64,000 nt of DNA from Agaricus subrufescens (taxonomy: Eukaryota; Basidiomycota; Agaricomycetes; Agaricales; Agaricaceae). The first letter of the stretch is position 1, and every line of letters starts with the position of its first letter. Positions 1-64,000 of the stretch are shown in pieces. Location: the NCBI GenBank assembly GCA_029945375.1, contig CM057058.1, forward strand, positions 4,420,734-4,484,733, written 5' to 3'. The notes under the pieces were generated by a model. The model did not search any database. It was not told the origin of the DNA and worked only from the letters and a program-made list of their open reading frames with translations. The position numbers and the translations under genes are program-made.

Positions 1-534
1 TTTTTTTTTGCGCTCATTCGATCTTCGCTTTGCTTCGCGCTTTTGCTTCGACTTATGCATATCCTGAGGTGCTACCCCATTTCTTTCGTTGTAACAACAG
101 ACTTTTTTGCTTTTTTGTTAAAGCTGAGATACCAGTTGTTTTTGTTGCTTCTGATGTGGGTTTATGCAATTTGTTTTCTTAATAGTGTCGGCAGGTCAGG
201 CATTAGCTCTGAGGAAATAAGATTGTGATCGTCGGGACTTGTGAAGGGATTTAGTCCGGTTATAGCGGAGCGGAGTCATGTGATATTTGGCGATAGGGAC
301 TGGGCCCTGGCAGTCAAGCTCAAGGCCCCGGGATCAAGGGAATGCGAGAATCAACGGAAATCAAGCTCAATGATATCGATTTTCCCCCAAGGAGTTTTGT
401 TTCGTGCGGTAATGGCTGATTTCGATCGTTTGCTCAGATATGTACAGTTAAAACATTCTATAATGAATGACCCGCGGCCGGATTAGTGGCATGAACTTCA
501 ATTTCCGATCCACTAGGGTTATCGGCCCTTTGGT
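1..534. other. No gene recognised
   Basis: T-rich start followed by short open frames without recognisable motifs. This stretch lies immediately 3' of the minus-strand cytochrome P450 and probably contains its terminator and 3' UTR. Nothing else could be supported. Confidence 0.5.
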
Positions 535-2995
535 TTATTCGGCTTCTATTCGCCTGACTCTGAGAGGTACTTCGGCACCTCCGCAACCCCTCATCTTTGG
601 TCTAGGGAGTATTGAGGGATGTTTATCGATCGGCGTTTCTGGTCCGTCCAGGAGTTCGAATTTATAATGCCGGACCAGGACTGCCAAGATGACCTATATG
701 GAATTTAAGGTTAGCGGCGTGAGTATCCTACAAGAAGTCTAAAGGCCGTATATGATGTTTCTGGGAGGGAAGGGGGGGAGGTGGGGGCTGCTTACTTTGA
801 ATTCGGTTAGAGCGAAGGTTTTGCCGAGACAGGTTCTAGGACCGTCGGAGAAGGTGAGGATGTGACGGTAACCTTGGATTTCTTTGGCCCGTAGTGCCGA
901 ACTGGTTTGGGTGTTCGTTTGTAACCATCTCTCGGGTTTAAAGTCATGGGCATCGGGACCCCAGAATGCACTGCAAGTATTAAGATATCCGATGGGAGAG
1001 GTGATTATGGTGCCTTTGCTTATGGAGAGTTTGTCTGTGGTTGAACCGTTTGAAGTATTTATGGGTGTAGTGAAGGGAATGACATCGTCTTCTGTAGCCT
1101 GCGGAGGGAACGGTGAATGAGAGTGATAGTTAGACTAGGGAATACATACTACGCGGGTAGTTTCGGTTACTGGAGGATGGAGACGGAGGACCTCGTGGAC
1201 CACGGCGTCGAGGTAAGGAAGACCGGCTGTTATTTGCTCCCAAGTCGGGTCTGTTCCTCCGAGACTAGCGATTTCTATCCTAAGTTGGTCCTGTTTTTCA
1301 ATTGCCCTGGATAACTCGATCAGAGCCCACTGTTCCACCACGCCAGGAAATCCTACGGATGAGGAGCTGATAAAGACGATTTTTGAGAACGCTTACAGTG
1401 AGGCTGACTGTCAGAGACGCGGTAATCCGTTAGTATAGCCGGACACATAATTCTGAGGTAAGGCGCACTTGAGGTTGTTGCGTAGCCTAAGAAATAAACA
1501 TAAGCACACATTCTGAAATAAGATTTGTTCCCCGCATACCTGCCACTAGGAGTGTATTCTGAGAAGAAACGATAAATTCCACAAACCTTTTTCCGTTCCA
1601 TAAAATTGGAAACACATACCATTTGAGCCAGAACTTCTTCTGACGACATCTCTAGTTTGGTACCTGCATTTTCTGATTTGACTAAAAATGGATAAATGAT
1701 TATTGAATGCAAGCCCAAATGCGGAGAAATTATTTACATACTTACCTAGGATCCCAATAATGGACTTATCTGTTACGACACTGTCATTTTTTTCACCCTT
1801 AGCTTTCCTGCTTCTGGTGAGGAGCTCATCGGCGATGCGGCCCATGGTTTGTCGGAGTTGGCGGAGCATGCGATTACTCTTCGTTGGAAGGTTTTGTAGC
1901 GTCGGAAATACAGGCCCCAAAAAGAATATGATACGCGAGAAGAAATCTGTGTTGGCATCGTCGAATGAGTCGAATACTTCCACTACGGACGTATTTTTGT
2001 TTTCTAGTGCCTTGAAGTCATGTCCAAATCCACCGATACCAATAGAGTCCAACCTGACACAGCTAGTTTCAGATTCCTGTGCTGGTTCGTGCGATTCGGA
2101 CGACTCACGAAGCGTGATTCATCCTTTTTATAAGAAGAACAATCAGCAATGTGGAGCCGCACAGCAACGGTACTATAGTAATCGCCATACGAACCACTTT
2201 TGAACGTCAATGACGGCAAATTCTGCTCTCGCATTTTCGATAATAGTATCCCACGACGTCTTCATCTAAGTCGCCGTTGCTATGTCAGCTAAAAACCCGC
2301 GTTGCAATTTTTTTTTTTTTTTTTTTTTTGCATGCTTACCTTATAAACGGCATCATAGAAAACAGGCAACAGTGGTCGTATAGCGGCGTTACTAAAGGCC
2401 GGCATGAGAGTCTTACGCTGTCTATGACGTTTCAGTGGCTCCGTTAGAGCATTTTCAGAACAAACGGCATGCATGTTATTCTTTCGCACCTCTTATGGCT
2501 GTCCGCCTCGGCCCAAAGCACCCCTCGACCGAACTGAACGAACCAAACCCGGGTATTTTTGTAAGACCTGATCAAGGCGAGAAGGTGAGGCTTGGGGCTT
2601 ACCAAGTTTTCGATGAAAACGTGCGCTAATTTCATCTGCACATACCCATATGTTTCGCGGGAGTAGAAATGCGCATTAGCTTTAGGATCGCAGATGACTA
2701 TTCGTTTCGATCCAAGCGGTCCAGCAACCTGATATGCTGGACCATACTCTGCTGCCCACTGCTCATAGACAAGTTCGGGAGCCTTTTGCTCCTGGACATG
2801 ACGGTAGTGTCCGAAGATGAAACTTGGGTTACGAGGACCTCTGAGAGGTGTCGTGTGCTTGAAGCTGTTAGACAGTGCCCGCGTTATGAGAAGAAAAACC
2901 GCAAGAAAAAAAAGAAGGCTAATGATTGCTGGTGTCGCCGTGAACTGGGAGACAGAAAGCTTGGGTAGAATCGCAGAGAAGTTTGAGAGCAGCAT
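535..2995 (-). CDS. Cytochrome P450 monooxygenase (multi-exon)
   Basis: Heme-thiolate monooxygenase, expected to be anchored in the ER membrane and fed by a P450 reductase; substrate unknown. The ATG at 2995 is chosen because the upstream in-frame start is only GTG. A hydrophobic anchor follows (residues about 17-40), then a proline-rich hinge (RGPRNPSF). Spliced exons give the C-helix WAEADSHKR-QRKTLMPAFS, the region DSIGIGGFGHDFKALE, the K-helix HEVLRLHPP (ExxR, about 1160), PERW (FKPERW, near 930), and the heme loop FSDGPRTCLGKTFA with its Cys ligand (about 815-850). The last exon ends with a TAA at 535. Roughly nine exons, one of them tiny (RMNHAS, near 2130). The I-helix reads GYATT where GYETT or GxDT is usual, so the acidic partner of the catalytic Thr looks replaced by Ala. 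The style (RGxLWAExDSHKRQRK) is typical of agaricomycete P450 clans; I do not assign a CYP family. Confidence 0.85.
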
Positions 2996-4964
2996 TGAAA
3001 AGCCTTGGTAAAGTTTACTAGGATAATTAAACACAGGTCCTGCATTCAGGCTAAACCATTATCGTTGTGGTATGTAAGTTTGTGACCACTATGTTGTAGC
3101 AGAGTTTGTTCTAGTAATGGTCATGGGTATCGGCTAAAGCCAGCATAATCATGTTAATGTTAGAATGGAGGCTATGGCGAGATAAGCAAGCCTCATATCG
3201 AAACATTTCATACTCCCCATACGCCACAGCACATGTGGGGAGAGAATGAAAACACCAAGCTAACCCTATTTGGTATAAGATCATTCATGCGCCACAACCC
3301 ACGCCCGAGACGGACAAGGTTGGAAGAATGGACTAGGTTCCTTCATTCCTCAGTTTTGTTCTTGGGAACCCGGCATGTCTACCACTTTCAAATTCAGATT
3401 GAGGGTCAAGCATTTATTACTCCCTAGGGAAATAATTGACTTCTCAAGCCGGAGGCGATCATCAAAGCAGGCACTGTTCGGCCAAGCTGGGACCAATTGA
3501 GCATCTTAATTTAAAAGTTGAACATATCACCCTTGTCCTCCTTTACCTCATCACATCGATCTCTCGGGCCAGTCTCGGGCCAAGAGGTGGAGACCTGTCA
3601 ATTCACGTATTTGCGTCAGTTCATTATCGTACACGGCGTTCAATTTGTTCAACTGCGGATTTCATCCCCGAAACTAAGGCAAATATAAGAAGAAAAAATT
3701 TCATCCACCGCCAACGTACTGAGAATTGTTAAGGTGCAAGTGAATGTACGTTATACTGGTACTCGGTTTTCGTCGCGCCCCGGTAATATGTCGTATGTCA
3801 TGTCCATACCAATACCCTGAAGCTGCTTGTCACGACGTCGGACGCGGGCGCATCAGTTATACTAAATTGTCTTCTCCTGACAATCTCCTCTGCTTTTAAG
3901 GTTAGTATACATGAGGTTCTAGTTCCAAGACTCTTACCCTTCTTGCCTCATTTGCACGAGGCATCCAAATATGAATAGATGACTATCAATGACAGTCCAT
4001 GTAATGGTGGCTCTTCAACCCACATTCTCCTCCGCCTTGCTCATGACGATCCGAGTAGCCGCTAAATATAATCATGAAAATTGCCAAAATAATTGCGTAA
4101 AAGTAAATATGTAATGTTAATCAAAGCGGTTCTGGGCCTTGGCGCACACAATCCGACTCGGAAACTTTATTACACCCAACAGCCGATCGTGCGCCTGTGT
4201 ACTCTGGAGTGCCGATAAAGAGATATGGAACAGCCAGCATCCGAACAGGGTAGGATTTGCCATGTTAATCGTAAAATAATAGACGGCTGTCACACAAATA
4301 TTCCACGAGTTTTCGGAGTATCCTATGACATCGACGGGGCTGTAACAATTGTTTCCCCTGGTTTCGAGATCCACTGATGTAATTACCCGATATATTCATC
4401 GGCTTTCCGGGCGGATACCCTTTATGATACTCAGCCTATACCCTGAAATCTAAGCGTAGAAATAGGTTAAAATAATTCATATAGAACGTCATCCAATGAC
4501 TGGTGGGGAAGAGTTAAAAATCAAACCGAAAATTGCATGTGGCGCGACTTTCAAACTCACTGGGAGCATGGTCCGTCGTGCCGGCAGTACAGTAACGAAG
4601 CCACAAAGACCAGGGAGAATAGACACATGTGCCTCTGGCCGCGGAGCTGCATTGCAGGGACCAGTTCCCAGTGGGGGAAGGTGACACTGGGGTCACGTGC
4701 AATGGGCCAAGCTGCAGCCAAAGTTGCCGTTCAAGTGGCTCAGTGCGCGAGGACATCACCAACACTGGCCAGCCAGCGACATACAACACGCATGTACTAT
4801 TGAACTTCAACAACCCAGATTCGAAACATCTCTAACAATCTACTACAGGTAAAATATATCCAGGACACTGGCTCAAATTAAACTTAACGCTCTCACAAAG
4901 ATCACCGGCCATCTTCACTAGACACACCCGAGGTTACCCTAGATTTCGCGAAAGAGTATTGCAA
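2996..4964. other. Intergenic, no gene recognised
   Basis: About 2 kb between the 5' end of the minus-strand P450 and the plus-strand HAD phosphatase, so it must hold both promoters. Open frames of up to about 100 codons occur on both strands (for example 3436-3732 and 4514-4813), but they overlap in opposite directions and show no motif. Confidence 0.5.
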
Positions 4965-6200
4965 ATGTCCAAGGCCCGCGCGCGTCCGTTAATCCGAGCA
5001 TTTTTGATTGACATATCGGGAAACCTACATGTCGGCTCTGAACCTACTCCAGATGCGGTTAAGGCTTTCCATTGCCTTCGTGCATCTGGTATTCCCTTTC
5101 GTCTTTGCAGTAACACAAGTAAGGAATCAACAAATTCCGTTATTCAACGACTAAATGAACTGGGTTTCAAAATCGAGCTACCGAACCAGTCGTTCCCTGG
5201 TTCTTATCCTGGCGATCAACAGGATTCTGCTACGCGAAATCGACCTCAGGGACGACAAGAGGTGTGGACAAGCATCGGTGCAGTGACACAATACATCCAG
5301 CAACAACACCTTAAAAGGTGAGTTTCTTCTCACCGAGCAGTACAGTGTGATAGTGACTTCCCTTTGATGGTTACAAGGCCATATCTTCTGCTCACATCAT
5401 CTGCCAAAGAAGAAGTGTCTTCCATTTTGAGCGCGGTCAATGATGACATATATGATTCATCTTATGATTCCGTCGTTGTTGGACTAGCTCCTGAAGTATT
5501 TGATTATTCCCATATCAACACCGCCTTCAGGATCTTGAAGGGCGAACTGAGCGCAAATTCGAACGTCTCGGGTGCGCTTCGGAAGCCTATTAATAGGTCT
5601 ATGAGCTCTACATTTCGCCCTCCACCGTTGATTGCGACGCACAAGGCCAAGTACGTTCAGACTGAAGCTCCTGCTGGGTTATCTTTGGGTCCCGGCCCAT
5701 TTGTTACAGCACTAGAGACAGCTGCAAATGTTCGAGCGCATGTACTCGGAAAACCAACAAAACTATTTTTTGAGACCGTGATAAATGATTTTTATCTATC
5801 TGGAGAGCTGGATAAAGCAGAACAGAATGGAAAGATAATGATTATCGGAGATGATGTGGAAGCAGATCTGGGGGATGGTGCCATTGAACTGGGCCTTTGG
5901 AGAATTCTTGGTATGTGTTTTTCCCATCTTGACTCATCATTCTTGAGAAGTACTGACAATCTGGTGTCTTCGTGTTACTAGTTAAGACCGGAAAATACCG
6001 TGCAGGTGATGAATCGCGTCTCGGTATCACGCCGCCTGATGAAGTGTTCGATTCTTTCGCTGAGTGTGTGGAAAGGGTTTTGACAGAACAAGGTTGTAGA
6101 AGCCGAGAGGTAAGAGAATCTGGAACTCTGTGCTACTCTGAGAAACGCCACAATCACTAACAAATTCTGGAAGCTTGTCACGTCTCATCATAAGCTTTGA
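4965..6200 (+). CDS. HAD-superfamily (type IIA) hydrolase, HDHD2/LHPP-like
   Basis: Phosphatase of the haloacid dehalogenase fold, probably cytosolic, close to the HDHD2/LHPP branch (LHPP dephosphorylates phospholysine, phosphohistidine and pyrophosphate). Motif I is FLIDISGNLHVG (residues about 13-24), motif II is CSNTSKES, the cap holds GLAPEVFDY and ATHKAKY, then LGPGPFVTALE, the motif III Lys in GKPTKLFF, and motif IV in MIIGDDVEADL, followed by VKTGKYRAGDE. Start is the ATG at 4965 (the frame upstream offers only TTG). Introns: 5318-5377; one after WRIL (donor near 5911, acceptor near 5981) joining to VKTGKY; and one near 6113-6173 that yields a short tail ending at TGA 6198-6200. A run of about 23 residues after IELPNQ is absent from animal homologues as I remember them; it may be a real insertion or an unsolved intron. 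Confidence 0.85.
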
Positions 6201-9200
6201 CCGTTGCAACAGTCTCGGCGCGACCTTCAATTCCCGCGACCCGCCGCAGAAACATCAGAAGTGTCTCCTTGGATCAGCCTACATTAAAACACGGAACGTA
6301 TCTGGTTCGTTTATCTACATCATCTCCCAGCGCCCAAGAGAGGCCAACATGTATCGGAAAAATATTACCATGTCCATTCTACTCTATATGTTTAGCTTGC
6401 TTCCTTTCCACACAGCCCAGCGACCCAGGCAAACCATCCCGCGAAATTTCCCATGATTCATTTTTGTATCCGAGTATACACGTGATCTATCATAATCTAG
6501 ACCGGGTTTTGTTTCACAGTGTTACCTGCCGCCTTATTGAATGCTGTGAAACAGCGTATCTCTCTTTTTGTTGCGATGAATCAGGTTCGTCCTATCAAAG
6601 ATACAATTCCTTATTTAGATCTTACCGTCGGGCAGCACGGTATGTCCAAATTTAGGTAGCCCCGATCGGGTTCACGAACCCGAGAACACAGGGATTAACA
6701 TATCCCCGTTTACCCGAGTTACATCATCAGGTCAAGTCCGTGTTACCAGAATTTGGGCAATTCCTCCTTTTGTTGAATTACCTGCCGGGAAGGGTTCTTG
6801 TCAGGCTCGAGTGACAATGGGATTGGAACCTAGAGAAGGGGCCACTAGAGATAGTTCATCTCGAACTGACTGATTTCTTCCCTCACGGTGTGAAATTCAC
6901 GGGGGCTGATCACCATCGGGTAGGGCTAACCGCTGGTTCAATTGTTGAAGGTGATGGAAGCCAGCGGTATTGATGGTTATTGTCATATCACATCATTATG
7001 TTCGCGAATCATTATAAAGCTGTTTAATCGAGATAATTTAGTTAGGTAGGGCGCTGGGTAAGTCAAGTTCATCAAAATAGCGAACTAAATTGACAAGACA
7101 AACAATGGGCAATCCCTGGAGCTCCAATACCATCATCCCTTGCCTAGGCTGGATTATCAACGGAGAGAAGGCTTTCACCACTCCCGCTGGATCCTCTCCT
7201 TTTGGTAAAGTCGTGTGACTAATGGCCTCCACATAAGATCATCGTTAATTATCAAGGTTACATGCGGAGAAGAGAAGCTATAAACGCAAGGTTTCGCTGA
7301 CTTAAGAGCGCTGGACGTACGGACAGAAGCCTTCTACCGGTGTACAGACAAGAAAGCGATGGGCGTGGGTCTGGCATAGAGGCGACGCTCTAAGTCCTCC
7401 TTCTCCTTCGCATGAATCACTTCCGATGACCTCGCTTTCAGTTGATTTCGAACATGGATAGGAGTCAGAGGGGATTTCTCGGGAAGACCGCACCGAATCG
7501 GCCCGTAGAATTCAGTATTGTGTGTGTTTTTAGCTATCGGACATTCCTGATACCGGGCTTGTGGCGGTGATTCGCAAGAAGAACATTTCTCATAGAATGT
7601 TGCTGGATACTACTTGTGACCTTTTCCCCTACATCACGGACACTATGTCAAAGGGATGATCTACATCAATGGCAGATGTTTGACGATGAACGTGAATCCC
7701 ACTCGAGATTGTCTAGTACTAGTATTCTTTCTGATTTCTATGCAAAAGAGGCTATTTTTGATTCAAGACGTGATCTTTTAACCGATGATCAAGGGGTTGT
7801 GTCACAAACCCACAAATAGATCCCGAATGCAAGTATAACCAGACGCCGAGCAACCCATGCTTATGTGTCTGGCTTCTGTTATCCAGGGGCTTCCTCGTGT
7901 ATTGCGGCCTCTCCTATCCCCAGGTATTGAAGTGACGGCTCCCACAAGTAAGAAGTTTGAATTTCTCCATTTGTTAAAACGGTCCAAGATGCATACTGAG
8001 AGTATCAGTTCAAGTTGGAGATCTAGGCGCTTGTGTGAATGTTTACAATGGGACCTGATCATCCCCCCCCCATTGAACGGACAAACTTAAAAATGGTGGC
8101 GTAGGCTGTGTACGCATGTACAAATCCACAAGTAGACGTCACTTTGTTCACGGGCTGTTGTAATTCAAGTGTGCTCGCTTTACCAAATCGTAATGCTTCG
8201 ATTTGTCCCCACTGGAATTCCGAAAAAAATGAAGCGACATTTCTGGCCGTGAGAACCAACTAACTGCGGCACAAGGTGCTTGTTGTTGGTATATTAATAA
8301 TAACCCGATGAGCGTTCGCTATTATCTCGCGTCCGTAACCCCTAGTCATACATGCCGTTCCAGATTAGCTTGTCACGTCCTTGACGACGGGGTTCGCAGT
8401 AGTTACTATTATAGAAGGTTGGAAAAGAATAATAATCATAATGGCAGTGAAAAAGATAATGGCTGAAACGCTTTAGGGTTTTTGTTCTCTTCTCTTGAAC
8501 CACATCTATCTATCATTGATTCATCATTCACGTTCAGTAAACTGACAGTTCCGGTGAATATTATGATTACCGTGAGGGAGTTGCACTAGCAGAAAAGGTA
8601 GATGGATGAGAACGGTAGCTTAGCACGATCGTCATCGCCCGATTGCTGAATTAGGTATTGATGCATAATGGTGATGACAGTGGTGAAAAGAATGATTGAT
8701 GAAATCGGTAAGACCAGTTTGTAGCCTATATGAACCGATCAGACTATAACAGACAATACTCAGCGAAGGCCCGTCCGAGTCGGTTAGATTTGGGGTAGAA
8801 CTGTTCTTCCTCTGTCATGAGGAGTTTCTCAAGTTGTGGAATTCTGTATTTGAGCATGATTTAGACGAAAAAGGGATAATGGGTCTGGGCTGTGCTGCGC
8901 TAATTAACCGTGAGATAATGAACATTGCATATGACTCAGTTAGAGGTGCACGATGAGAAAAGATGATTTTCGGGTTTCGGCTAAACCGGCGATTCATCCG
9001 ACATTGTGTGAAAGCAGCGAGGGGACAAGAGCGAAAGAAGCGAAAATGAACAAAGAACGTAGAGGCCTTGAACAGATCGGGAAAAGAACGCAGAACTGGC
9101 TACATTCGTTTTCTAAACATGCGCAACTCCACCATTAGGCCGCCATTTTAACACTAACGTTCGATGGATTGCCGAGGAGGTCGGGATATCAAGTGAGCCG

Positions 9201-10646
9201 GTAGTCTCAGTGGTCCAGGATGAACGCAGCGGCGAAGCACACATTTGGAGCTTCCTTGCGCAGTAGAGCTTGAGGGCCAGGTTGGATGCCGGGAAAGAAG
9301 ATTGGCTCGATTAGGATTGGTGTTCCACCTAGATTGGCAGTCGAGGTCCCGGCATGTGGATAGGTTGTCCCACCACTAGACATCCCATTGCAAATTAGAA
9401 AACGGCGTGGCCGAGTGCGTGCGTGGTGATGGATGGCACCTGAAATGAACTTGGCACAATGGCTCTTTGTGTAATCCACTACCACAGTAATCACGTCACT
9501 GATAACCGGGGGATGGTTGTGCCAGGAGATTAAAAAAGCATGGGGTGTATAGCCGCCTGCCCGCAATTCATTCGATTTGACGCTCATTCACCGGGCATGG
9601 ACTGCACACCCAGAAGGATTCTCTTGGCTCAAATTGAAATGGATAAAGGCAGTCCATTATGATAGGTATTGGTCGAGATCCGTAACGACAAATTCAATGG
9701 GTAAAGTAATAGTTTGAGTGAGTGACAATAGGTAGGATGGAATTCAGCAGGCATAAATCTTGAGCATAATGAGAATTGACTAGCGCATTCCTTCGCATGT
9801 TCTGCACCGGAGTTAGTGCGACACGCCTTGGGAATTATGGGCCGAAGCAGGAGGAAGGGGAGACAAGGGGGGGCAAACGGGTTAGTTCTTATCCGCGCAG
9901 TCCAAGGACGTTGGGTTCGGGGACTTGAATGAATGGCATGATAATCTGAGCGAACGGAACGGAGGGATTGTTTGGGACGGTGGATAGCCATGATGGGGTG
10001 GGCAGGACAGGCGATCCTCCGAGTTGTACGTACGTGGGGAGGAGAGGACGAGATTCTCCAGCGTGTTTTTGGGGATGGCCGGGCGGTATTCCGCGGCCCT
10101 GGAGGGTATGTCGACCAGGGGGCAGGCGAGAGTTGTAAATCATCCTGATCAGCTGGTTTGAACGCCGAAGAACGTGGTGGAAATGACCAGATCGGCAGTG
10201 AGTCATTAGGGCGGCGAATACTTTGAATGCCGGGGCATCGTCACCCAATCCGCCAAGCGCCCGCGTCAGTTCGCCTTCCTATCTGGGAAAGCCACCCCCT
10301 TCTCCGGCGTCCGGCCGGGAAGCCCACAGAAAGGCCGCTTAAATACGCGCGATGCGATCGACGCCGCTGTCACGCGGCCGTGACGTGCATCGAGATCGCG
10401 ATTGCTGAAACGACGATCCGTGACATGTGTCCCTTCTGCTACAGTTTGCTGCGGGGGCCCATGCAGGTGCTTGTGTGAGGGGACCGGGCAACGCAGGGCG
10501 AAACTCTGTTCCCGCCCGAGGCTGGCTACGGGGCTGGCACCGCCAGGGGACAAGGGGCCAGGGCCAGACGCCAATCCGGGTTGGATAATGGAGGCAGGCC
10601 ATATCGGGCCATGTTGTCACGCCCGCTTGGCGTTACAGAGGAAACC
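6201..10646. other. Long intergenic region, no convincing gene
   Basis: About 4.4 kb. Several open frames of 60-126 codons exist, the longest starting with ATG at 9587 on the minus strand and ending at 9207. None shows a recognisable domain, splice-linked extension or biased composition. The last 600 bases are GC-rich and probably belong to the promoter of the zinc-finger gene downstream. The rest could be decayed gene or transposon sequence; I see nothing that settles this. Confidence 0.4.
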
Positions 10647-10655
10647 TATTTAAAA
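10647..10655 (+). promoter_or_regulatory. Possible TATA-like element upstream of C2H2 gene
   Basis: TATTTAAAA lies about 170 bp before the ATG of the zinc-finger gene. It is followed by a pyrimidine-rich stretch (about 10770-10816, rich in CCCC and CTCC) such as often precedes fungal start codons. Position and sequence only; not proven. Confidence 0.3.
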
Positions 10656-10816
10656 GGGATCGGGTAGGAGGCGACTTTTGTTTGCAGGGAGTCCATAACG
10701 GCCCACAAGGCTCGAATCTCACACCGTCATTTTTAGCTATCTCGGTTTCTTATTAGATCGCCTCGCCCCCTTATAATCCTCTTCGCTACCCCTCCCATCT
10801 CCGCCCCTTGTACTCA

Positions 10817-12393
10817 ATGGCGCCCCAGTCCGTCTCCCTCCCCGGCATCCACGAGCTCTTTCCAGGCAGGTCCTCCCTCCTCCGCGCCGTGCCCGACTGA
10901 CCTTCTCCGTCCAGAACATCTCATGAACTCTCCCCCCTCGTCCAGGGTAAGCTACCGCTTCGATCCCGAGCCCGCCCATAACTCATGTCCTTCTCAGATT
11001 CCCTCTCCTCCGTCGAGTACACACCCCGACCATGCCCACACCAGCTGCAGTCCGCAACTTCGAGCTCCTCTTCTAGGCCAACCCTCCTCGGGGCCTTCTC
11101 ACTTGGCCGTCCATGGCTCTTCCCACCGTGGTACAGTGACACGGGCCTCGAATAGCACCTCTGAGTCACACATTGCCCCACCCCCGCGTTCTTCACATTC
11201 AATCTCCACCGACCATGACCATTATCAACGCAGCCGTCCTGCATTCCATCCTGCGTCTGTAAGTCACTCCCACCGGGGACAGGCTGGTCCCGAACGTCAT
11301 ACCTACCCCGACCATCAACCCCCCTCGGATCGGCCAGATCTTTGGCCTGTCTCTCGCCCAGCGTCATCGTCTCATGCCCACAATGATTCTGAAAGCCTCA
11401 CCGACGACGAAACTCCTCAAGCCGGTGCACCCTCGGGTGTTCCGCGCAAGCACGTTTGTCCGATTTGCCGCAAGGCCTTTAACCGCCCAAGCTCCCTCAA
11501 AATTCATTATAATACCCATACCGGCGCAACTCGTACGTTCACTTACTATCGCTATCACGCACAAACTAATCCATGTTTCAGCATTCCGTTGCCCTTGGCC
11601 CAGATGCGGCCGTGAGTTTAATGTAAATTCAAACATGAGGAGACACCTCCGCAACCACAACATAAGCTCTGGACAGGAGACACCCGACGATGGTATCCGC
11701 CGTCGCCGTCGCCGATCCAGCGCAAACTCCTTGCAGAGTCCTATAACAACAGGGCAACAGTCGGCAAGCAGCCCGCGGACAGTGCCCCAAGGCAATCCAT
11801 CTCACCATCAGGCCCCGCCGCCGCAATACAGCGTCCCATCTCACCTCTCAGAAGCCTCGCATCATTACATGCGATACAGAGTTTATGATTATCCTAAGGA
11901 TCACAAAGGAGGTATGGATCCAGATGAAGCGGAAGAATACCCTCCTGCATCTGGAGATCCTCACCGCCACATGCGGATGCCTGTGTCCGTTGCGAGGAGT
12001 CTTCAGGCCCCAGTAGTAGTGCCTCATGGTGCCCCTCAAAGGCACAGTGGACTGTCAGTTTCTCAGGAGGATTACCATTCTCACCACCGCTCTCATTCCG
12101 GTTCTTCTGGTAGAATGCTTACGCGTGCTTTGACCCCTGGATCAAGCTTCCACTCCTCCTCTCCATCTCCTTCGCCATCGCCGTCTCTTTCCCCAACTTC
12201 CTCTTCTTTTAATTCCCCTCCCCCGTCTACGTACGCTTCGCCTGCTCAGTCACCAGCGCTGCTACCGCGTCAGCACCAAACTCAATACAGCCCTTCGATG
12301 CCCTATCTAAGAGGGGCTCGAGACTCCCACGTCTCGACTGCTCTACGACCTGCTTTCAATGGTGCTGGCCACAACGTTGGCCCTCGGCATTAA
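10817..12393 (+). CDS. C2H2 zinc-finger transcription factor
   Basis: Nuclear DNA-binding protein, about 490 residues. The N-terminus MAPQSVSLPGIHELFPEHLM is built across intron 1 (10866-10914). A Ser/Pro/His-rich region follows, then two C2H2 fingers: CPICRKAFNRPSSLKIHYNTH (C-x2-C, H-x4-H) and, across intron 2 (11533-11581), FRCPWPRCGREFNVNSNMRRH (C-x4-C with H-x4-H). After them come a basic run RRRRRRSS, which may act as a nuclear signal, and a long Ser/Pro-rich tail ending at TAA 12391-12393. Intron 1 needs a GC donor: only GC at 10866 keeps the frame, the GT three bases on does not. A stretch of 51 bases from 10949 looks like an intron (GTAAGC...TTCTCAG) but is also open and divisible by three, so two isoforms are possible. 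Paired fingers with a disordered tail are common in basidiomycetes; targets are unknown. Confidence 0.87.
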
Positions 12394-15300
12394 TTCTCAT
12401 TAGCTTTTCAGCGTTTAATTAACTTCTTTTTTTTTTTTTTTGGTCTACTAGTAGGATTCCAATTTGTTGTCCCTGGTTACTTGTTTCTTGTCTTTCGAGA
12501 TTCTTGTTAAAGCTATCGTTCGGTGATGGGTATCTGTCGTCTAGCTATCTTGTCGCCCGTCGACCCCGCTGTATACCTCTTGAGCACGGTCATATTTATT
12601 CGTATCAATCCAACTACCCGTTTGCAGTAAACCGTTTCATAGTCGAGTGGATTTGAATCTCTCAAGAATGTTGTGGTTACAAATAGCTGTGTGCTTGATG
12701 AGTACAGTGGTTGCCAGGCGTCATGCACTGCACGCCAAAGATACGATGATATCTACTGATCCATTGAACTCCACTTGACTCCAACAGTTTAGGTTCCAAG
12801 TGAGAACAGGAGCATTTGAGTCATAGTGTATGTGTGTAACTAAATTTTACAAACTCTGGCGGGTAAATTTGCCAAATAACCTCAGGCAATCAGAATGCCG
12901 GCCTTCCTCGCTCAGGTGACAAAGCGAAAGGCAAGAATCTCAACTTACCATCGTGCGCGTGGAAATCCAGAACCCAGTAGCTTTTCATTTTGAATTCAAT
13001 TTCCCGTGGATGGAGAAGTAGAGTTCAATGTGTGAATCCTCGCTTCCAAGTTGTTCCCTGCCGCTAACCCGCTGAGGCAGACTAGTAGAAAGTATCAAGT
13101 CGCTTCATCTCTGCTACTACTTTCTGATGGACACATCAGACTTAGCACAGCATGCTCTATTCGGGTCTGCAATAAGGTTTTTGTGAAAAACAAAAGTCTG
13201 TGGAAAGTATATTCCCTCTTTAAGCTTGAAATCATCAAGTCTTCCGACTTGTGGCTCTGCTCAAACAATTCAAGCCGCCCTTTACATGTGCACATAGACA
13301 GTAGTTTTTTTGACAATCTTGGGAATGACTCGGCCCTGTACTAGTGTAAAGCGATTATGATGTCACCTCAAGTGCGGTACTAGCGGGAAAATCGTGGGCA
13401 TAATCAACATCTGTAAAGTTATTAGATGTATTTCTTTCACGTGAAAGACGGGCTCTTCCCCGATATGAAAAGGTCTGGAAACCCGCTATGATGACAGTGA
13501 TCAGGGCCGTGTGTTTTGATGGCGTATGAGCTTGAAGCTAAAAACTACCATTTTCATTTTCTTGTCTGAGAAATTGCATCATATCACCCCTTGGTCATAA
13601 TGTGGCTTCGAGATTTGTGTTTGAGGAAATGAGGGGAATGATATGCGAGCGCCCGTTGGTTTTGATGGTGGAGAATGTTGAATCTCATACACAGGTGTGA
13701 TGCAAGGGGTATTTTTAGGGTTGGAGACGCAGCGCTATCCTTTTTCCAAAGTTCATTCTTGAACAATGAAAAAAAGATGGGCAGGCGGTGTCAAGATACC
13801 GTTCTCACTGATCGAAAGGTCACCATCCCCTTGCGTCATTTGCAGTGCATTAGATATTGAAAGATCTCCGTTGGGATGGGATGTCCGCTTTTTTATTTAT
13901 AAGCGAAAGAGTATGCTTTCAAATCTTTCACACGTCTGTATCTATGGAACCGGAAGAATGGGGGTTTTAGCAGGGTTTGAGGATCACCATACTGCATTAG
14001 TATGTAACACTCAAAGCACCGGAAGATCAATGATACTGTCCGTGGCAGACCGAGCTCTCAAAGATTTACTTGGATCTAGTTACTGACGTTACCATGGGAT
14101 TCTCTTCCATTCCACTTGTCTGAATCATCTACCATTGATCTGGTTGATGGGTGGTAAAAGCCGTGGGAATGGCATTAAACACCGACAAAAGCGCGTGTAC
14201 GGAGTATGTTTGATCAATACTTATCTCGCGACAAACCCGTTTATAAAAACAAACCTAATACATACCGAAGAAAAGGGGGTTCCTAATCAATTATGCGTGA
14301 CGGGAGGAATATTTCAGAAACAGTAATCGACGGGCTTGGTGGCCATGAAAAGGTTTATTTACTATTGATCATATAATATATTTTCGTTACCAGGGTAAGT
14401 GATGTCCAATGATTTTCCTCAGGCAGATCAGCCACTGAGATTTTGTCAGATTTGTACCGTTCAGTCTGGTAAAAAAAATACGAAGGATGTGCTGATGTAT
14501 AGCTGCTTTTCCATTCTTTACGGAGGACATGTGGAGCGATCCGACCAAAAGGGGCTGACGAACGGGTATAGCGGGTTCCTCGGTGAGATAAATTTACTTA
14601 ACTGTATATGGTGTACACGATGTTCGGTTCTAATGTCAGCCCCTGCGATGGGCATATGGACGGAGTGACGAGAAATCCCTTTTGCAGGGGTCATCAGGCA
14701 TATGAATTGGGCACTGGGCTCATCCAAGAATAAAACTATGGATGCGATGGGTGTTGATAGTGAATGTGGAAACAACTTCTTACCGGTGGCATTTATCGGG
14801 CCAGTTGAAAGTGACCTTAACCTTTGGATTGGTAAATCCTTCCCAGTATCAGGGTCATTTTGTATAGGACGAAAATCAGGGAAAAGGCACCAATCAATTG
14901 TATGTGATCGGCACACACGCGGTTAAAATATATTATCAAAAAGGATATGAATACCCGATGGCCCTGATACATGATGGGACGAAACGTGAAAGTGATATGA
15001 TAATCAAATGGCTTATACCCCCAATCTGCTTTAAGCGGAAACATTGTGCACGATTCTTATACAAACTATTACCGTAAGCAGAAGAGCGGCGCTCAAGTGG
15101 GATGTCGCTCATCCCCACCTGGTTGCTTCACTGAGGCTGATATCTATCACATGACACATGCTATTTTTGATGAACTTTGAAGTGGTGCAAGTTTGCCAAG
15201 AGACGAGTATACGAGTCATTTCCTCGTATTGGTTTTCTTCAGCAAGTCACCATACCTTGACTCAGGTTGAATGTCAATTGCATTGTCGCTGCGAGGTGGC

Positions 15301-18269
15301 TATAAGGGTATACCGGCGGAGTTTCGGGGAGACGAAGGTTTGGTGCTGCAGGGTTATTATAATTGAGTTGGGGGTTTATCCTGCACTAAGTGATACCAAG
15401 GTTACTCACAATAGCTAGAAGACATAATATGGCAGTAGGTAATCATGACCCCAAACTTGCATAATGAATATGCCCGTCAAGGCGTCTCATAAGCCTGGAC
15501 GTCAATGGTCCAGTGTTTCAGAGCACTGGACTCTGAAAATAATGACTAAACAATATGACACTTTGACTCGCCACCGGGCCGTCTCTCTTGACAAGCGATT
15601 GTTTGTCAGGAAATCAGTACTGAGTCACTGAGAAACGACAATAGCATCCCCTCCCCTCCCCGAATGGATCTTTCGGACCACGTTAATGCAGCATGTCCTG
15701 TGATCACCCAGTACAGAGAGACAATTGACTCAAGGAGCAATGAAAGCATTCTTAATGTTTGTATATGTCAATGACATTCCGAGTTTCTGGTTGTAAGTGG
15801 CTTAACCATTTTTAGTTAAATATGGTTCTTACAGCATGAGGATTATTCACCGGAATACAGTTGTTATTAAGCCTCATATAAGGTTCCAGTGGACTCGAGG
15901 CATTTCATCGAACCACGGTTACGGCTAATTGAAATTCCGCAGGCCTGACGGTCGTCCTAAGACGATTTGATGCCGTGGCTTTTCGTAATGATAATATAAG
16001 TCTTCCCTACCTTGGTAAGTTATAACTCGCCAGTCACTTTACACTGAAAGGGGAAAGCGGTCAATTGCGCCTCCCTGAACCTTTGCTTAGGTTTTGGGGA
16101 TTTACGTGGTTCTTTTCGAATTTCTTCGAATCTCTTCTCGCTTTCTTCCTTGTTCGATCTGTGGAGTTAAATGAATCCTATGTGAATGTCCACCGATCGT
16201 GAGACCAGAATAGGCAGACCGTTCTATTTTTTTCGCGAGGATCACTAATCGTCCCCTACAAACCAGACGGTTCTTCTGTGACGCCGTAAAATTGACTTAC
16301 TCAACATTGTAGCACGAACCTAAGACCCGGTTTGACTGGTGATGTGCATGAGGAACGTTGGAGATTACTTATTTCACTTACAATACACAGGAAATGGACA
16401 GGCCAAATCCTTGTAAAAGCAAATGAATACGTTTCTATTACTGGTTTTCTTGGCTGATACCAGACAACGACTGACAGGTACACATGGATACTAAAAGGAT
16501 CGACATACAACCGCGGAACTTGAAACATGGTAATGAACACATTAGGTTTAATGTGTGCTGCATTTGGCTAGACTATTAGGAGAAATGAGCATGTTGTTCA
16601 ACAGGATATCATGCTAAGGGTTATCGATTTATCTATTATCGGGGTGGAGCCTTCCTGGTCTCAACCACTCATCGAACAATGGCAAATGCGGCGTTCTAGA
16701 AGCTTATAGTGGCATTGAATAGCACAAACTTTACGCTTCTACATTCTGGACCTTCTCCGAGTTTGTTCCTTGTCGATCGATCGCCTTAGATTATCACGAG
16801 GCTTGATGATTGAGTCGAGAACGTGCCCCCTCTTAGATCTGCGGAGGATCAACCGTTTTAACAATGCAAAACGGGTTAGTCTGACTTCTCTTGCGGCGGT
16901 ATGGAGGCGTTTGAGATTACGAGGGACGCAAAAATCATAGTGTGCAGGGACTTCCACCCTTGAGGGCGACACATTTTGCGTGGGAAGTATAATATTCCGA
17001 TCATTGACGATATACCAGTAGTGTATGATTAATTATAGAAAGCACAGAATGACCCTAATATCGTTAAATATCCGCTGAACCGGATAGTGTAGGGCCATTT
17101 CATGTAATATGTGGGAAATTAGCTGAATGTGGTCGGTTTAGAAGACATTAGTGGTGATACAGAGGAGAACGTCCCTGCTTGGATGTACACCCTACGATGG
17201 CACAACTGGCATATGAACACCTGATGGGAGAAGCGAGGACAAACATCTGACACAGTTCTGATGGAACACGGAGCCGAAGCCAGTAAAAGGTCCAGGAACA
17301 GACTCCTCCGTGTCAGCACAGAGCTAAGATACCAGAAATAACGCTGTAAATGTTTATCATACATGCTATTAATCCCAAATGATTCGTCAATCCTGTACGT
17401 TTCGAGAAGAAGAGAAAAAATAAAAACCACATTGTAAGACCCGATGACGGAAATGAACAGCTACTCGCATTCGATCGCCTCTAAACGGTCCAAGTATGGA
17501 GGGCTTGTGACGAAAGACGGATTCTATGATCGTTACATAGCCATTTCTGATCATCCGTAACTCGGAAATAACAGTCTCCTGAATCGAACCGTTATTGAGG
17601 GTTGATGCCTTCTCGAGGTTAGATATAGGACATGAGGAAGCCACATCCAACTAGCGTGGAGGTAAACTTCCAAAGTAAGTGACTGCGTCAAGTAAAACCC
17701 GAAACAATTATAATGGAGGCGGGTGCTCCCTGGAAAAATGCAAAGGAGGTGAGCGCGTTTTTTCTCAATGAAACACAGATAACGGAAAGCTGGGACTGAC
17801 TAAAACACCCCGGTTAGCGTGTAGGTCGAGTATTTTAAACTTACTTGATCGAAATCGTGGAACTAAGATACTTGCTGCTTATGTCTGTTCCTTCACATTA
17901 CCATTCCTAGTCATCTCACCGGTCCTAACTGAACGCGTGGCATTGGAGAAGCTTGAACACTCTTCCCTGTTCGAACGCCATGAACGCCGTATGATCAAGT
18001 GACATTGTCCAAAGAGGTGGTCAAGCTTGTGAAGGATGGATAGACATAGTGAGAAAATCCTTTCGAGCCTAAAGGATTTGTTACCAAGCCATAGAACACA
18101 CGAATTATAAAGGTTTTTTAGTGCGGACCGGATGGAAAACTTCTAGAGAAATTTCGTCTACTTTCGACGAATCTTCTGGCGCGAGAATGTAGAAAGAATA
18201 CCAAAGACACTACGGCTGGAACATTGGACCAGGGTTAGTCTACCTCAACCAGGCAAGGTGTCCAATGAT
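12394..18269. other. Long gene-poor region
   Basis: Almost 6 kb between the zinc-finger gene and the transposon insertion site. A T-run (about 12427-12441) lies just after the stop codon. Open frames of 60-132 codons on both strands overlap each other and carry no motif I can name. A CT-rich patch sits near 15650. No tRNA, rRNA or tandem array was recognised. It may hold decayed sequence. Confidence 0.4.
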
Positions 18270-18447
18270 TTAGAGTTGTTGTGATCGTCGAATATCATAT
18301 CGAAAATTGAAGGTCCGATAAGCAGGTTCGCGATTGGGTTGCTTCCCACGGTTAATTGTCTGTGACACGTCCATATGTGCATCTTCGGTTTTTTCCTGGT
18401 TTTTTCCCATGGGATCTATATCTACTCTCCTCATGAACCCTTCTATA
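18270..18447 (-). pseudogene. Candidate 3' part of a gene split by the transposon
   Basis: A minus-strand open frame runs from the left border of the element to a stop at 18270. It begins GTT-ATA-GAA when one TATA copy is shared with the right border, and continues EGFMRRVDIDPMGKNQ and further. The open frame on the far side of the element (50513-50958) is in the same phase. The encoded protein is not recognised. The link rests on frame alone, which chance would give in about one case in three. Confidence 0.3.
18444..18447. repeat. Left target-site duplication (TATA)
   Basis: TATA directly precedes CACTG at 18448, and the same TATA directly follows CAGTG on the right (50509-50512). The duplication may be TATA (4 bp) or only TA (2 bp); CMC-type elements make duplications of 2-4 bp depending on branch. 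Confidence 0.65.
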
Positions 18448-18671
18448 CACTGCACCGACAAGTCAATAAATCATGTGTAGTATTGATGACTAATTAAAGT
18501 TAAATAGTTTAGTAAGCAAAAATATTTAAAATTTTATATCAATGACTTATTTTGGTTCGGACATCAATATGTGATCAATAACAACCAAAGTGTATAAATA
18601 TTTTATCGTGAAACTATTGATGTGCATATTGAATATATATTTAATACATATTTTGGCGGAGTCCAAAATAA
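18448..18671 (+). repeat. Left terminal inverted repeat
   Basis: AT-rich arm of about 224 bp matching the inverted right end. Shared landmarks in the same order: CACTGC, GACAAGTCAAT, GCAAAAATATTTAAA, GGACATCAATAT, TATTGAA, and CGGAGTYCAAAAT. It is diverged from the right arm, so the element is not a very recent insertion, or its ends evolve fast. Confidence 0.8.
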
Positions 18672-19353
18672 GTCAAAAATATATTCAAATGTAAATCAAA
18701 GTCGTATTGAAATGGAATGCTATATATGTACATCATAAGTTAGGCATCACATCTATATTATATTGAGCACATGTTGAAAAGAATCCACTGGGAGAATCGT
18801 CTCGTCGACCACGATTTGATGCATTTTTTACCTGACGATTCAACTCACAATTCCTACTTCTAAACCAAAGTTGTAGCTTGGTTATCTGCTGGGGATTCGT
18901 ATTGGGGAATCGAGTGAAGGTTTGCAGTCAATTCTCCGGTAGAGTCGGCTGACGCATTGACAAATGACTTGATGAGTGAATGCAATGCAGAATCAACGAG
19001 TCGAATGCAGTTTAACTGGGATCTAATCAGCAACACTTTTCACGCATTCAAATAAACTATCCTCCCCACAACAAGTGTAAGGAAGAGGCTCCTCACAGAC
19101 TTAGCAATAGTCGGCTCAATTAGCCACGAGCGGACTGAGTAGACAGGGACTCGTAAAAGGGCCCTACAGGCGGACGATGGCTGAGGCGACCAAATAAAAC
19201 CACAACAATGAGGATCAACACTCACGGCTCAACGCGTCGAGCTTCCTCATTTTTCCTTACATCCAACTCTTAAAACGCCAATCTAATGACAGAACATCTC
19301 TGTAAAATGAATAGTGAGTTTTTTTCTCAAACAACGTCAGCACTACTCACTAG
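18672..19353. other. Left subterminal region
   Basis: No gene. It contains short motifs resembling the right subterminal region, for example GGGGATTCGTATTGGGGAAT near 18890 against the right-end series GGGATTTGGCAGAAAAAGGG. Such repeats usually bind CACTA transposase; the resemblance here is partial. Confidence 0.35.
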
Positions 19354-19713
19354 TATGCTATAGACCGAGACACAGAGTTTGTACTACAGGGCAAAGGCGA
19401 ATCTGCAGGCAAAGAAAACGGGAATCTAGCACAAGGAGACGTCGGTAATCAAACTTTGGACAACTACGGGTTTAGGAGCGATGAGCACGATAATGGCTAC
19501 GAAGGAGACAACGAATCTTGCATATGTGAGCTCCAGGGGCCTGATGACGATAGCTGTGACAGTGAGCCGGCCAAGGGCAGAGTCGAGAACGAATTTCAGA
19601 GTGTCAATGGCAACGGCAATTCTGGAAGATCTTGGGAACTGGGCGAGGGTGAAGTTGAAAACGGTGGATATGATGGTGACGATGAAGCTGATGATGAAGA
19701 CGTTTCGATGTAG
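19354..19713 (+). CDS. Acidic-tailed orphan protein (family C, left copy), fragment
   Basis: An open frame that can begin after an acceptor (CACTAG, ending 19353) encodes a Gly/Asn/Glu-rich protein ending with an acidic tail, GYDGDDEADDEDVSM, and a TAG at 19711-19713. Two minus-strand frames near the right end of the element finish with similar tails (YADDKDDDKFD, YADDEEDDDFD). The position therefore mirrors those copies. No start codon was found for it and the upstream exons are unclear. Similarity could be plain acidic bias, so this is weak. Confidence 0.3.
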   Translation, partial: YAIDRDTEFVLQGKGESAGKENGNLAQGDVGNQTLDNYGFRSDEHDNGYEGDNESCICELQGPDDDSCDSEPAKGRVENEFQSVNGNGNSGRSWELGEGEVENGGYDGDDEADDEDVSM

Positions 19714-20263
19714 TTGGCAACTATTCGGCGCAACTGTTACAAAAATCATGGCGCGTTTCAAATCGCGAGAGGAGAAGATACTAAGTACGGCTGTGATACT
19801 GAAGTTTGGCTGGTAGGAACTTACTGTGGCGAACATATTTTGTGTAGTCGGACAATTCCTGCATAATGAAAGATCTCGATGTAGATATCGTGGACATATT
19901 GACGTAAGGCCCAAGTGCGTTTGAATGCCAGCCGTGAGGAGAGGGCGAGAAAGATCTATTGAGAGGGTATGACGACAAGGGTTTTCTTCAATGAAAAAGA
20001 CTTGTCTGCAGATACGTAATTCGCCATCTGGCTCCTAGAGATTATATTCGTCATCTAAAGATTAAATAAGAATAGTTTATGCGGACGAACGGTGAGAGGA
20101 CAATTGGACCAAAGCTTGGAGGTTTCAGTATAAATAACAAACTCTACAGTGTTAGTCGTCAACCTGAGCATTAGACATGTATCTGTTATGTACACAATTT
20201 CTTCACGACCAAAACTGAAATGATTATCGATCATCTGAACCGTTGCACTTTCTTTTGCCACCG
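19714..20263. other. Region between convergent family C and B genes
   Basis: No separate gene supported. It holds the presumed 3' ends of the plus-strand acidic frame and the minus-strand B1 gene. A long minus-strand frame opposite the acidic ORF (19426-19914) is hydrophobic only because it is the complement of acidic codons. Confidence 0.35.
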
Positions 20264-20832
20264 TTAAGTGTCCGTTGTGAACAAGCCCTGGGTCCTGCCG
20301 TGAGGTAACCAAGTTAGCGTTGTTGTAAAACACACTTACTAACTCACCTGTTTAAGAGATCGGAATCGGATGTGGCGCACGCAACTCGGCCGTGGAAGGT
20401 TCTCAATTCAGAGCATCTACGCAAGTCGCTACGGCCCTTTCTAACGAACCTCTGAGTGAGCTCATGCAATAGTCTTGATAAGTGCTCTAGACGGCCTTGT
20501 ATGTTATGCAAGTAAGGCGTCCCGGGATCGTTGATGTCTGAGCCGGTGACTTGTCGCAACTGCATCTCAACTGTGAAAAGATAATTCAGGTTGTAGAATT
20601 GTTGGACAGCTTGTAGCCAACGGGGGAAAATACCCTCGAAATCGACCGTCGACACTGAGAAAGGAGAGCGAGATTGGCAACTACGAAACAAACACGACGA
20701 AAAAGGATCGGCATCCGCTGATGATGAAGCTGAAGATTAGTGTCAATGGTGTGTCAGTCACCAGCTACTGACCGCAGCGAATCTCGAGGTCCATACGGAG
20801 TCAGCGCGATAGATAGTCTCCTGAATCTCCAT
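20264..20832 (-). CDS. Family B orphan protein, copy B1
   Basis: Three or four exons on the minus strand. Start MEIQETIYRADSVWTSRFAA at 20832, then a main exon (about 20645-20344) with FPRWLQAVQQFYNLN, LEHLSRLLHELTQRF, CSELRTFHGRVACATS and DSDLLNR at the donor, and a short last exon adding TQGLFTTDT before TAA at 20264. The neighbour B2 has RWFQVVQSLHQLN, LGRVSDLLQETI, CKRLRTYYNK and NVLNR at the same intron position, so the two are paralogues. Mostly alpha-helical; function unknown. The join between first and second coding exons is not settled. Compared with B2 it lacks the long acidic N-terminal half. Confidence 0.5.
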
Positions 20833-21459
20833 AATCCAGTAGAGTCGTAGAAAGTCAAGAATTAAAGCCTAACTTTTAGTTTCTGACGACAGCGACTATG
20901 GACTGTTTTAACAGGCTATGAAATCTGCAAAAAGGTGTCTAGTGAATGTGTTATCTTTCACTTTCGAGGCAATCAGCAAATTGACGATACTTGCGGCGAG
21001 GCCCACCTGAACCACGCAGAATATCGGTACGGCTGCCGACACCTGGAATAGAGTAGTCAGAACGGTTTTAGTAATAGACCAACTAGCGTCTCTTTTCGCT
21101 TATCTTTCATATACATTAGAATTGTCGACTGGTGATTCCACTGGCGTTGACTAAGGAATCTGCTTGGGATTCGGCAGAAAAACAGGATTGAGGAGGTTCG
21201 AGTGGGGATTTGGAGAACTGACTTCAATTTGGCAATGGGCAAGTTGACTGGTGATTCAACTAGCGGCACTGTAGGATAGTACAAATTCCTTGAGCTTCAT
21301 CTAAATCGTTCAAATTCATGAGATGAAAGTTTGAATTCCTTATTCATGAGCAGTCATGATCGGTTGTCGTCAGCCCGATGTTAGATTGAAAAGTATGTTT
21401 CTCTGTTATTCTTGACAAACTGGTAGTCGCTGAGGTGTGCCTCATATAAACAGGGGCAT
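20833..21459. other. Spacer between B1 and B2 with fossil transposon end
   Basis: No gene. It contains the promoter side of B1 and a segment (21110-21245) that closely matches the right subterminal repeat of the element. Confidence 0.45.
21110..21245 (+). repeat. Internal copy of subterminal repeat (fossil left end)
   Basis: Reads ATTGTCGACTGGTGATTC, then GGCGTTGACTAAGGAATC, TTGGGATTCGGCAGAAAAA and ATTGAGGAGGTTCGAG. Read inward from the right end, positions about 50060-49950 give the same series with few changes (ACTGGTGATTCGACTGGCGT, GACTAAGGAATCAGTTTGGG, GGCAGAAAAAG). The orientation is that of a left end. It suggests an older element end trapped between B1 and B2, or spread of transposase-binding repeats. 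Confidence 0.6.
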
Positions 21460-22735
21460 CTAATAAGGTCTAGGCATAGCTTGGTTCCTGTACACAAACA
21501 GGATTAGAGCCGCTGATAATACAATAATAAGACTCACCGATTTAAAACGTTAATATTGGGCGCAGCATGTAAAATTTTGTTGTAATACGTTCGCAACCTT
21601 TTACACCTCCGCAAGTTGCGCAACCCATCCCAAGTAGATCTACAAATAGTCTCCTGTAGCAGGTCTGACACCCGCCCTAAATAGAGTTGGCCTTGGAGAA
21701 GACTGGGCGATTCTCGTATGGACATTCTGAGTATTACCTGTTGGTTTAACTGGTGTAAACTCTGTACCACTTGAAACCAACGAAGGGAGTCAACCTCAAA
21801 CGTTGCTTCTAACCTCTTCAAGTCACGAGTAGCCACCACAAATTTATTGTAAAAGACCCCAGCACCCATGCCAATGCGTTCTATTGTCCACGTACGACGA
21901 CGCGCAAGAGGAGGATAAAGAACCGACATGCTGTAAGTTAGATTAGTCAACGATGAAGAATCAGTCCAATTTTACTCACTATGTGTCGATGGTTTCTGTC
22001 TGCTCCTTCAGCGCTAGTGAACTTTCAATGCAACGAGTGATATGGTCCATAAATGTTTCTATGATTCCGGTCATTCTATTTTCTGACGTAGTATCTTCAT
22101 GACCATTGACATGAAATGAAAGCTCTGCGACACAAGCTTTCAGTTCTCCAAATATCGATAACAGCTTTGTGGTATTGTCGTGGTGTGACAGTGTGTCGAT
22201 AAATTGATTGTGATCATTGTTACCAAGATCACTATCATCTTCATCGCCGATTAGAGAAACAAAGTCACAGACACCATTACTTTCATTGCCCACTTCCTCG
22301 GCGTCTGGCGCAGTATCACTATCGTCATGTTGTTGGGGAAAGAGAATGTCGGCAGATGGAGGAACTGGCATTACAGAAACAGCGCGTGTACACAAGAACG
22401 CTCCCAGCATGAAGAGGGTGAATCTATCTTGTGCCGGTAGAACAGAGGTATCCCAATTGCCAGCAGTCTGTTGAAATACTGAGAATAAAGTGGCTCTGGA
22501 CGACTCACACTTACGGACAACTCCTGGGGTCTGGGCATCGGTTCCAGAGTATCCTGGTGACATAGTGATTCACGGGGCAGAAGCGTGAAGCCTCCACCGG
22601 GGATGAATCGGATCGCTTCAACGTCACCTGAAAAGAAGGGATGTCAGAATTCAGATGGTTTAGTAGAATAAGCAAGACAGTACCTATGGGTCCAGGTATC
22701 ATCAATGAGGTGTATTGCTCTGATTGAGAAGACAT
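21460..22735 (-). CDS. Family B orphan protein, copy B2 (long form)
   Basis: Starts MSSQSEQYTSLMIPGPIG at ATG 22735, continues across an intron to DVEAIRFIPGGGFTLLPRES, then TAGNWDTSVLPAQDRFTLFM with a moderately hydrophobic stretch LFMLGAFLCTRAVSVMPVP. An acidic segment rich in Asp follows (DDSDTAPDAEE, GDEDDSDLG), then helical sequence MDHITRCIESSLALKEQTE. The next exon (21935-21534) has RWFQVVQSLHQLNQQ and ends NVLNR, and the last exon adds NQAMPRPY before TAG at 21460. About 370 residues, five exons, all with good GT-AG borders. Paralogous to B1 and to fragments B3 and B4 at the other end. No known domain recognised; mostly helical with a possible membrane-associated segment. Confidence 0.6.
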
Positions 22736-23219
22736 TCGGTACTTAATATATGTACAAGAGGGATAATCATCGTTGCCACAAACTATCCGATTTTATAGCG
22801 AACAGGAAATAGACTGCTTTGACAGAAATAGAATCGTCACCCAGGGAAACGTATATGTCAGACAATGGGAAGTACAAAGATCAAGTCATACTTACATTGA
22901 GCATAAGGTTACCGCCGGGATTTTCGCTGGAAACATCGGGACAATTCGCGGGATATATCAACCGCCAGAGTTGTCCTTGTTATTCGATAAGGAGTTGTTA
23001 GCGGCGGTCACCAGGTACATTGATTTAAGTAGCCCTGAATCGGCCCTGGCACGCTAATTGGTTCCTCAAAGTGATCGCTTCAGCTTACCTTTGTAGGAGA
23101 ATCTCGAAACTCGAATTTATTAACAACTTCGTTAAACCTCCAATACTATGAAGAATCTTGAGAGTAGATGGAATCGTAGTGATTCGTGATGATACTGATC
23201 TCCATTATCGCTGGCTTTG
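22736..23219. other. Upstream region of B2
   Basis: No gene supported. A 94-codon plus-strand frame (22773-23057) opens with TTG, not ATG, and has no motif. The segment should include the promoter of B2. Confidence 0.4.
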
Positions 23220-24620
23220 AATCTAACTGAGCATCGTTAACTAGAAAGTCGAGTCAAGTCCCGGGAAGTGGATAAGGCATCTTTGGTCAATATCTTCCAG
23301 TGGAAACGTTCTCTTTGGTCATTCAGTCTGCGCTTTTAATCTAGAATGGGCCTCACCAAAATCCATGCGGAGTCTATGGGATATTATGGTTACATTGATC
23401 CAAAGAGAAAGACACCAGCTAGATGTTATACTTGACAGACACGGGTTTTCATTGTCGCCAGCCTAGATGCCAATCAATCGTCGTATGACCAGAAAAAGGG
23501 AAATATCAGAGAGTCCAAGCTCCCGAGGGTACTTACGGCTGCACAGTTCGGAACCTACATATATATGATCATCGTTACCTGTAACTACTATTTTCAACAG
23601 GGAATAAACGCACCTCAGGTTCTTCGATGTCCGGTGGAGGATGGTGCGAAGACAATGATTCCAAGGGAACAGTCATCGCGACAAACATCTGAAGAACAAG
23701 AACGCAAGGGTGATAAGCACTCTTTGTTCTATGAAATTGATGTCAAAGCTGCGAAGGGCATAACGCAACCTTCGACAATCCATCTAATGGAGGATTTGGT
23801 ATGCTCTCCACAAAACAAACGCCGAACGCAGGGTAATGTTGAAGGGCCGCTGGCACACTTCATCAGATGGCGATAACTTCAAAGGGCTGTAAGCTCTCTC
23901 TGAAATGTGCTGGAGGACACATGTACTCTCCCGCGTCATAGGAAAGGGGTAAGCTAGCCAGAAACATGGAGATAGGTTTGAAAGAACAAGTGGTAAGCCA
24001 TCACGCATGTGACCAAGTGGTCGAATGATGATTCGCTCTGATTCGCTGCTTCAGAATTTGCACGTGTTCACGCATGATGCCGAGTCTCCAAATCTCCTAA
24101 GCGATTCTCCAAAAGAGAGAGAATACCCAACATGATTATGAATTCGGAATTTAAGATAATTCAAGAACAGCTAGGGACTGTATAGCTAAGAAGTAAAGTT
24201 AACAGGAATTGTGTAATGTGAGTATCACTAAGAACACTGAATGACGTAGGGATACACTTGTACAAGGCGGTCCTTCAAACCACGTATATGACCGTCTTGA
24301 ACTGTTACGACCATCGCCTCGCTCATAAGGCTTAGGTCGGCTCTGGTCCTCTGGGCGTCGACACGATCAAGGACAGTAAGGAGATCGAGCCCCGATACTG
24401 AACTTTTGAACCCAAAAGCAGCACCTATTCCCATAGGAATGATACGGTGACGAAGTGAAGACTCAGTAGATGCAATCAGGCGGCGACGGACATGCAATAA
24501 AGCCTCTTGTAGATAGTCCAAGTAGAGCTGCGCTTCTTTGATTTCCCCTCGGGACTGCGCCAACTGAGCTAGTCTGGGTTCAAAATCACAGGCGACATCT
24601 TGGACCCTTTGGTCGATGGT
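23220..24620 (-). repeat. Left arm of 1.3-kb inverted duplication
   Basis: Reverse-complemented, this segment matches 44860-46150 over its whole length, through both the coding end of gene A and the downstream non-coding part. Landmarks: QSRGEIKEAQLYLDYLQEAL against QSRGEFKEAQLYLDYLQKAL; the CACCATCCTCCACCRGACAT block; and RGATTAAAAGCRCAGACTGA. Divergence is moderate, with both substitutions and small indels. Confidence 0.75.
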
Positions 24621-26280
24621 TGATCGTAAGAACAGCAGTTGATTACGGGAGAACGAAAATAGTTGCTTTGCAACAGAGATTCTGTCCAGAAAACAGTAAG
24701 CCGGCTAATCCACTGTGGCATTCGCATGGCCTACCTTTCATTGACTTCATCATTAACATCACTGACCCGTTGCATCAGCTTTGAGGATCTGGAAGATGCA
24801 TCTAGAACAACTGCCAAAATGTTCGAAATAAATTGTTTGTCCTCGAGGTGACTGTCTTGCACCGTTCCAGCGAGCTCTACTACTAACGACTCGAGTCTGC
24901 CCAATTCCAATGTAGAAGCCACAGTAGAAGTCAAAATTGGCGCAGTGGGTCGGGCAAGCGAATCGGTAACACGTTGGAATGATAGAGCCACTCCCATGAC
25001 AACTAAAACAACAAATAAGACGCCCTGAAGGCACGATACAAATGACTATACAGGATACTGTGAGCTCGATATTCCTTCATAAGAAATTTAACTGACCGGA
25101 AATCTGATGGGTGATCTGCGTGGACCCATAGGAAGAGTCGTCAAGGATAAAGCTCTGGTAGTTACTGAAAGATCCGTAAGAGTGATTCTAAAGCTGGTAG
25201 GGTACTACTTGCACGAGGTGTTTCCGACAACATCAGTTATTTGATTACGTTCAGCTTCTGCATAAGGTATTAACCAATGTCTACTCAACTTGGTCCGGAA
25301 CAGCACTTACCATAATGTCCTGGAAGAGTGTCAGCTATGGCATGAGGAAGATTCGAGGTGTACGCGTCCGCTGGCAGTCCCTCGCTGATGGGTGAAGACA
25401 TGGGCCAGTCTTCCATGCGGTGAGGACTAGTAGACAGAAGTGAAAATTCACTCCGCAAAGCGGGGTCTTCTTCAAAGGATGGTGCATAAGAGACTGGTGA
25501 ATCCATATTGAAATCTTCGTCCTCGGGCTCGCCAAGTGTCAAGGTATTGTCGGAGGGAATAATATATAGGGTAGATGAAGCTGATGCTTCGGCAGTAGAA
25601 GCTCCTTGAAAAGGCTGTGATGGATTATCCCCTTCACTGAGGCTACCAGTGTTCAAGGAAGCGTTAACAGAAGGGATGAATACCTCTGGCTCAGAAGTCC
25701 CTGCTTGGAATGTTTGTAGCGAAACCGTTTGGTAATCGAGGGTAAAAGAACCTTCACTTTCCAAAGTGGGGTCGTCCTCGAAAGACGATACATGAGAGAC
25801 TGGCGAGTTTGCGCTGAGATCTCCATTGCTGGTCCAGCCGGGGCTCATGAGATCGTCGGGGGAAGGAATGTATAGCGTAGTTGAGTCGGGGACTCCGGCA
25901 GTTGAAGCAGTTTCTTGTAAGGAATGTAATGGAATATCGCTTTCACTGAACCCGCCAGTGTTCAAAGAAGCATTCACGGGTAGAACGGGCACCCCTGTCG
26001 CAGAAGTTCCTGCCTGGAATGATTGTAGTGAGACCGTTTGGTAATCGAAGGTAACGAAACCATTCACTGAAATGAGATATTAGCAATGAGATTGGCAAAA
26101 CATCAAGGCTTGTTTTGTAAGAGCGAAGAACTTACAAGCTGTTTTGAAAGCGTTATTGACTAGTTCCATGTCAACAATGTCAGGGGGCTCTACGGAGGCT
26201 TTTGTAGGCCTCGTTTGCAAAGCTAAGCGCTTGGCATGCCTCGTCCGGCGAGGTGTTAAATAAGGAGTGAATCTCGGCAT
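23879..26280 (-). CDS. Family A orphan membrane protein with tandem repeats
   Basis: Start ATG 26280 (MPRFTPYLTPRRTRHAKRLA, basic). A large exon (about 26057-25311) encodes two 103-residue tandem repeats, each starting DYQTVSLQ(S/T)FQAGTS and containing VNASLNTG, TLYI and SPVS. Then short exons lead to ERNQITDVVGNTSC, a basic stretch PMGPRRSPIRFP and one membrane helix GVLFVVLVVMGVALSF (about 25010-24965). The C-terminal half is helical: STLELGRLESLVVELAGTVQ, ILAVVLDASSRSSKLMQRVS, DFEPRLAQLAQSRGEIKEAQ, GIGAAFGFKSSVSGLDLLT and VQDGHIRGLK. Probable end RELTAL with TGA at 23879. Orientation predicts a disordered acidic/Ser-rich side and a helical side split by one membrane span. No known family recognised. 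Exon joins near 25.2 and 24.1 kb are my reconstruction. Confidence 0.6.
25440..26060 (-). repeat. Two tandem 309-bp coding repeats in gene A
   Basis: The same series recurs with a period of 309 bases (103 codons), for example TTGGAATGTTTGTAG at 25705 and CTGGAATGATTGTAG at 26014. Being a multiple of three, the duplication keeps the frame. The two units differ at many positions. Confidence 0.75.
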
Positions 26281-26299
26281 CGTAGAGCTATAATTTGAA

Positions 26300-26900
26300 A
26301 GAAGAAAAAAGGTCAGATTACTGGCATCAGGAGAGCGAAGAACAGACTCTTATAAGCAGAGTCCCGGGAATGTATTTAGCATGTCTTGTAGTGGGTAAAA
26401 GTAGGCGTGGTCTCCAAGAAAGAATTGCCAGGTCACAAAATTCTTGGGATCCGGCGACCCTTAGACATTTATTCCGAGCGGCCTTTTGATGACCTGACGA
26501 TATCTGTCGTGTGTATGCATGGGTCCAAGGAAACTGCCGTCGGAACAAAGACTCGAAGGAACAAAGGGCCTGCGGCGCGCTTCGTTCGATGAAATCGGTG
26601 AAGAATACCACGAGGGGAGAGCCGCACCCTTTGACGAATCATCTAACGGAATACTATAGATATCCCTTATAACAGTACAGTTGCGAGCCATAGAAGAGGG
26701 GCTCAAACAGCCGTACTTTGAAGCCCAAGAGAGTGATGTCTTGCGGCACCGGAGAGTGACAGAAGTGGAACAAAGGCAAGGGGCCACCTGGCGCGCCTCA
26801 CGGAGCGAGATTGACTTTCAGAGGGCCGTAGTGCTCTCTCTGAAAGACTTGTTGGAGGACCTCAGTGCTCTCATGTTCTTTCATACACATTTTGGGAATA
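26300..26900 (-). pseudogene. Remnant of another family A 3' region
   Basis: Positions about 26570-26880 resemble 23800-23940, the 3' end and flank of gene A: CTTTCAGAGGGCCGTAGTGC TCTCTCTGAAAG against CTTCAAAGGGCTGTAAGCTC TCTCTGAAATG, each followed by TGGAGGAC and a run towards CTCTC. No intact coding frame of the family precedes it. It looks like the tail of a second tandem copy whose body was lost when gene 27149-29437 came next to it. Confidence 0.35.
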
Positions 26901-27148
26901 AAAGAACCGGAAATATGATCAAGCAGATGCATGGGGGTAGAGATCGTCGATCGATTCAATTATTTGACGTCTGACATTCATCTTCACCAATGACCAATCA
27001 ACTTGTTAGCACGTGATGACGTGATGAAAACCAGCCGATCGTTGAGCAGGCACCGAGATTCAGATAGCTAGCACAAAACTCAATTAAAATTCTCAGAACA
27101 AGGTAACGCATAGCAGCGAACAACAAGAGGAAAATCAATCTAAACCGT

Positions 27149-29437
27149 TCAAGGAAACAAGTGAGGGACACAAGCAGCTCTACCAAAATAGTCGAAGAAA
27201 GTTTGGCAATAGAAATCAGCTACCAAAGACTCGACGCGTTCAACGTTGACCTTGGCCCATGGTCCCTGGTTGTTAACGTCTGTAGTAAATAGACTCTGTG
27301 GGGCATTTGGCCAGTCGACGACGACATTCCGAAGAGCTGAGATATATGGCCGCCTCTCCTCCCAATCGCCAGAAGATAAACCATACGGGTGTTGAGGTAG
27401 ATCGACAGTGAAAAGGCTTTCATGAACAAAAACGCTGCGGAGTTTGTTCTCTCGAAGAAGTGCGCCGTCTGTGGTACGCCAGTCATCAACCAAAACACAC
27501 CGATCAAGGTTAAATAATTCAAGATTAAAATTGTGCTGCTGCACATCCCAGGCAACCAGCTGGCGGTCCCGTAGGTCAAAATCAATTTTCCCCTGGTGCC
27601 AGACAACTCGACCATTCCAACTTATAGTTTCCACATCTGCCTTCTCTGGGGTTCTGATACAAAATATCGTTTTGGCAATCTCACGAGATTTTGCGTTACG
27701 GCGGGCAGTACGGGAAACCTTTCCATGTCCCTCCGTTGGAGTAAAACGTTGGCGTGTGTGAGGACGGAGGAGCTCGAGCTCTAACATGATGTCGCGCAAG
27801 TAAGACCGCCATTGGTGGATGTGAGGCAACGGAACGGTACGAGGTCGGAAATCGCCCATGTGACTCAACCACCGGGTACGGATTAAAAGCCAGGCAAGGA
27901 CATTCTCCATGCTCTTGTTTTCATCGCCACACAGTATATAGGAACTCGGAAATGCATATCCTTTGAAAATGGAGCGTCGAGGGTGTTCGATAGGACGACG
28001 ACGTACATCGACCTTTTTCAAAGCGTTTGCCCAGGAATCGGATGGCTTAGAACTATACGCTGACGTTGGTGGTTGGAACGGAGCTAGATTAATTGAGTTG
28101 TCCGTTACTTTCATGGCGACTCGCTCGATTGCCTGCGCCTTTGAATCTACACATGGTCAGACTTCAGGAAAGAAAGTCGTGAGAATGCTCACATGGTTGG
28201 GCCCGCTGCCCATATTTGCCCGTACTGTTTTTTTGAAGACCGGATGTGTTTTGAGGACGAGCAGTTGTTTGAACATAAGAAGTGGAGGTGGAAGCAGTGC
28301 TTGAGGGGACAAGTACCGATTGCACCGAATGAGGAAGGTGAGCTTGACCAGTCTCCTGAGTTGAAGTGACTGAGTTTTCGTCGGCCACCGGGGTCATGTC
28401 TGCTTGACCTGGTTTCCATTTGTAGATTCCAAGATACATGTTGCCAGACAAAGGGCCACTATAAAAGACCGGGGCTCCAGTCATGCGCTTGACGACAATA
28501 CCTGCTTGGACAGGTTCTTTGGGGTACGCCTGATCTATGATAGTTGCGTCGTCCGACACTTGAGATGGGCGTCGAACAAGCCAGACAGGCACTCCCTTTT
28601 CATACATTTCATGAGCGACTTGAACACGATCAGTAATGCAGCCCATTAGTTCATTGTTGGCCTCAGGGTAACCTTCGTGATTCGGGACCATATGATCAAA
28701 TTTTGTGATCTTGTCTAAGAGTGCGCGAACCTCGAGGAAGCATCGTTGGGCCCATGTAACGTTCAACTTCATCGTAAAGTAGCTCGAGGAGCCAAATTTG
28801 AGGGCGGCGACGCAACCACGCATCTGGGCGGCGGCTATTTGAAGTTTCTGATGGTCCGATCCATTGCTACACTCGCAAGACTCGACTTCTTCCATGAACT
28901 TGGTGCGGAGCTCGTAAAATTGCTCTGCTATAGTTGGGTTGAGACGTCCATCATCGTCTCCGCCACCTTCCGAATTAGGATCAAAGTGGCAACTGCCAAT
29001 GTCCAACCATAGCTGTCGAAGGGGGTGAGAGTACAAGTGGCTGGGCTTGGGTTTACGAAGGATATAAGCCAAGTGTTCTTGACCATCGAAATACCACTGA
29101 GGCCATTGAGCCCAGTCCTCTGCTCCCCAGCGTCCGTCGTCACAGATTGTGATTACTTGCTTTTCGAGATGAATTTGAGGTAGATAATCGGCATTGGGAG
29201 TGCTGATGACCAGTCTATCACTCTTATTAGCCAGAGTGTCGACACCTTTGGTGTGTGCTGATATATATCTTGACTTGAGCTGGCCAATCAATCGCGCGTC
29301 CGTTACTTGAATCTGACCTGAGATATCTTAAGCAGTTTCGACCAAATTTTATGAACACGCATGTACGTACTATCATTCGGGCGACAGAATGAGGCGAAGA
29401 TAAGATTTCCAGCATTGTCGACTACTCTCGGTGGCAT
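27149..29437 (-). CDS. Fungal orphan protein, transposon cargo
   Basis: Start ATG 29437 (MPPRVVDNAGNLIFASFCRP), intron, then NISGQIQVTDARLIGQLKSR and a long exon to about 28165, intron, then a second long exon ending with TGA at 27149. About 690 residues. Seen: DDGRWGAEDWAQWPQWYFDG, a helical middle (AAAQMRGCVAALKFGSSSYF, VRALLDKITKFDHMVPNHEG), then YEKGVPVWLVRRPSQV, which separates the halves, and GPLSGNMYLGIYKWKPG. A Ser/Thr-rich linker lies at the exon border, and the C-terminal part has many Trp (WNGRVVWHQGKIDFDLRDRQ). No enzyme motif recognised. I recall similar 'VPVW.VR' proteins as common, uncharacterised agaricomycete proteins, often near transposons; that is memory, not a search result. 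A further short exon beyond 27149 cannot be excluded. Confidence 0.65.
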
Positions 29438-30159
29438 GTTATCTATACCGCTTTCAGTGATATGTTGGATAGCAAAATGTGGCAGCTGAGCGACGACATA
29501 GTCTGCTCACAAGCGTGTAGGGACTTTACAGTTCACCTCCAAGAATGCGTAGCACGCGGGCGATTCATGATCCTACCCAATTTACACGCTCAAAGAAAGA
29601 ACACGACTTACCTGAGTCAGAGGACGCCGTGAATGCACGTAGTCGGTTGCTGAAGAAAAGTTAGGGGACAAAAGTTGAATGATCAGTTTAATTGCAGTTT
29701 GCACGTGATGCAGTTCTATTTTTTTTCGCACGGATCGATCGGCAGGTACTTTTATATTAGGAGGAAGGGGCGTATATTTATACAGCTGGATCACATCACA
29801 TGTACAGATAAAGCAACCCGACGAATGTCAGAAATGCGAACCAGAGATAGTGGATGGTTAATCTTTGTGAATCCTTGTTCTTGCGGGGCACTATAGGATA
29901 TGAATCAGACAGCTTCGCACATTTGATTATGTATCACTTGCCATCGACACGCCAAATATGAATTGCTTTCGGGCTCTCGGTAATGGCGGCGATTCGGCAC
30001 GTAACTTGTGATTTAGTATAAGTTCGCGTCCACTTGACAATCATATTGGTTAATATTGAGGCATACAAGGATTGGAAAACTACGCACGGCAAGGTGTGAT
30101 ATATTTTGATGCTCTGTCCACCGCTTCAGTTTGAGATATCGGCACACGCAAATCAGCAA
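29438..30159. other. Spacer between two minus-strand cargo genes
   Basis: About 720 bases with no supported gene; expected to hold the promoter of the 27149-29437 gene and the 3' end of the WD40-like gene. Confidence 0.4.
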
Positions 30160-31717
30160 CTAACCGGGAATCTCAAAAATACGATGATCCCTCCGCTCTA
30201 TGTGCCATAATACTAGCTTGTTCTTCATAGCAGCAAGAATACACGTTCCCTGGTGAGCCCACACCATCGGTGAGCCATGAGAGATACGATCCGGGGAACG
30301 TAAGCAACGGTAATTGTTGCCATTGCGTCTCTTGTATATTCGGATCTGCTTTTCAGAAGGGACAGCATAGAACGTGCTTCCTCCGGCGAGAACAAAACCA
30401 GGATCTGTTGAGCTTTCTGAAACGATCCTACCCGTTTCAAACAACGGGCGGTAGTTGGTCGTGTCCCACGTTCTTCATTGATGTAAACGTTAGTGCCATG
30501 CAGGAATAGCAAGGCGGATGAACTGACACGATGCCTTGCTTCAAATAGGAGACAACCAAGTGTGTAGTATGATCGTGATCCCATTCAATGCCAGTTACCA
30601 CAACGTTTGTTTCGTCGTTCTCATCCTGGGGATTTCCGAGCTTACGGATGAAGGTCCAGGCATGGTAGGGATCACTATCGTCTAAAAAGTTTCTGTGTTA
30701 ATGAGCATTCTTGAACTGTAACAAGCGACTTACTCCCTTTGAAATCCCATAAAGTCACTTCATCCTCACCACCCAAAGCAAGCTGACCCCTTGCATTATT
30801 GATCGCAATATGCTGTATGGATCTTTGACTCGCTCGGAATCCCTCGGAATTATACGGCTGTAAAAGAATCACTGAGCTGAGATAGTATAAGGGCTTAAAT
30901 TGCCGATACCTTATTGGCTACGACGGCCACAACGGTCAGCCAACCAGCACTGCAGCCGAAATATAGGCAGTCTCGCATATCCCAAGCAACAGAAAGAACC
31001 ACAGATCCAGGTTTTTGATAACATAGGATGGGTTTCCAACTGAGAGTACTCCAGACATAGACACTATTATCTATACCGACAGCGAGAAAACTGCCGCCGA
31101 GAGAAAAGGCTAAGGCGTTGAATTTTTTGAAAGTAACTAAATTTTGTGTCAGCATGTGTTCTAAGTCATCTGGAAGATGCGTTACCGTCGTCGATGGGGG
31201 GGAAAAGAACTTGCTCTGGAGAGTATACTGCCATATCAAAGGGATGTTCAAAAATTACAGAAATCGGAAATCTATTTAAATGGGTTACTCTCAGGGTTGA
31301 TTGCGTTCTTTGAGCCAGGTATAGAATCGTTGTCAAGGGATTTCCCCAGCAGGTACTTGGCGACGAATAGTTCTATCAAGTGCCTGGAAAGCCCATTGTG
31401 GGATTGAGGGACCGTGTCTCTCTCAGTCACAGCGCAAGCGACGTAATCAAAGTCTGCTCATTGAGGCCCGGAAGGAGAGAGGATGCTTATATAATTGTTT
31501 TGACTGCCGTATATAGCTGGCATCAAATACAATTGATCGACTTCCACCACCAACACGCACGAGAGAGAATGTAGTATCCTCTCGCCGTACCATAGAGCGT
31601 CCGTTCATGGTCTGCTGAATCAATTGTCATCGGAGAGTACTCATTGTCCTCCTTTACAACAGGGTTTCCCCGGATATCAATTTGGGAGTCACTCGAAAAT
31701 CGGGAGATAGTTGGCAT
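30160..31717 (-). CDS. WD40-like beta-propeller protein, transposon cargo
   Basis: Minus-strand gene of several short exons. Spliced blade-like units include FNALAFSLGGSFLAVGIDNS with VYVWSTLSWKP, VVLSVAWDMRDCLYFGCSAG, IQHIAINNARGQLALGGEDE with VTLWDFKG, VVVTGIEWDHDHTTHLVVSY with VTWDTTNYRPLFE, and SPMVWAHQGTCILAAMKNKL with VLWHIERRDHR. The recurring hydrophobic-x-x-G-x-D/N...V-x-(V/L)-W pattern marks WD40 blades; four to five are visible, so one propeller or part of one. It ends IFEIPG with TAG at 30160. N-terminus MPTISRFSSDSQIDIRGNPV is one possible start (31717), a second ATG sits at 31630. The start lies only 47 bp from the SUN gene start on the other strand, so both may share a promoter. 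WD40 proteins act as scaffolds; the partner is unknown. Confidence 0.7.
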
Positions 31718-31764
31718 CGAGACGAAAGAAACGTTGTTCTCTCTTAGGAAGGCTTTGTTTTATC

Positions 31765-32804
31765 ATGAATAAGAAGCGTATCGAGCTTACCCATCGAGCC
31801 TTCTCACAGCGTCCTTCATTCAAGATGTTCATGCACCTGCGTCCGAACAATGCCTTAAGGCGAGAAGACACCGCCGCTGAAACTGTTTTTAATCAAGAGA
31901 GAGGAGGCCGCGATCACAAGAAAAGCAGCAAACCTCGTAATGTGAGTTCCTCCTCTTCTTTCCTTGTCTCGTTCCTCACACGATACAGTCCTCTTTTTCG
32001 CAAATGTTGAGATTCTTCACCCGGGCGGTCGCAGTGGCTTGGGTCTCTTGGATCACCGCGGAAATCCTTCTGTGGAAGTGTGGAGAAAACCCTCATTCAA
32101 TTGCGTGCTCAGTTAAGATACGAGCTTTCCCCATCGGAGACCATTCTTCCTTCCAGCTCATGTCCGGTCGTAATTGGCTTCATGATACTCGACGTACTCC
32201 AAGAAATTTCGCTGCTGGTGGTGACGGTGCAGTGGTGTTCAAAGCATTCACTTCACCCACTTCCCTCACTCCGGTAGACTCCACCAACACGTTCACCAAA
32301 CGACCGTCGCCGGTCCCTCCATCTGCTATCCTCGATGATAGCATTGCGATTGGTCGTTGCTGGGAATTTGCAGGGCAACAGGGGCATGTTGGCATCAAGC
32401 TGAATGAGAACGTTCACATCGGATCGGTCAGCCTAAACAATGTTCATCCAAGTTTGATCACTTCCACATCAGCACGCAAGGCGCCTCGCGACTTTACCTT
32501 GTGGGCACTCTATGAGGGACCATTTCTAGAGGGATTGTCCATTGCATCGCGTCCTGCATCTCATTTCCTCTTCTCAAAGCCTTTCCCTCCCGGCATCTCA
32601 GCAGCTTCTCAGTTCATCCAGCTGGTGAACTCTTCATATGATATCTCTTCCTTTAATACTCACCAGACATTTGAAGTTTCGTCCTTCTTCAAAGGCATCC
32701 CCACCCCTCCCATCAATTTCGTAATCTTAGAAATATCTAGTAATTGGGGCGCTCCCTCTACATGTGTTTATAGTGTAGGGATTCACGAAGAAATTATGTT
32801 GTAG
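31765..32804 (+). CDS. SUN-domain membrane protein, transposon cargo
   Basis: About 330 residues in two exons (intron from about 31942 to 31988). Basic N-terminus MNKKRIELTHRAFSQRPSFK, Arg/Lys-rich to KKSSKPRN, then one membrane helix (about residues 69-90, FTRAVAVAWVSWITAEILLW), a linker, and a C-terminal SUN domain: RNFAAGGDGAVVF, IGRCWEFAGQQGHVGIKLNE, SVSLNNVHPSLI, SARKAPRDFTLWALYE, FEVSSFF, and the end ISSNWGAPSTCVYSVGIHE. This matches the family pattern P-x-CWxFxGxxGxxxIxL and the closing TCxYRxxxHG (here TCVYSVGIHE). SUN proteins sit in the inner nuclear membrane with the SUN domain in the lumen and bind KASH proteins of the outer membrane. Finding one inside a transposon is unusual. 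In the linker another frame (VEKTLIQLRAQLRYELSPSE) looks like coiled coil, so a frameshift or missed intron near 32075 is possible. Confidence 0.8.
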
Positions 32805-32992
32805 CGTTATTTCGGCTACATATCCTTTTTTTTTCTTTTTCCAATTTGGAGCTAGAAACTGGCGTGCAGCACTGGTAGATGTTCAAATTGGATATATGCA
32901 CTGGACAATCGTACTGCAAAGATTATGATTGTGCGGTAGGTGATGCAATTGACTACGAAATTGAAGTACTATATAACTTATCCTAATACGTA

Positions 32993-33573
32993 TTAGATAT
33001 GGATAGTCAAAGTGTCTTGGGATGGAAATCTAAACGGTGTGGTTTGCTCTACTACGACAGTAAAACTAGAAAATTACTATGATGTACTCGATGTCAAGGT
33101 GAGTAGATACACTTACTGATTCACAATTTGGTCGATTATTTGCAGATCGCCGAATCTGAGATTTACGAAAGTCATCTCTTTGCGAGATCCACAGCGCATC
33201 ACCAATAAATCTCCACGCCAGTGTTGCCCTGGAATAGAATGGTTTACGGGGAGTCGTACGTCGTTTGCGCAGAAAACAGCAAATTTATGCACCAAGCCGC
33301 CGCTATGAGCATAAACAAAACAGCTATGGACATATTTCTGGTAGGGACGGGCTTGGAAAATAGTGTCGACTCTAGCAAGGTGATGACCACGCTGCGATTG
33401 GTAGCAGCCGACGGAGAGTCGAGTACTGGTTTTTTTTTCTGCCGAGTAAAATCGCGCGTTGAAATTGACTGGTTGCTTAAAGGGCATCATATTAGTGGAT
33501 TACTGGAGAAAACAGCATGAACAATATTTACGATGAAGGCGGTACCAGGAGGAAGTACTTGAATGGAGGGCAT
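32993..33573 (-). CDS. Small orphan protein, possibly frameshifted
   Basis: Start MPSIQVLPPGTAFI (ATG 33573), a short intron, then a frame with KKKPVLDSPSAATNRSVVIT, MSIAVLFMLIAAAWCINLLF and a stop (DSP-TAA) near 33235. Directly after, another frame continues HWRGDLLVMRCGSRKEMTFV and NLRFGDLQIIDQIVNQ, then across an intron to FTVVVEQTTPFRFPSQDTLT and TAA at 32993. The two parts read like one protein, but the join would need a 19-base intron, which is too short, or a frame change. So either a sequencing or mutational frameshift broke it, or the first part is spliced in a way I did not find. I recall uncharacterised agaricomycete proteins with a similar WRGxxxVxRxGxRxxFVNxRxGD pattern. Confidence 0.45.
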
Positions 33574-33862
33574 GGCGGTTGAAGTCGATGGTAATGCGTG
33601 CCCTTTGACGATCGGGTTTTATATACGTGCGTCGGCCCGTATCGCAAGTGATCCGTCGTCTCTACGTCTTTGTCCATAACGGGGACAAGGTTCTCAAAAG
33701 GTGAGTTAGGAGTAAGATTATAATCAAGGCATGACCGGGAAACCCTGGGGAAACCAGCGACTGGGACCTAGTGATAGCCGGTGCCATTGTTTACGGATAG
33801 CCGGTGACTATATTTATGCATGGACCCTCTTTGAACTTTCGCCATCAATCCCTTTCATCGCC

Positions 33863-34782
33863 ATGGATGCGACTCAGTCTGCGTCTAGCACATTCAAGCG
33901 CGGAGAAGGGTATTTCGCTCTAAGGAACATACAGGATATCTCTGGCTCTGGACTTACTATGATTTCACACCCGAAAGCCAAAGTATCCGCCAAGGCAAGT
34001 CTTACTGCTTCATTTTCTTTCTGAAGCTAACTTCGGCTTTTAAGGGTCTCAATCTCGTTGGAGAACTTAGTGCTCGGTTTGAAGACCTTCTTTCGCTACA
34101 ATTCAACACCCCACCCGGCTTAAAGAAAACGAGCCTACCCAAAACAGCGACAAAGCAGGCGTCGGAGGTGCTCTCACGAACAGAATCCCTTTCAAGCCTC
34201 TCCTCCGTGACCTCATATGGACAGGAAAAAAGCTCTTTCGAGGTTTGTCCTGTCTTCCTTGAACGTGCGTGTAATAACCCCAGACTAGTCCCCCAGCTCG
34301 AGAGCAGGGTCGTTGAGTCCTGATTTCTTGAAACCTCTGAAAGTCAAACCTACTGTATGTTATTTACTTACCCTCGAGTATCTGCTAATCTGTCGATTTA
34401 GGTATCCAGTAACCCTTACGAGACCTGCTACAGGATTAAGCTCTATAATGGGAAACCTGATCAGTACTGGTACTACTATCGTATCGGTAGACGAATCGAA
34501 TTACCTCCTAAGGTTCCGCAAGGCTCAGTCATACAAGAGAAGGCTCTTTTTGTGTGTGATGTTGTCAATCACGTTGACGGGGAATCAAGATGCGTTGAAC
34601 GCCAAGTATGGATCAATAATGGAAAGAAGAAAGTAGATTGGGTAATTGCGCAGGGTGCCAGTGCAGTCCAGGAGTTCGACGGGAGGAAATATGCATTTTA
34701 CATTAGCGACGAAGGACCTCGATGGGTGCAGAAAAAGTCCTTATCCAAGATGAAACGTAATCATAGCTCTCGATATGTCTAG
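33863..34782 (+). CDS. Orphan protein with Tyr-rich C-terminal domain
   Basis: Start MDATQSASSTFKRGEGYFAL (ATG 33863), four exons, about 250 residues. Intron 1 has a GC donor: GCC-AAG, then GCAAGT near 33995, acceptor TTTTAAG before GGTCTC. Exon 2 is Ser/Lys-rich and disordered (KKTSLPKTATKQASEVLSRT), exon 3 short (SPSSRAGSLSPDFLKPLKVK), exon 4 carries a compact domain: NPYETCYRIKLYNGKPDQYW, YYYRIGRRIELPP, ALFVCDVVNHVDGESRCVER and KVDWVIAQGASAVQEFDGRK. Stop TAG at 34780-34782. No known family recognised; conserved Cys, Trp and Tyr suggest a folded domain. Confidence 0.55.
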
Positions 34783-35154
34783 TTTTTTTTTTGTAATTTA
34801 CTAGCTGCTGCGCTGCGACTGTGCGTGATCACGTGGCTTTGATTGATGTCCAACGGCGGTCCGAGTCGTGTGAAGTTTTAAACCCACGCCTACCTTCTCC
34901 TGACTGCCACCACTGCGATTCGATGATTTCGATACCAGCAGAATCCTCATTTCTAGCAAGAGATATCATACCTTGCGCGATTCTACTGAACCCCAAGAGT
35001 ACACTACGTCCTTGGATGATTCATTTTCTGCCGAGAGTACATATGTCCTCGTGCAAATCGTCAGCTTTCATCTTGCAACCGGAGGTATCATACCCTTGCA
35101 AGTATGACTCTGTTCAAGTGAATGTTATTATCCTTGAATCTTCACGCCAAGAGG

Positions 35155-36715
35155 ATGCGCGTCATTGTACCCGTCTTCTTACCATGGCTCGTGGCAACCC
35201 TCTGTCTCCGTGGTGACCTCTACGGGGCTCCCTTGTTCTCGTTCAGGAAACGTATTTCAGTGAGTCGTCCTGCATGTAACATACCCGGTAGTTGTTGTTT
35301 TGTTTAATGCCGGCTGATAAGGTTCTTGATAGCGCCACTCCTCTGTTAAATACTTTTCGACTAGGTTGTCGCGGTTTCTTGGTGCCACACTCTAATACCC
35401 GTCGTTTATCTATCTCTGATTATGGAGGTTCGTTTATTCATCAGATCATTTTCCTAACTAAGCTGTTGTTCTTAGTCTAATGGTTCCGCTATTCCTACAT
35501 ATTTGCAAAATCCGAAGCATTCAATCGGACGTTCAGGGGGTATGGGTGATAACAGTGAATTGCGGCCTTTGGATGACGGCATGGAGGTTTTAGAGGTATC
35601 TATTCTTTCAAGTCAAATATTTCTCCTACTCATATCAGTAGAATATGGTTTCTCGTCTAGTCGAAGTCAAATTCAGTTCATCCATTGCTCAGCATGACCG
35701 TCGCAGTCAAGAAAAAGCGGATGTCATGGAAGCATCATTACGAAGCGAGATCTATGGTTGCAGACAATACCTCACAGACCAGACTGTTCTTATCAATAAG
35801 TGCATCGATTTCAATGTAAGTTTACTTCTTTAGTCGAGGGTATTGTGCTTATTCCTTCTCAGTTGTCTCATCAGCGGGCCCTGGAAAGTCAACGCACTGA
35901 AGTTGATGGGGCACTAGCTCTCATTAAAGACGACATACATGAACTTCGTAGCGAGCATGAGAAGTTTCAAGGCGAATGCTCAAAATGTTCAAAGGATATT
36001 GAGGCCTTGGAGGGCATAGTTGGCGGAATTCAAAGTGATTTACAATCCTTTACTGAACGTATTCGGTCTTTTCAGGAGCACATGAAGCTACTTGGTGAAC
36101 GTATACAGCGTTTTGAGGAACCAAGACCTTCACTTGACTCCCAGCCGGAGATTTTCGTTTCTGGCTTGGAGGTGGTCGAGTCACTGTCCAAAGATGTAGC
36201 GCAACTCTATCAATCATGCGAGACTCTCAAGACCCAATTGGACGCGTTTTCTCCTTCAAATGACACATATTTTACTGGTTCCAATAGCTTGCGAAGCACC
36301 GGGCAAGATTATGTGACGTTGGCTAGTATGTGGCAAATACTTTAATTATGTGGATTGGTTCTGAAGTAGTGATGCAGCTGAGATTGATAACGCCATCACA
36401 CGCGACCGACTGAGGTGGAGCTTCAAGTTTCTCATCTCGTCTGCAAACTTTTGTGTTGCTGTATATCGAGGTGAGGTTCCACTGTCATTTTCTACCACCA
36501 TTTGCTTAATATGACCAGCGTTGCGAAAGCACACCTCGAAAATATGTGTGGACTGTGTGGACATTTCACAGCCCACGACCTTGACTCTGTTAATATCCAT
36601 GGCATCATCTTTGTTTGTACTTGTCGCTGCATTTTTTTTTCGCAGCCGATTGTACTTCGGTGAGGATGTTCATCTTGAGGAACGAGCCCTTTTTTATGAC
36701 CCTTATGGAATATGA
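35155..36715 (+). CDS. Coiled-coil protein with membrane segments at both ends
   Basis: Start MRVIVPVFLPWLVATLCLRG (ATG 35155): a signal peptide or membrane helix, followed across a long intron (about 35259-35364) by a second hydrophobic stretch VVAVSWCHTLIPVVYLSLIM. Next come exons SNGSAIPTYLQNPKHSIGRS and NMVSRLVEVKFSSSIAQHDR, then a long heptad-rich coiled coil: LESQRTEVDGALALIKDDIH, ECSKCSKDIEALEGIVGGIQ, LQSFTERIRSFQEHMKLLGE and VVESLSKDVAQLYQSCETLK. Two further exons give TEIDNAITRDRLRWSFKFLI, a helix TLTLLISMASSLFVLVAAFF and the tail LYFGEDVHLEERALFYDPYG. About 400 residues, stop TGA 36713-36715. The shape (coiled coil, then a membrane helix near the C-terminus with a short tail) resembles KASH or SUN partner proteins, but no PPPx end is present. 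Family unknown. Confidence 0.6.
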
Positions 36716-37024
36716 TAGAATATCGTTTATCACCCTCGTCTGGTTCAATGTCATTGTGCCTTGCGCTTATTCCATAGTGTAACATACATACGTCTGCTTA
36801 CCTCGTCGGCTCAGTTACGGAGATAGCAGCTCGTCGGAGATATTTTCAGGAAAATCACTCAGGACAAGATAAATAAAGCAATCTTTGTCTTTGCGCGGCC
36901 CTTGTTTCCATGAGAGTGCCGATGTTTTCAGACCCTCATGGTAGCTTTGTTTTATCGGCGCGTAGTGGTATATTTAAAAGCCGGTTTGACAAACTTGCTG
37001 GCTCTCAGTCTTTCCTTTTCTTTC
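36716..37024. other. Short spacer and upstream region of accessory gene
   Basis: About 310 bases without a gene. It should include the promoter of the 37025-40403 gene. A short TATTTAAA-like site is present near 36970. Confidence 0.35.
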
Positions 37025-40000
37025 ATGAGAACGTACGTCTATTCTTTTAATGCTTTCTACCGTTGGTGAACCTTTTTGTAGTGATAGCAGTGCACCGGAA
37101 CGGCGTAAGGAGAGAGCCTTTGATCCTCTACGTCGATCGTGCGAGGCAGAGTCCAATGATGCAAAACATGCCATACCAGAAAAACGTAAGCAGAGAGCCT
37201 TTCATGCTGTACGTCGATCTTGTGGGCCAAGGTCAAAAACAAGCCGTCAGTCAGCTAGAGGCACACATGACGAGGCTACCAATAATTCGAGCGGATCTGG
37301 TGGAAAAGCATTTGTAAACGTACCTGAGCCGCAAGATGAAGAGCATGGTATGTTCCATCCAACCACTTTTTCTACTATCCTTTACTGATTTTTCGAAGGT
37401 CACAGCCTCCACCAACAACCTGAATCGTTATTCCTTCCGGAAAGTACCCCTGAACATTCGGTAAAGTGGGAAGACACCGAGGTGGAGCTTGAGAGAGATG
37501 CTGAAAATATGTCTTTTGACGGTTTCGACACTCCTACCACAAACATTCTATTTTCGCGAGCCTCATCAACTCAATCCGGTCCTACCGTTACGCAATCATG
37601 TGAAACAAGATCCCCCACAATGCTCATCGTTCCTGCTGTATCTCCTTCGCTACATCAGCTCGGCTCTCCTTTAGAGTTTAGGTCGGACGATGGGATCGAC
37701 ATAATGGATGAAGTCGAGGAGTGTGATCGGATGGAAATTGAAGAAGACTACAACAAAGCCCAAAAAATGACGATTACAGAAGCAAACGATGAGCGATCAA
37801 ATCCAGGTGAATCACCTATCGCAAGGAGTAGTGTGCCCCAGAAACGTAGTCGGGAAGACGGCTCATGCCGCGAGCAAGGAATGTCAAAGAAATTCCACTA
37901 CGAAACACGAGACAATGTTTCCGGTTCACTCGACGTTGCACTCCCCGAGTCTAGTTATACAACAGGTGTGGCATTGTCGTGATCCGAGTTACATGTATTG
38001 ATACTTGTCAAGGTGTTCCCCGGCTCGATTTGAGGATCGCGTCAAAGCATCGTAGAGGCATCTCAAAGCAGCCCCGTGCCGCTGTGAAAACCTCAATTGA
38101 ATACGACAGTTCGTCTCAGCCTGTACCACGTGGTGAACGCCGGGAAATGATTCGTATGGAAATTGGTGGGGCTCAAAGCTTCTGGGATCATCCACCAGCG
38201 CATGGAGCAGAGGTCCGAGCAGTCGTGAAATCAAAGGGACTGGAAAGGACAGCTATCAATAAGGAAGATAAGGTGGCCGTGAGATTAAAAAGGAAAGCAG
38301 ACATACCAATCGACGTGACCAAGGAGGGAGGTAAAGGGCGTGTTGCAGAAGAAGAAAAAGAGGACGTCAGAGAGGAAATGGATCGGAGTGGGAGTGGAAG
38401 TAGTATATGGAAGTTTGCTGTTGACGACACAGGCGAGCGGAACGGTCGTAAGCTAGATGGGTCGCAAGAGGCAACGGACAACGAGGAAGAAGAAGTAGTG
38501 GAAGAAGAGATAAAAGTATTAGCAATGAAGAGGAAACCAGAGGTTGACGTGTCGGAGGAAGGAATGAAGGGGAAGGATCCAGAAGAAAGGCCGGAGGGTG
38601 TTGGAGAAAATTTGAATCCGAAAGAAAGGAGAGGCAATATTTGGAACTTTCCTATCGACGATAGAGGATCAATGGATGACGAGGCATCTAATGGGGAGGC
38701 TGATGTAGAGCATGCAAATCACGAAGACCACAATCTCGAACTTACGACCGAGGAAGAAGCAGAAGGCAGAATGGACCCCTTGGCGATGAAATTTGCCAAT
38801 TATAGGGTGCAGGAGTCAGTAGAGAAAGAAATGTCAATTGGTTAGTCTTTGTTCCTACGTGTTTTTGTATATTGGTTCCTAATTTACACACGTTCAAAGA
38901 TATGCGGGTCGACAGAGACGCGGGTGCGCAAATTTTCTTCATTGTCCTGCTCTATCTCATAATATTTAGAAACTACTGAAGATAGTACGAAACGCTTTAG
39001 GCCACGGATTCAGCGTTATGAAGCATTTGAGCGTCAGCAATCCATCGTTGTAAGTAGTTCTGTTTTACCTTTTTACCGAGGTATCCATGCACACTAGTGT
39101 CAGGATTGTGGCAAATGCAAATCCTGTGGTCAGCTACTCGAAGGTCGAACGCTCGGAGGCGATAGTGATACGGGCGATCAAGTTATATCGCCTGCTGTCA
39201 GAATGTTGTCAAAGTCCAAGCAATCTCGGCATCGAGCCACCGCAAAATCTTTCACAGACGAACGCTGTAGTCCGGAAGACGGTTCGGGGGATACAGTAAA
39301 AGGGAGCAACAAGGCAGAGCACAAAATATATACACCCAAACGTCGCCCTGCCGATGATAATGAATTCAAGGTTAGTTGCAGATGCTCTCTTCTTCACTCT
39401 GGCTTAATACAGCCTAGGCCGAAATTCGAAGGGAGATTGCCTATTTGTTCAATACGGAAAATCCAGATATCCGTGTGGCCGCCCCCCAGCAGGTTAGGTG
39501 TTTTGCGAACACCAACAAGGCAGTAGACGGCCCACAACTAGATGATATATTTTTCGATTTTGATGGCCCCTCCCCAGTCACGCCTTGGAATATTCGCATC
39601 GCCCACTTACTTACCAAAAGATACGTTGCACAACCGGGCGTCATGGTCAAGGACGAAGTCAGAGTCAAGAAAGCCTTCACTCAACGTCTTCGAAAGTTAC
39701 ATGTGTCCTATCAACGATCTCTAAGAACTTTGTCATCCGACGAAATCACTGCAGGAGAGGCTAAAACGCGCCTTGTTAATCAAAAAACGCGACAGTACTA
39801 TGTGAGCTGTTTCATTATATCCGGTTAACTTTCTAACTTATAGACGGCGCAGCAAAGGAACAGACGTGAAAAGGTTGCTTTAACCTTAGCTACAAAAGGA
39901 CCCACCATGGCCAGGCATGCACAATTATGGAAGACTATACCTCAGGAAGCATGTAGTGAAGATGAGGAAATCACGTATGCTACTGGCACACGGTTCGAGA

Positions 40001-40403
40001 AACGCACTCCGTTTTGGCGGAACCTAGATGCACAAGATTTCTTTGCAGTCTGGGATCATTTGGATATCGCGCAGAGGTATGGGCCCGATGGTAAACCTAA
40101 GGGCAAGGGCAGGTTCCCCCGTTACCGCCATCAACCGAATCCACCCCGCAAGAACATCGACGCGCCTATTGCTCCTGGACTTCCGCTTAATTTTTACGAT
40201 CCACTTTGGTACAGCACCCTCGACGAGATTGAAAAAGAGGCCGTTAATGCTCGGCCTCCGATTGATTTAACATTACCTCGAGGCATCCTTCGGTATGTGT
40301 CACAGTCGTCTGATACCCCTGCCACACGGACTGATTGTATCACAGCTTTGGTCAAAGGCATGCCCATATAAGGACTCGTGATGATCGCCCACTGCCAGCT
40401 TGA
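37025..40403 (+). CDS. Large transposon accessory protein (TnpA-like position)
   Basis: About 1,000 residues in nine or more exons. Start MRTDSSAPERRKERAFDPLR (ATG 37025), with an internal duplication ERRKERAFDPLRRSC and EKRKQRAFHAVRRSC. A long disordered acidic part follows, with two related units SGSSIWKFAVDDTGER and RRGNIWNFPIDDRGS. Then a Cys cluster CQDCGKCKSC that may bind zinc, and a conserved-looking C-terminal domain: AEIRREIAYLFNTENPDIRV, DDIFFDFDGPSPVTPWNIRI, LHVSYQRSLRTLSSDEI, RTPFWRNLDAQDFFAVWDHL and DPLWYSTLDEIEKEA. Likely end PLPA with TGA at 40401-40403 (an unspliced reading ends at 40371). It lies 75 bp before the transposase on the same strand. Plant CACTA elements pair tnpD with a tnpA that binds subterminal repeats; I infer a similar role from position and the basic and Cys-rich segments, not from sequence identity. 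Confidence 0.62.
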
Positions 40404-40477
40404 ATTTCTTTGTTTTAGTTAACCCCGTTCGGAAAACAATAAATATATATACGTCTACTCAAGAAATCTTCCCTTTC

Positions 40478-43400
40478 ATGGCCCCAAACTTTTGTCGTTG
40501 CCCTCAGTGTGGTCCAGATGGCCGCCGTCTTGGTACCATCGAGTTCCAAATCCATCAAGTGTCGGATAATCGTCATGAAGCTCTTGCCCACATTCCAAGT
40601 GAAAGCAGTGCTGAGCTTACATCACTTGATTCACCGACATTCTTGGTAGACGTCGGCCAACCGTCGGGACTTCATAATCACCCCACATCACCAGCACGTT
40701 ATGCCGCCGCATGGGCATGGCTAGCCCAAGTTGATGCCCAGCTACTCCAACGAAACGCATCCATCCTCAGAGGCCGACTCCGATCTCACTCATTCAGATT
40801 CTCTATCCCGCCTCGCAGTCAGACGCACCTGTATCCTCTCGTTGACCCCACGGTACTTGCACTCGATGACAACTCGCAGCACAATCGTTTGGTTATAAGC
40901 CACGATCGATGGTTAGAACAACAGAAATTAGCTGGTCATTCATACTTGAAGGATTGCATTGGAGATACGTCCTTATCACGGGAACTTATACTCATGTTAA
41001 AACGATTGCGACGTGATAGTACCGAGATTTCTTCTATGAAGCAGCTCGAATGGGAAAGGCAACGGTGTATAGCTTCAGAGGTCAATCAAGTAGATCCAGG
41101 TAAGAGCATTTGCTCGTCTTAACTTTCCTCGCTTATGCGCTACAACAGGGCCATATATGGATTCACCATTTTCCAGTATGGAACCTTGGGTAGCACTTTG
41201 GTATATTCTAGTGCTCTCCCTCCACCTACTTTCTGGCGTATCTCTGAAGATTTGCACATTCTATTTCTCCGGCTTAAAGCAGCAACCGAATGTTTTTGAC
41301 GTGCCCAAAGAGGTCGAGGTGCAATGTCAGTCCCTGCCCGGCACCGTTGAAACCATCGTCAAGCGAACCAATATCACTCCGAAATTCAAATCCTTCATTT
41401 GTTGTCCTAACTGTTTCTCGCTTTACGACCATGAAGATGGGGTCCCGCGAGTCTGCACCTCCGTTGAGGATCCTGGCGGTCCTACATGTGGAGCTGCCTT
41501 GTACAAAAACAGCACTAACAAGCCTGTTCGCGAGTATATCATGCATGACTTCAAAGACTGGCTTGCCCGACTATACGCAAGACCTGGTATGGAAGAGTAT
41601 CTCGACAGGGATGTTTACGGTTCCACTACAGAAATGAATGATATTTGGGATGGATCTGTTCTGAGGAGCTTTAACGGCACAGACGGCAAATTGTTTGTGC
41701 CCCACGGACGTAGACATGTAGAGGGGCGGTTAATTTTTAGCCTCAACATGGACTCTTTCAATCCCTTTGGAAACATGCAAAACGGCAAGCACGTCTCCAT
41801 TGGCGCCATTTACATGACTTGTCTTAATCTCCCACGCGAGCTCCGGAACAAAATGGAGAATATCTTTCTCGTTGGTATCATTCCGGGACCTAACGAACCT
41901 TCCCTCACGCAAATCAATCATATTACCAAGCCCCTTATCGATGTTCTACTTGAGCTCTGGATGCCTGGCGTTTATTTGCGCCGAACTCGTAAATACCCGA
42001 GAGGTAGAAGAGTGAAGGCTGCCGTTGTTCCCCTGGTTTCCGACCTCCTTGCTGCAAAGAAGATGGCTGCATTCGCGAGTGCTACATCCAAAAACTTCTG
42101 CTCCCATTGTCACATAACACTCAACGAGATACACAATCTCGATTACTGGACTTGGAAGCGACGAACTTGGAATGAACATCTCATGAATGCCAATGCCTGG
42201 AAGAATGCTTTGACCAGCGAAGAGCGGGATAGGATCTTCGCCAACTATGGGGTGCGATGGTCAGAATTATTGCGACTACCATATTGGGACCCATCGTCAT
42301 TTGTTGTCATTGATTCGATGCATTGTTTCTACCTGGGTTTGTTCAACCGACACGCCGTTCAAGTATGGGGTATGGATGCAACAAAAGATGACAGCGACAG
42401 CACCGTTCACAAGCTTAAGGCTCCAAATGAGGGAGCGATGCAGGCAATGGCATTCTTTCAAGCGAATGACCTTTCAAGGCTAGCTAGCTCATCCTGGAAC
42501 GCCCTCGCCTTTGTATGTGCCAGTTTGGGCATTCCTTGTGATGGAACAAAGGAGGATATGCTCCTGCGACTCAAAAACGTGAGCTTCCCTGTCGATTAAT
42601 CTCTTGACCACGACTGAAGCCAAAGCATCTCAGCGGTGGAACGACAGCAATGCGCTAGGCTCAACTCAAATACCTATCTCTGTAAGTATTTGACCGGATA
42701 TTTGGATATGGACTCTCCCTTATTCTGATATTTGGCGATCAAGAAGGTTGCCACGTCGAGTAACAGCGTCACCCCACTTCAAGCCATGCAAACAATCCTA
42801 GAGATACCCTCAATCGATGTGGACAATGTCACAGAATCAAACTTATCAAAAGAGGAGGCCACGAATCTCTGGCATAATGCCACGAAATCCAAATTGAGAA
42901 GTCGCAAAAAGGGCGATCTTCTAGCTATACTACTTCATCAAGGGGTCGCTCGAGCTGAACTTGAAACATTAAAGAAGAATGATTTGTTTGACAAGATTCA
43001 AGCACTGGTAATCCGCCGAACATATGCTTAAGAATACCTATTGACTATTTTCTCAGCGGAAGGAGCAACGCATCATTGATATTAATGAGAAAAAACTACG
43101 AGTGGGGAACCCAGTAAAAACATCTCGACTCACCCGTCAATCATCTTCAATAATTATCAGCCAAGACCATGGTTACGTGAAAGCGGCAATCCCGGCAGCT
43201 GTAGAACGCCACCTCCTGGCACATGGGCATGTCGAAGGCACGGTTTCAGTTGTACGTTTACTGTTTAGTCGGATAGGTTTCTGTTCCTCTGACCCCGACT
43301 TTAGCCCCCCCGAACAGCACCGGACATAGCAGGGAATACCGAAAAATATGTTTTAGGCAAGACGATGATTCCAAAGATCCGCGAAGACATGGGTCGGTTG

Positions 43401-44591
43401 ATCATTCCTTCATGGGTACCAAAAGGTCCAGCACACCCTGGTGAAGCAAAGGGGGGGAAACTTCACGCTGATCAATGGCGTTCTTTCTTCACCATCAATC
43501 TCCCCATAACCTTGCTCAGACTGTGGGGCGGTGATTATGCTGAAAGCAAGAAAGGACAAATGTTGGGGAATTTTTTCCATCTAGTCACTGCAGTAGAACT
43601 TGCCTCACGCCGCACTGTAACAGAGAGGCATGTTCGGCTTTATGAGGAACACATGCATCAGTATTTGGTAACATTATCACGGTTGTTCCCTAAAACCAAG
43701 CTAGTCCCTAATCAACATAACGCCCTACACTTTGGAGAGTATCTCCGACGTTTCGGCCCTACGCACGGATGGAGGTGTTTTGCCTTTGAACGCTTCAATT
43801 ATCTACTCCAACAGACTAGCACCAACAAGATCGTTGGTTCGTGTGGTTACTTATATCCCAAAACACGTTGCTGACATGTCTCTCCAGGTAAAATAGAGGG
43901 AACCATGTTCCGCAAATTCTGCATGGCCCAAAACCTTCGCTCGCTCTACAACTCAGGGCGGCTTCCAGACCAGTTACGTTTGCTGGTTGATAAATTTTCC
44001 ACAACTTTCAATCACGACTTACGTGGCACTCTCTTGAACGAAGACTCGAACAATCATTCATCAGACTGTGATCTGCGTCGCATGAAGGAAGGAATTTTAT
44101 CCAGAGAAACGTATCAATTACTTGTTTCTTGGACAAAAATTCATGATTCTCAAGTATTCAAAGAGTTGTCTCGCAAAGTTCTGTATCTCAACGCCATCTA
44201 CCGTGATGTTGTGTATAAAATTCATCGGCGATCTCCTCCCGACAGTCACATCATCTTCACTCTTGATGACACCGACGAAGGAAAACCTGGCTACATTGAG
44301 TGCATATTTACTCACAGCCGCACGACAACAGATGGTAAACAACAGGAAGACACGTTTATTGTGGTACATCCCTACCAGACCGTGTCCTTACAAGAACCAT
44401 ATCAGAATGTTTCTCTCCATATGACAAAGTTTTCCTCTGCTTCTGGGTTTTTTTTCCGAAAAACACAGTTGCCTCCAACTCTTATTGTCATGAACCAGAT
44501 TCGCGGTCATTTTGGCTTTGCACTTACGGACTATGACAATGAGCAACATTCGCAGATATTCCAGGGTCTTCCTCTTTTTAAGGTCTGTTGA
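40478..44591 (+). CDS. CACTA/EnSpm transposase, TNP2-like
   Basis: DDE/D-type enzyme that cuts and joins the transposon ends. About 1,240 residues in seven exons, first intron 41100-41148. The N-terminus has a zinc-like motif CRCPQCGPDG, then FICCPNCFSLY...C...C as a second Cys cluster. The catalytic core carries LIFSLNMDSFNPFGNMQ (first Asp), the VSIGAIYMTCLNLPRELRN block, IPGPNEPSL, CSHCHITL, and VVIDSMHCFYLGLFNRH (second Asp). Later come IREDMGRLIIPSWVP, LHADQWRSFFTINLPITLLR, LVPNQHNALHFGEYLRRFGP and FERFNYLLQ (the likely acidic residue of the third motif). These order and spacings are those of TNP2 (Transposase_21-like) proteins. Between core halves lies a small helical insert, SKLRSRKKGDLLAILLHQG, reminiscent of SAP DNA-binding motifs. 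All exons are open and borders good, so it looks intact. The tail ends GLPLFKVC with TGA at 44589. Confidence 0.92.
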
Positions 44592-44859
44592 AGCAGTCGT
44601 CACTTTATCACCCTTGTAAGCTAATGCCAATCCTAGTGACCCTCCTCCTCTGATATTTCCTGCGCATCTAACAATCGTCTTATATCTGTCGTTACTATGT
44701 TGAAGTAAATATATTCTTTTTATTTAACGCTAGCCTACTTAACACAGAGTGTGCATTGGCGAACGCCTACTGACAGCCATTTAGTACTTGCGCGTACACC
44801 CAGGTCCCAAACACAGAGGCAAACGCCAAACGTGTTCAATGCTCATTCAATTCGGAGAT

Positions 44860-45499
44860 TCAAGGTTGAAGATGTTGCCTGTGATTTTGAACCCAGACTA
44901 GCTCAGTTGGCGCAGTCTCGAGGGGAGTTCAAAGAGGCGCAGCTCTACTTGGACTATCTGCAAAAGGCTTTATTGCATGTCTGTTGTCGTCTGATTGCAT
45001 CTACGGAGTCTTCAATTCGTCATTGTATCATTCCTACGGGAATAGGTGCTGCTTTTGGGCTCAAAAGTTCAGTATCGGGGCTCGATCTCCTTACATCTCT
45101 TCGATCGCATGGACGCCCAGAGGATCAAAGCCAACCTAAGCCTTATGAATAAGGCGATGATCCTCACAGTTCAAGACGGCCATATACGTGGATTGAAGAC
45201 CCTTAACCATTCTCGAATTAATTTGAGATTTCGAGTTCATTATCATGTTGGGTATTCTCTCCCTCTTGGAGAAGTCGCGTAGGAGATTCGGAGATTCGGC
45301 ATCACGCGCAAACACGTGCAAACTCTGGAGCAACGAATCAGAGCAATTCATTAGTCATATGCTCCCACAAGCGCAGAGCGGCTGCACATTGTTCCTTCAA
45401 ACCCATCTTCATGTTTCTGATCAGCTTACTCTTTTCCTATGACGCAGGAGAGTACGTATGTCCTCCAGTGCGCTTCAGAGAGAGCTTACAGCCCTTTGA
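44860..45499 (+). pseudogene. Family A copy A', truncated and frameshifted
   Basis: Encodes DFEPRLAQLAQSRGEFKEAQ, LYLDYLQKALLHVCCRLIAS and GIGAAFGLKSSVSGLDLLT, then the frame is lost: the continuation FDRMDAQRIKANLSLMNKAM, LTVQDGHIRGLK lies in another frame. The intact copy (23879-26280) reads straight through here. The upstream exons, with the tandem repeats and membrane helix, are missing. A TGA at 45497 corresponds to the end of the intact copy. It starts only about 270 bp after the transposase. Confidence 0.55.
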
Positions 45500-46150
45500 A
45501 GTCATCATCATCTGATGAAGTGTGCCAGAGCCCTTCAACATTACCCTGTGTTCGACGTCTGTTTCGTGGAGAGCATGCCGAATCCTCCACTAGATAGACT
45601 GTCAGAGGTTGCGCTATACCCTTCGCGGTTTTTGCACCAATTCTATAGAACCATGAGAGCTTATCGCCCTTGGGTCTGTGTTCTTCAGATGTATGTCGTG
45701 ACGATTGTTCTTTCAGGATCATTATTTTCACACCATCCTCCACCAGACATTGAAGAATCTGAGGTGCGTTTATTCCTTGTTGAAATGGTAGTTACAGCTA
45801 ACGATGACCATATATATGTAGGTTCCAAGCTGTGCAGCTGTAAGTATCCCTTGAGAACTTGGACTCACTCTCTGACCTCCCTCTTCCCGGCTACACGACG
45901 ATTGATTAGCATCTAAGCTGGCGACAATGGTGACTCATGTCTCTCAAGCACAACATCCAATTAAACATCTTTCTCTTCGGACCAATGTAACCACAACTCT
46001 ACCGAATAGACTCCGCACGAAGTTTTGTGAGGCCTCTTCTAGATTAAAAGCACAGACTGAATGATCAAAGAGAATCTTTCTAGTACAGTAACACTGACCA
46101 TGACTATATATGGGGGTTACTCAGATTTTATGAGATTGACTCGACGTTGA
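44860..46150 (+). repeat. Right arm of 1.3-kb inverted duplication
   Basis: Matches the reverse complement of 23220-24620. The match covers the coding end of family A, the following non-coding stretch, and the block CTTCTAGATTAAAAGCACAG near 46035. This is one of the paired segments that make the ends of the element mirror each other. Confidence 0.75.
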
Positions 46151-46301
46151 GTGACCGCTTTCAAAATCGCTATGATTCGCTCATGAATCTCTTATGCCTA
46201 CAGTTTCTCACATGATACTCCCATACTTCCCCTTGACAGGGATGCAATTACATTCCATCCCAATAACCTCTTAGGAACCTCATTTGTATCGAGTTCCTCT
46301 T

Positions 46302-46526
46302 ATGACGGCCAGCTCAAGCACTAGCTTCCGAGCGGTTGTACGCGTAGTCATTCTACCTCATATATTGAAAGCTCACCGTCTTCCCAACCAGAGTAACGTA
46401 CCTGGGGTTGCATACGTGGTATCCGATTCCGATCTCTTGAACAGGTAAGTTTATCTGGATTAGAGCTCGAAGACAATGCTAACAATATATATTTTGTACA
46501 ACAGAACCGAGGGCTTGTTCACTTAA
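46302..46526 (+). CDS. Family B fragment B3
   Basis: From ATG 46302 a frame reads MTASSSTSFRAVVRVVILPH, then NVPGVAYVVSDSDLLNR to a donor at 46445. The last exon (46505-46526) adds TEGLFT and TAA. The intron position and the SDSDLLNR-T-x-GLF end are the same as in B1 (20264-20832). Only the C-terminal quarter of the family is present, so it may be a remnant rather than a working gene. Confidence 0.4.
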
Positions 46527-46620
46527 TCATAGATCTCTCTAATTTCATTGTGATCTTAATAAAGGCTAATCATTCCCATGACTGATACTGATGACGACTC
46601 TTGAATTCGACGCATGTGAG
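46302..46620 (+). repeat. Right-end direct duplication, unit 1 (B part)
   Basis: The stretch from the SDSDLLNR exon through the last exon and beyond matches 47684-47850 (TGCTAAC...CAG-RACCNAGGGC; CATGACTRATCA). With the matching C parts (about 47060 and 48410) it indicates a tandem duplication of about 1.3 kb. Confidence 0.55.
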
Positions 46621-47072
46621 ATAAGCAAAAAGCAGCGCCAATTCGTCTGACTGCTCTATCTCAGGAGTCGAGTGATTCACGATGAGTCTCCCCTTCCCTT
46701 TAGTGTGGTTTGGGTTCACGGCAGCCAGGTTATAGAACTCGAGATCAATTGCAATCAATGGCTGTTAATGACTGGGGAATAACCGAAGGACTGTATGTCT
46801 GTTCCTTTCAAGTCATGACTCGTACTCCGTCCTCCCGAATTTCCAAACCCCACTGGACCGGAAGCTACATATTTATCAGAGCCTCTGTTATCGTACTTCT
46901 GGTTTGGGCGCTCGTTTTACCAGACAGAGAGCCAAGAAGCATGGGTTGCTGGCAAGAATTACCTGAGATCTCTTGTCTGTACGGCAATCAAACTACATAG
47001 GTACGAAGACTTCGTATCAGTTTTTTCGAGAAGCAATAATGACACCTTTTCATACCTTCAGTCCCTCTGCAA

Positions 47073-47291
47073 TCAGTCGAACTTATCGTCGTCTTTGTCG
47101 TCAGCATAGCCATGTTCAGCGTCTTGTCCAAGACCCAGATCATCCAAGTTCTTGTTGTCGCATAGAGAGAGGAGAAGCCATCTGTTCTCCCCTTCGAGGC
47201 GTTCTTCTTCAAACGCTGCTGCTGATGTTGGAAGGGGGAGAGAGAGGGAAAGGCGAGGTTCCGGGGAAAGCAATGGTTCCTTACCACCCAT
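47073..47291 (-). CDS. Family C fragment C3, acidic tail
   Basis: Minus-strand frame ending AEHGYADDKDDDKFD with a stop at 47073. The same tail and downstream bases occur in C4 (48421). Upstream sequence is Ser/Leu-rich (PRLSLSLPLPTSAAAFEEER) and a start or acceptor was not settled. Probably a remnant of the duplicated module. Confidence 0.3.
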   Translation of the reverse strand: MGGKEPLLSPEPRLSLSLPLPTSAAAFEEERLEGENRWLLLSLCDNKNLDDLGLGQDAEHGYADDKDDDKFD

Positions 47292-47683
47292 TCGGTAAAT
47301 TATTGCGATTGAATAAAGCCAGTATTCTTCTGATCTACCTCGAGGTTTATTTCAGCCAGTAGCTGCTGGTGAATGACGCATATCATTGACTTCAACTTCA
47401 TCATCAGCCTCGTAACCATCGGCTTCACGTAGATGCTTTCCACAATGATATTGCTTTCGTTTTATAGCTGCCAACCTTGTTCCTTCTGCTCAATATGAAC
47501 TGTGGAAGTCCCTCACCACCGGAGGTTTCCAAATCTCGATAGCCCCGCCTTCCAGTCAGCAGGCTGCTCATTGATATACGCCCTCCCATTCATCCTCCAT
47601 CAGAGGTAAGTAGCTCGTCTTTCTCGTCTTCTGCTCCGCAAGGACCTTCTGAAATAAGCTAAAGACTTTCTACAGCCAGGTTG

Positions 47684-47798
47684 CATATGCTGCATCCGAC
47701 TCCGATCTTTTAGATAGGTAAGTCTAGATGAGAGCTTTACGACCGTGCTAACTCTACATTCTGATGGCAGGACCCAAGGCTCGTCCCTTTGTTTCTAA
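47684..47798 (+). CDS. Family B fragment B4
   Basis: Exon VAYAASDSDLLDR with donor GTAAGT (47718), last exon 47771-47798 adding TQGSSLCF and TAA. Closely related to B3 and B1 in both exons and in the intron. Upstream exons were not identified with confidence (a possible one lies at 47470-47612). Confidence 0.35.
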
Positions 47799-48420
47799 GT
47801 AATCCTAGCTTCATTGTGACTTATCGACTTTTTCATGACTAATCACCATGGTATTTTCAGTCTGAGAAGGCATTGTGTACATGTTATTGTTCAACATACG
47901 CTCTTCTTCTTACTATCTTTTTCTGCGGGAAGACCGTTTGGAATATTCGCATCATACTCTGTCTCGTTTCGTTATTGTGTCCTGAAAATTTCACCCTGAT
48001 TGGAGTTCGGTGTGTACGTGTATGTGTTGAAGTTGAAGGTTCCAGGTTGAAGGTTCCAGTGACGCGTGATGAGGCCGCAAGAGGAAGACTTTCAATGAGG
48101 GTGCAAGATGAGGCTCAAATGCGCCCAAAGCCACTTATAGCTTGTTGTAACATTTTTTGGTCGCATGTGAGTGGGCAAGGTTCTGAATTAAGTCGCGATA
48201 AATGGAATTGAATTCTAGTAACATCGTCCGTGGATGATCGACGGCAATATATACAGCAAAAAAACCGAACACACGCTGCTGTTTTGACTACTGGGTGACG
48301 GCAGACAACCTCTAGTTGAAATGAAACCGAGCAGATGAGGCCCTTTTGCGAAGAGAGGGTGAGCTTTTTGCTGTTTTTTTTGACTGGAGAATCACCTTTT
48401 TGTACCTTCAGCCACTCTAA

Positions 48421-48975
48421 TCAGTCAAAATCATCGTCTTCTTCGTCGTCAGCATAGTAGCCATCCTTGGTGTCTTCATTTTTCACCTTGCACTTCGTCA
48501 TACTCGCTCTCTTTTTTGATATGCCCCCCTTTGACCGCCCCCCGCCAGCAATTGATAATCCGTCAGCGTTGTCTGATATATCGGCTTCATACTCTGCCTC
48601 CTGTGTGTAGACCCCAATGTTCTCTGTATTGCCGTTCTTAAACTGCCCTAAAGGTAGGCATTAGAAGTCCGGATCTTCATGAGGTCCCAGTAAACTTACT
48701 ATGCTTAACATCCATGGTCTGCGACGTTCGATTGTACTGGTCAGTGTAGAAATGACTGTAAGTCTAATTTTTGTCCGCGGCCTGTTGTAGCATTGTTTGG
48801 CTCTAACATCAGTCGGGAGAACCTTCCCTTCGCTAGTCATCAGTACCTCATCTAGAATTGCTGCCCATGAACGCTTACTAGCAGGCCCCCTCCCCCATAC
48901 GTCGCCATTATCACTGTCTCGCGTACGTCTCTCATCACTCACTCTCCCCAAGGCCCTCTTCACTGTCTCCCACAG
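48421..48975 (-). CDS. Family C orphan protein C4, acidic tail (5' end missing)
   Basis: Three linked exons on the minus strand: LWETVKRALGRVSDERRTRD...SWAAILDEVLMTSEGKVLPT (from 48975), YNRTSQTMDVKH, and RQFKNGNTENIGVYTQEAEY...YYADDEEDDDFD with TGA at 48421. Donors and acceptors are good (donor GTTAGA, acceptor GACCAG near 48735; donor GTAAGT near 48700; acceptor CTTTAG near 48653). The first exon opens after an acceptor (GCTAG), so an upstream exon should exist beyond 48976 but was not found. Charged and mostly disordered; function unknown. It converges on B4 as the left C frame converges on B1. Confidence 0.45.
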
Positions 48976-49098
48976 CTAGCACGGGCACTGGACTCACTAT
49001 AATTATCCACCGCTGTAGTCAAGACAGTCACATCCGACCGCCAGAGATCACAAGGATTCAACGTTGAGCTGAACAGTCTCTTTCCACCGGGAAAGACC

Positions 49099-49941
49099 GT
49101 GGTGAACCCATATCCTCAGTGTCGCCGAGAGGACAGCGAGAGCCTGTGCCCACAACGAGACCCCCTCTCCTATCTCCCACATCCGCGCCGACCCCCATGC
49201 CAGGCTCTCCAATGCGGCCTCCACTCGCAGCTTCCTCCCCCAGGGCGAGTCCCGCTATTCACACTCTCCTACCACAGCCGTCGTGCTTTCAGAGTCCTCC
49301 TGCCCTCCTTCCCAAGCTTCCAGTCCACCTCCTTTTACCGCACGGCCACTCGTGAAAAAGAACCTGCACCGACATCCAGCAATGTCCTGTCTCCCCTGCT
49401 CAACCTGTGCACGTGGTTCACTCTGTATTCTGGTTGGAACACTCCAAGACGCGTCGTACCTTAATCAGTGGCCTCTATCAGATGTTAAAACCAAATGGCG
49501 GTAAGCTAAAAGGTCCAGAGAGGATATTTTGACTCACCGCTCCCTAATCCTTACTCCTGCTCCACTCATAGACGAATCCATCAATACTGACCCTGACCTT
49601 GACCGAGTGGCATTAAAAGAGCATCCTTCCGGTGCAGTGGAGCACGGGGTGGTAAATGGGAAGGTAAATGAGAGAACGAGAACGAGCGAGATAGATCAAG
49701 TGGGGATGAGGTCCTTTCTGCGAGGCAAAGGTGAGCGACTGCTGTATTGTGGCAATGGGAACTGAAAATCAAAATGAATTACGACAGAGACGAGAGTTTG
49801 GAATTCGTCTGCTGGGTCAACCTCGGAAGTCTCTCCTTGGCAGCGTAGGATGTAAGTACGGTTTACGATTAGTCTATTTCACTCACCATCTCAATTCCTG
49901 TTAGCCTAGTTCTACTTGTTCATTAAGCAACTACCCAACTC
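49099..49941 (+). CDS. Possible Pro/Ser-rich gene near right end (exons unresolved)
   Basis: Open frames rich in Pro and Ser (PTTRPPLLSPTSAPTPMPGS, MRPPLAASSPRASPA, FTARPLVKKNL) are followed by pieces with good splice signals: RVALKEHPSGAVEHGVVNGK, RTSEIDQVGMRSFLRGK (donor near 49731), and ETRVWNSSAGSTSEVSPWQR (donor GTAAGT near 49852). The last two join in frame, while the Pro-rich part could not be joined. It might be a fifth orphan family or a decayed one. Confidence 0.25.
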
Positions 49942-50286
49942 TAGTAAAATATCCGCTCGAATCTCTTCAATCCCTTTTTCTGCCAAATCCCAAACTGATT
50001 CCTTAGTCGACGCCAGTCGAATCACCAGTAGACAATTCAATTCTACGACTACATTCGCTCTAACATTGATTCAACAATGTCACAATTCTTCACTGAATCA
50101 ATTTTCCCTAACCGATTCACAAATTGAACTCAAGGTGAATCACTAGTCAAATCGTCAGTCGACAATATGACTCTCTCTTTAATATTTATAGAATAAAGTC
50201 ATGATGTGACCCCCGTCTTATTATAAACATATACAGCAACCCGTTTTAATACGTCATCTATTTTCGTCTAAACATATCATTGTAAT

Positions 50287-50508
50287 ATTTTGAACTCCGA
50301 TCAGATATGTATTCAATAGTCGTTCAATATATTTACTGATAAGTCAAATATGAATTATTTATATGTGTGGACCAATATTGATTCAATATTGATGTCCAGA
50401 GAAAAATATCTTATCAATATATAACTTTAAATATTTTTGCCAAGTAATTTATTTGACTTCAATAAGTTATCAATGCAATACGTGTTTCATTGACTTGTCA
50501 GCGCAGTG
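50287..50508 (-). repeat. Right terminal inverted repeat
   Basis: AT-rich arm of about 222 bp, inverted match of 18448-18671, ending CAGTG at 50504-50508. Inside it, about 49950-50160, lie repeated motifs of the type RGTGATTCRACT (both TCGAATCACCAGT and GGTGAATCACTAGTC), which look like subterminal transposase-binding repeats. Confidence 0.8.
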
Positions 50509-50512
50509 TATA
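50509..50512. repeat. Right target-site duplication (TATA)
   Basis: TATA directly after CAGTG, equal to TATA at 18444-18447. Because TATA is a palindrome made of TA units, the true length (2 or 4 bp) cannot be told. Confidence 0.65.
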
Positions 50513-50958
50513 ACCCTGTCAAGAACGACGAGCCCATAAAAGATCGGATGATATTCACACCAAGGCCCGAGCTTCCGAAATACCGAGGAGATCTTGGAAT
50601 GGCCCTTACTTCGATTAGATATACCCAACATTTTACGCTCACCGTCTGACTGACTTCGGACAATCATTAACACGGAAGACACGTCCGGTTTCCACGTAGG
50701 TGTAGTCCATGATCTAAAATAAATAATCTTGGCATATGCGGCCGAATCTCTAGACGTGCTGTTTCTCACCACTGACGTCAAGAATTTATAGCTAACATTC
50801 CATACGGTATAAACTGTGAGTCGAAGCCTGACAGCACAAAGACAAGGCGGTACAAGAATATCAACATGCACTACAAATTTTGTAGTCATGGCTCTATACG
50901 ACAAGATTCTGCTTATTGGTCCGGCGGATCCGACAACGTAATTCTCCTCCATGCTCAA
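50513..50958 (-). pseudogene. Candidate 5' part of a gene split by the transposon
   Basis: Minus-strand frame open from 50958 to the border of the element, reading SMEENYVVGSAGPISRILSY, FVVHVDILVPPCLCAVRLRL and, at the border, FYGLVVLDRVI. It continues open for only a few codons into the terminal repeat. Removing the element and one TATA joins it in frame to the piece at 18270-18447. The mildly hydrophobic start could be part of a membrane protein, but no family is recognised, and introns may be present. Confidence 0.3.
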
Positions 50959-53779
50959 CGTTACTAGGCGCTCCTTGTCAAGTGAACCGGTGATTCCAAG
51001 CTGTCATTCACGCCACTGGAAACGCCTAAATCGTCAAGACTTTTCCGAAAAAACTAAACCGGTTTCTCTCAGGGCCAACCTTGTCAGAACTCTGTACCTC
51101 ATCTCGCTATTACGACAGGCGAAGAAGAATTGAGATGGCAGCTACGCTCCAGGGTACACATCGTGACAGGTATGGGTGTTTAATTTCCTTTGGAATAATG
51201 AAAATCGTGATTATCCTGGCTACACGGATGAATTTGTGACACGTCATTTTTCTAGATGCCTCTAGACGTGAAGCGCCCATTCTCACACTGATACACATGT
51301 TTTCCAACTGGAATTCTCGAACCTTTTCTTCGACATGGCAATCATCTTGAGGTAGGTTTCCGACGTTTGTCTGATTATGAACCACTAATGGCGGACGTTC
51401 TTGAGCGCCCTTTCTAGGTGATCGGCCAGATAGTGGCGTAATATGATGTGATTATAAAGGGTTAAATTTCTATCCTTATCACTCAATGTTGACAACATAC
51501 AAATCCCACCTGCTGTTCATAGGTACTATCAAAACTTCAAGGTGCAACGTGTGAAGTGCCGATCGCTATCGGATTCAAATTGTGGGCTCTGCGGACAGCT
51601 GCGAACATGAGGTCCCAAAAAATGAATGGCTTGATCCTTCGATGAAGCATCCGACCTGTACGGATACAAGCTCGCAACGTTCTTTGCACCGTACCCTTAT
51701 ATGTAAGGGACGGATCTGGATCAGCAGGGTTCCTTCTTCAATCACTGATAGATGAACGTTGATATCGAAATGCTGGACTGCGCAATGTACTTAATATGTA
51801 TAGGTGCGGAAACACGTTGGCTTGTAAGGAATTGCTATTAACCCATCGCTTAAGCTCAGCCGGGCTCTACAGCCCCCCGATGTAGCCTGAAGTATTAGCT
51901 TGTATCCTCTTGGAGGATCTCGATGTCAGAATGTCCGACCCCGACCCTCGCAGTGTGTGCGATTCACAATATTCATCTGAAGTAATAAATAGCATGAAAG
52001 TCTGATGACTCACGTGCAGTATTTTTGAGAAGAACAATCTCGAAAGTGACACTTAGAGAAAGCGACGCTGGCGCTGAGACTGGCTAAGAAAGCCGAGAGC
52101 CTCCTGATGTTACCCAAGTTCAGGAGACCTAGAGTCGATGATTGTTCTCTGAGTGCTCCAAGTGTTACAGGAACACGCTCAGGTGAAAGCTTCTTCCCAG
52201 TTCGTGTATCAGACATTGCGTGGTCCGAAACTTATACCTGCCATGAGGCAAGACAATGTGTTAGATCAATGAGCCGGGAAGACTGGTTGGTGTGATTGTA
52301 TTGTGCTCATGAGCCGCACACTGTTCATGCTGCTACACGCGCCCATCCCGCTTGGAATACAGGTAGAATACGTACGTAGATATGTATGTAAACCAGCAGT
52401 CCTCCATTTGATTAACCATCCTTCTGCTTCATTTGGTTCATACTTGTCTTTTCCCCTTTGTTACAGCAGATATGAAGCTTGTTGAGATTGTACCGCTCCA
52501 TCGAGGGAGCCACCTGCCAGTCGTTGGAACCAGAATTCGGCCTCGGACGTTTACGGCATGAGCCACTCAGGGCGTGCCACCTGCCACGTTTCCTTGCTCC
52601 GGCCCTGCCCCAACCTTACAGCCGGGGATTCCTCCGAACTCTTACATCATAAGTTGCCAGTCCTATCTCCTTGACTAATGACCTTTAAATTATTACTTAG
52701 GACCGAACAATAGAGCTGGTTATAACAGCGCCATGCATAGTAATGTGCATGGGTTACCACCGGCTCGCCAAAATTCGTTGCTTTCTTATCTGCCCGGTGC
52801 CCAGAGGGGGTGTTTCGTGGCTAGAGAGAAGAGACTTTTTGCTGATTGTGGTCATGAACATCGGTAATTTGTCGTGGACATCGATATCAAGCGGCTGGCC
52901 CCTATTTCGTTACCATAACCACAAAACATTCGAATTGAAGTGACTGGCTCGGGCATTCCTCGTCAAGTCTTGGCTTCCACATTCACTGGCATGCCGAATA
53001 TCTAGTGTCCCTCAGCCTACAGGGCATTCGTCGGGAATTCGTCGGGAAGTGTAGAAGCTTTCGGTGACGATAAGGTGTACTCGTCTTACACAGTGGGCAA
53101 GGTGATATCAAATTCGTGCAATCGATTTTACTGAGAATTTCCCTAGGTCGTGATAATATTGCTTGGAAAAGCTGCGTGTGTACTGCTCAGGTCCCCCTAT
53201 CGTGCTCCTGATTACGCAGGTTTATGTTACTTTGTCATGTCTCTCAGAATTGCTATCAATAGAACAAAACTTGGACCGTGAACTTGTCGACCTCTCCTAT
53301 ACTTGCGTATGAGCTGTCCCTCAGATCGCTTTCGAAGATATCGAAGAAATATTGAAGATACTACGGGCCGATGCTGGAACTGTTCGATAGATGATGATGC
53401 TTGTTGTCTCCTTTCATCAATTAGCCATGGTAGATGTGAACGGACGGCGTCGATGGTTGCGAATTGCGTTAGACAATAGTGGTTTTCCTTTGTAATGGAC
53501 AGGAGGTACGTGCTTTAGGTGTGATTATGGTTTGCGTGACACTGTTCAGTGCATGGGCCAGTGTAAGGGGCAGTCACTCACAGTACAATTGGATGGACTC
53601 AAATTCGACCACCAACTTTCCCCGATGTGAATTAGTCCGCCCGTTTCCGCAGATCAGTGGGATATTTATATCGAGGAAGCGGTGCTGCGCCAACAATAAA
53701 AAGGGCTCCCATCCATGCAATCGTTTCGACTTCCGCTGCTTTTCTTCTTCTTACCAGCACTTTCGACCCTTTTGAACAA
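50959..53779. other. Intergenic region, no gene recognised
   Basis: About 2.8 kb between the insertion site and the lactonase gene. Open frames of 60-98 codons without motifs. The last few hundred bases should hold the lactonase promoter; a possible alternative first exon frame encoding MQSFRLPLLFFFLPALSTLL (about 53717) is hydrophobic but lies in another frame. Confidence 0.4.
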
Positions 53780-55024
53780 ATGGCTTTCTCGATCCTTGCA
53801 GGAGGGTACGATACGTTCGTTGCCACGTATCTATTCGATCCGCAATCATCTTCGCTGTCCATAACGGGCCGAACTACAACTGGCGCGAATCCATCATGGA
53901 TAACGGGACACCCTACCAACGCGAGTATTCTCTAGTGAGTAATTGGTGTATTGACAGTTACACGGTAACCTGATAGTATTCGCTGCCAGTGCCACCAATG
54001 AGAATCCGGCTGGCGGCGTACAATCCTTCACCATCAACTCTGACGGATCCCTAGTTATCCAAGATACAGTTTCATCTGATGGGAACTCGCCTGCTTTCGC
54101 AGTGGCCCTTTCAACAGGACAGGTTGCGGTCATGAATTATGGTTCTGGCAACGGGCGTGTGATGCCCACGCACGACGGTTTGGTCTTTGACCGAAATGCT
54201 GCCGTGGAGAGCTTTCCACTAAAAAATAGTACTGCTATTTCTCACCCACACATGGCTCTGGAACATGGAAGCGAGATATTTGTTCCCGATTTGGTTGGTC
54301 TCACTTGCTGATGTTCGCGTTGTCGTTAACCAACGTCGATATGTATCATAGGGACAAGACACCATCTGGCGTTTGATCCAGAACGGGAGCGACTCCAGCT
54401 CATTTACGATAGCAGGATCTCTTCCTCACCCGGCTGGAAGCGGGCCGCGTCACATTGCAATCCACGGTACGACTTTCCTTATTATAATGACATAGAGTGT
54501 ATATTGATGAATGCAAAGGTGACAGATTGTTTACGGTACACGAGCTCGCGTCCACATTGACCGTCCAAGCAGTCCCCGCATCGCTCGATGAGACCACGCA
54601 GATAATTTCCTCTATGTCAATCATTCCTCCTAACCAGCCTCAAGGCTCACAATTTGCTGGTGCTGAAGTCCTTATCCCGGAACCTACTGCGGACTTCCCT
54701 ACTGCCTATATCTACGTCTCAAACAGGAATGTCGGAACAGCGCTTGATCCTCGAGGTGATTCTATCGCGATCTTTGAATTGGTCAACAAGGGAACCCGGA
54801 ACGAGAGATTGCAGCTCATCAACCAGGTGTTCACGGGCCTTGATCAGATTCGTGGGATGCAATTCGGTCCGGCGTCTCGAGGAGGCGAAAAATACTTGAT
54901 CGCTGCTGGTGTAGCCGGGGATGCGGGTACTGTAGTTTTGCAGAGAACCGAGGGGGGGAGGAATATGAAGGTCGTAGCGAGGAATACTGATATCCCCACT
55001 CGTACCGCCTTTGTATGGATTTGA
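53780..55024 (+). CDS. Lactonase-fold seven-bladed beta-propeller protein
   Basis: Member of the 6-phosphogluconolactonase / carboxy-cis,cis-muconate cyclase fold (Lactonase family). Start MAFSILAGGYDTFVATYLFD (ATG 53780), usual for fungal members. Introns: donor after SIL-TA (GTGAGT, near 53936) with acceptor GCTGCCAG giving YATNENPAGGVQSFTI; donor near 54291 with acceptor CATAG; donor near 54471 with acceptor GCAAAG. Landmarks in order: GANPSWITGHPTNASI, NENPAGGVQSF, VAVMNYGSGNGRVMP, ISHPHMALEHGSEIFVPDLG, HPAGSGPRHIAIHGDRLFTV (the GPRH motif), AYIYVSNRN, and IRGMQFGPASRGGEKYLIAA. Stop TGA 55022-55024, about 360 residues. No signal peptide in this model, so cytosolic; the natural substrate in fungi is uncertain. 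Confidence 0.85.
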
Positions 55025-55519
55025 TTCATGTATTGGGGTGCCTAAACGCGGGCTTTGACTTTGATACGGTGTTGGATTGATTGCGAGAAACTGTCATCTA
55101 CTGTTTGACCAAAGCTATCGTAGAGTGCCCAGGATTGATTGGCATCAAGTCCTAGAGTCGGAATGATACAGGTTCATCACGACACAAATGGTCGCTCGAA
55201 GCGGTCAAGGTAGCAGTGAGGTCGGAGAGAGCAACACACCCGGGTCGCGTCGGGTGCACCCCTGTGCCATCCCTTTCTCTCTGTCGCAGGGGAGATCTTC
55301 CGACGGACAGCTCGTCGTCGAGAGAGAATAGCAATAAGGGTCTGACAAACATACACACACGGATCTCACACCACGACCCGGTGACCTCACCTGTGATCAG
55401 TTGACCTTACAATGCGCCTCTCACCACATGCACCCAGAATTTCATTTTCATATCCTTAGGCTACTGTTTTTCCCGCGTGCTCTCAGCAGACCTTAGCTTG
55501 ATGGTCCAGGTGCCTGCCT
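55025..55519. other. Spacer before GH92 gene
   Basis: About 500 bases with no supported gene; 3' region of the lactonase and promoter of the mannosidase. Short overlapping frames on both strands (55152-55404) are without motif. Confidence 0.4.
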
Positions 55520-55525
55520 TATATA
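55520..55525 (+). promoter_or_regulatory. TATA box candidate of GH92 gene
   Basis: TATATA about 48 bp before the ATG at 55573, the only such site close to this start. Position-based inference. Confidence 0.4.
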
Positions 55526-55572
55526 CCTCCACCGCGCGTCACTGTTGAGCGTTGAACTTGGGAGGTCCTAAA

Positions 55573-58500
55573 ATGCCGCCGCCTCGCCTTGCATTGCTGC
55601 CCTTGCTCATCATCACGGTACCCTGCGCTGTCTTCTCGGAGCCGCTAGAGCAGTACCCAACCGGTCGTCTTCTCCCTTACAGAAGGTTCAGGCTCCCTGA
55701 AAGTGCTCAAGTTGACGCGGTAAATGGGTACGATTTTGACCCCTTTTTCGGGCAGAGCACTGATTCGATAATTGTGAATAGGTTGATTGGAAACGGTGGT
55801 GTAACTGCAGACGGTTCAGGGGGTATGATCCCTGCTGTAGGGCCTCCATTTGGCATGACTCGCTGGGTCGCACAAACGGCTTACAACTACGTCTCAGTCT
55901 TGCCGTACAACCACACGCACACGAAACATCATGGCATACAGAGCACACATCAGCCTGCAATATGGATGGGCGAGAGTTGTAGTAACGCCATCGTTTCTGG
56001 TGTTTCACAGGATGGAAGTCCTGCGGGTGTTGAATCTAATTTTACCCGTCGTGGTCTGCCTTATGTCGGTGGAGCCGAACGGAAGGGCAACGAGATGATA
56101 AGTCCGTCGTACTATAGTGTTGAGCTGGAGGACACCTTTGGTGGGAAAATTTTCGCTGAGCTTACCGCGAGTGAGTATAGAACCTGCTTTACATGGCCCA
56201 TTAGCTCAACAACTACTTTCTTTCATTTCTAGCTTCTCGAGTTGGCTATACCCGCTTCACTTTCACCCCTGGTTCAGACTCTTCGGATGCAGCCGCCCCA
56301 TACATTTTGATTGACGCTGCTCGCCGATCGACACAGACCTCTACCGAAACAAACTACACCTTCCCTGTTGGACATGTCGAGATTTCTGTGGCATCCAATG
56401 AAATAACAGGATACTCAAGTGAACGCCAAGACTCAATCATTACACCAAACTCAGACAAGGCTTTTGCGGACCATTTCAAAGGTTACTTTGTTGCTCGATT
56501 CGATCCACCCTTGTCATCTTCAAACGTGACTGTCGGTCTCATTGCCAATGACACGTTGGTTAACGGAACGAGTATCACCGGCCCAATGTTGAATGCATAC
56601 GTCATGTACCATGGCCAAAAGACGAAGAAACCGCTCGTTGTTAGCGTGAAGGTGGGGACCAGTTTTATTTCGGTTGAGCAGGCTAGGAAGAACCTCGAGA
56701 TGGAGGTCCCGGATTCGTCCCAGAAACATGGTAAGTTCAAAGTTTTTGTCTCCCTTTCTCGGGATACTGAGCTCCTACCAGCAACTTTTGAGGCGATTGC
56801 TCAGCAAACCAGATCTATGTGGGCAGAGAAACTCGATCGTGTAGCGATCGAGGGGGCCACACCCGAGCAGCTTGAAGTCTTCTATACCGCTATGGTACAC
56901 GCTTTGACTTATCCTTACGAAACCCACGAGTACGGTCGATACTACTCGGCTTACGATGACATGACCCATGACGGTGAATCTTACAATGGATATTCAAACT
57001 GGGTGCGAGGTACATCCGCCTTTCGAAACACCTGATACTGACTGTTTATTGTAATAAGGACGTGTTCCGGGGAGAGTGGGGTTATTTGACTATGATGGCC
57101 CCGGAAAGGATACCTGGTATGATGCAAAGTATGCTACACGACTATGTGGAGGTAATGAAGTTCCATCATTTCTGTCTCGCACTAAGAACTATTTGTAAGG
57201 GTGGAGAGACCGGCCGACTGCCGATGTGGAAAAACATTGCAGAGACCAACATCATGGTGCGCTTTTCATAAAAGAACAAAGGTTGGACTTGGGCCGAATG
57301 TTACGTTAACGTAATAGGTCGGGACGACCGCGGACAGTATGTGCGCGGAGGCTATGGTCAAGAACTTCACCGGGTTCGATCGCGATCTTGTATGGGAAGC
57401 AGTTTGGAAAGATGCAACTGTTCCGCCTCTTGGAGATAACCGCACTATGTGAGTGTTTCAAAGGCTGTTCAAATCCATTGTGTCAACTTGAATATGACAT
57501 TGCAGTTATTCTGACCGTGAAGAGGTGAGGTATATCTAAATCTCTAGGAAAGACGTCTTTAACTTTCAGCAGAACGTTGACTATGAAGCACGCGCTGGCC
57601 TTGACTCAGAGTATGCCACGAAAGGATGGGTTGCATGCGATATCCACTCAGAAGCGGGTTCGCGGACCTTGGATTATGCTTGTGAGTCGTTCATAGGGAT
57701 TACCTAACACACAGCTTAACAATGGCAACTTTTTCTATTATACAGACGAAGACTACTGTGTATATAAAATTGCTCAAATCATGGCAAAACCAAACAACAT
57801 TACCGACTTCCTTTATCAACGTTCTCAAAACAATCCTTTCACAATTTGGAATAACGATACGGGATTCATGGAGGCTCGCAACGCTGATGGAAGTTGGGCG
57901 GGACCGGACGCGTGTTGGACAGAGGGTCAGTACCTTAGTTTTTACGACTGCCACCGAGTGTCTCTTTGGACTGAGGACCTTCTGAAGGCGATAAATGGGT
58001 CTACACGTTTGATGTTGTTCAAGCTATGAACGAACTCATTGAGCACCGAGGCGGAAAGAGCGGTTTTGTGAATAGCCTAGAAGAGTTTTACGATGGCGGC
58101 CACAATCAATTCACGAACGAGGTATGATCGTCTTTAGATTCCAAATTTGGTGAACCTAGATCGCTGATGTAGAAAACATAGCCATCGGAACATGTCACAT
58201 ACCTATACAACTACGCAGGGGCTGCAATGAAGACGCAAGAAAGGGTTCGTGAGATGGCAGCAGAAAATTATAACAATACCCCTGTAGGGATATCTGGTGT
58301 GAGTCTATTTCAGTATCAAGGTATCAAACCTTGAAACAACTTTAGTAACATTCTTTTGTCTCTAGAACGAGGACTGTGGCCAGATGAGTGCTTGGTACAT
58401 ATGGAGCTCGATGGGTATGTACGCTGTGAACCCTGTTGATGCGGTATACGCTATTGGATCGTACGTCTGTTGTGTGAATTCGCAGCATGATTTTTGGCTC

Positions 58501-58788
58501 ATTACAAATGTTAACAGCCCATTCTACGACAAGATGACAATTGATCTGCCGCGCATGGACGGTAGTGGTTCTAATCGCTTGAGTATCACAGCGAAGGGAG
58601 CAGCCAAGAATCAATATGTCAAGTCGGTGACCCTAAACGGTGAACCTATCAGCACGCCTTTCATCAACTGGTCACAGTTCATTAACGGGGGCGACCTTGT
58701 TTTCGAGATGAGCAATGAGCCACAAACTTGGGGAAATGATCCCGATATCATGAGAATGTTGTTAGACAGGTCAAAACGTTCCCGTTGA
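55573..58788 (+). CDS. Secreted GH92 alpha-mannosidase
   Basis: Glycoside hydrolase family 92 (exo-alpha-mannosidases, calcium dependent), probably trims mannose from fungal or plant glycans outside the cell. Signal peptide MPPPRLALLPLLIITVPCAV with cleavage likely before EPLEQ. N-terminal beta domain: GNGGVTADGSGGMIPAVGPP with FGMTRWVAQ, and YSVELED. Catalytic (alpha/alpha)6 part: YSAYDDMTHDGESYNGYSNW joined across an intron to DVFRGEWGYLTMMAPERIPG, TGRLPMWKNIAETNIMVGTT with ADS, CDIHSEAGSRTLDYAYEDYC, and GNEDCGQMSAWYIWSSMGMY with AVNPVDAVYAIGSPFYDK. Ten or more short introns; I checked those after YSNW, DYVE, NIM and WTEG. It ends DRSKRSR with TGA at 58786-58788, about 830 residues, slightly longer than typical fungal members. 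Start chosen at the ATG giving the signal peptide. Confidence 0.92.
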
Positions 58789-60432
58789 GATAATTCCACT
58801 TGTATAACCTTGTGTGCATTACAGAAGAGATTAATAATTGTTTCTAGTTCGCAGCGACCAATGATGATATCAGTCTCACTGAGTGATGAAGTCCCGAAAG
58901 AAAGGCTCATGCCGTTTCCGCAGGACCGCGCGCAAATCATTGGGATTGGACTCGAATTCAAGTAGCAAAGTTATTGTCAATCAATATGATTTAGGATACA
59001 AGGAAGGCAATAATGCCTATGATATACATAAAATGAGGTGTGTCAAGTCAAATATCATAACCATGAAAGATACGACTCTAATACCGAAGTCCAAGTAACA
59101 GTGTCCGCATGCCATGTACACCTATAATCCTCAAAAAACAACTGATTATTTAGGGATGTAGCAACTGCGACGATCATCAGTCTTGCTTCAAATACATTTA
59201 CCAGAATTACTCACATGTAGTGACCATCACAAGCATTAGGGTGTCCGCTCGTGCTTCCGTAGTTCAGACGCTGCAAACAAACATCTCAGTCATTTCTCGA
59301 TTAATCGGTACACTATCACACACTTACTCAGCGGTTGCCTTCGTCAACAAAGCTATCGGGGTTGCCATACGAAACATCCTAATGTTTGTGATGGCCACTA
59401 CATTCGAGTAATTCTGGTAAATGTATTTGAAGCAAAACTCTGGTGACGATCATAGTTGCTACATTCCCAAATAATCAGCTGTTTTGAGGCTTGCGATTGT
59501 GAAGGGGTTAAGATTTGTACATTCCATATAATTTGTATCAAATTTTGTTTTCTTTTCGCTGTATTATTCAACCCGGCCCATTCTATCTTTACAAGCAAGA
59601 GAACTCGATGTTTACTGTCTTGCATACCTAAGAACTAGTAAAAGTAAATGGCTTGATAGATAGCGAAGTTTGCACTCAAGTCGAAGTTGGTCTCGTGTGA
59701 AGCAAGTGAACAATACTGTGTCGACAAGTCCATGGTTTTCACGCTTATTAAATTACTCATGGGATCTCAAGATGTCGCGCTTGATTAGCTAGGACGCGTA
59801 TAATGGCGGACAATTATATCAGCTGCGGCACGTTGAAGTCCGGAAATACATTCTAGACTCAACTTACATCAATAAGAAGCATCGAAGTATACACTTGCCA
59901 TTTTGACCCTGCCACACAATTTCGGCAACACCGGATTGTTTTCTCCTGAGCAAAATTCAGTTCAGAATTAGGTGTCTGGTTGATCAATGATCATGTTCTT
60001 GGTCTGTCTAATCAATTGCCGCAAAACTGAGCAATCGCCATTTAGATGTTTGAAATTAGCATAGGGGTCATATGCCGAGAAGCAATGGCACTCGGGATCA
60101 GCCAAAGAACGCAGTTTACGATTGATAATTGATAATCCCGATAGGCTGTCATCTGATTAAAACACGTCAACATGTCAGATCTTGTTTTCGAGATCTCTGA
60201 TCGGCGACGAGGCCTACGGAATCGATCCCGAATCCATAACGATGCCAATCGACAAGTACGTGACAAGGTGCATCAACTTTCTGGAGTGCAACTTACAACG
60301 GACTGAACACTCGCCGGAACGTAGCTCGTGGTGTAACCTCGGTATCAAGATTCAACTTCAAGACGTATCAAGAAGTCGCGTGACCATGAAAACGTTTGAG
60401 ATAGGGGTAATTTTGTGATGTACATGTAAGAA
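58789..60432. other. Intergenic region, no gene recognised
   Basis: About 1.6 kb between the convergent GH92 (plus) and glutamine-synthetase-like (minus) genes. AT-rich with short frames, none supported. Confidence 0.45.
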
Positions 60433-62073
60433 CTAGCAAAATTCAACCAAACGTGTAAGTATCTTTTCCCGATCGTCATCGTGTAAGCTCAAAGATTCCG
60501 CCAAAGTCTAGCAACGTCAATTTCAGCGAAGCGCATGTCGAGATCGAAATCAGAAATACCTTGTTGATCGCTAGATATTTGTCCACAAACCCACTGCCAA
60601 GGGCCTGGCGCAACGGTTTGCATGTAGAAAGATTTTTTCTACCTTCCTCCCAAGACAAAGGCATTCTCTGTGTGATACCCAGGGCTTGGCGCTCCTGATC
60701 AGAAAGAACGGATGGGCCATCTAAGCCAGTAAAATCTGGGAGGCGGAGCTCCCTTTGTGATTTTATGCCAGCATAACCCAGTGCAATGACACTAGCAACC
60801 GCTAGGTATGGAACCGAAGCTCCGTCGATGAACTTCATTTCGAAATTTCGACTACCAGGCGACTGGGCGTTGCACAATCTGATCGGGCATTCCCTGGCTT
60901 CTGTTCCCCAGGCAACGTAAGTCCCTCCAGACCAAATACCATCGACAACTCGCGCATACGACGCGGGAATAGGGAGCGTCAAAGATGGAAGGGCAGTTAA
61001 ATCATCAAGGACACCAGCGAGGAAGGACTTTTCGAGAGTGGAGAGGCTATCTCGAGACTTTTCATACCCAGATTTATGGACGGATATGTGCATGTGCGCA
61101 GCGTTCCCTGGCGCGGTCATACTAATGCGAGGGGCAAAGGTGGCATGCATTCCATGTTTAGAGGCAATATTGATGATAGTTTCCCTCATGTGCACCAGAA
61201 CATCTGCGGCTTCAAGAGGGGAGAACGGCGCGGTAGCAATTTCGTACTGTATAAGAGATGAAATGGTGAAGAGAATCGCAAAACGGCGGAGAAAACTGAC
61301 CTGTCCAGGACCAGCTTCTGGGTGACACGTATCCACTCTGACTCCAGATCCTTCAAGGGCATCAATAATTTCTTGAATGATTTCAGTCTCCCGCATGCCG
61401 CAGAGGAGGCCCCTTGTTCCACTGTATTGATGAGAGCTGCCGGCTCGGACTGGATCGACAGATTCCAGGAGGTTGAATTCACTTTCAAATCCTACAAGAA
61501 ATTCTACCCCATCCTTTTGGGCTTCTCTGCGGACGCGAAATAATTAACTTGATGATGAGCTGGAAGTGGTAACTCACTCAACCAAGTTTCTGAGCTTGGA
61601 TCTTAGACAAATGTCGGTTGCGAGAGTAATTTGTCCATCAGGCCCGCGGTGTGGATCCTTGTGTTCGATCCATCCAAACACACTGGCAGTTGCGGGGATG
61701 TACGGACAAACTCTCAAGGACGACAAATCAGGGACAAAGTAGTTCTCTCCCACAGAACCGAATCCTTCGGCGCAGGACACGAATACATAGCCAGCTAAGA
61801 CTTGTGGGTGGCAGATCCCGGGTCGAGGTGTTTTCATGATTTGCTCAAAGCGCGACAAGGAGATCAAGCGGAGTCGGACAATGTTGCTAGGTTCGACCCA
61901 TTGTAAACGAATATATTCTACGGAGTTTTACATTAGCAGTGAGGAAGAACGGGGTGAGGCAACGTACTTATGCCTGCGAGTTTTAGTGCAGAGATAGTCG
62001 GCGGGAACGAGGCAGCAGCGATGGACGCTGGGGTGTGTGCGATACCAACATCAAAGGCAATAGACATGTTCAT
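60433..62073 (-). CDS. Glutamine-synthetase-family protein (GS-I/FluG-like)
   Basis: Ligase of the glutamine synthetase fold joining ammonia or an amine to the gamma-carboxyl of glutamate; in fungi this branch includes FluG C-terminal domains and gamma-glutamyl-amide makers, so the exact substrate is open. Start MNMSIAFDVGIAHTPASIAA (ATG 62073). Landmarks: LAGIKYIRLQWVEPSNIVRL (beta-grasp), TDICLRSKLRNLVEEAQKDG, EFLVGFESEFNLL (metal-binding Glu), CHPEAGPGQ-YEIATAPFSPL (across an intron), HATFAPRISMTAPGNAAHMH with ISV (His/Asn of the active site), NAQSPGSRNFEMKFIDGASV with PYLAVASVIALGYAG (Arg and Glu), and the end LNxxNK-TLAESLSLHDDDREKI with LVEFC. Introns: after AGIK (near 61970-61921), after NLVE (near 61579-61525), after PGQ (near 61301-61245), and one near 60558-60506. 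Stop TAG at 60433. About 480 residues; lacks the N-terminal amidohydrolase domain of full FluG. Confidence 0.87.
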
Positions 62074-64000
62074 CTGATGCTCGTTGGTATTCGCCGAAAC
62101 TTATATCCACCGTCGCCGGCCGCCGGGCCGGATAGGGGCCATCGAGCTAGAAGTCGCCAGCGGGCATGAACTTTGCGCCTGTTCCTCGTGGCAGCGCCCC
62201 TGTCATTAGCATATCAAATTCAACTTCGGATACAAAGTGTATTGTTGGTTCATGTCCTAACCCTGAGCGGTGCAGAGACGGTAGCTTGATAAATAAGGGA
62301 GAAAGAAGAACTTGGTCGAACAAGATAATGAATGCTAGCCACAGATTGAAACCAACCACGGCCGAGTTCAAGGATCGCCCCTGGGCTGGGGCTAGTTCTT
62401 TATGTAGGGTTAGGGTTAGTCTCGTAAAAGACTAGTGCATCAAGAGCTATTTAAATTACATTATGTGTGAGTAGACGCGACGAGTTAGACGTGAAAAGAC
62501 CCGTCGCAGAAGTAGCCCGCCCTCTGGTAGTGCAGACTCTGCAAATAATTATATACTCGGCTAATAATTCCCTTCAGCGAGGAAGTCATCGTGGCCCCGG
62601 AATAATACATCGCCATGCGGGGCACTGTTCTTGGGAATGTCTGGACTGTCCAAAAGTAAATGGTGCCCGGTACGAGAAGTCACATCCGTGGCACTCACTG
62701 AACTTTCGGGTCAATATCCTACATCAGTATCACGGATCAGCAAATCACGTGCGAATCAACAGAGCTCCGAGCGTCGGTGCATGTTGCGCTGATGTTGCAT
62801 CAACGTATTTACTTTACGGTGCACTCCAGTGTATTCTCGTTGCTCTCAGAACGCACCATGTCCAGCTTAGCAAATTTACCAGCACCTTACCAGCGCCTTT
62901 CTTTTGAGCACGACATGTGTTGACTGTGAGTTTTCTCTTCTCGTTTAATTCAGAGTAATCTCAACTTGCCATTAGTCTTGTCTCTCGGCTCTCGATGTTC
63001 GTGAGATGCTATGACACCTAAGCTTGGGCGTCTTCACGTATTACTTTGGCTGTTTGAAGCACAAGTTGGAGTATTAAAAGGTCATATATTGTCACCGACA
63101 CGAATGCGCTGCCTGGCTAAGCCTCTTCGGAGACACAATAGAGCGCGAAAACACGTCAAGTGCATTAGCTCAGAGGTAGTCTCCTTATAATCTCATTTGT
63201 CGCAAACTAATTGAGAATAGCTATCGCGTTCTGGTTTGAAAAGAAGGACACCTGTAATTCTTGACAGCTTTACTAGTATACCGTGCGGTAGCAAGTGGCA
63301 AATTAAGTCTGGGTTCACTGAATCTAATCAGAATCCTCGCTCAATTCTTCGCAATTGAACCGCATGCTCTGCCTCCTACATGAAGTAGTAATCTTGCGAG
63401 GTCCGCTTCGCTTTCAAAGACGTACCATACATTCGGGGGCCATCTTGCTTCTTTTAGGGCGTCTGTATATCCAGGTTGAATTCCGTATGTCCCACCCCAG
63501 AACGTTGTCAAAATTCATCACAAAGAGTCAATGTTTGTATCTTTTCGAAGCATGCTCATGGTCAAAGATAGTTTTGATATCATGCCCATTTTGGCACCAC
63601 ATGGTTCAACCACATGATAAAAGAAACAAACTGTGCGAAAAAAAATTCAGTGCGTGTAGGTTACGATAAACCCCAGAACCTGATAAAGATCTGTTTCAGA
63701 GCATTTTCAATGTACTGGAAGTGAATTAGGATCTTGTCGGGGGTGCTGTAGGCGCTGTACAAACAAGTTCATCTAGTAGTTGGTTTAGCCCTTAATATCA
63801 ATGACGCTCCCTTGAACCTGGATTTCAGGAACACAAAGTTCCTTTCCCCATTCATATTTGGCCACCGCGCAATTCAATTAATCTATCACATCAAGAAGTA
63901 GATGGTCATTTGATGAAAAACCGGGTTTGCACAAGTCTTTATGCCAGGAATAATGAAGACCTCAGAATGTCATAAATTTTCACGTGGCTAATAATAGAAC
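62074..64000. other. Right-hand intergenic region
   Basis: About 1.9 kb upstream of the glutamine-synthetase-like gene. Holds its promoter and a short TTAGGG-like run. Frames of 104 and 146 codons (63355-63669, 62467-62907) show no motif, and the latter lacks an ATG at its start. Confidence 0.4.
62405..62419. repeat. Short TTAGGG-like run
   Basis: TAGGGTTAGGGTTAG, about two and a half fungal telomere units, inside non-coding DNA. Too short to claim a telomere scar; may be a binding site for a telomere-repeat factor in a promoter or mere chance. Confidence 0.4.

What the first reader, a model, noticed from the sequence alone, without database searches (positions are those of the whole stretch)
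18448..50508. A 32-kb CACTA-type transposon with a multi-gene cargo in a basidiomycete
Direct evidence: CACTG/CAGTG ends, about 220-bp inverted repeats, TATA on both sides, a TNP2-like transposase inside. Its size and some ten non-transposase genes make it far larger than usual CACTA elements. This may be a little-known class of cargo-carrying CACTA elements in agaricomycetes, comparable in concept to (but not related to) tyrosine-recombinase giant elements of ascomycetes.
Basis: partly seen in the sequence, partly recalled or inferred. Interest (0 to 1): 0.88.

Follow-up and report, generated by a model that had tools for sequence, protein, structure and literature searches.

The report
Giant multi-gene CACTA transposon in mushrooms
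A 32-kb fungal jumping element of the CACTA kind carries, besides its own transposase, about ten other genes that evolution has kept working across its relatives, including a nuclear-envelope-type protein, so it looks like a transposon with its own standing set of helper genes rather than one carrying a random load.

Summary
Window 18448-50508 is bounded by CACTG/CAGTG ends with 306-bp inverted repeats (70%), TATA on both sides, and a TNP2 transposase (PF02992) with conserved DDE, C2C and H3H residues. The same genome holds identical copies, diverged sisters of 27 and 29 kb and a 233-bp mini-element with such ends. For the 27-kb sister an exact empty site with one TATA exists, so the family moves. 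Target duplications are 4 bp (TATA, TATG, AATC), not the usual 3.

The interpretation needs changing: the ten non-transposase genes are not a variable cargo. They include a SUN-domain, a WD40-like and a 729-aa protein; seven are kept under purifying selection along 85% or more of their codons in both sisters. The 729-aa gene lies within 20 kb of TNP2 at 17 of 25 loci here, and TNP2 and WD40-729 relatives appear to be neighbours in Leucocoprinus. Best reading: a giant CACTA lineage with a standing accessory module.

Caveats: the three identical copies share the left flank but not the right one; no empty site was found for this copy; ends of the other lineages were not found.

The parts
18444..18447 (.). 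TATA, presumed left target-site duplication
   Evidence: 4-bp duplications in D (TATA, with an empty site), E (TATG) and F (AATC)
18448..18753 (+). left terminal inverted repeat (CACTG...), 306 bp
   Evidence: 213/306 identical to the reverse complement of the right end
20264..20794 (-). gene model g1, 140 aa, unknown
   Evidence: dN/dS 0.15 (E) and 0.21 (D) over 99 and 104 of 141 codons
21979..22735 (-). gene model g2, 201 aa, unknown
   Evidence: dN/dS 0.30 (E) and 0.41 (D), about half aligned (100 and 107 of 202 codons)
23303..24606 (.). left arm of an internal inverted duplication (partner 44864-46080)
   Evidence: pairs I1-I3, I5-I8, I10, I12
24228..25263 (-). gene model g3, 288 aa, one hydrophobic segment, unknown
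   Evidence: dN/dS 0.23 (E), 0.21 (D)
25285..26280 (-). gene model g4, 226 aa, unknown, with an internal 156-nt repeat
   Evidence: dN/dS 0.36 (E, 225 codons), 0.22 (D, 60 codons)
27149..29437 (-). gene model g5, 729 aa; no Pfam match in its two ORFs; named relatives in Leucocoprinus and Macrolepiota
   Evidence: homologue profile has no PDB match; dN/dS 0.21 (E), 0.14 (D); 25 loci in this genome
30160..31234 (-). gene model g6, 288 aa, WD40-like beta-propeller protein
   Evidence: WD40-type profiles, best E=7.9e-11, below the curated cut-offs; 43% to residues 15-276 of P0001, where the g5 relative follows; dN/dS 0.12, 0.10
31825..32804 (+). gene model g7, 310 aa, hydrophobic segment followed by a SUN (Sad1/UNC) domain
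   Evidence: PF07738 E=8.6e-17; profile of 7 homologues matches SUN1/SUN2 chains, best E=4.4e-15; hydropathy; dN/dS 0.23, 0.18
33563..34782 (+). gene model g8, 275 aa, unknown
   Evidence: dN/dS 0.16, 0.13; one in-frame stop in D under this model
35542..36715 (+). gene model g9, 287 aa, coiled-coil-like
   Evidence: dN/dS 0.29, 0.25; one in-frame stop in D under this model
39418..40403 (+). gene g10, conserved part (293 codons), unknown; the model's upstream exons (37050-39370) are not supported
   Evidence: dN/dS 0.09, 0.10; upstream exons 37406-38704 gave 0.78 with 13 stops in E and served as a non-coding control
40478..44591 (+). TNP2-type DDE transposase gene (about 1,200 aa in several exons; modelled in two pieces, 173 and 1043 aa)
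   Evidence: PF02992 E=3.1e-12; D199, D296, E794, C315/C318, H770/H774 conserved (E in 33 of 34, the others in every sequence aligned at the column, 34-37); dN/dS 0.13-0.23
44864..46080 (.). right arm of the internal inverted duplication
50203..50508 (-). right terminal inverted repeat (...CAGTG), 306 bp
50509..50512 (.). TATA, presumed right target-site duplication

Best explanation
An autonomous giant CACTA (EnSpm) transposon. A TNP2 DDE transposase encoded at 40478-44591 recognises the CACTG ends with their about 300-bp inverted repeats, cuts the 32-kb element out and pastes it into a TATA-like target, which is duplicated by 4 bp. The other ten or so genes are a standing accessory module of this transposon lineage that serves the transposon (shown: conserved, selected, often linked to TNP2; inferred: that they act on transposition, persistence or localisation). 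My guess for the module: the SUN-domain protein sits in the nuclear envelope and, with the WD40 protein as scaffold, places the element or its transposition complex at the nuclear periphery or helps it through nuclear division or meiosis. Shown by sequence: ends, 4-bp duplications, DDE residues, an empty site for a sister, a conserved gene set. Inferred: activity of this copy and every function of the accessory genes.
For: Ends and inverted repeats; TNP2 with conserved catalytic residues. Sister D: exact empty site on C6 with a single TATA, 189 of 191 joined-flank bases identical, both mismatches about 60 bases from the junction. 4-bp duplications TATA (A-D), TATG (E), AATC (F). Ten non-transposase gene models with dN/dS 0.09-0.41; core collinear with E at 84% over 21 kb and with D at 69-75% in three main pieces over 17 kb. 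729-aa gene within 20 kb of TNP2 at 17 of 25 loci and of a SUN domain at 12 of 25, the block standing in either orientation to TNP2. In Leucocoprinus birnbaumii the relatives NP233_g8865 (TNP2, 52% and 41% in two stretches) and NP233_g8867 (WD40 plus 729-aa in one protein, 43% and 41%) carry near-consecutive tags on contigs of the same length, 20,984.
Against: No empty site was found for A, B, C or E. The left flank of A also accompanies B and C, while the right flanks differ, which simple insertion does not explain. Eight of 25 loci with the 729-aa gene have no TNP2 within 20 kb and 13 of 25 no SUN match. None of the 19 matches to the end motif lies at any of the 18 loci outside A-E2, so for the wider lineage the ends have diverged or are missing: its transposon nature rests on linkage to TNP2. 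TNP2 and g3-g10 differ in divergence between A and E (dS 0.76-0.85 against 0.21-0.45; g1 and g2 0.77-1.40), so parts are exchanged and have not simply descended together. D has one in-frame stop each in g8 and g9 under my models. The 4-bp duplication departs from the 3 bp usual for EnSpm. No function was tested.
Confidence: 0.8

Rival explanations
1. A Starship-like cargo carrier: the CACTA ends picked up host genes by chance, and the load differs from element to element and benefits the host.
For: Size and gene number; a SUN domain is an ordinary eukaryotic host domain, and further SUN-domain loci exist in this genome, the strongest on C8. 36 of 76 ORFs of 90 aa or more inside the element were not scanned, and the outer parts of A, D and E differ.
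Against: Seven of the ten non-transposase genes align along 85% or more of their codons in both diverged sisters, under purifying selection; linkage recurs in several lineages of this genome and apparently in Leucocoprinus. No element-specific host gene was recognised among the 40 of 76 ORFs scanned.
Confidence: 0.1
2. The three identical 32-kb copies are not three clean insertions: they reflect ectopic recombination between element copies, or chimaeric assembly across a 32-kb repeat, in a genome with near-identical blocks on C1, C2 and C6. This concerns the history of the copies and can be true together with the best explanation.
For: Left flank shared by A, B and C with 7, 7 and 8 private single-base differences in 10,361 bases, while the element has 0 substitutions in 32 kb; B and C right ends sit at TATA inside repeats that run uninterrupted elsewhere, with a far side other than the shared left flank; C1 and C2 matched at the points probed along about 300 kb.
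Against: The three right flanks differ, and each begins directly after CAGTG with TATA, as expected of real right-end insertions.
Confidence: 0.6
3. A normal chromosomal gene cluster that happens to lie between two unrelated small CACTA ends.
For: One small element with both ends exists (F on C4, 233 bp), so ends can occur without the genes.
Against: The ends frame the same genes in A, D and E, and D has an empty site where the whole 27 kb is missing with one TATA left.
Confidence: 0.02

Closest known systems
CNIRT6, CACTA element of Cryptococcus neoformans (PMC12810828, passages seen)
   Same: CACTG ends, DDE transposase of the CMC supergroup, basidiomycete
   Different: about 7.5 kb with a 6.9-kb gene annotation, 24-bp inverted repeats, 3-bp duplications; here 32 kb, 306-bp repeats, 4-bp duplications, about ten more genes
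Fungal EnSpm and other transposons with a TET/JBP gene (Kojima 2025, PMC12730594; abstract and sections 3.1.5 and 3.2 read)
   Same: fungal DNA transposons that carry an accessory gene thought to serve the transposon; C(2)C and H(3-4)H motifs between second D and last E
   Different: 3-bp duplications and CAC..GTG ends for EnSpm; the accessory gene is a TET/JBP dioxygenase; no such Pfam match among the 40 of 76 ORFs scanned here
Enlarged EnSpm families of the red alga Chondrus crispus (16-20 kb, 4-5 ORFs; cited in PMC6431247, passage seen)
   Same: enlarged CACTA with several ORFs
   Different: smaller, fewer ORFs, red alga
Large plant CACTA such as the 20.5-kb soybean element (PMC2613891, search listing only)
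   Same: listed as a CACTA element; title gives 20.5 kb
   Different: plant; paper not read, gene content not compared
Starships (tyrosine-recombinase giant elements; PMC13066641, passages seen: 41,942-605,797 bp in Tremella, with captain gene, direct repeats and terminal inverted repeats)
   Same: giant size, many genes, also reported in a basidiomycete
   Different: here a DDE transposase and no tyrosine-recombinase match in the ORFs scanned; core gene set conserved rather than variable

Membership tests
CACTA/EnSpm | termini beginning CACT(A/G) | tested here: met
   CACTG at both ends of A and of the sisters
CACTA/EnSpm | TNP2 (Transposase_21) transposase with D, D, E and C2C/H3H residues | tested here: met
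   PF02992 over cut-off; 37 sequences aligned
CACTA/EnSpm | 3-bp target-site duplication | tested here: not met
   4 bp (TATA, TATG, AATC; single TATA in the D empty site). I therefore claim an atypical relative placed by transposase and ends, not a typical member; 2-bp duplications are reported for CACTA-like TRC elements (PMC1636069, passages) and for the related CMC element CNEST (PMC12810828, passages)
Plavaka | Plavaka transposase profile PF18759; TGT..ACA or CATCA..TGATG termini (Kojima 2025) | tested here: not met
   17.7 bits, below the cut-off 26.3; termini are CACTG..CAGTG
KDZ | KDZ transposase | tested here: not met
   the element's transposase is TNP2 and no KDZ match appeared among the 40 of 76 ORFs of 90 aa or more scanned. 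Duplication length does not separate them: 7 bp for Kyakuja (PMC12730594) but 4-8 bp for Cryptococcus KDZ2/KDZ3 (PMC12810828 passages)
Starship | tyrosine-recombinase captain (DUF3435, recalled) at one end | tested here: inconclusive
   no such Pfam match in 40 of the 76 ORFs of 90 aa or more inside the element nor in the 5 spliced models scanned; 36 ORFs were not scanned
Starship | variable accessory gene load (recalled) | tested here: not met
   the same core genes in A, D and E; the outer parts vary but gave no recognised gene in the ORFs scanned
SUN-domain proteins | Sad1/UNC domain | tested here: met
SUN-domain proteins | location in the inner nuclear membrane and binding of KASH partners | not testable with these tools
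   a hydrophobic segment is present in the model (maximum 1.44 over 19 residues); nothing else testable

The most novel reading that the evidence does not exclude
A lineage of giant DNA transposons in mushrooms that brings its own nuclear-envelope (SUN-type) machinery, with a WD40 scaffold and a 729-aa protein so far seen by name only in mushrooms, as a self-serving module, for example to place itself at the nuclear periphery or bias its transmission through nuclear division. The module is swapped between elements as a unit.
Probability: 0.25. Interest if true: 0.9.

Novelty: new variant of a known kind. Interest (0 to 1): 0.72.

Why it matters
CACTA elements are normally thought of as one or two transposition genes with small captured fragments (recalled). 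Here a CACTA lineage keeps about ten extra genes over large silent-site divergence (dS about 0.9-1.1 between A and D for the genes aligned along most of their length), with a linked core at many loci of one genome and apparently in another genus. That would be a second, unrelated route to giant multi-gene mobile elements in fungi besides Starships, and the first case known to me (not from a call) of a DNA transposon that keeps a SUN-domain gene. If the module serves the transposon, it opens a test of how transposons use nuclear architecture. It also warns that some lineage-specific 'hypothetical proteins' of mushroom genomes are transposon genes.

Tried and rejected
Composite or macro-transposon (left flank plus element moving as one unit): considered because A, B and C share at least 18.4 kb of left flank; no further CACTG end with a matching flank was found, and probes 11-59 kb further left were found on C1 and C2 only, so not supported, though not excluded.

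A 160-kb element on C3 between the ends at 3906838 and 4066899: rejected, since the flanking four bases differ (TACG, TAGA).

The end-like match on C12 was looked at and not pursued. Fold of the 729-aa family (P0002 with 7 relatives): mean pLDDT 64, no PDB fold match with E of 0.001 or less, no PDB sequence match up to E=1. Fold of the SUN family: mean pLDDT 42, too poor to search. SUN relatives by protein search: 7 hits, none with a species name. 729-aa relatives: 8 hits, five Leucocoprinus, two Macrolepiota, one unnamed. Subtelomeric preference: 4 of 15 loci with the gene against 3 of 48 TNP2 loci without it, on contigs whose length I knew: suggestive only. The 1.8e-13 treats near-identical copies as independent and overstates the odds; by distance and orientation the 17 linked loci fall into five or six groups. 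In some searches I grouped 52, 26 and 94 match rows into 25, 20 and 91 loci by hand, joining pieces of one locus. Literature: nine searches; none of the listings described a CACTA element with a SUN or WD40 gene or a giant CACTA in agaricomycetes; only the papers cited above were opened (plus PMC4455052, passages), and the library lacks most subscription papers.


Full report
OBSERVATION. The element begins with CACTGCACCGACAAGTCAATAAA at 18448 and ends with TTGACTTGTCAGCGCAGTG at 50508, 32,061 bp. The ends form inverted repeats of 306 bp without a gap, 213 of 306 identical. TATA stands on both sides. A TNP2 transposase lies inside (PF02992, E=3.1e-12, above cut-off; Plavaka below cut-off). 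In an alignment with 36 homologues, D199, D296, the C2C pair (315, 318) and the H3H pair (770, 774) are conserved in every sequence aligned at the column (34-37) and E794 in 33 of 34. Kojima 2025 describes these motifs for EnSpm-type transposases (PMC12730594, section 3.1.5 read).

COPIES IN THE SAME GENOME. Searching both ends in the genome of the window (44.65 Mb, 44 contigs, unnamed) gave complete end pairs at C2:877571-909705 (B) and C1:1330572-1362632 (C), diverged pairs at C2:743635-770569 (D) and C11:229363-258731 (E), a mini-element F on C4 (233 bp) and a single end G on C3. D and E each have a second copy, D2 on C1 and E2 on C19, identical to them over the end regions that I compared (3,253 and 4,000 bases; 3,239 and 3,252 bases); their interiors were not compared. 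A pattern for the first 30 bases, drawn from these ends, gave 19 matches and none for the control pattern; 17 are the ends just named, two (C3, C12) were not assigned. A, B and C have no substitution in 32 kb; B has an extra tandem copy of 74 bp.

TARGET DUPLICATION AND MOBILITY. Flanks read TATA/TATA for A, B, C and D, TATG/TATG for E, AATC/AATC for F. For D, joined flanks with a single TATA match C6:2295153-2295292; over 191 bases 189 are identical, the two mismatches lying 61 and 62 bases from the junction. C6 carries matches parallel to those on C1 and C2 around this place, one of 1,490 bases at 100%, so this is an empty site for a 27-kb sister. The duplication is 4 bp, against 3 bp for typical EnSpm and for the Cryptococcus CACTG element CNIRT6 (PMC12810828, passages).

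WHAT DOES NOT FIT. A, B and C share the left flank. Aligned: the first 3,000 bases of the window, 5885-18447 with B and 8087-18447 with C; the stretches between were not compared but the spacing agrees. In 10,361 bases of that flank A, B and C have 7, 7 and 8 private single-base differences and A lacks 7 bases, where the element has no substitution. Their right flanks differ right after the TATA. B and C end in repeats that elsewhere run uninterrupted through TATA (two further copies for B, one for C were fetched), with a far side that is not the shared left flank. C1 and C2 matched at the points probed along about 300 kb. Ectopic recombination between copies or chimaeric assembly are the simplest explanations. 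No empty site was found for A, B, C or E, and the right flank of A is single in this assembly (2,000 bases tested). Sequence beyond the left edge of the window reads N, so the shared flank could not be followed further for A.

GENES. I wrote a comparative gene finder that uses the alignments to D and E and measured dN/dS. Ten non-transposase models have dN/dS of 0.09-0.41. Seven (g3, g5, g6, g7, g8, g9 and g10 in its conserved part) are aligned along 85% or more of their codons in both sisters; g1, g2 and g4 only partly. Under my models D has one in-frame stop each in g8 and g9. A stretch that the gene finder called but that looks non-coding gave 0.78 with 13 stops in E and serves as a control. 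The gene finder used the same alignments as the dN/dS test, so the values are somewhat favoured, but frames stay open in sequences about one substitution per silent site apart. Named domains: SUN in g7 (PF07738 E=8.6e-17; profile of its homologues matches SUN1/SUN2 chains, best E=4.4e-15) and a WD40-type propeller in g6 (below curated cut-offs). g5 (729 aa) has no Pfam match in its two long ORFs, and its homologue profile no PDB match. 40 of the 76 ORFs of 90 aa or more inside the element were scanned with Pfam, plus five spliced models.

MOSAIC. Between A and E, dS is 0.21-0.45 for g3 to g10, 0.77-1.40 for g1 and g2, and 0.76-0.85 for TNP2; nucleotide identity by 1-kb window is 80-91% from 23.5 to 40.5 kb and 74-83% from there to 44.5 kb. 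The stretch at 22.3-23.5 kb is closer to D (89%) than to E (about 74%). Elements exchange parts.

A WIDER LINEAGE. The 729-aa gene occurs at 25 loci, SUN domains at 20, TNP2 at 91 (grouped). 17 of 25 loci with the 729-aa gene have TNP2 within 20 kb, 12 of 25 have a SUN domain; 8 of 25 have no TNP2 nearby; 17 of the 91 TNP2 loci have the 729-aa gene. The order and orientation differ between groups: in A, D and E the 729-aa gene points away from TNP2 and SUN lies between them; in the C2:1159k and C5:50k groups the block is inverted. The end motif was not found at these other loci, and I could not map their borders, so that they are whole transposons is inference. In Leucocoprinus birnbaumii, NP233_g8865 is the best TNP2 match (52% over 508 residues, 41% over 505) and NP233_g8867 holds the WD40 and 729-aa relatives in the same order; both are on contigs of 20,984 bases, which I take to be one contig.

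MECHANISM. Most likely cut-and-paste transposition by TNP2 at the CACTG ends into TATA-like targets. The accessory genes belong to the transposon: they are kept with it, selected, and exchanged between elements. What they do is inference; a nuclear-envelope role is suggested by the SUN domain and a moderate hydrophobic segment only.

COMPARISON AND NOVELTY. By transposase and ends it is a CACTA element; by the 4-bp duplication it is atypical. It is larger and richer in genes than the fungal and algal cases seen in the papers (CNIRT6 about 7.5 kb; Chondrus 16-20 kb with 4-5 ORFs, PMC6431247 passage). It works with a DDE transposase and a conserved gene set, unlike Starships; the captain test is incomplete (40 of 76 ORFs). 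Nine literature searches showed no description of such elements in their listings, in a library that lacks most subscription papers. I rate it a new variant of a known kind.

Noticed in passing
G000 C1:1.33-1.64 Mb, C2:0.60-0.91 Mb, C6:2.24-2.31 Mb: Parallel, near-identical matches on three contigs, C6 lacking element D; haplotypes, recent segmental duplications or assembly effects.
   Followed up: partly
window 1-18447: Left flank present in three copies with 7, 7 and 8 private single-base differences in 10,361 bases, five of those of copy C within 115 bp.
   Followed up: partly
G000 C1:50k, C4:3577k, C10:36k, C8:35k, C5:50k, C9:66k, C9:2552k: Several loci with the 729-aa gene lie near contig ends; those on C1, C4, C10 and C8 have no TNP2 within 20 kb.
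   Followed up: partly
G000 C4:176470-176702: A 233-bp mini-element with both ends of the family and an AATC target duplication, a non-autonomous (MITE-like) derivative.
   Followed up: yes
window 23303-24606 and 44864-46080: Internal inverted duplication (80-92% by piece) that includes the 3' part of gene model g3; a second copy of that part near the right end.
   Followed up: no
window 10737-12390: GC-rich (58%) stretch with ORFs that match C2H2 zinc fingers, in the left flank.
   Followed up: no
window 54491-61543: Right flank holds ordinary genes: lactonase-like propeller, glycosyl hydrolase family 92, glutamine synthetase domain.
   Followed up: no
window 59179-59439: Inverted repeat with 66-nt arms, 91% complementary, 129 nt apart.
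   Followed up: no
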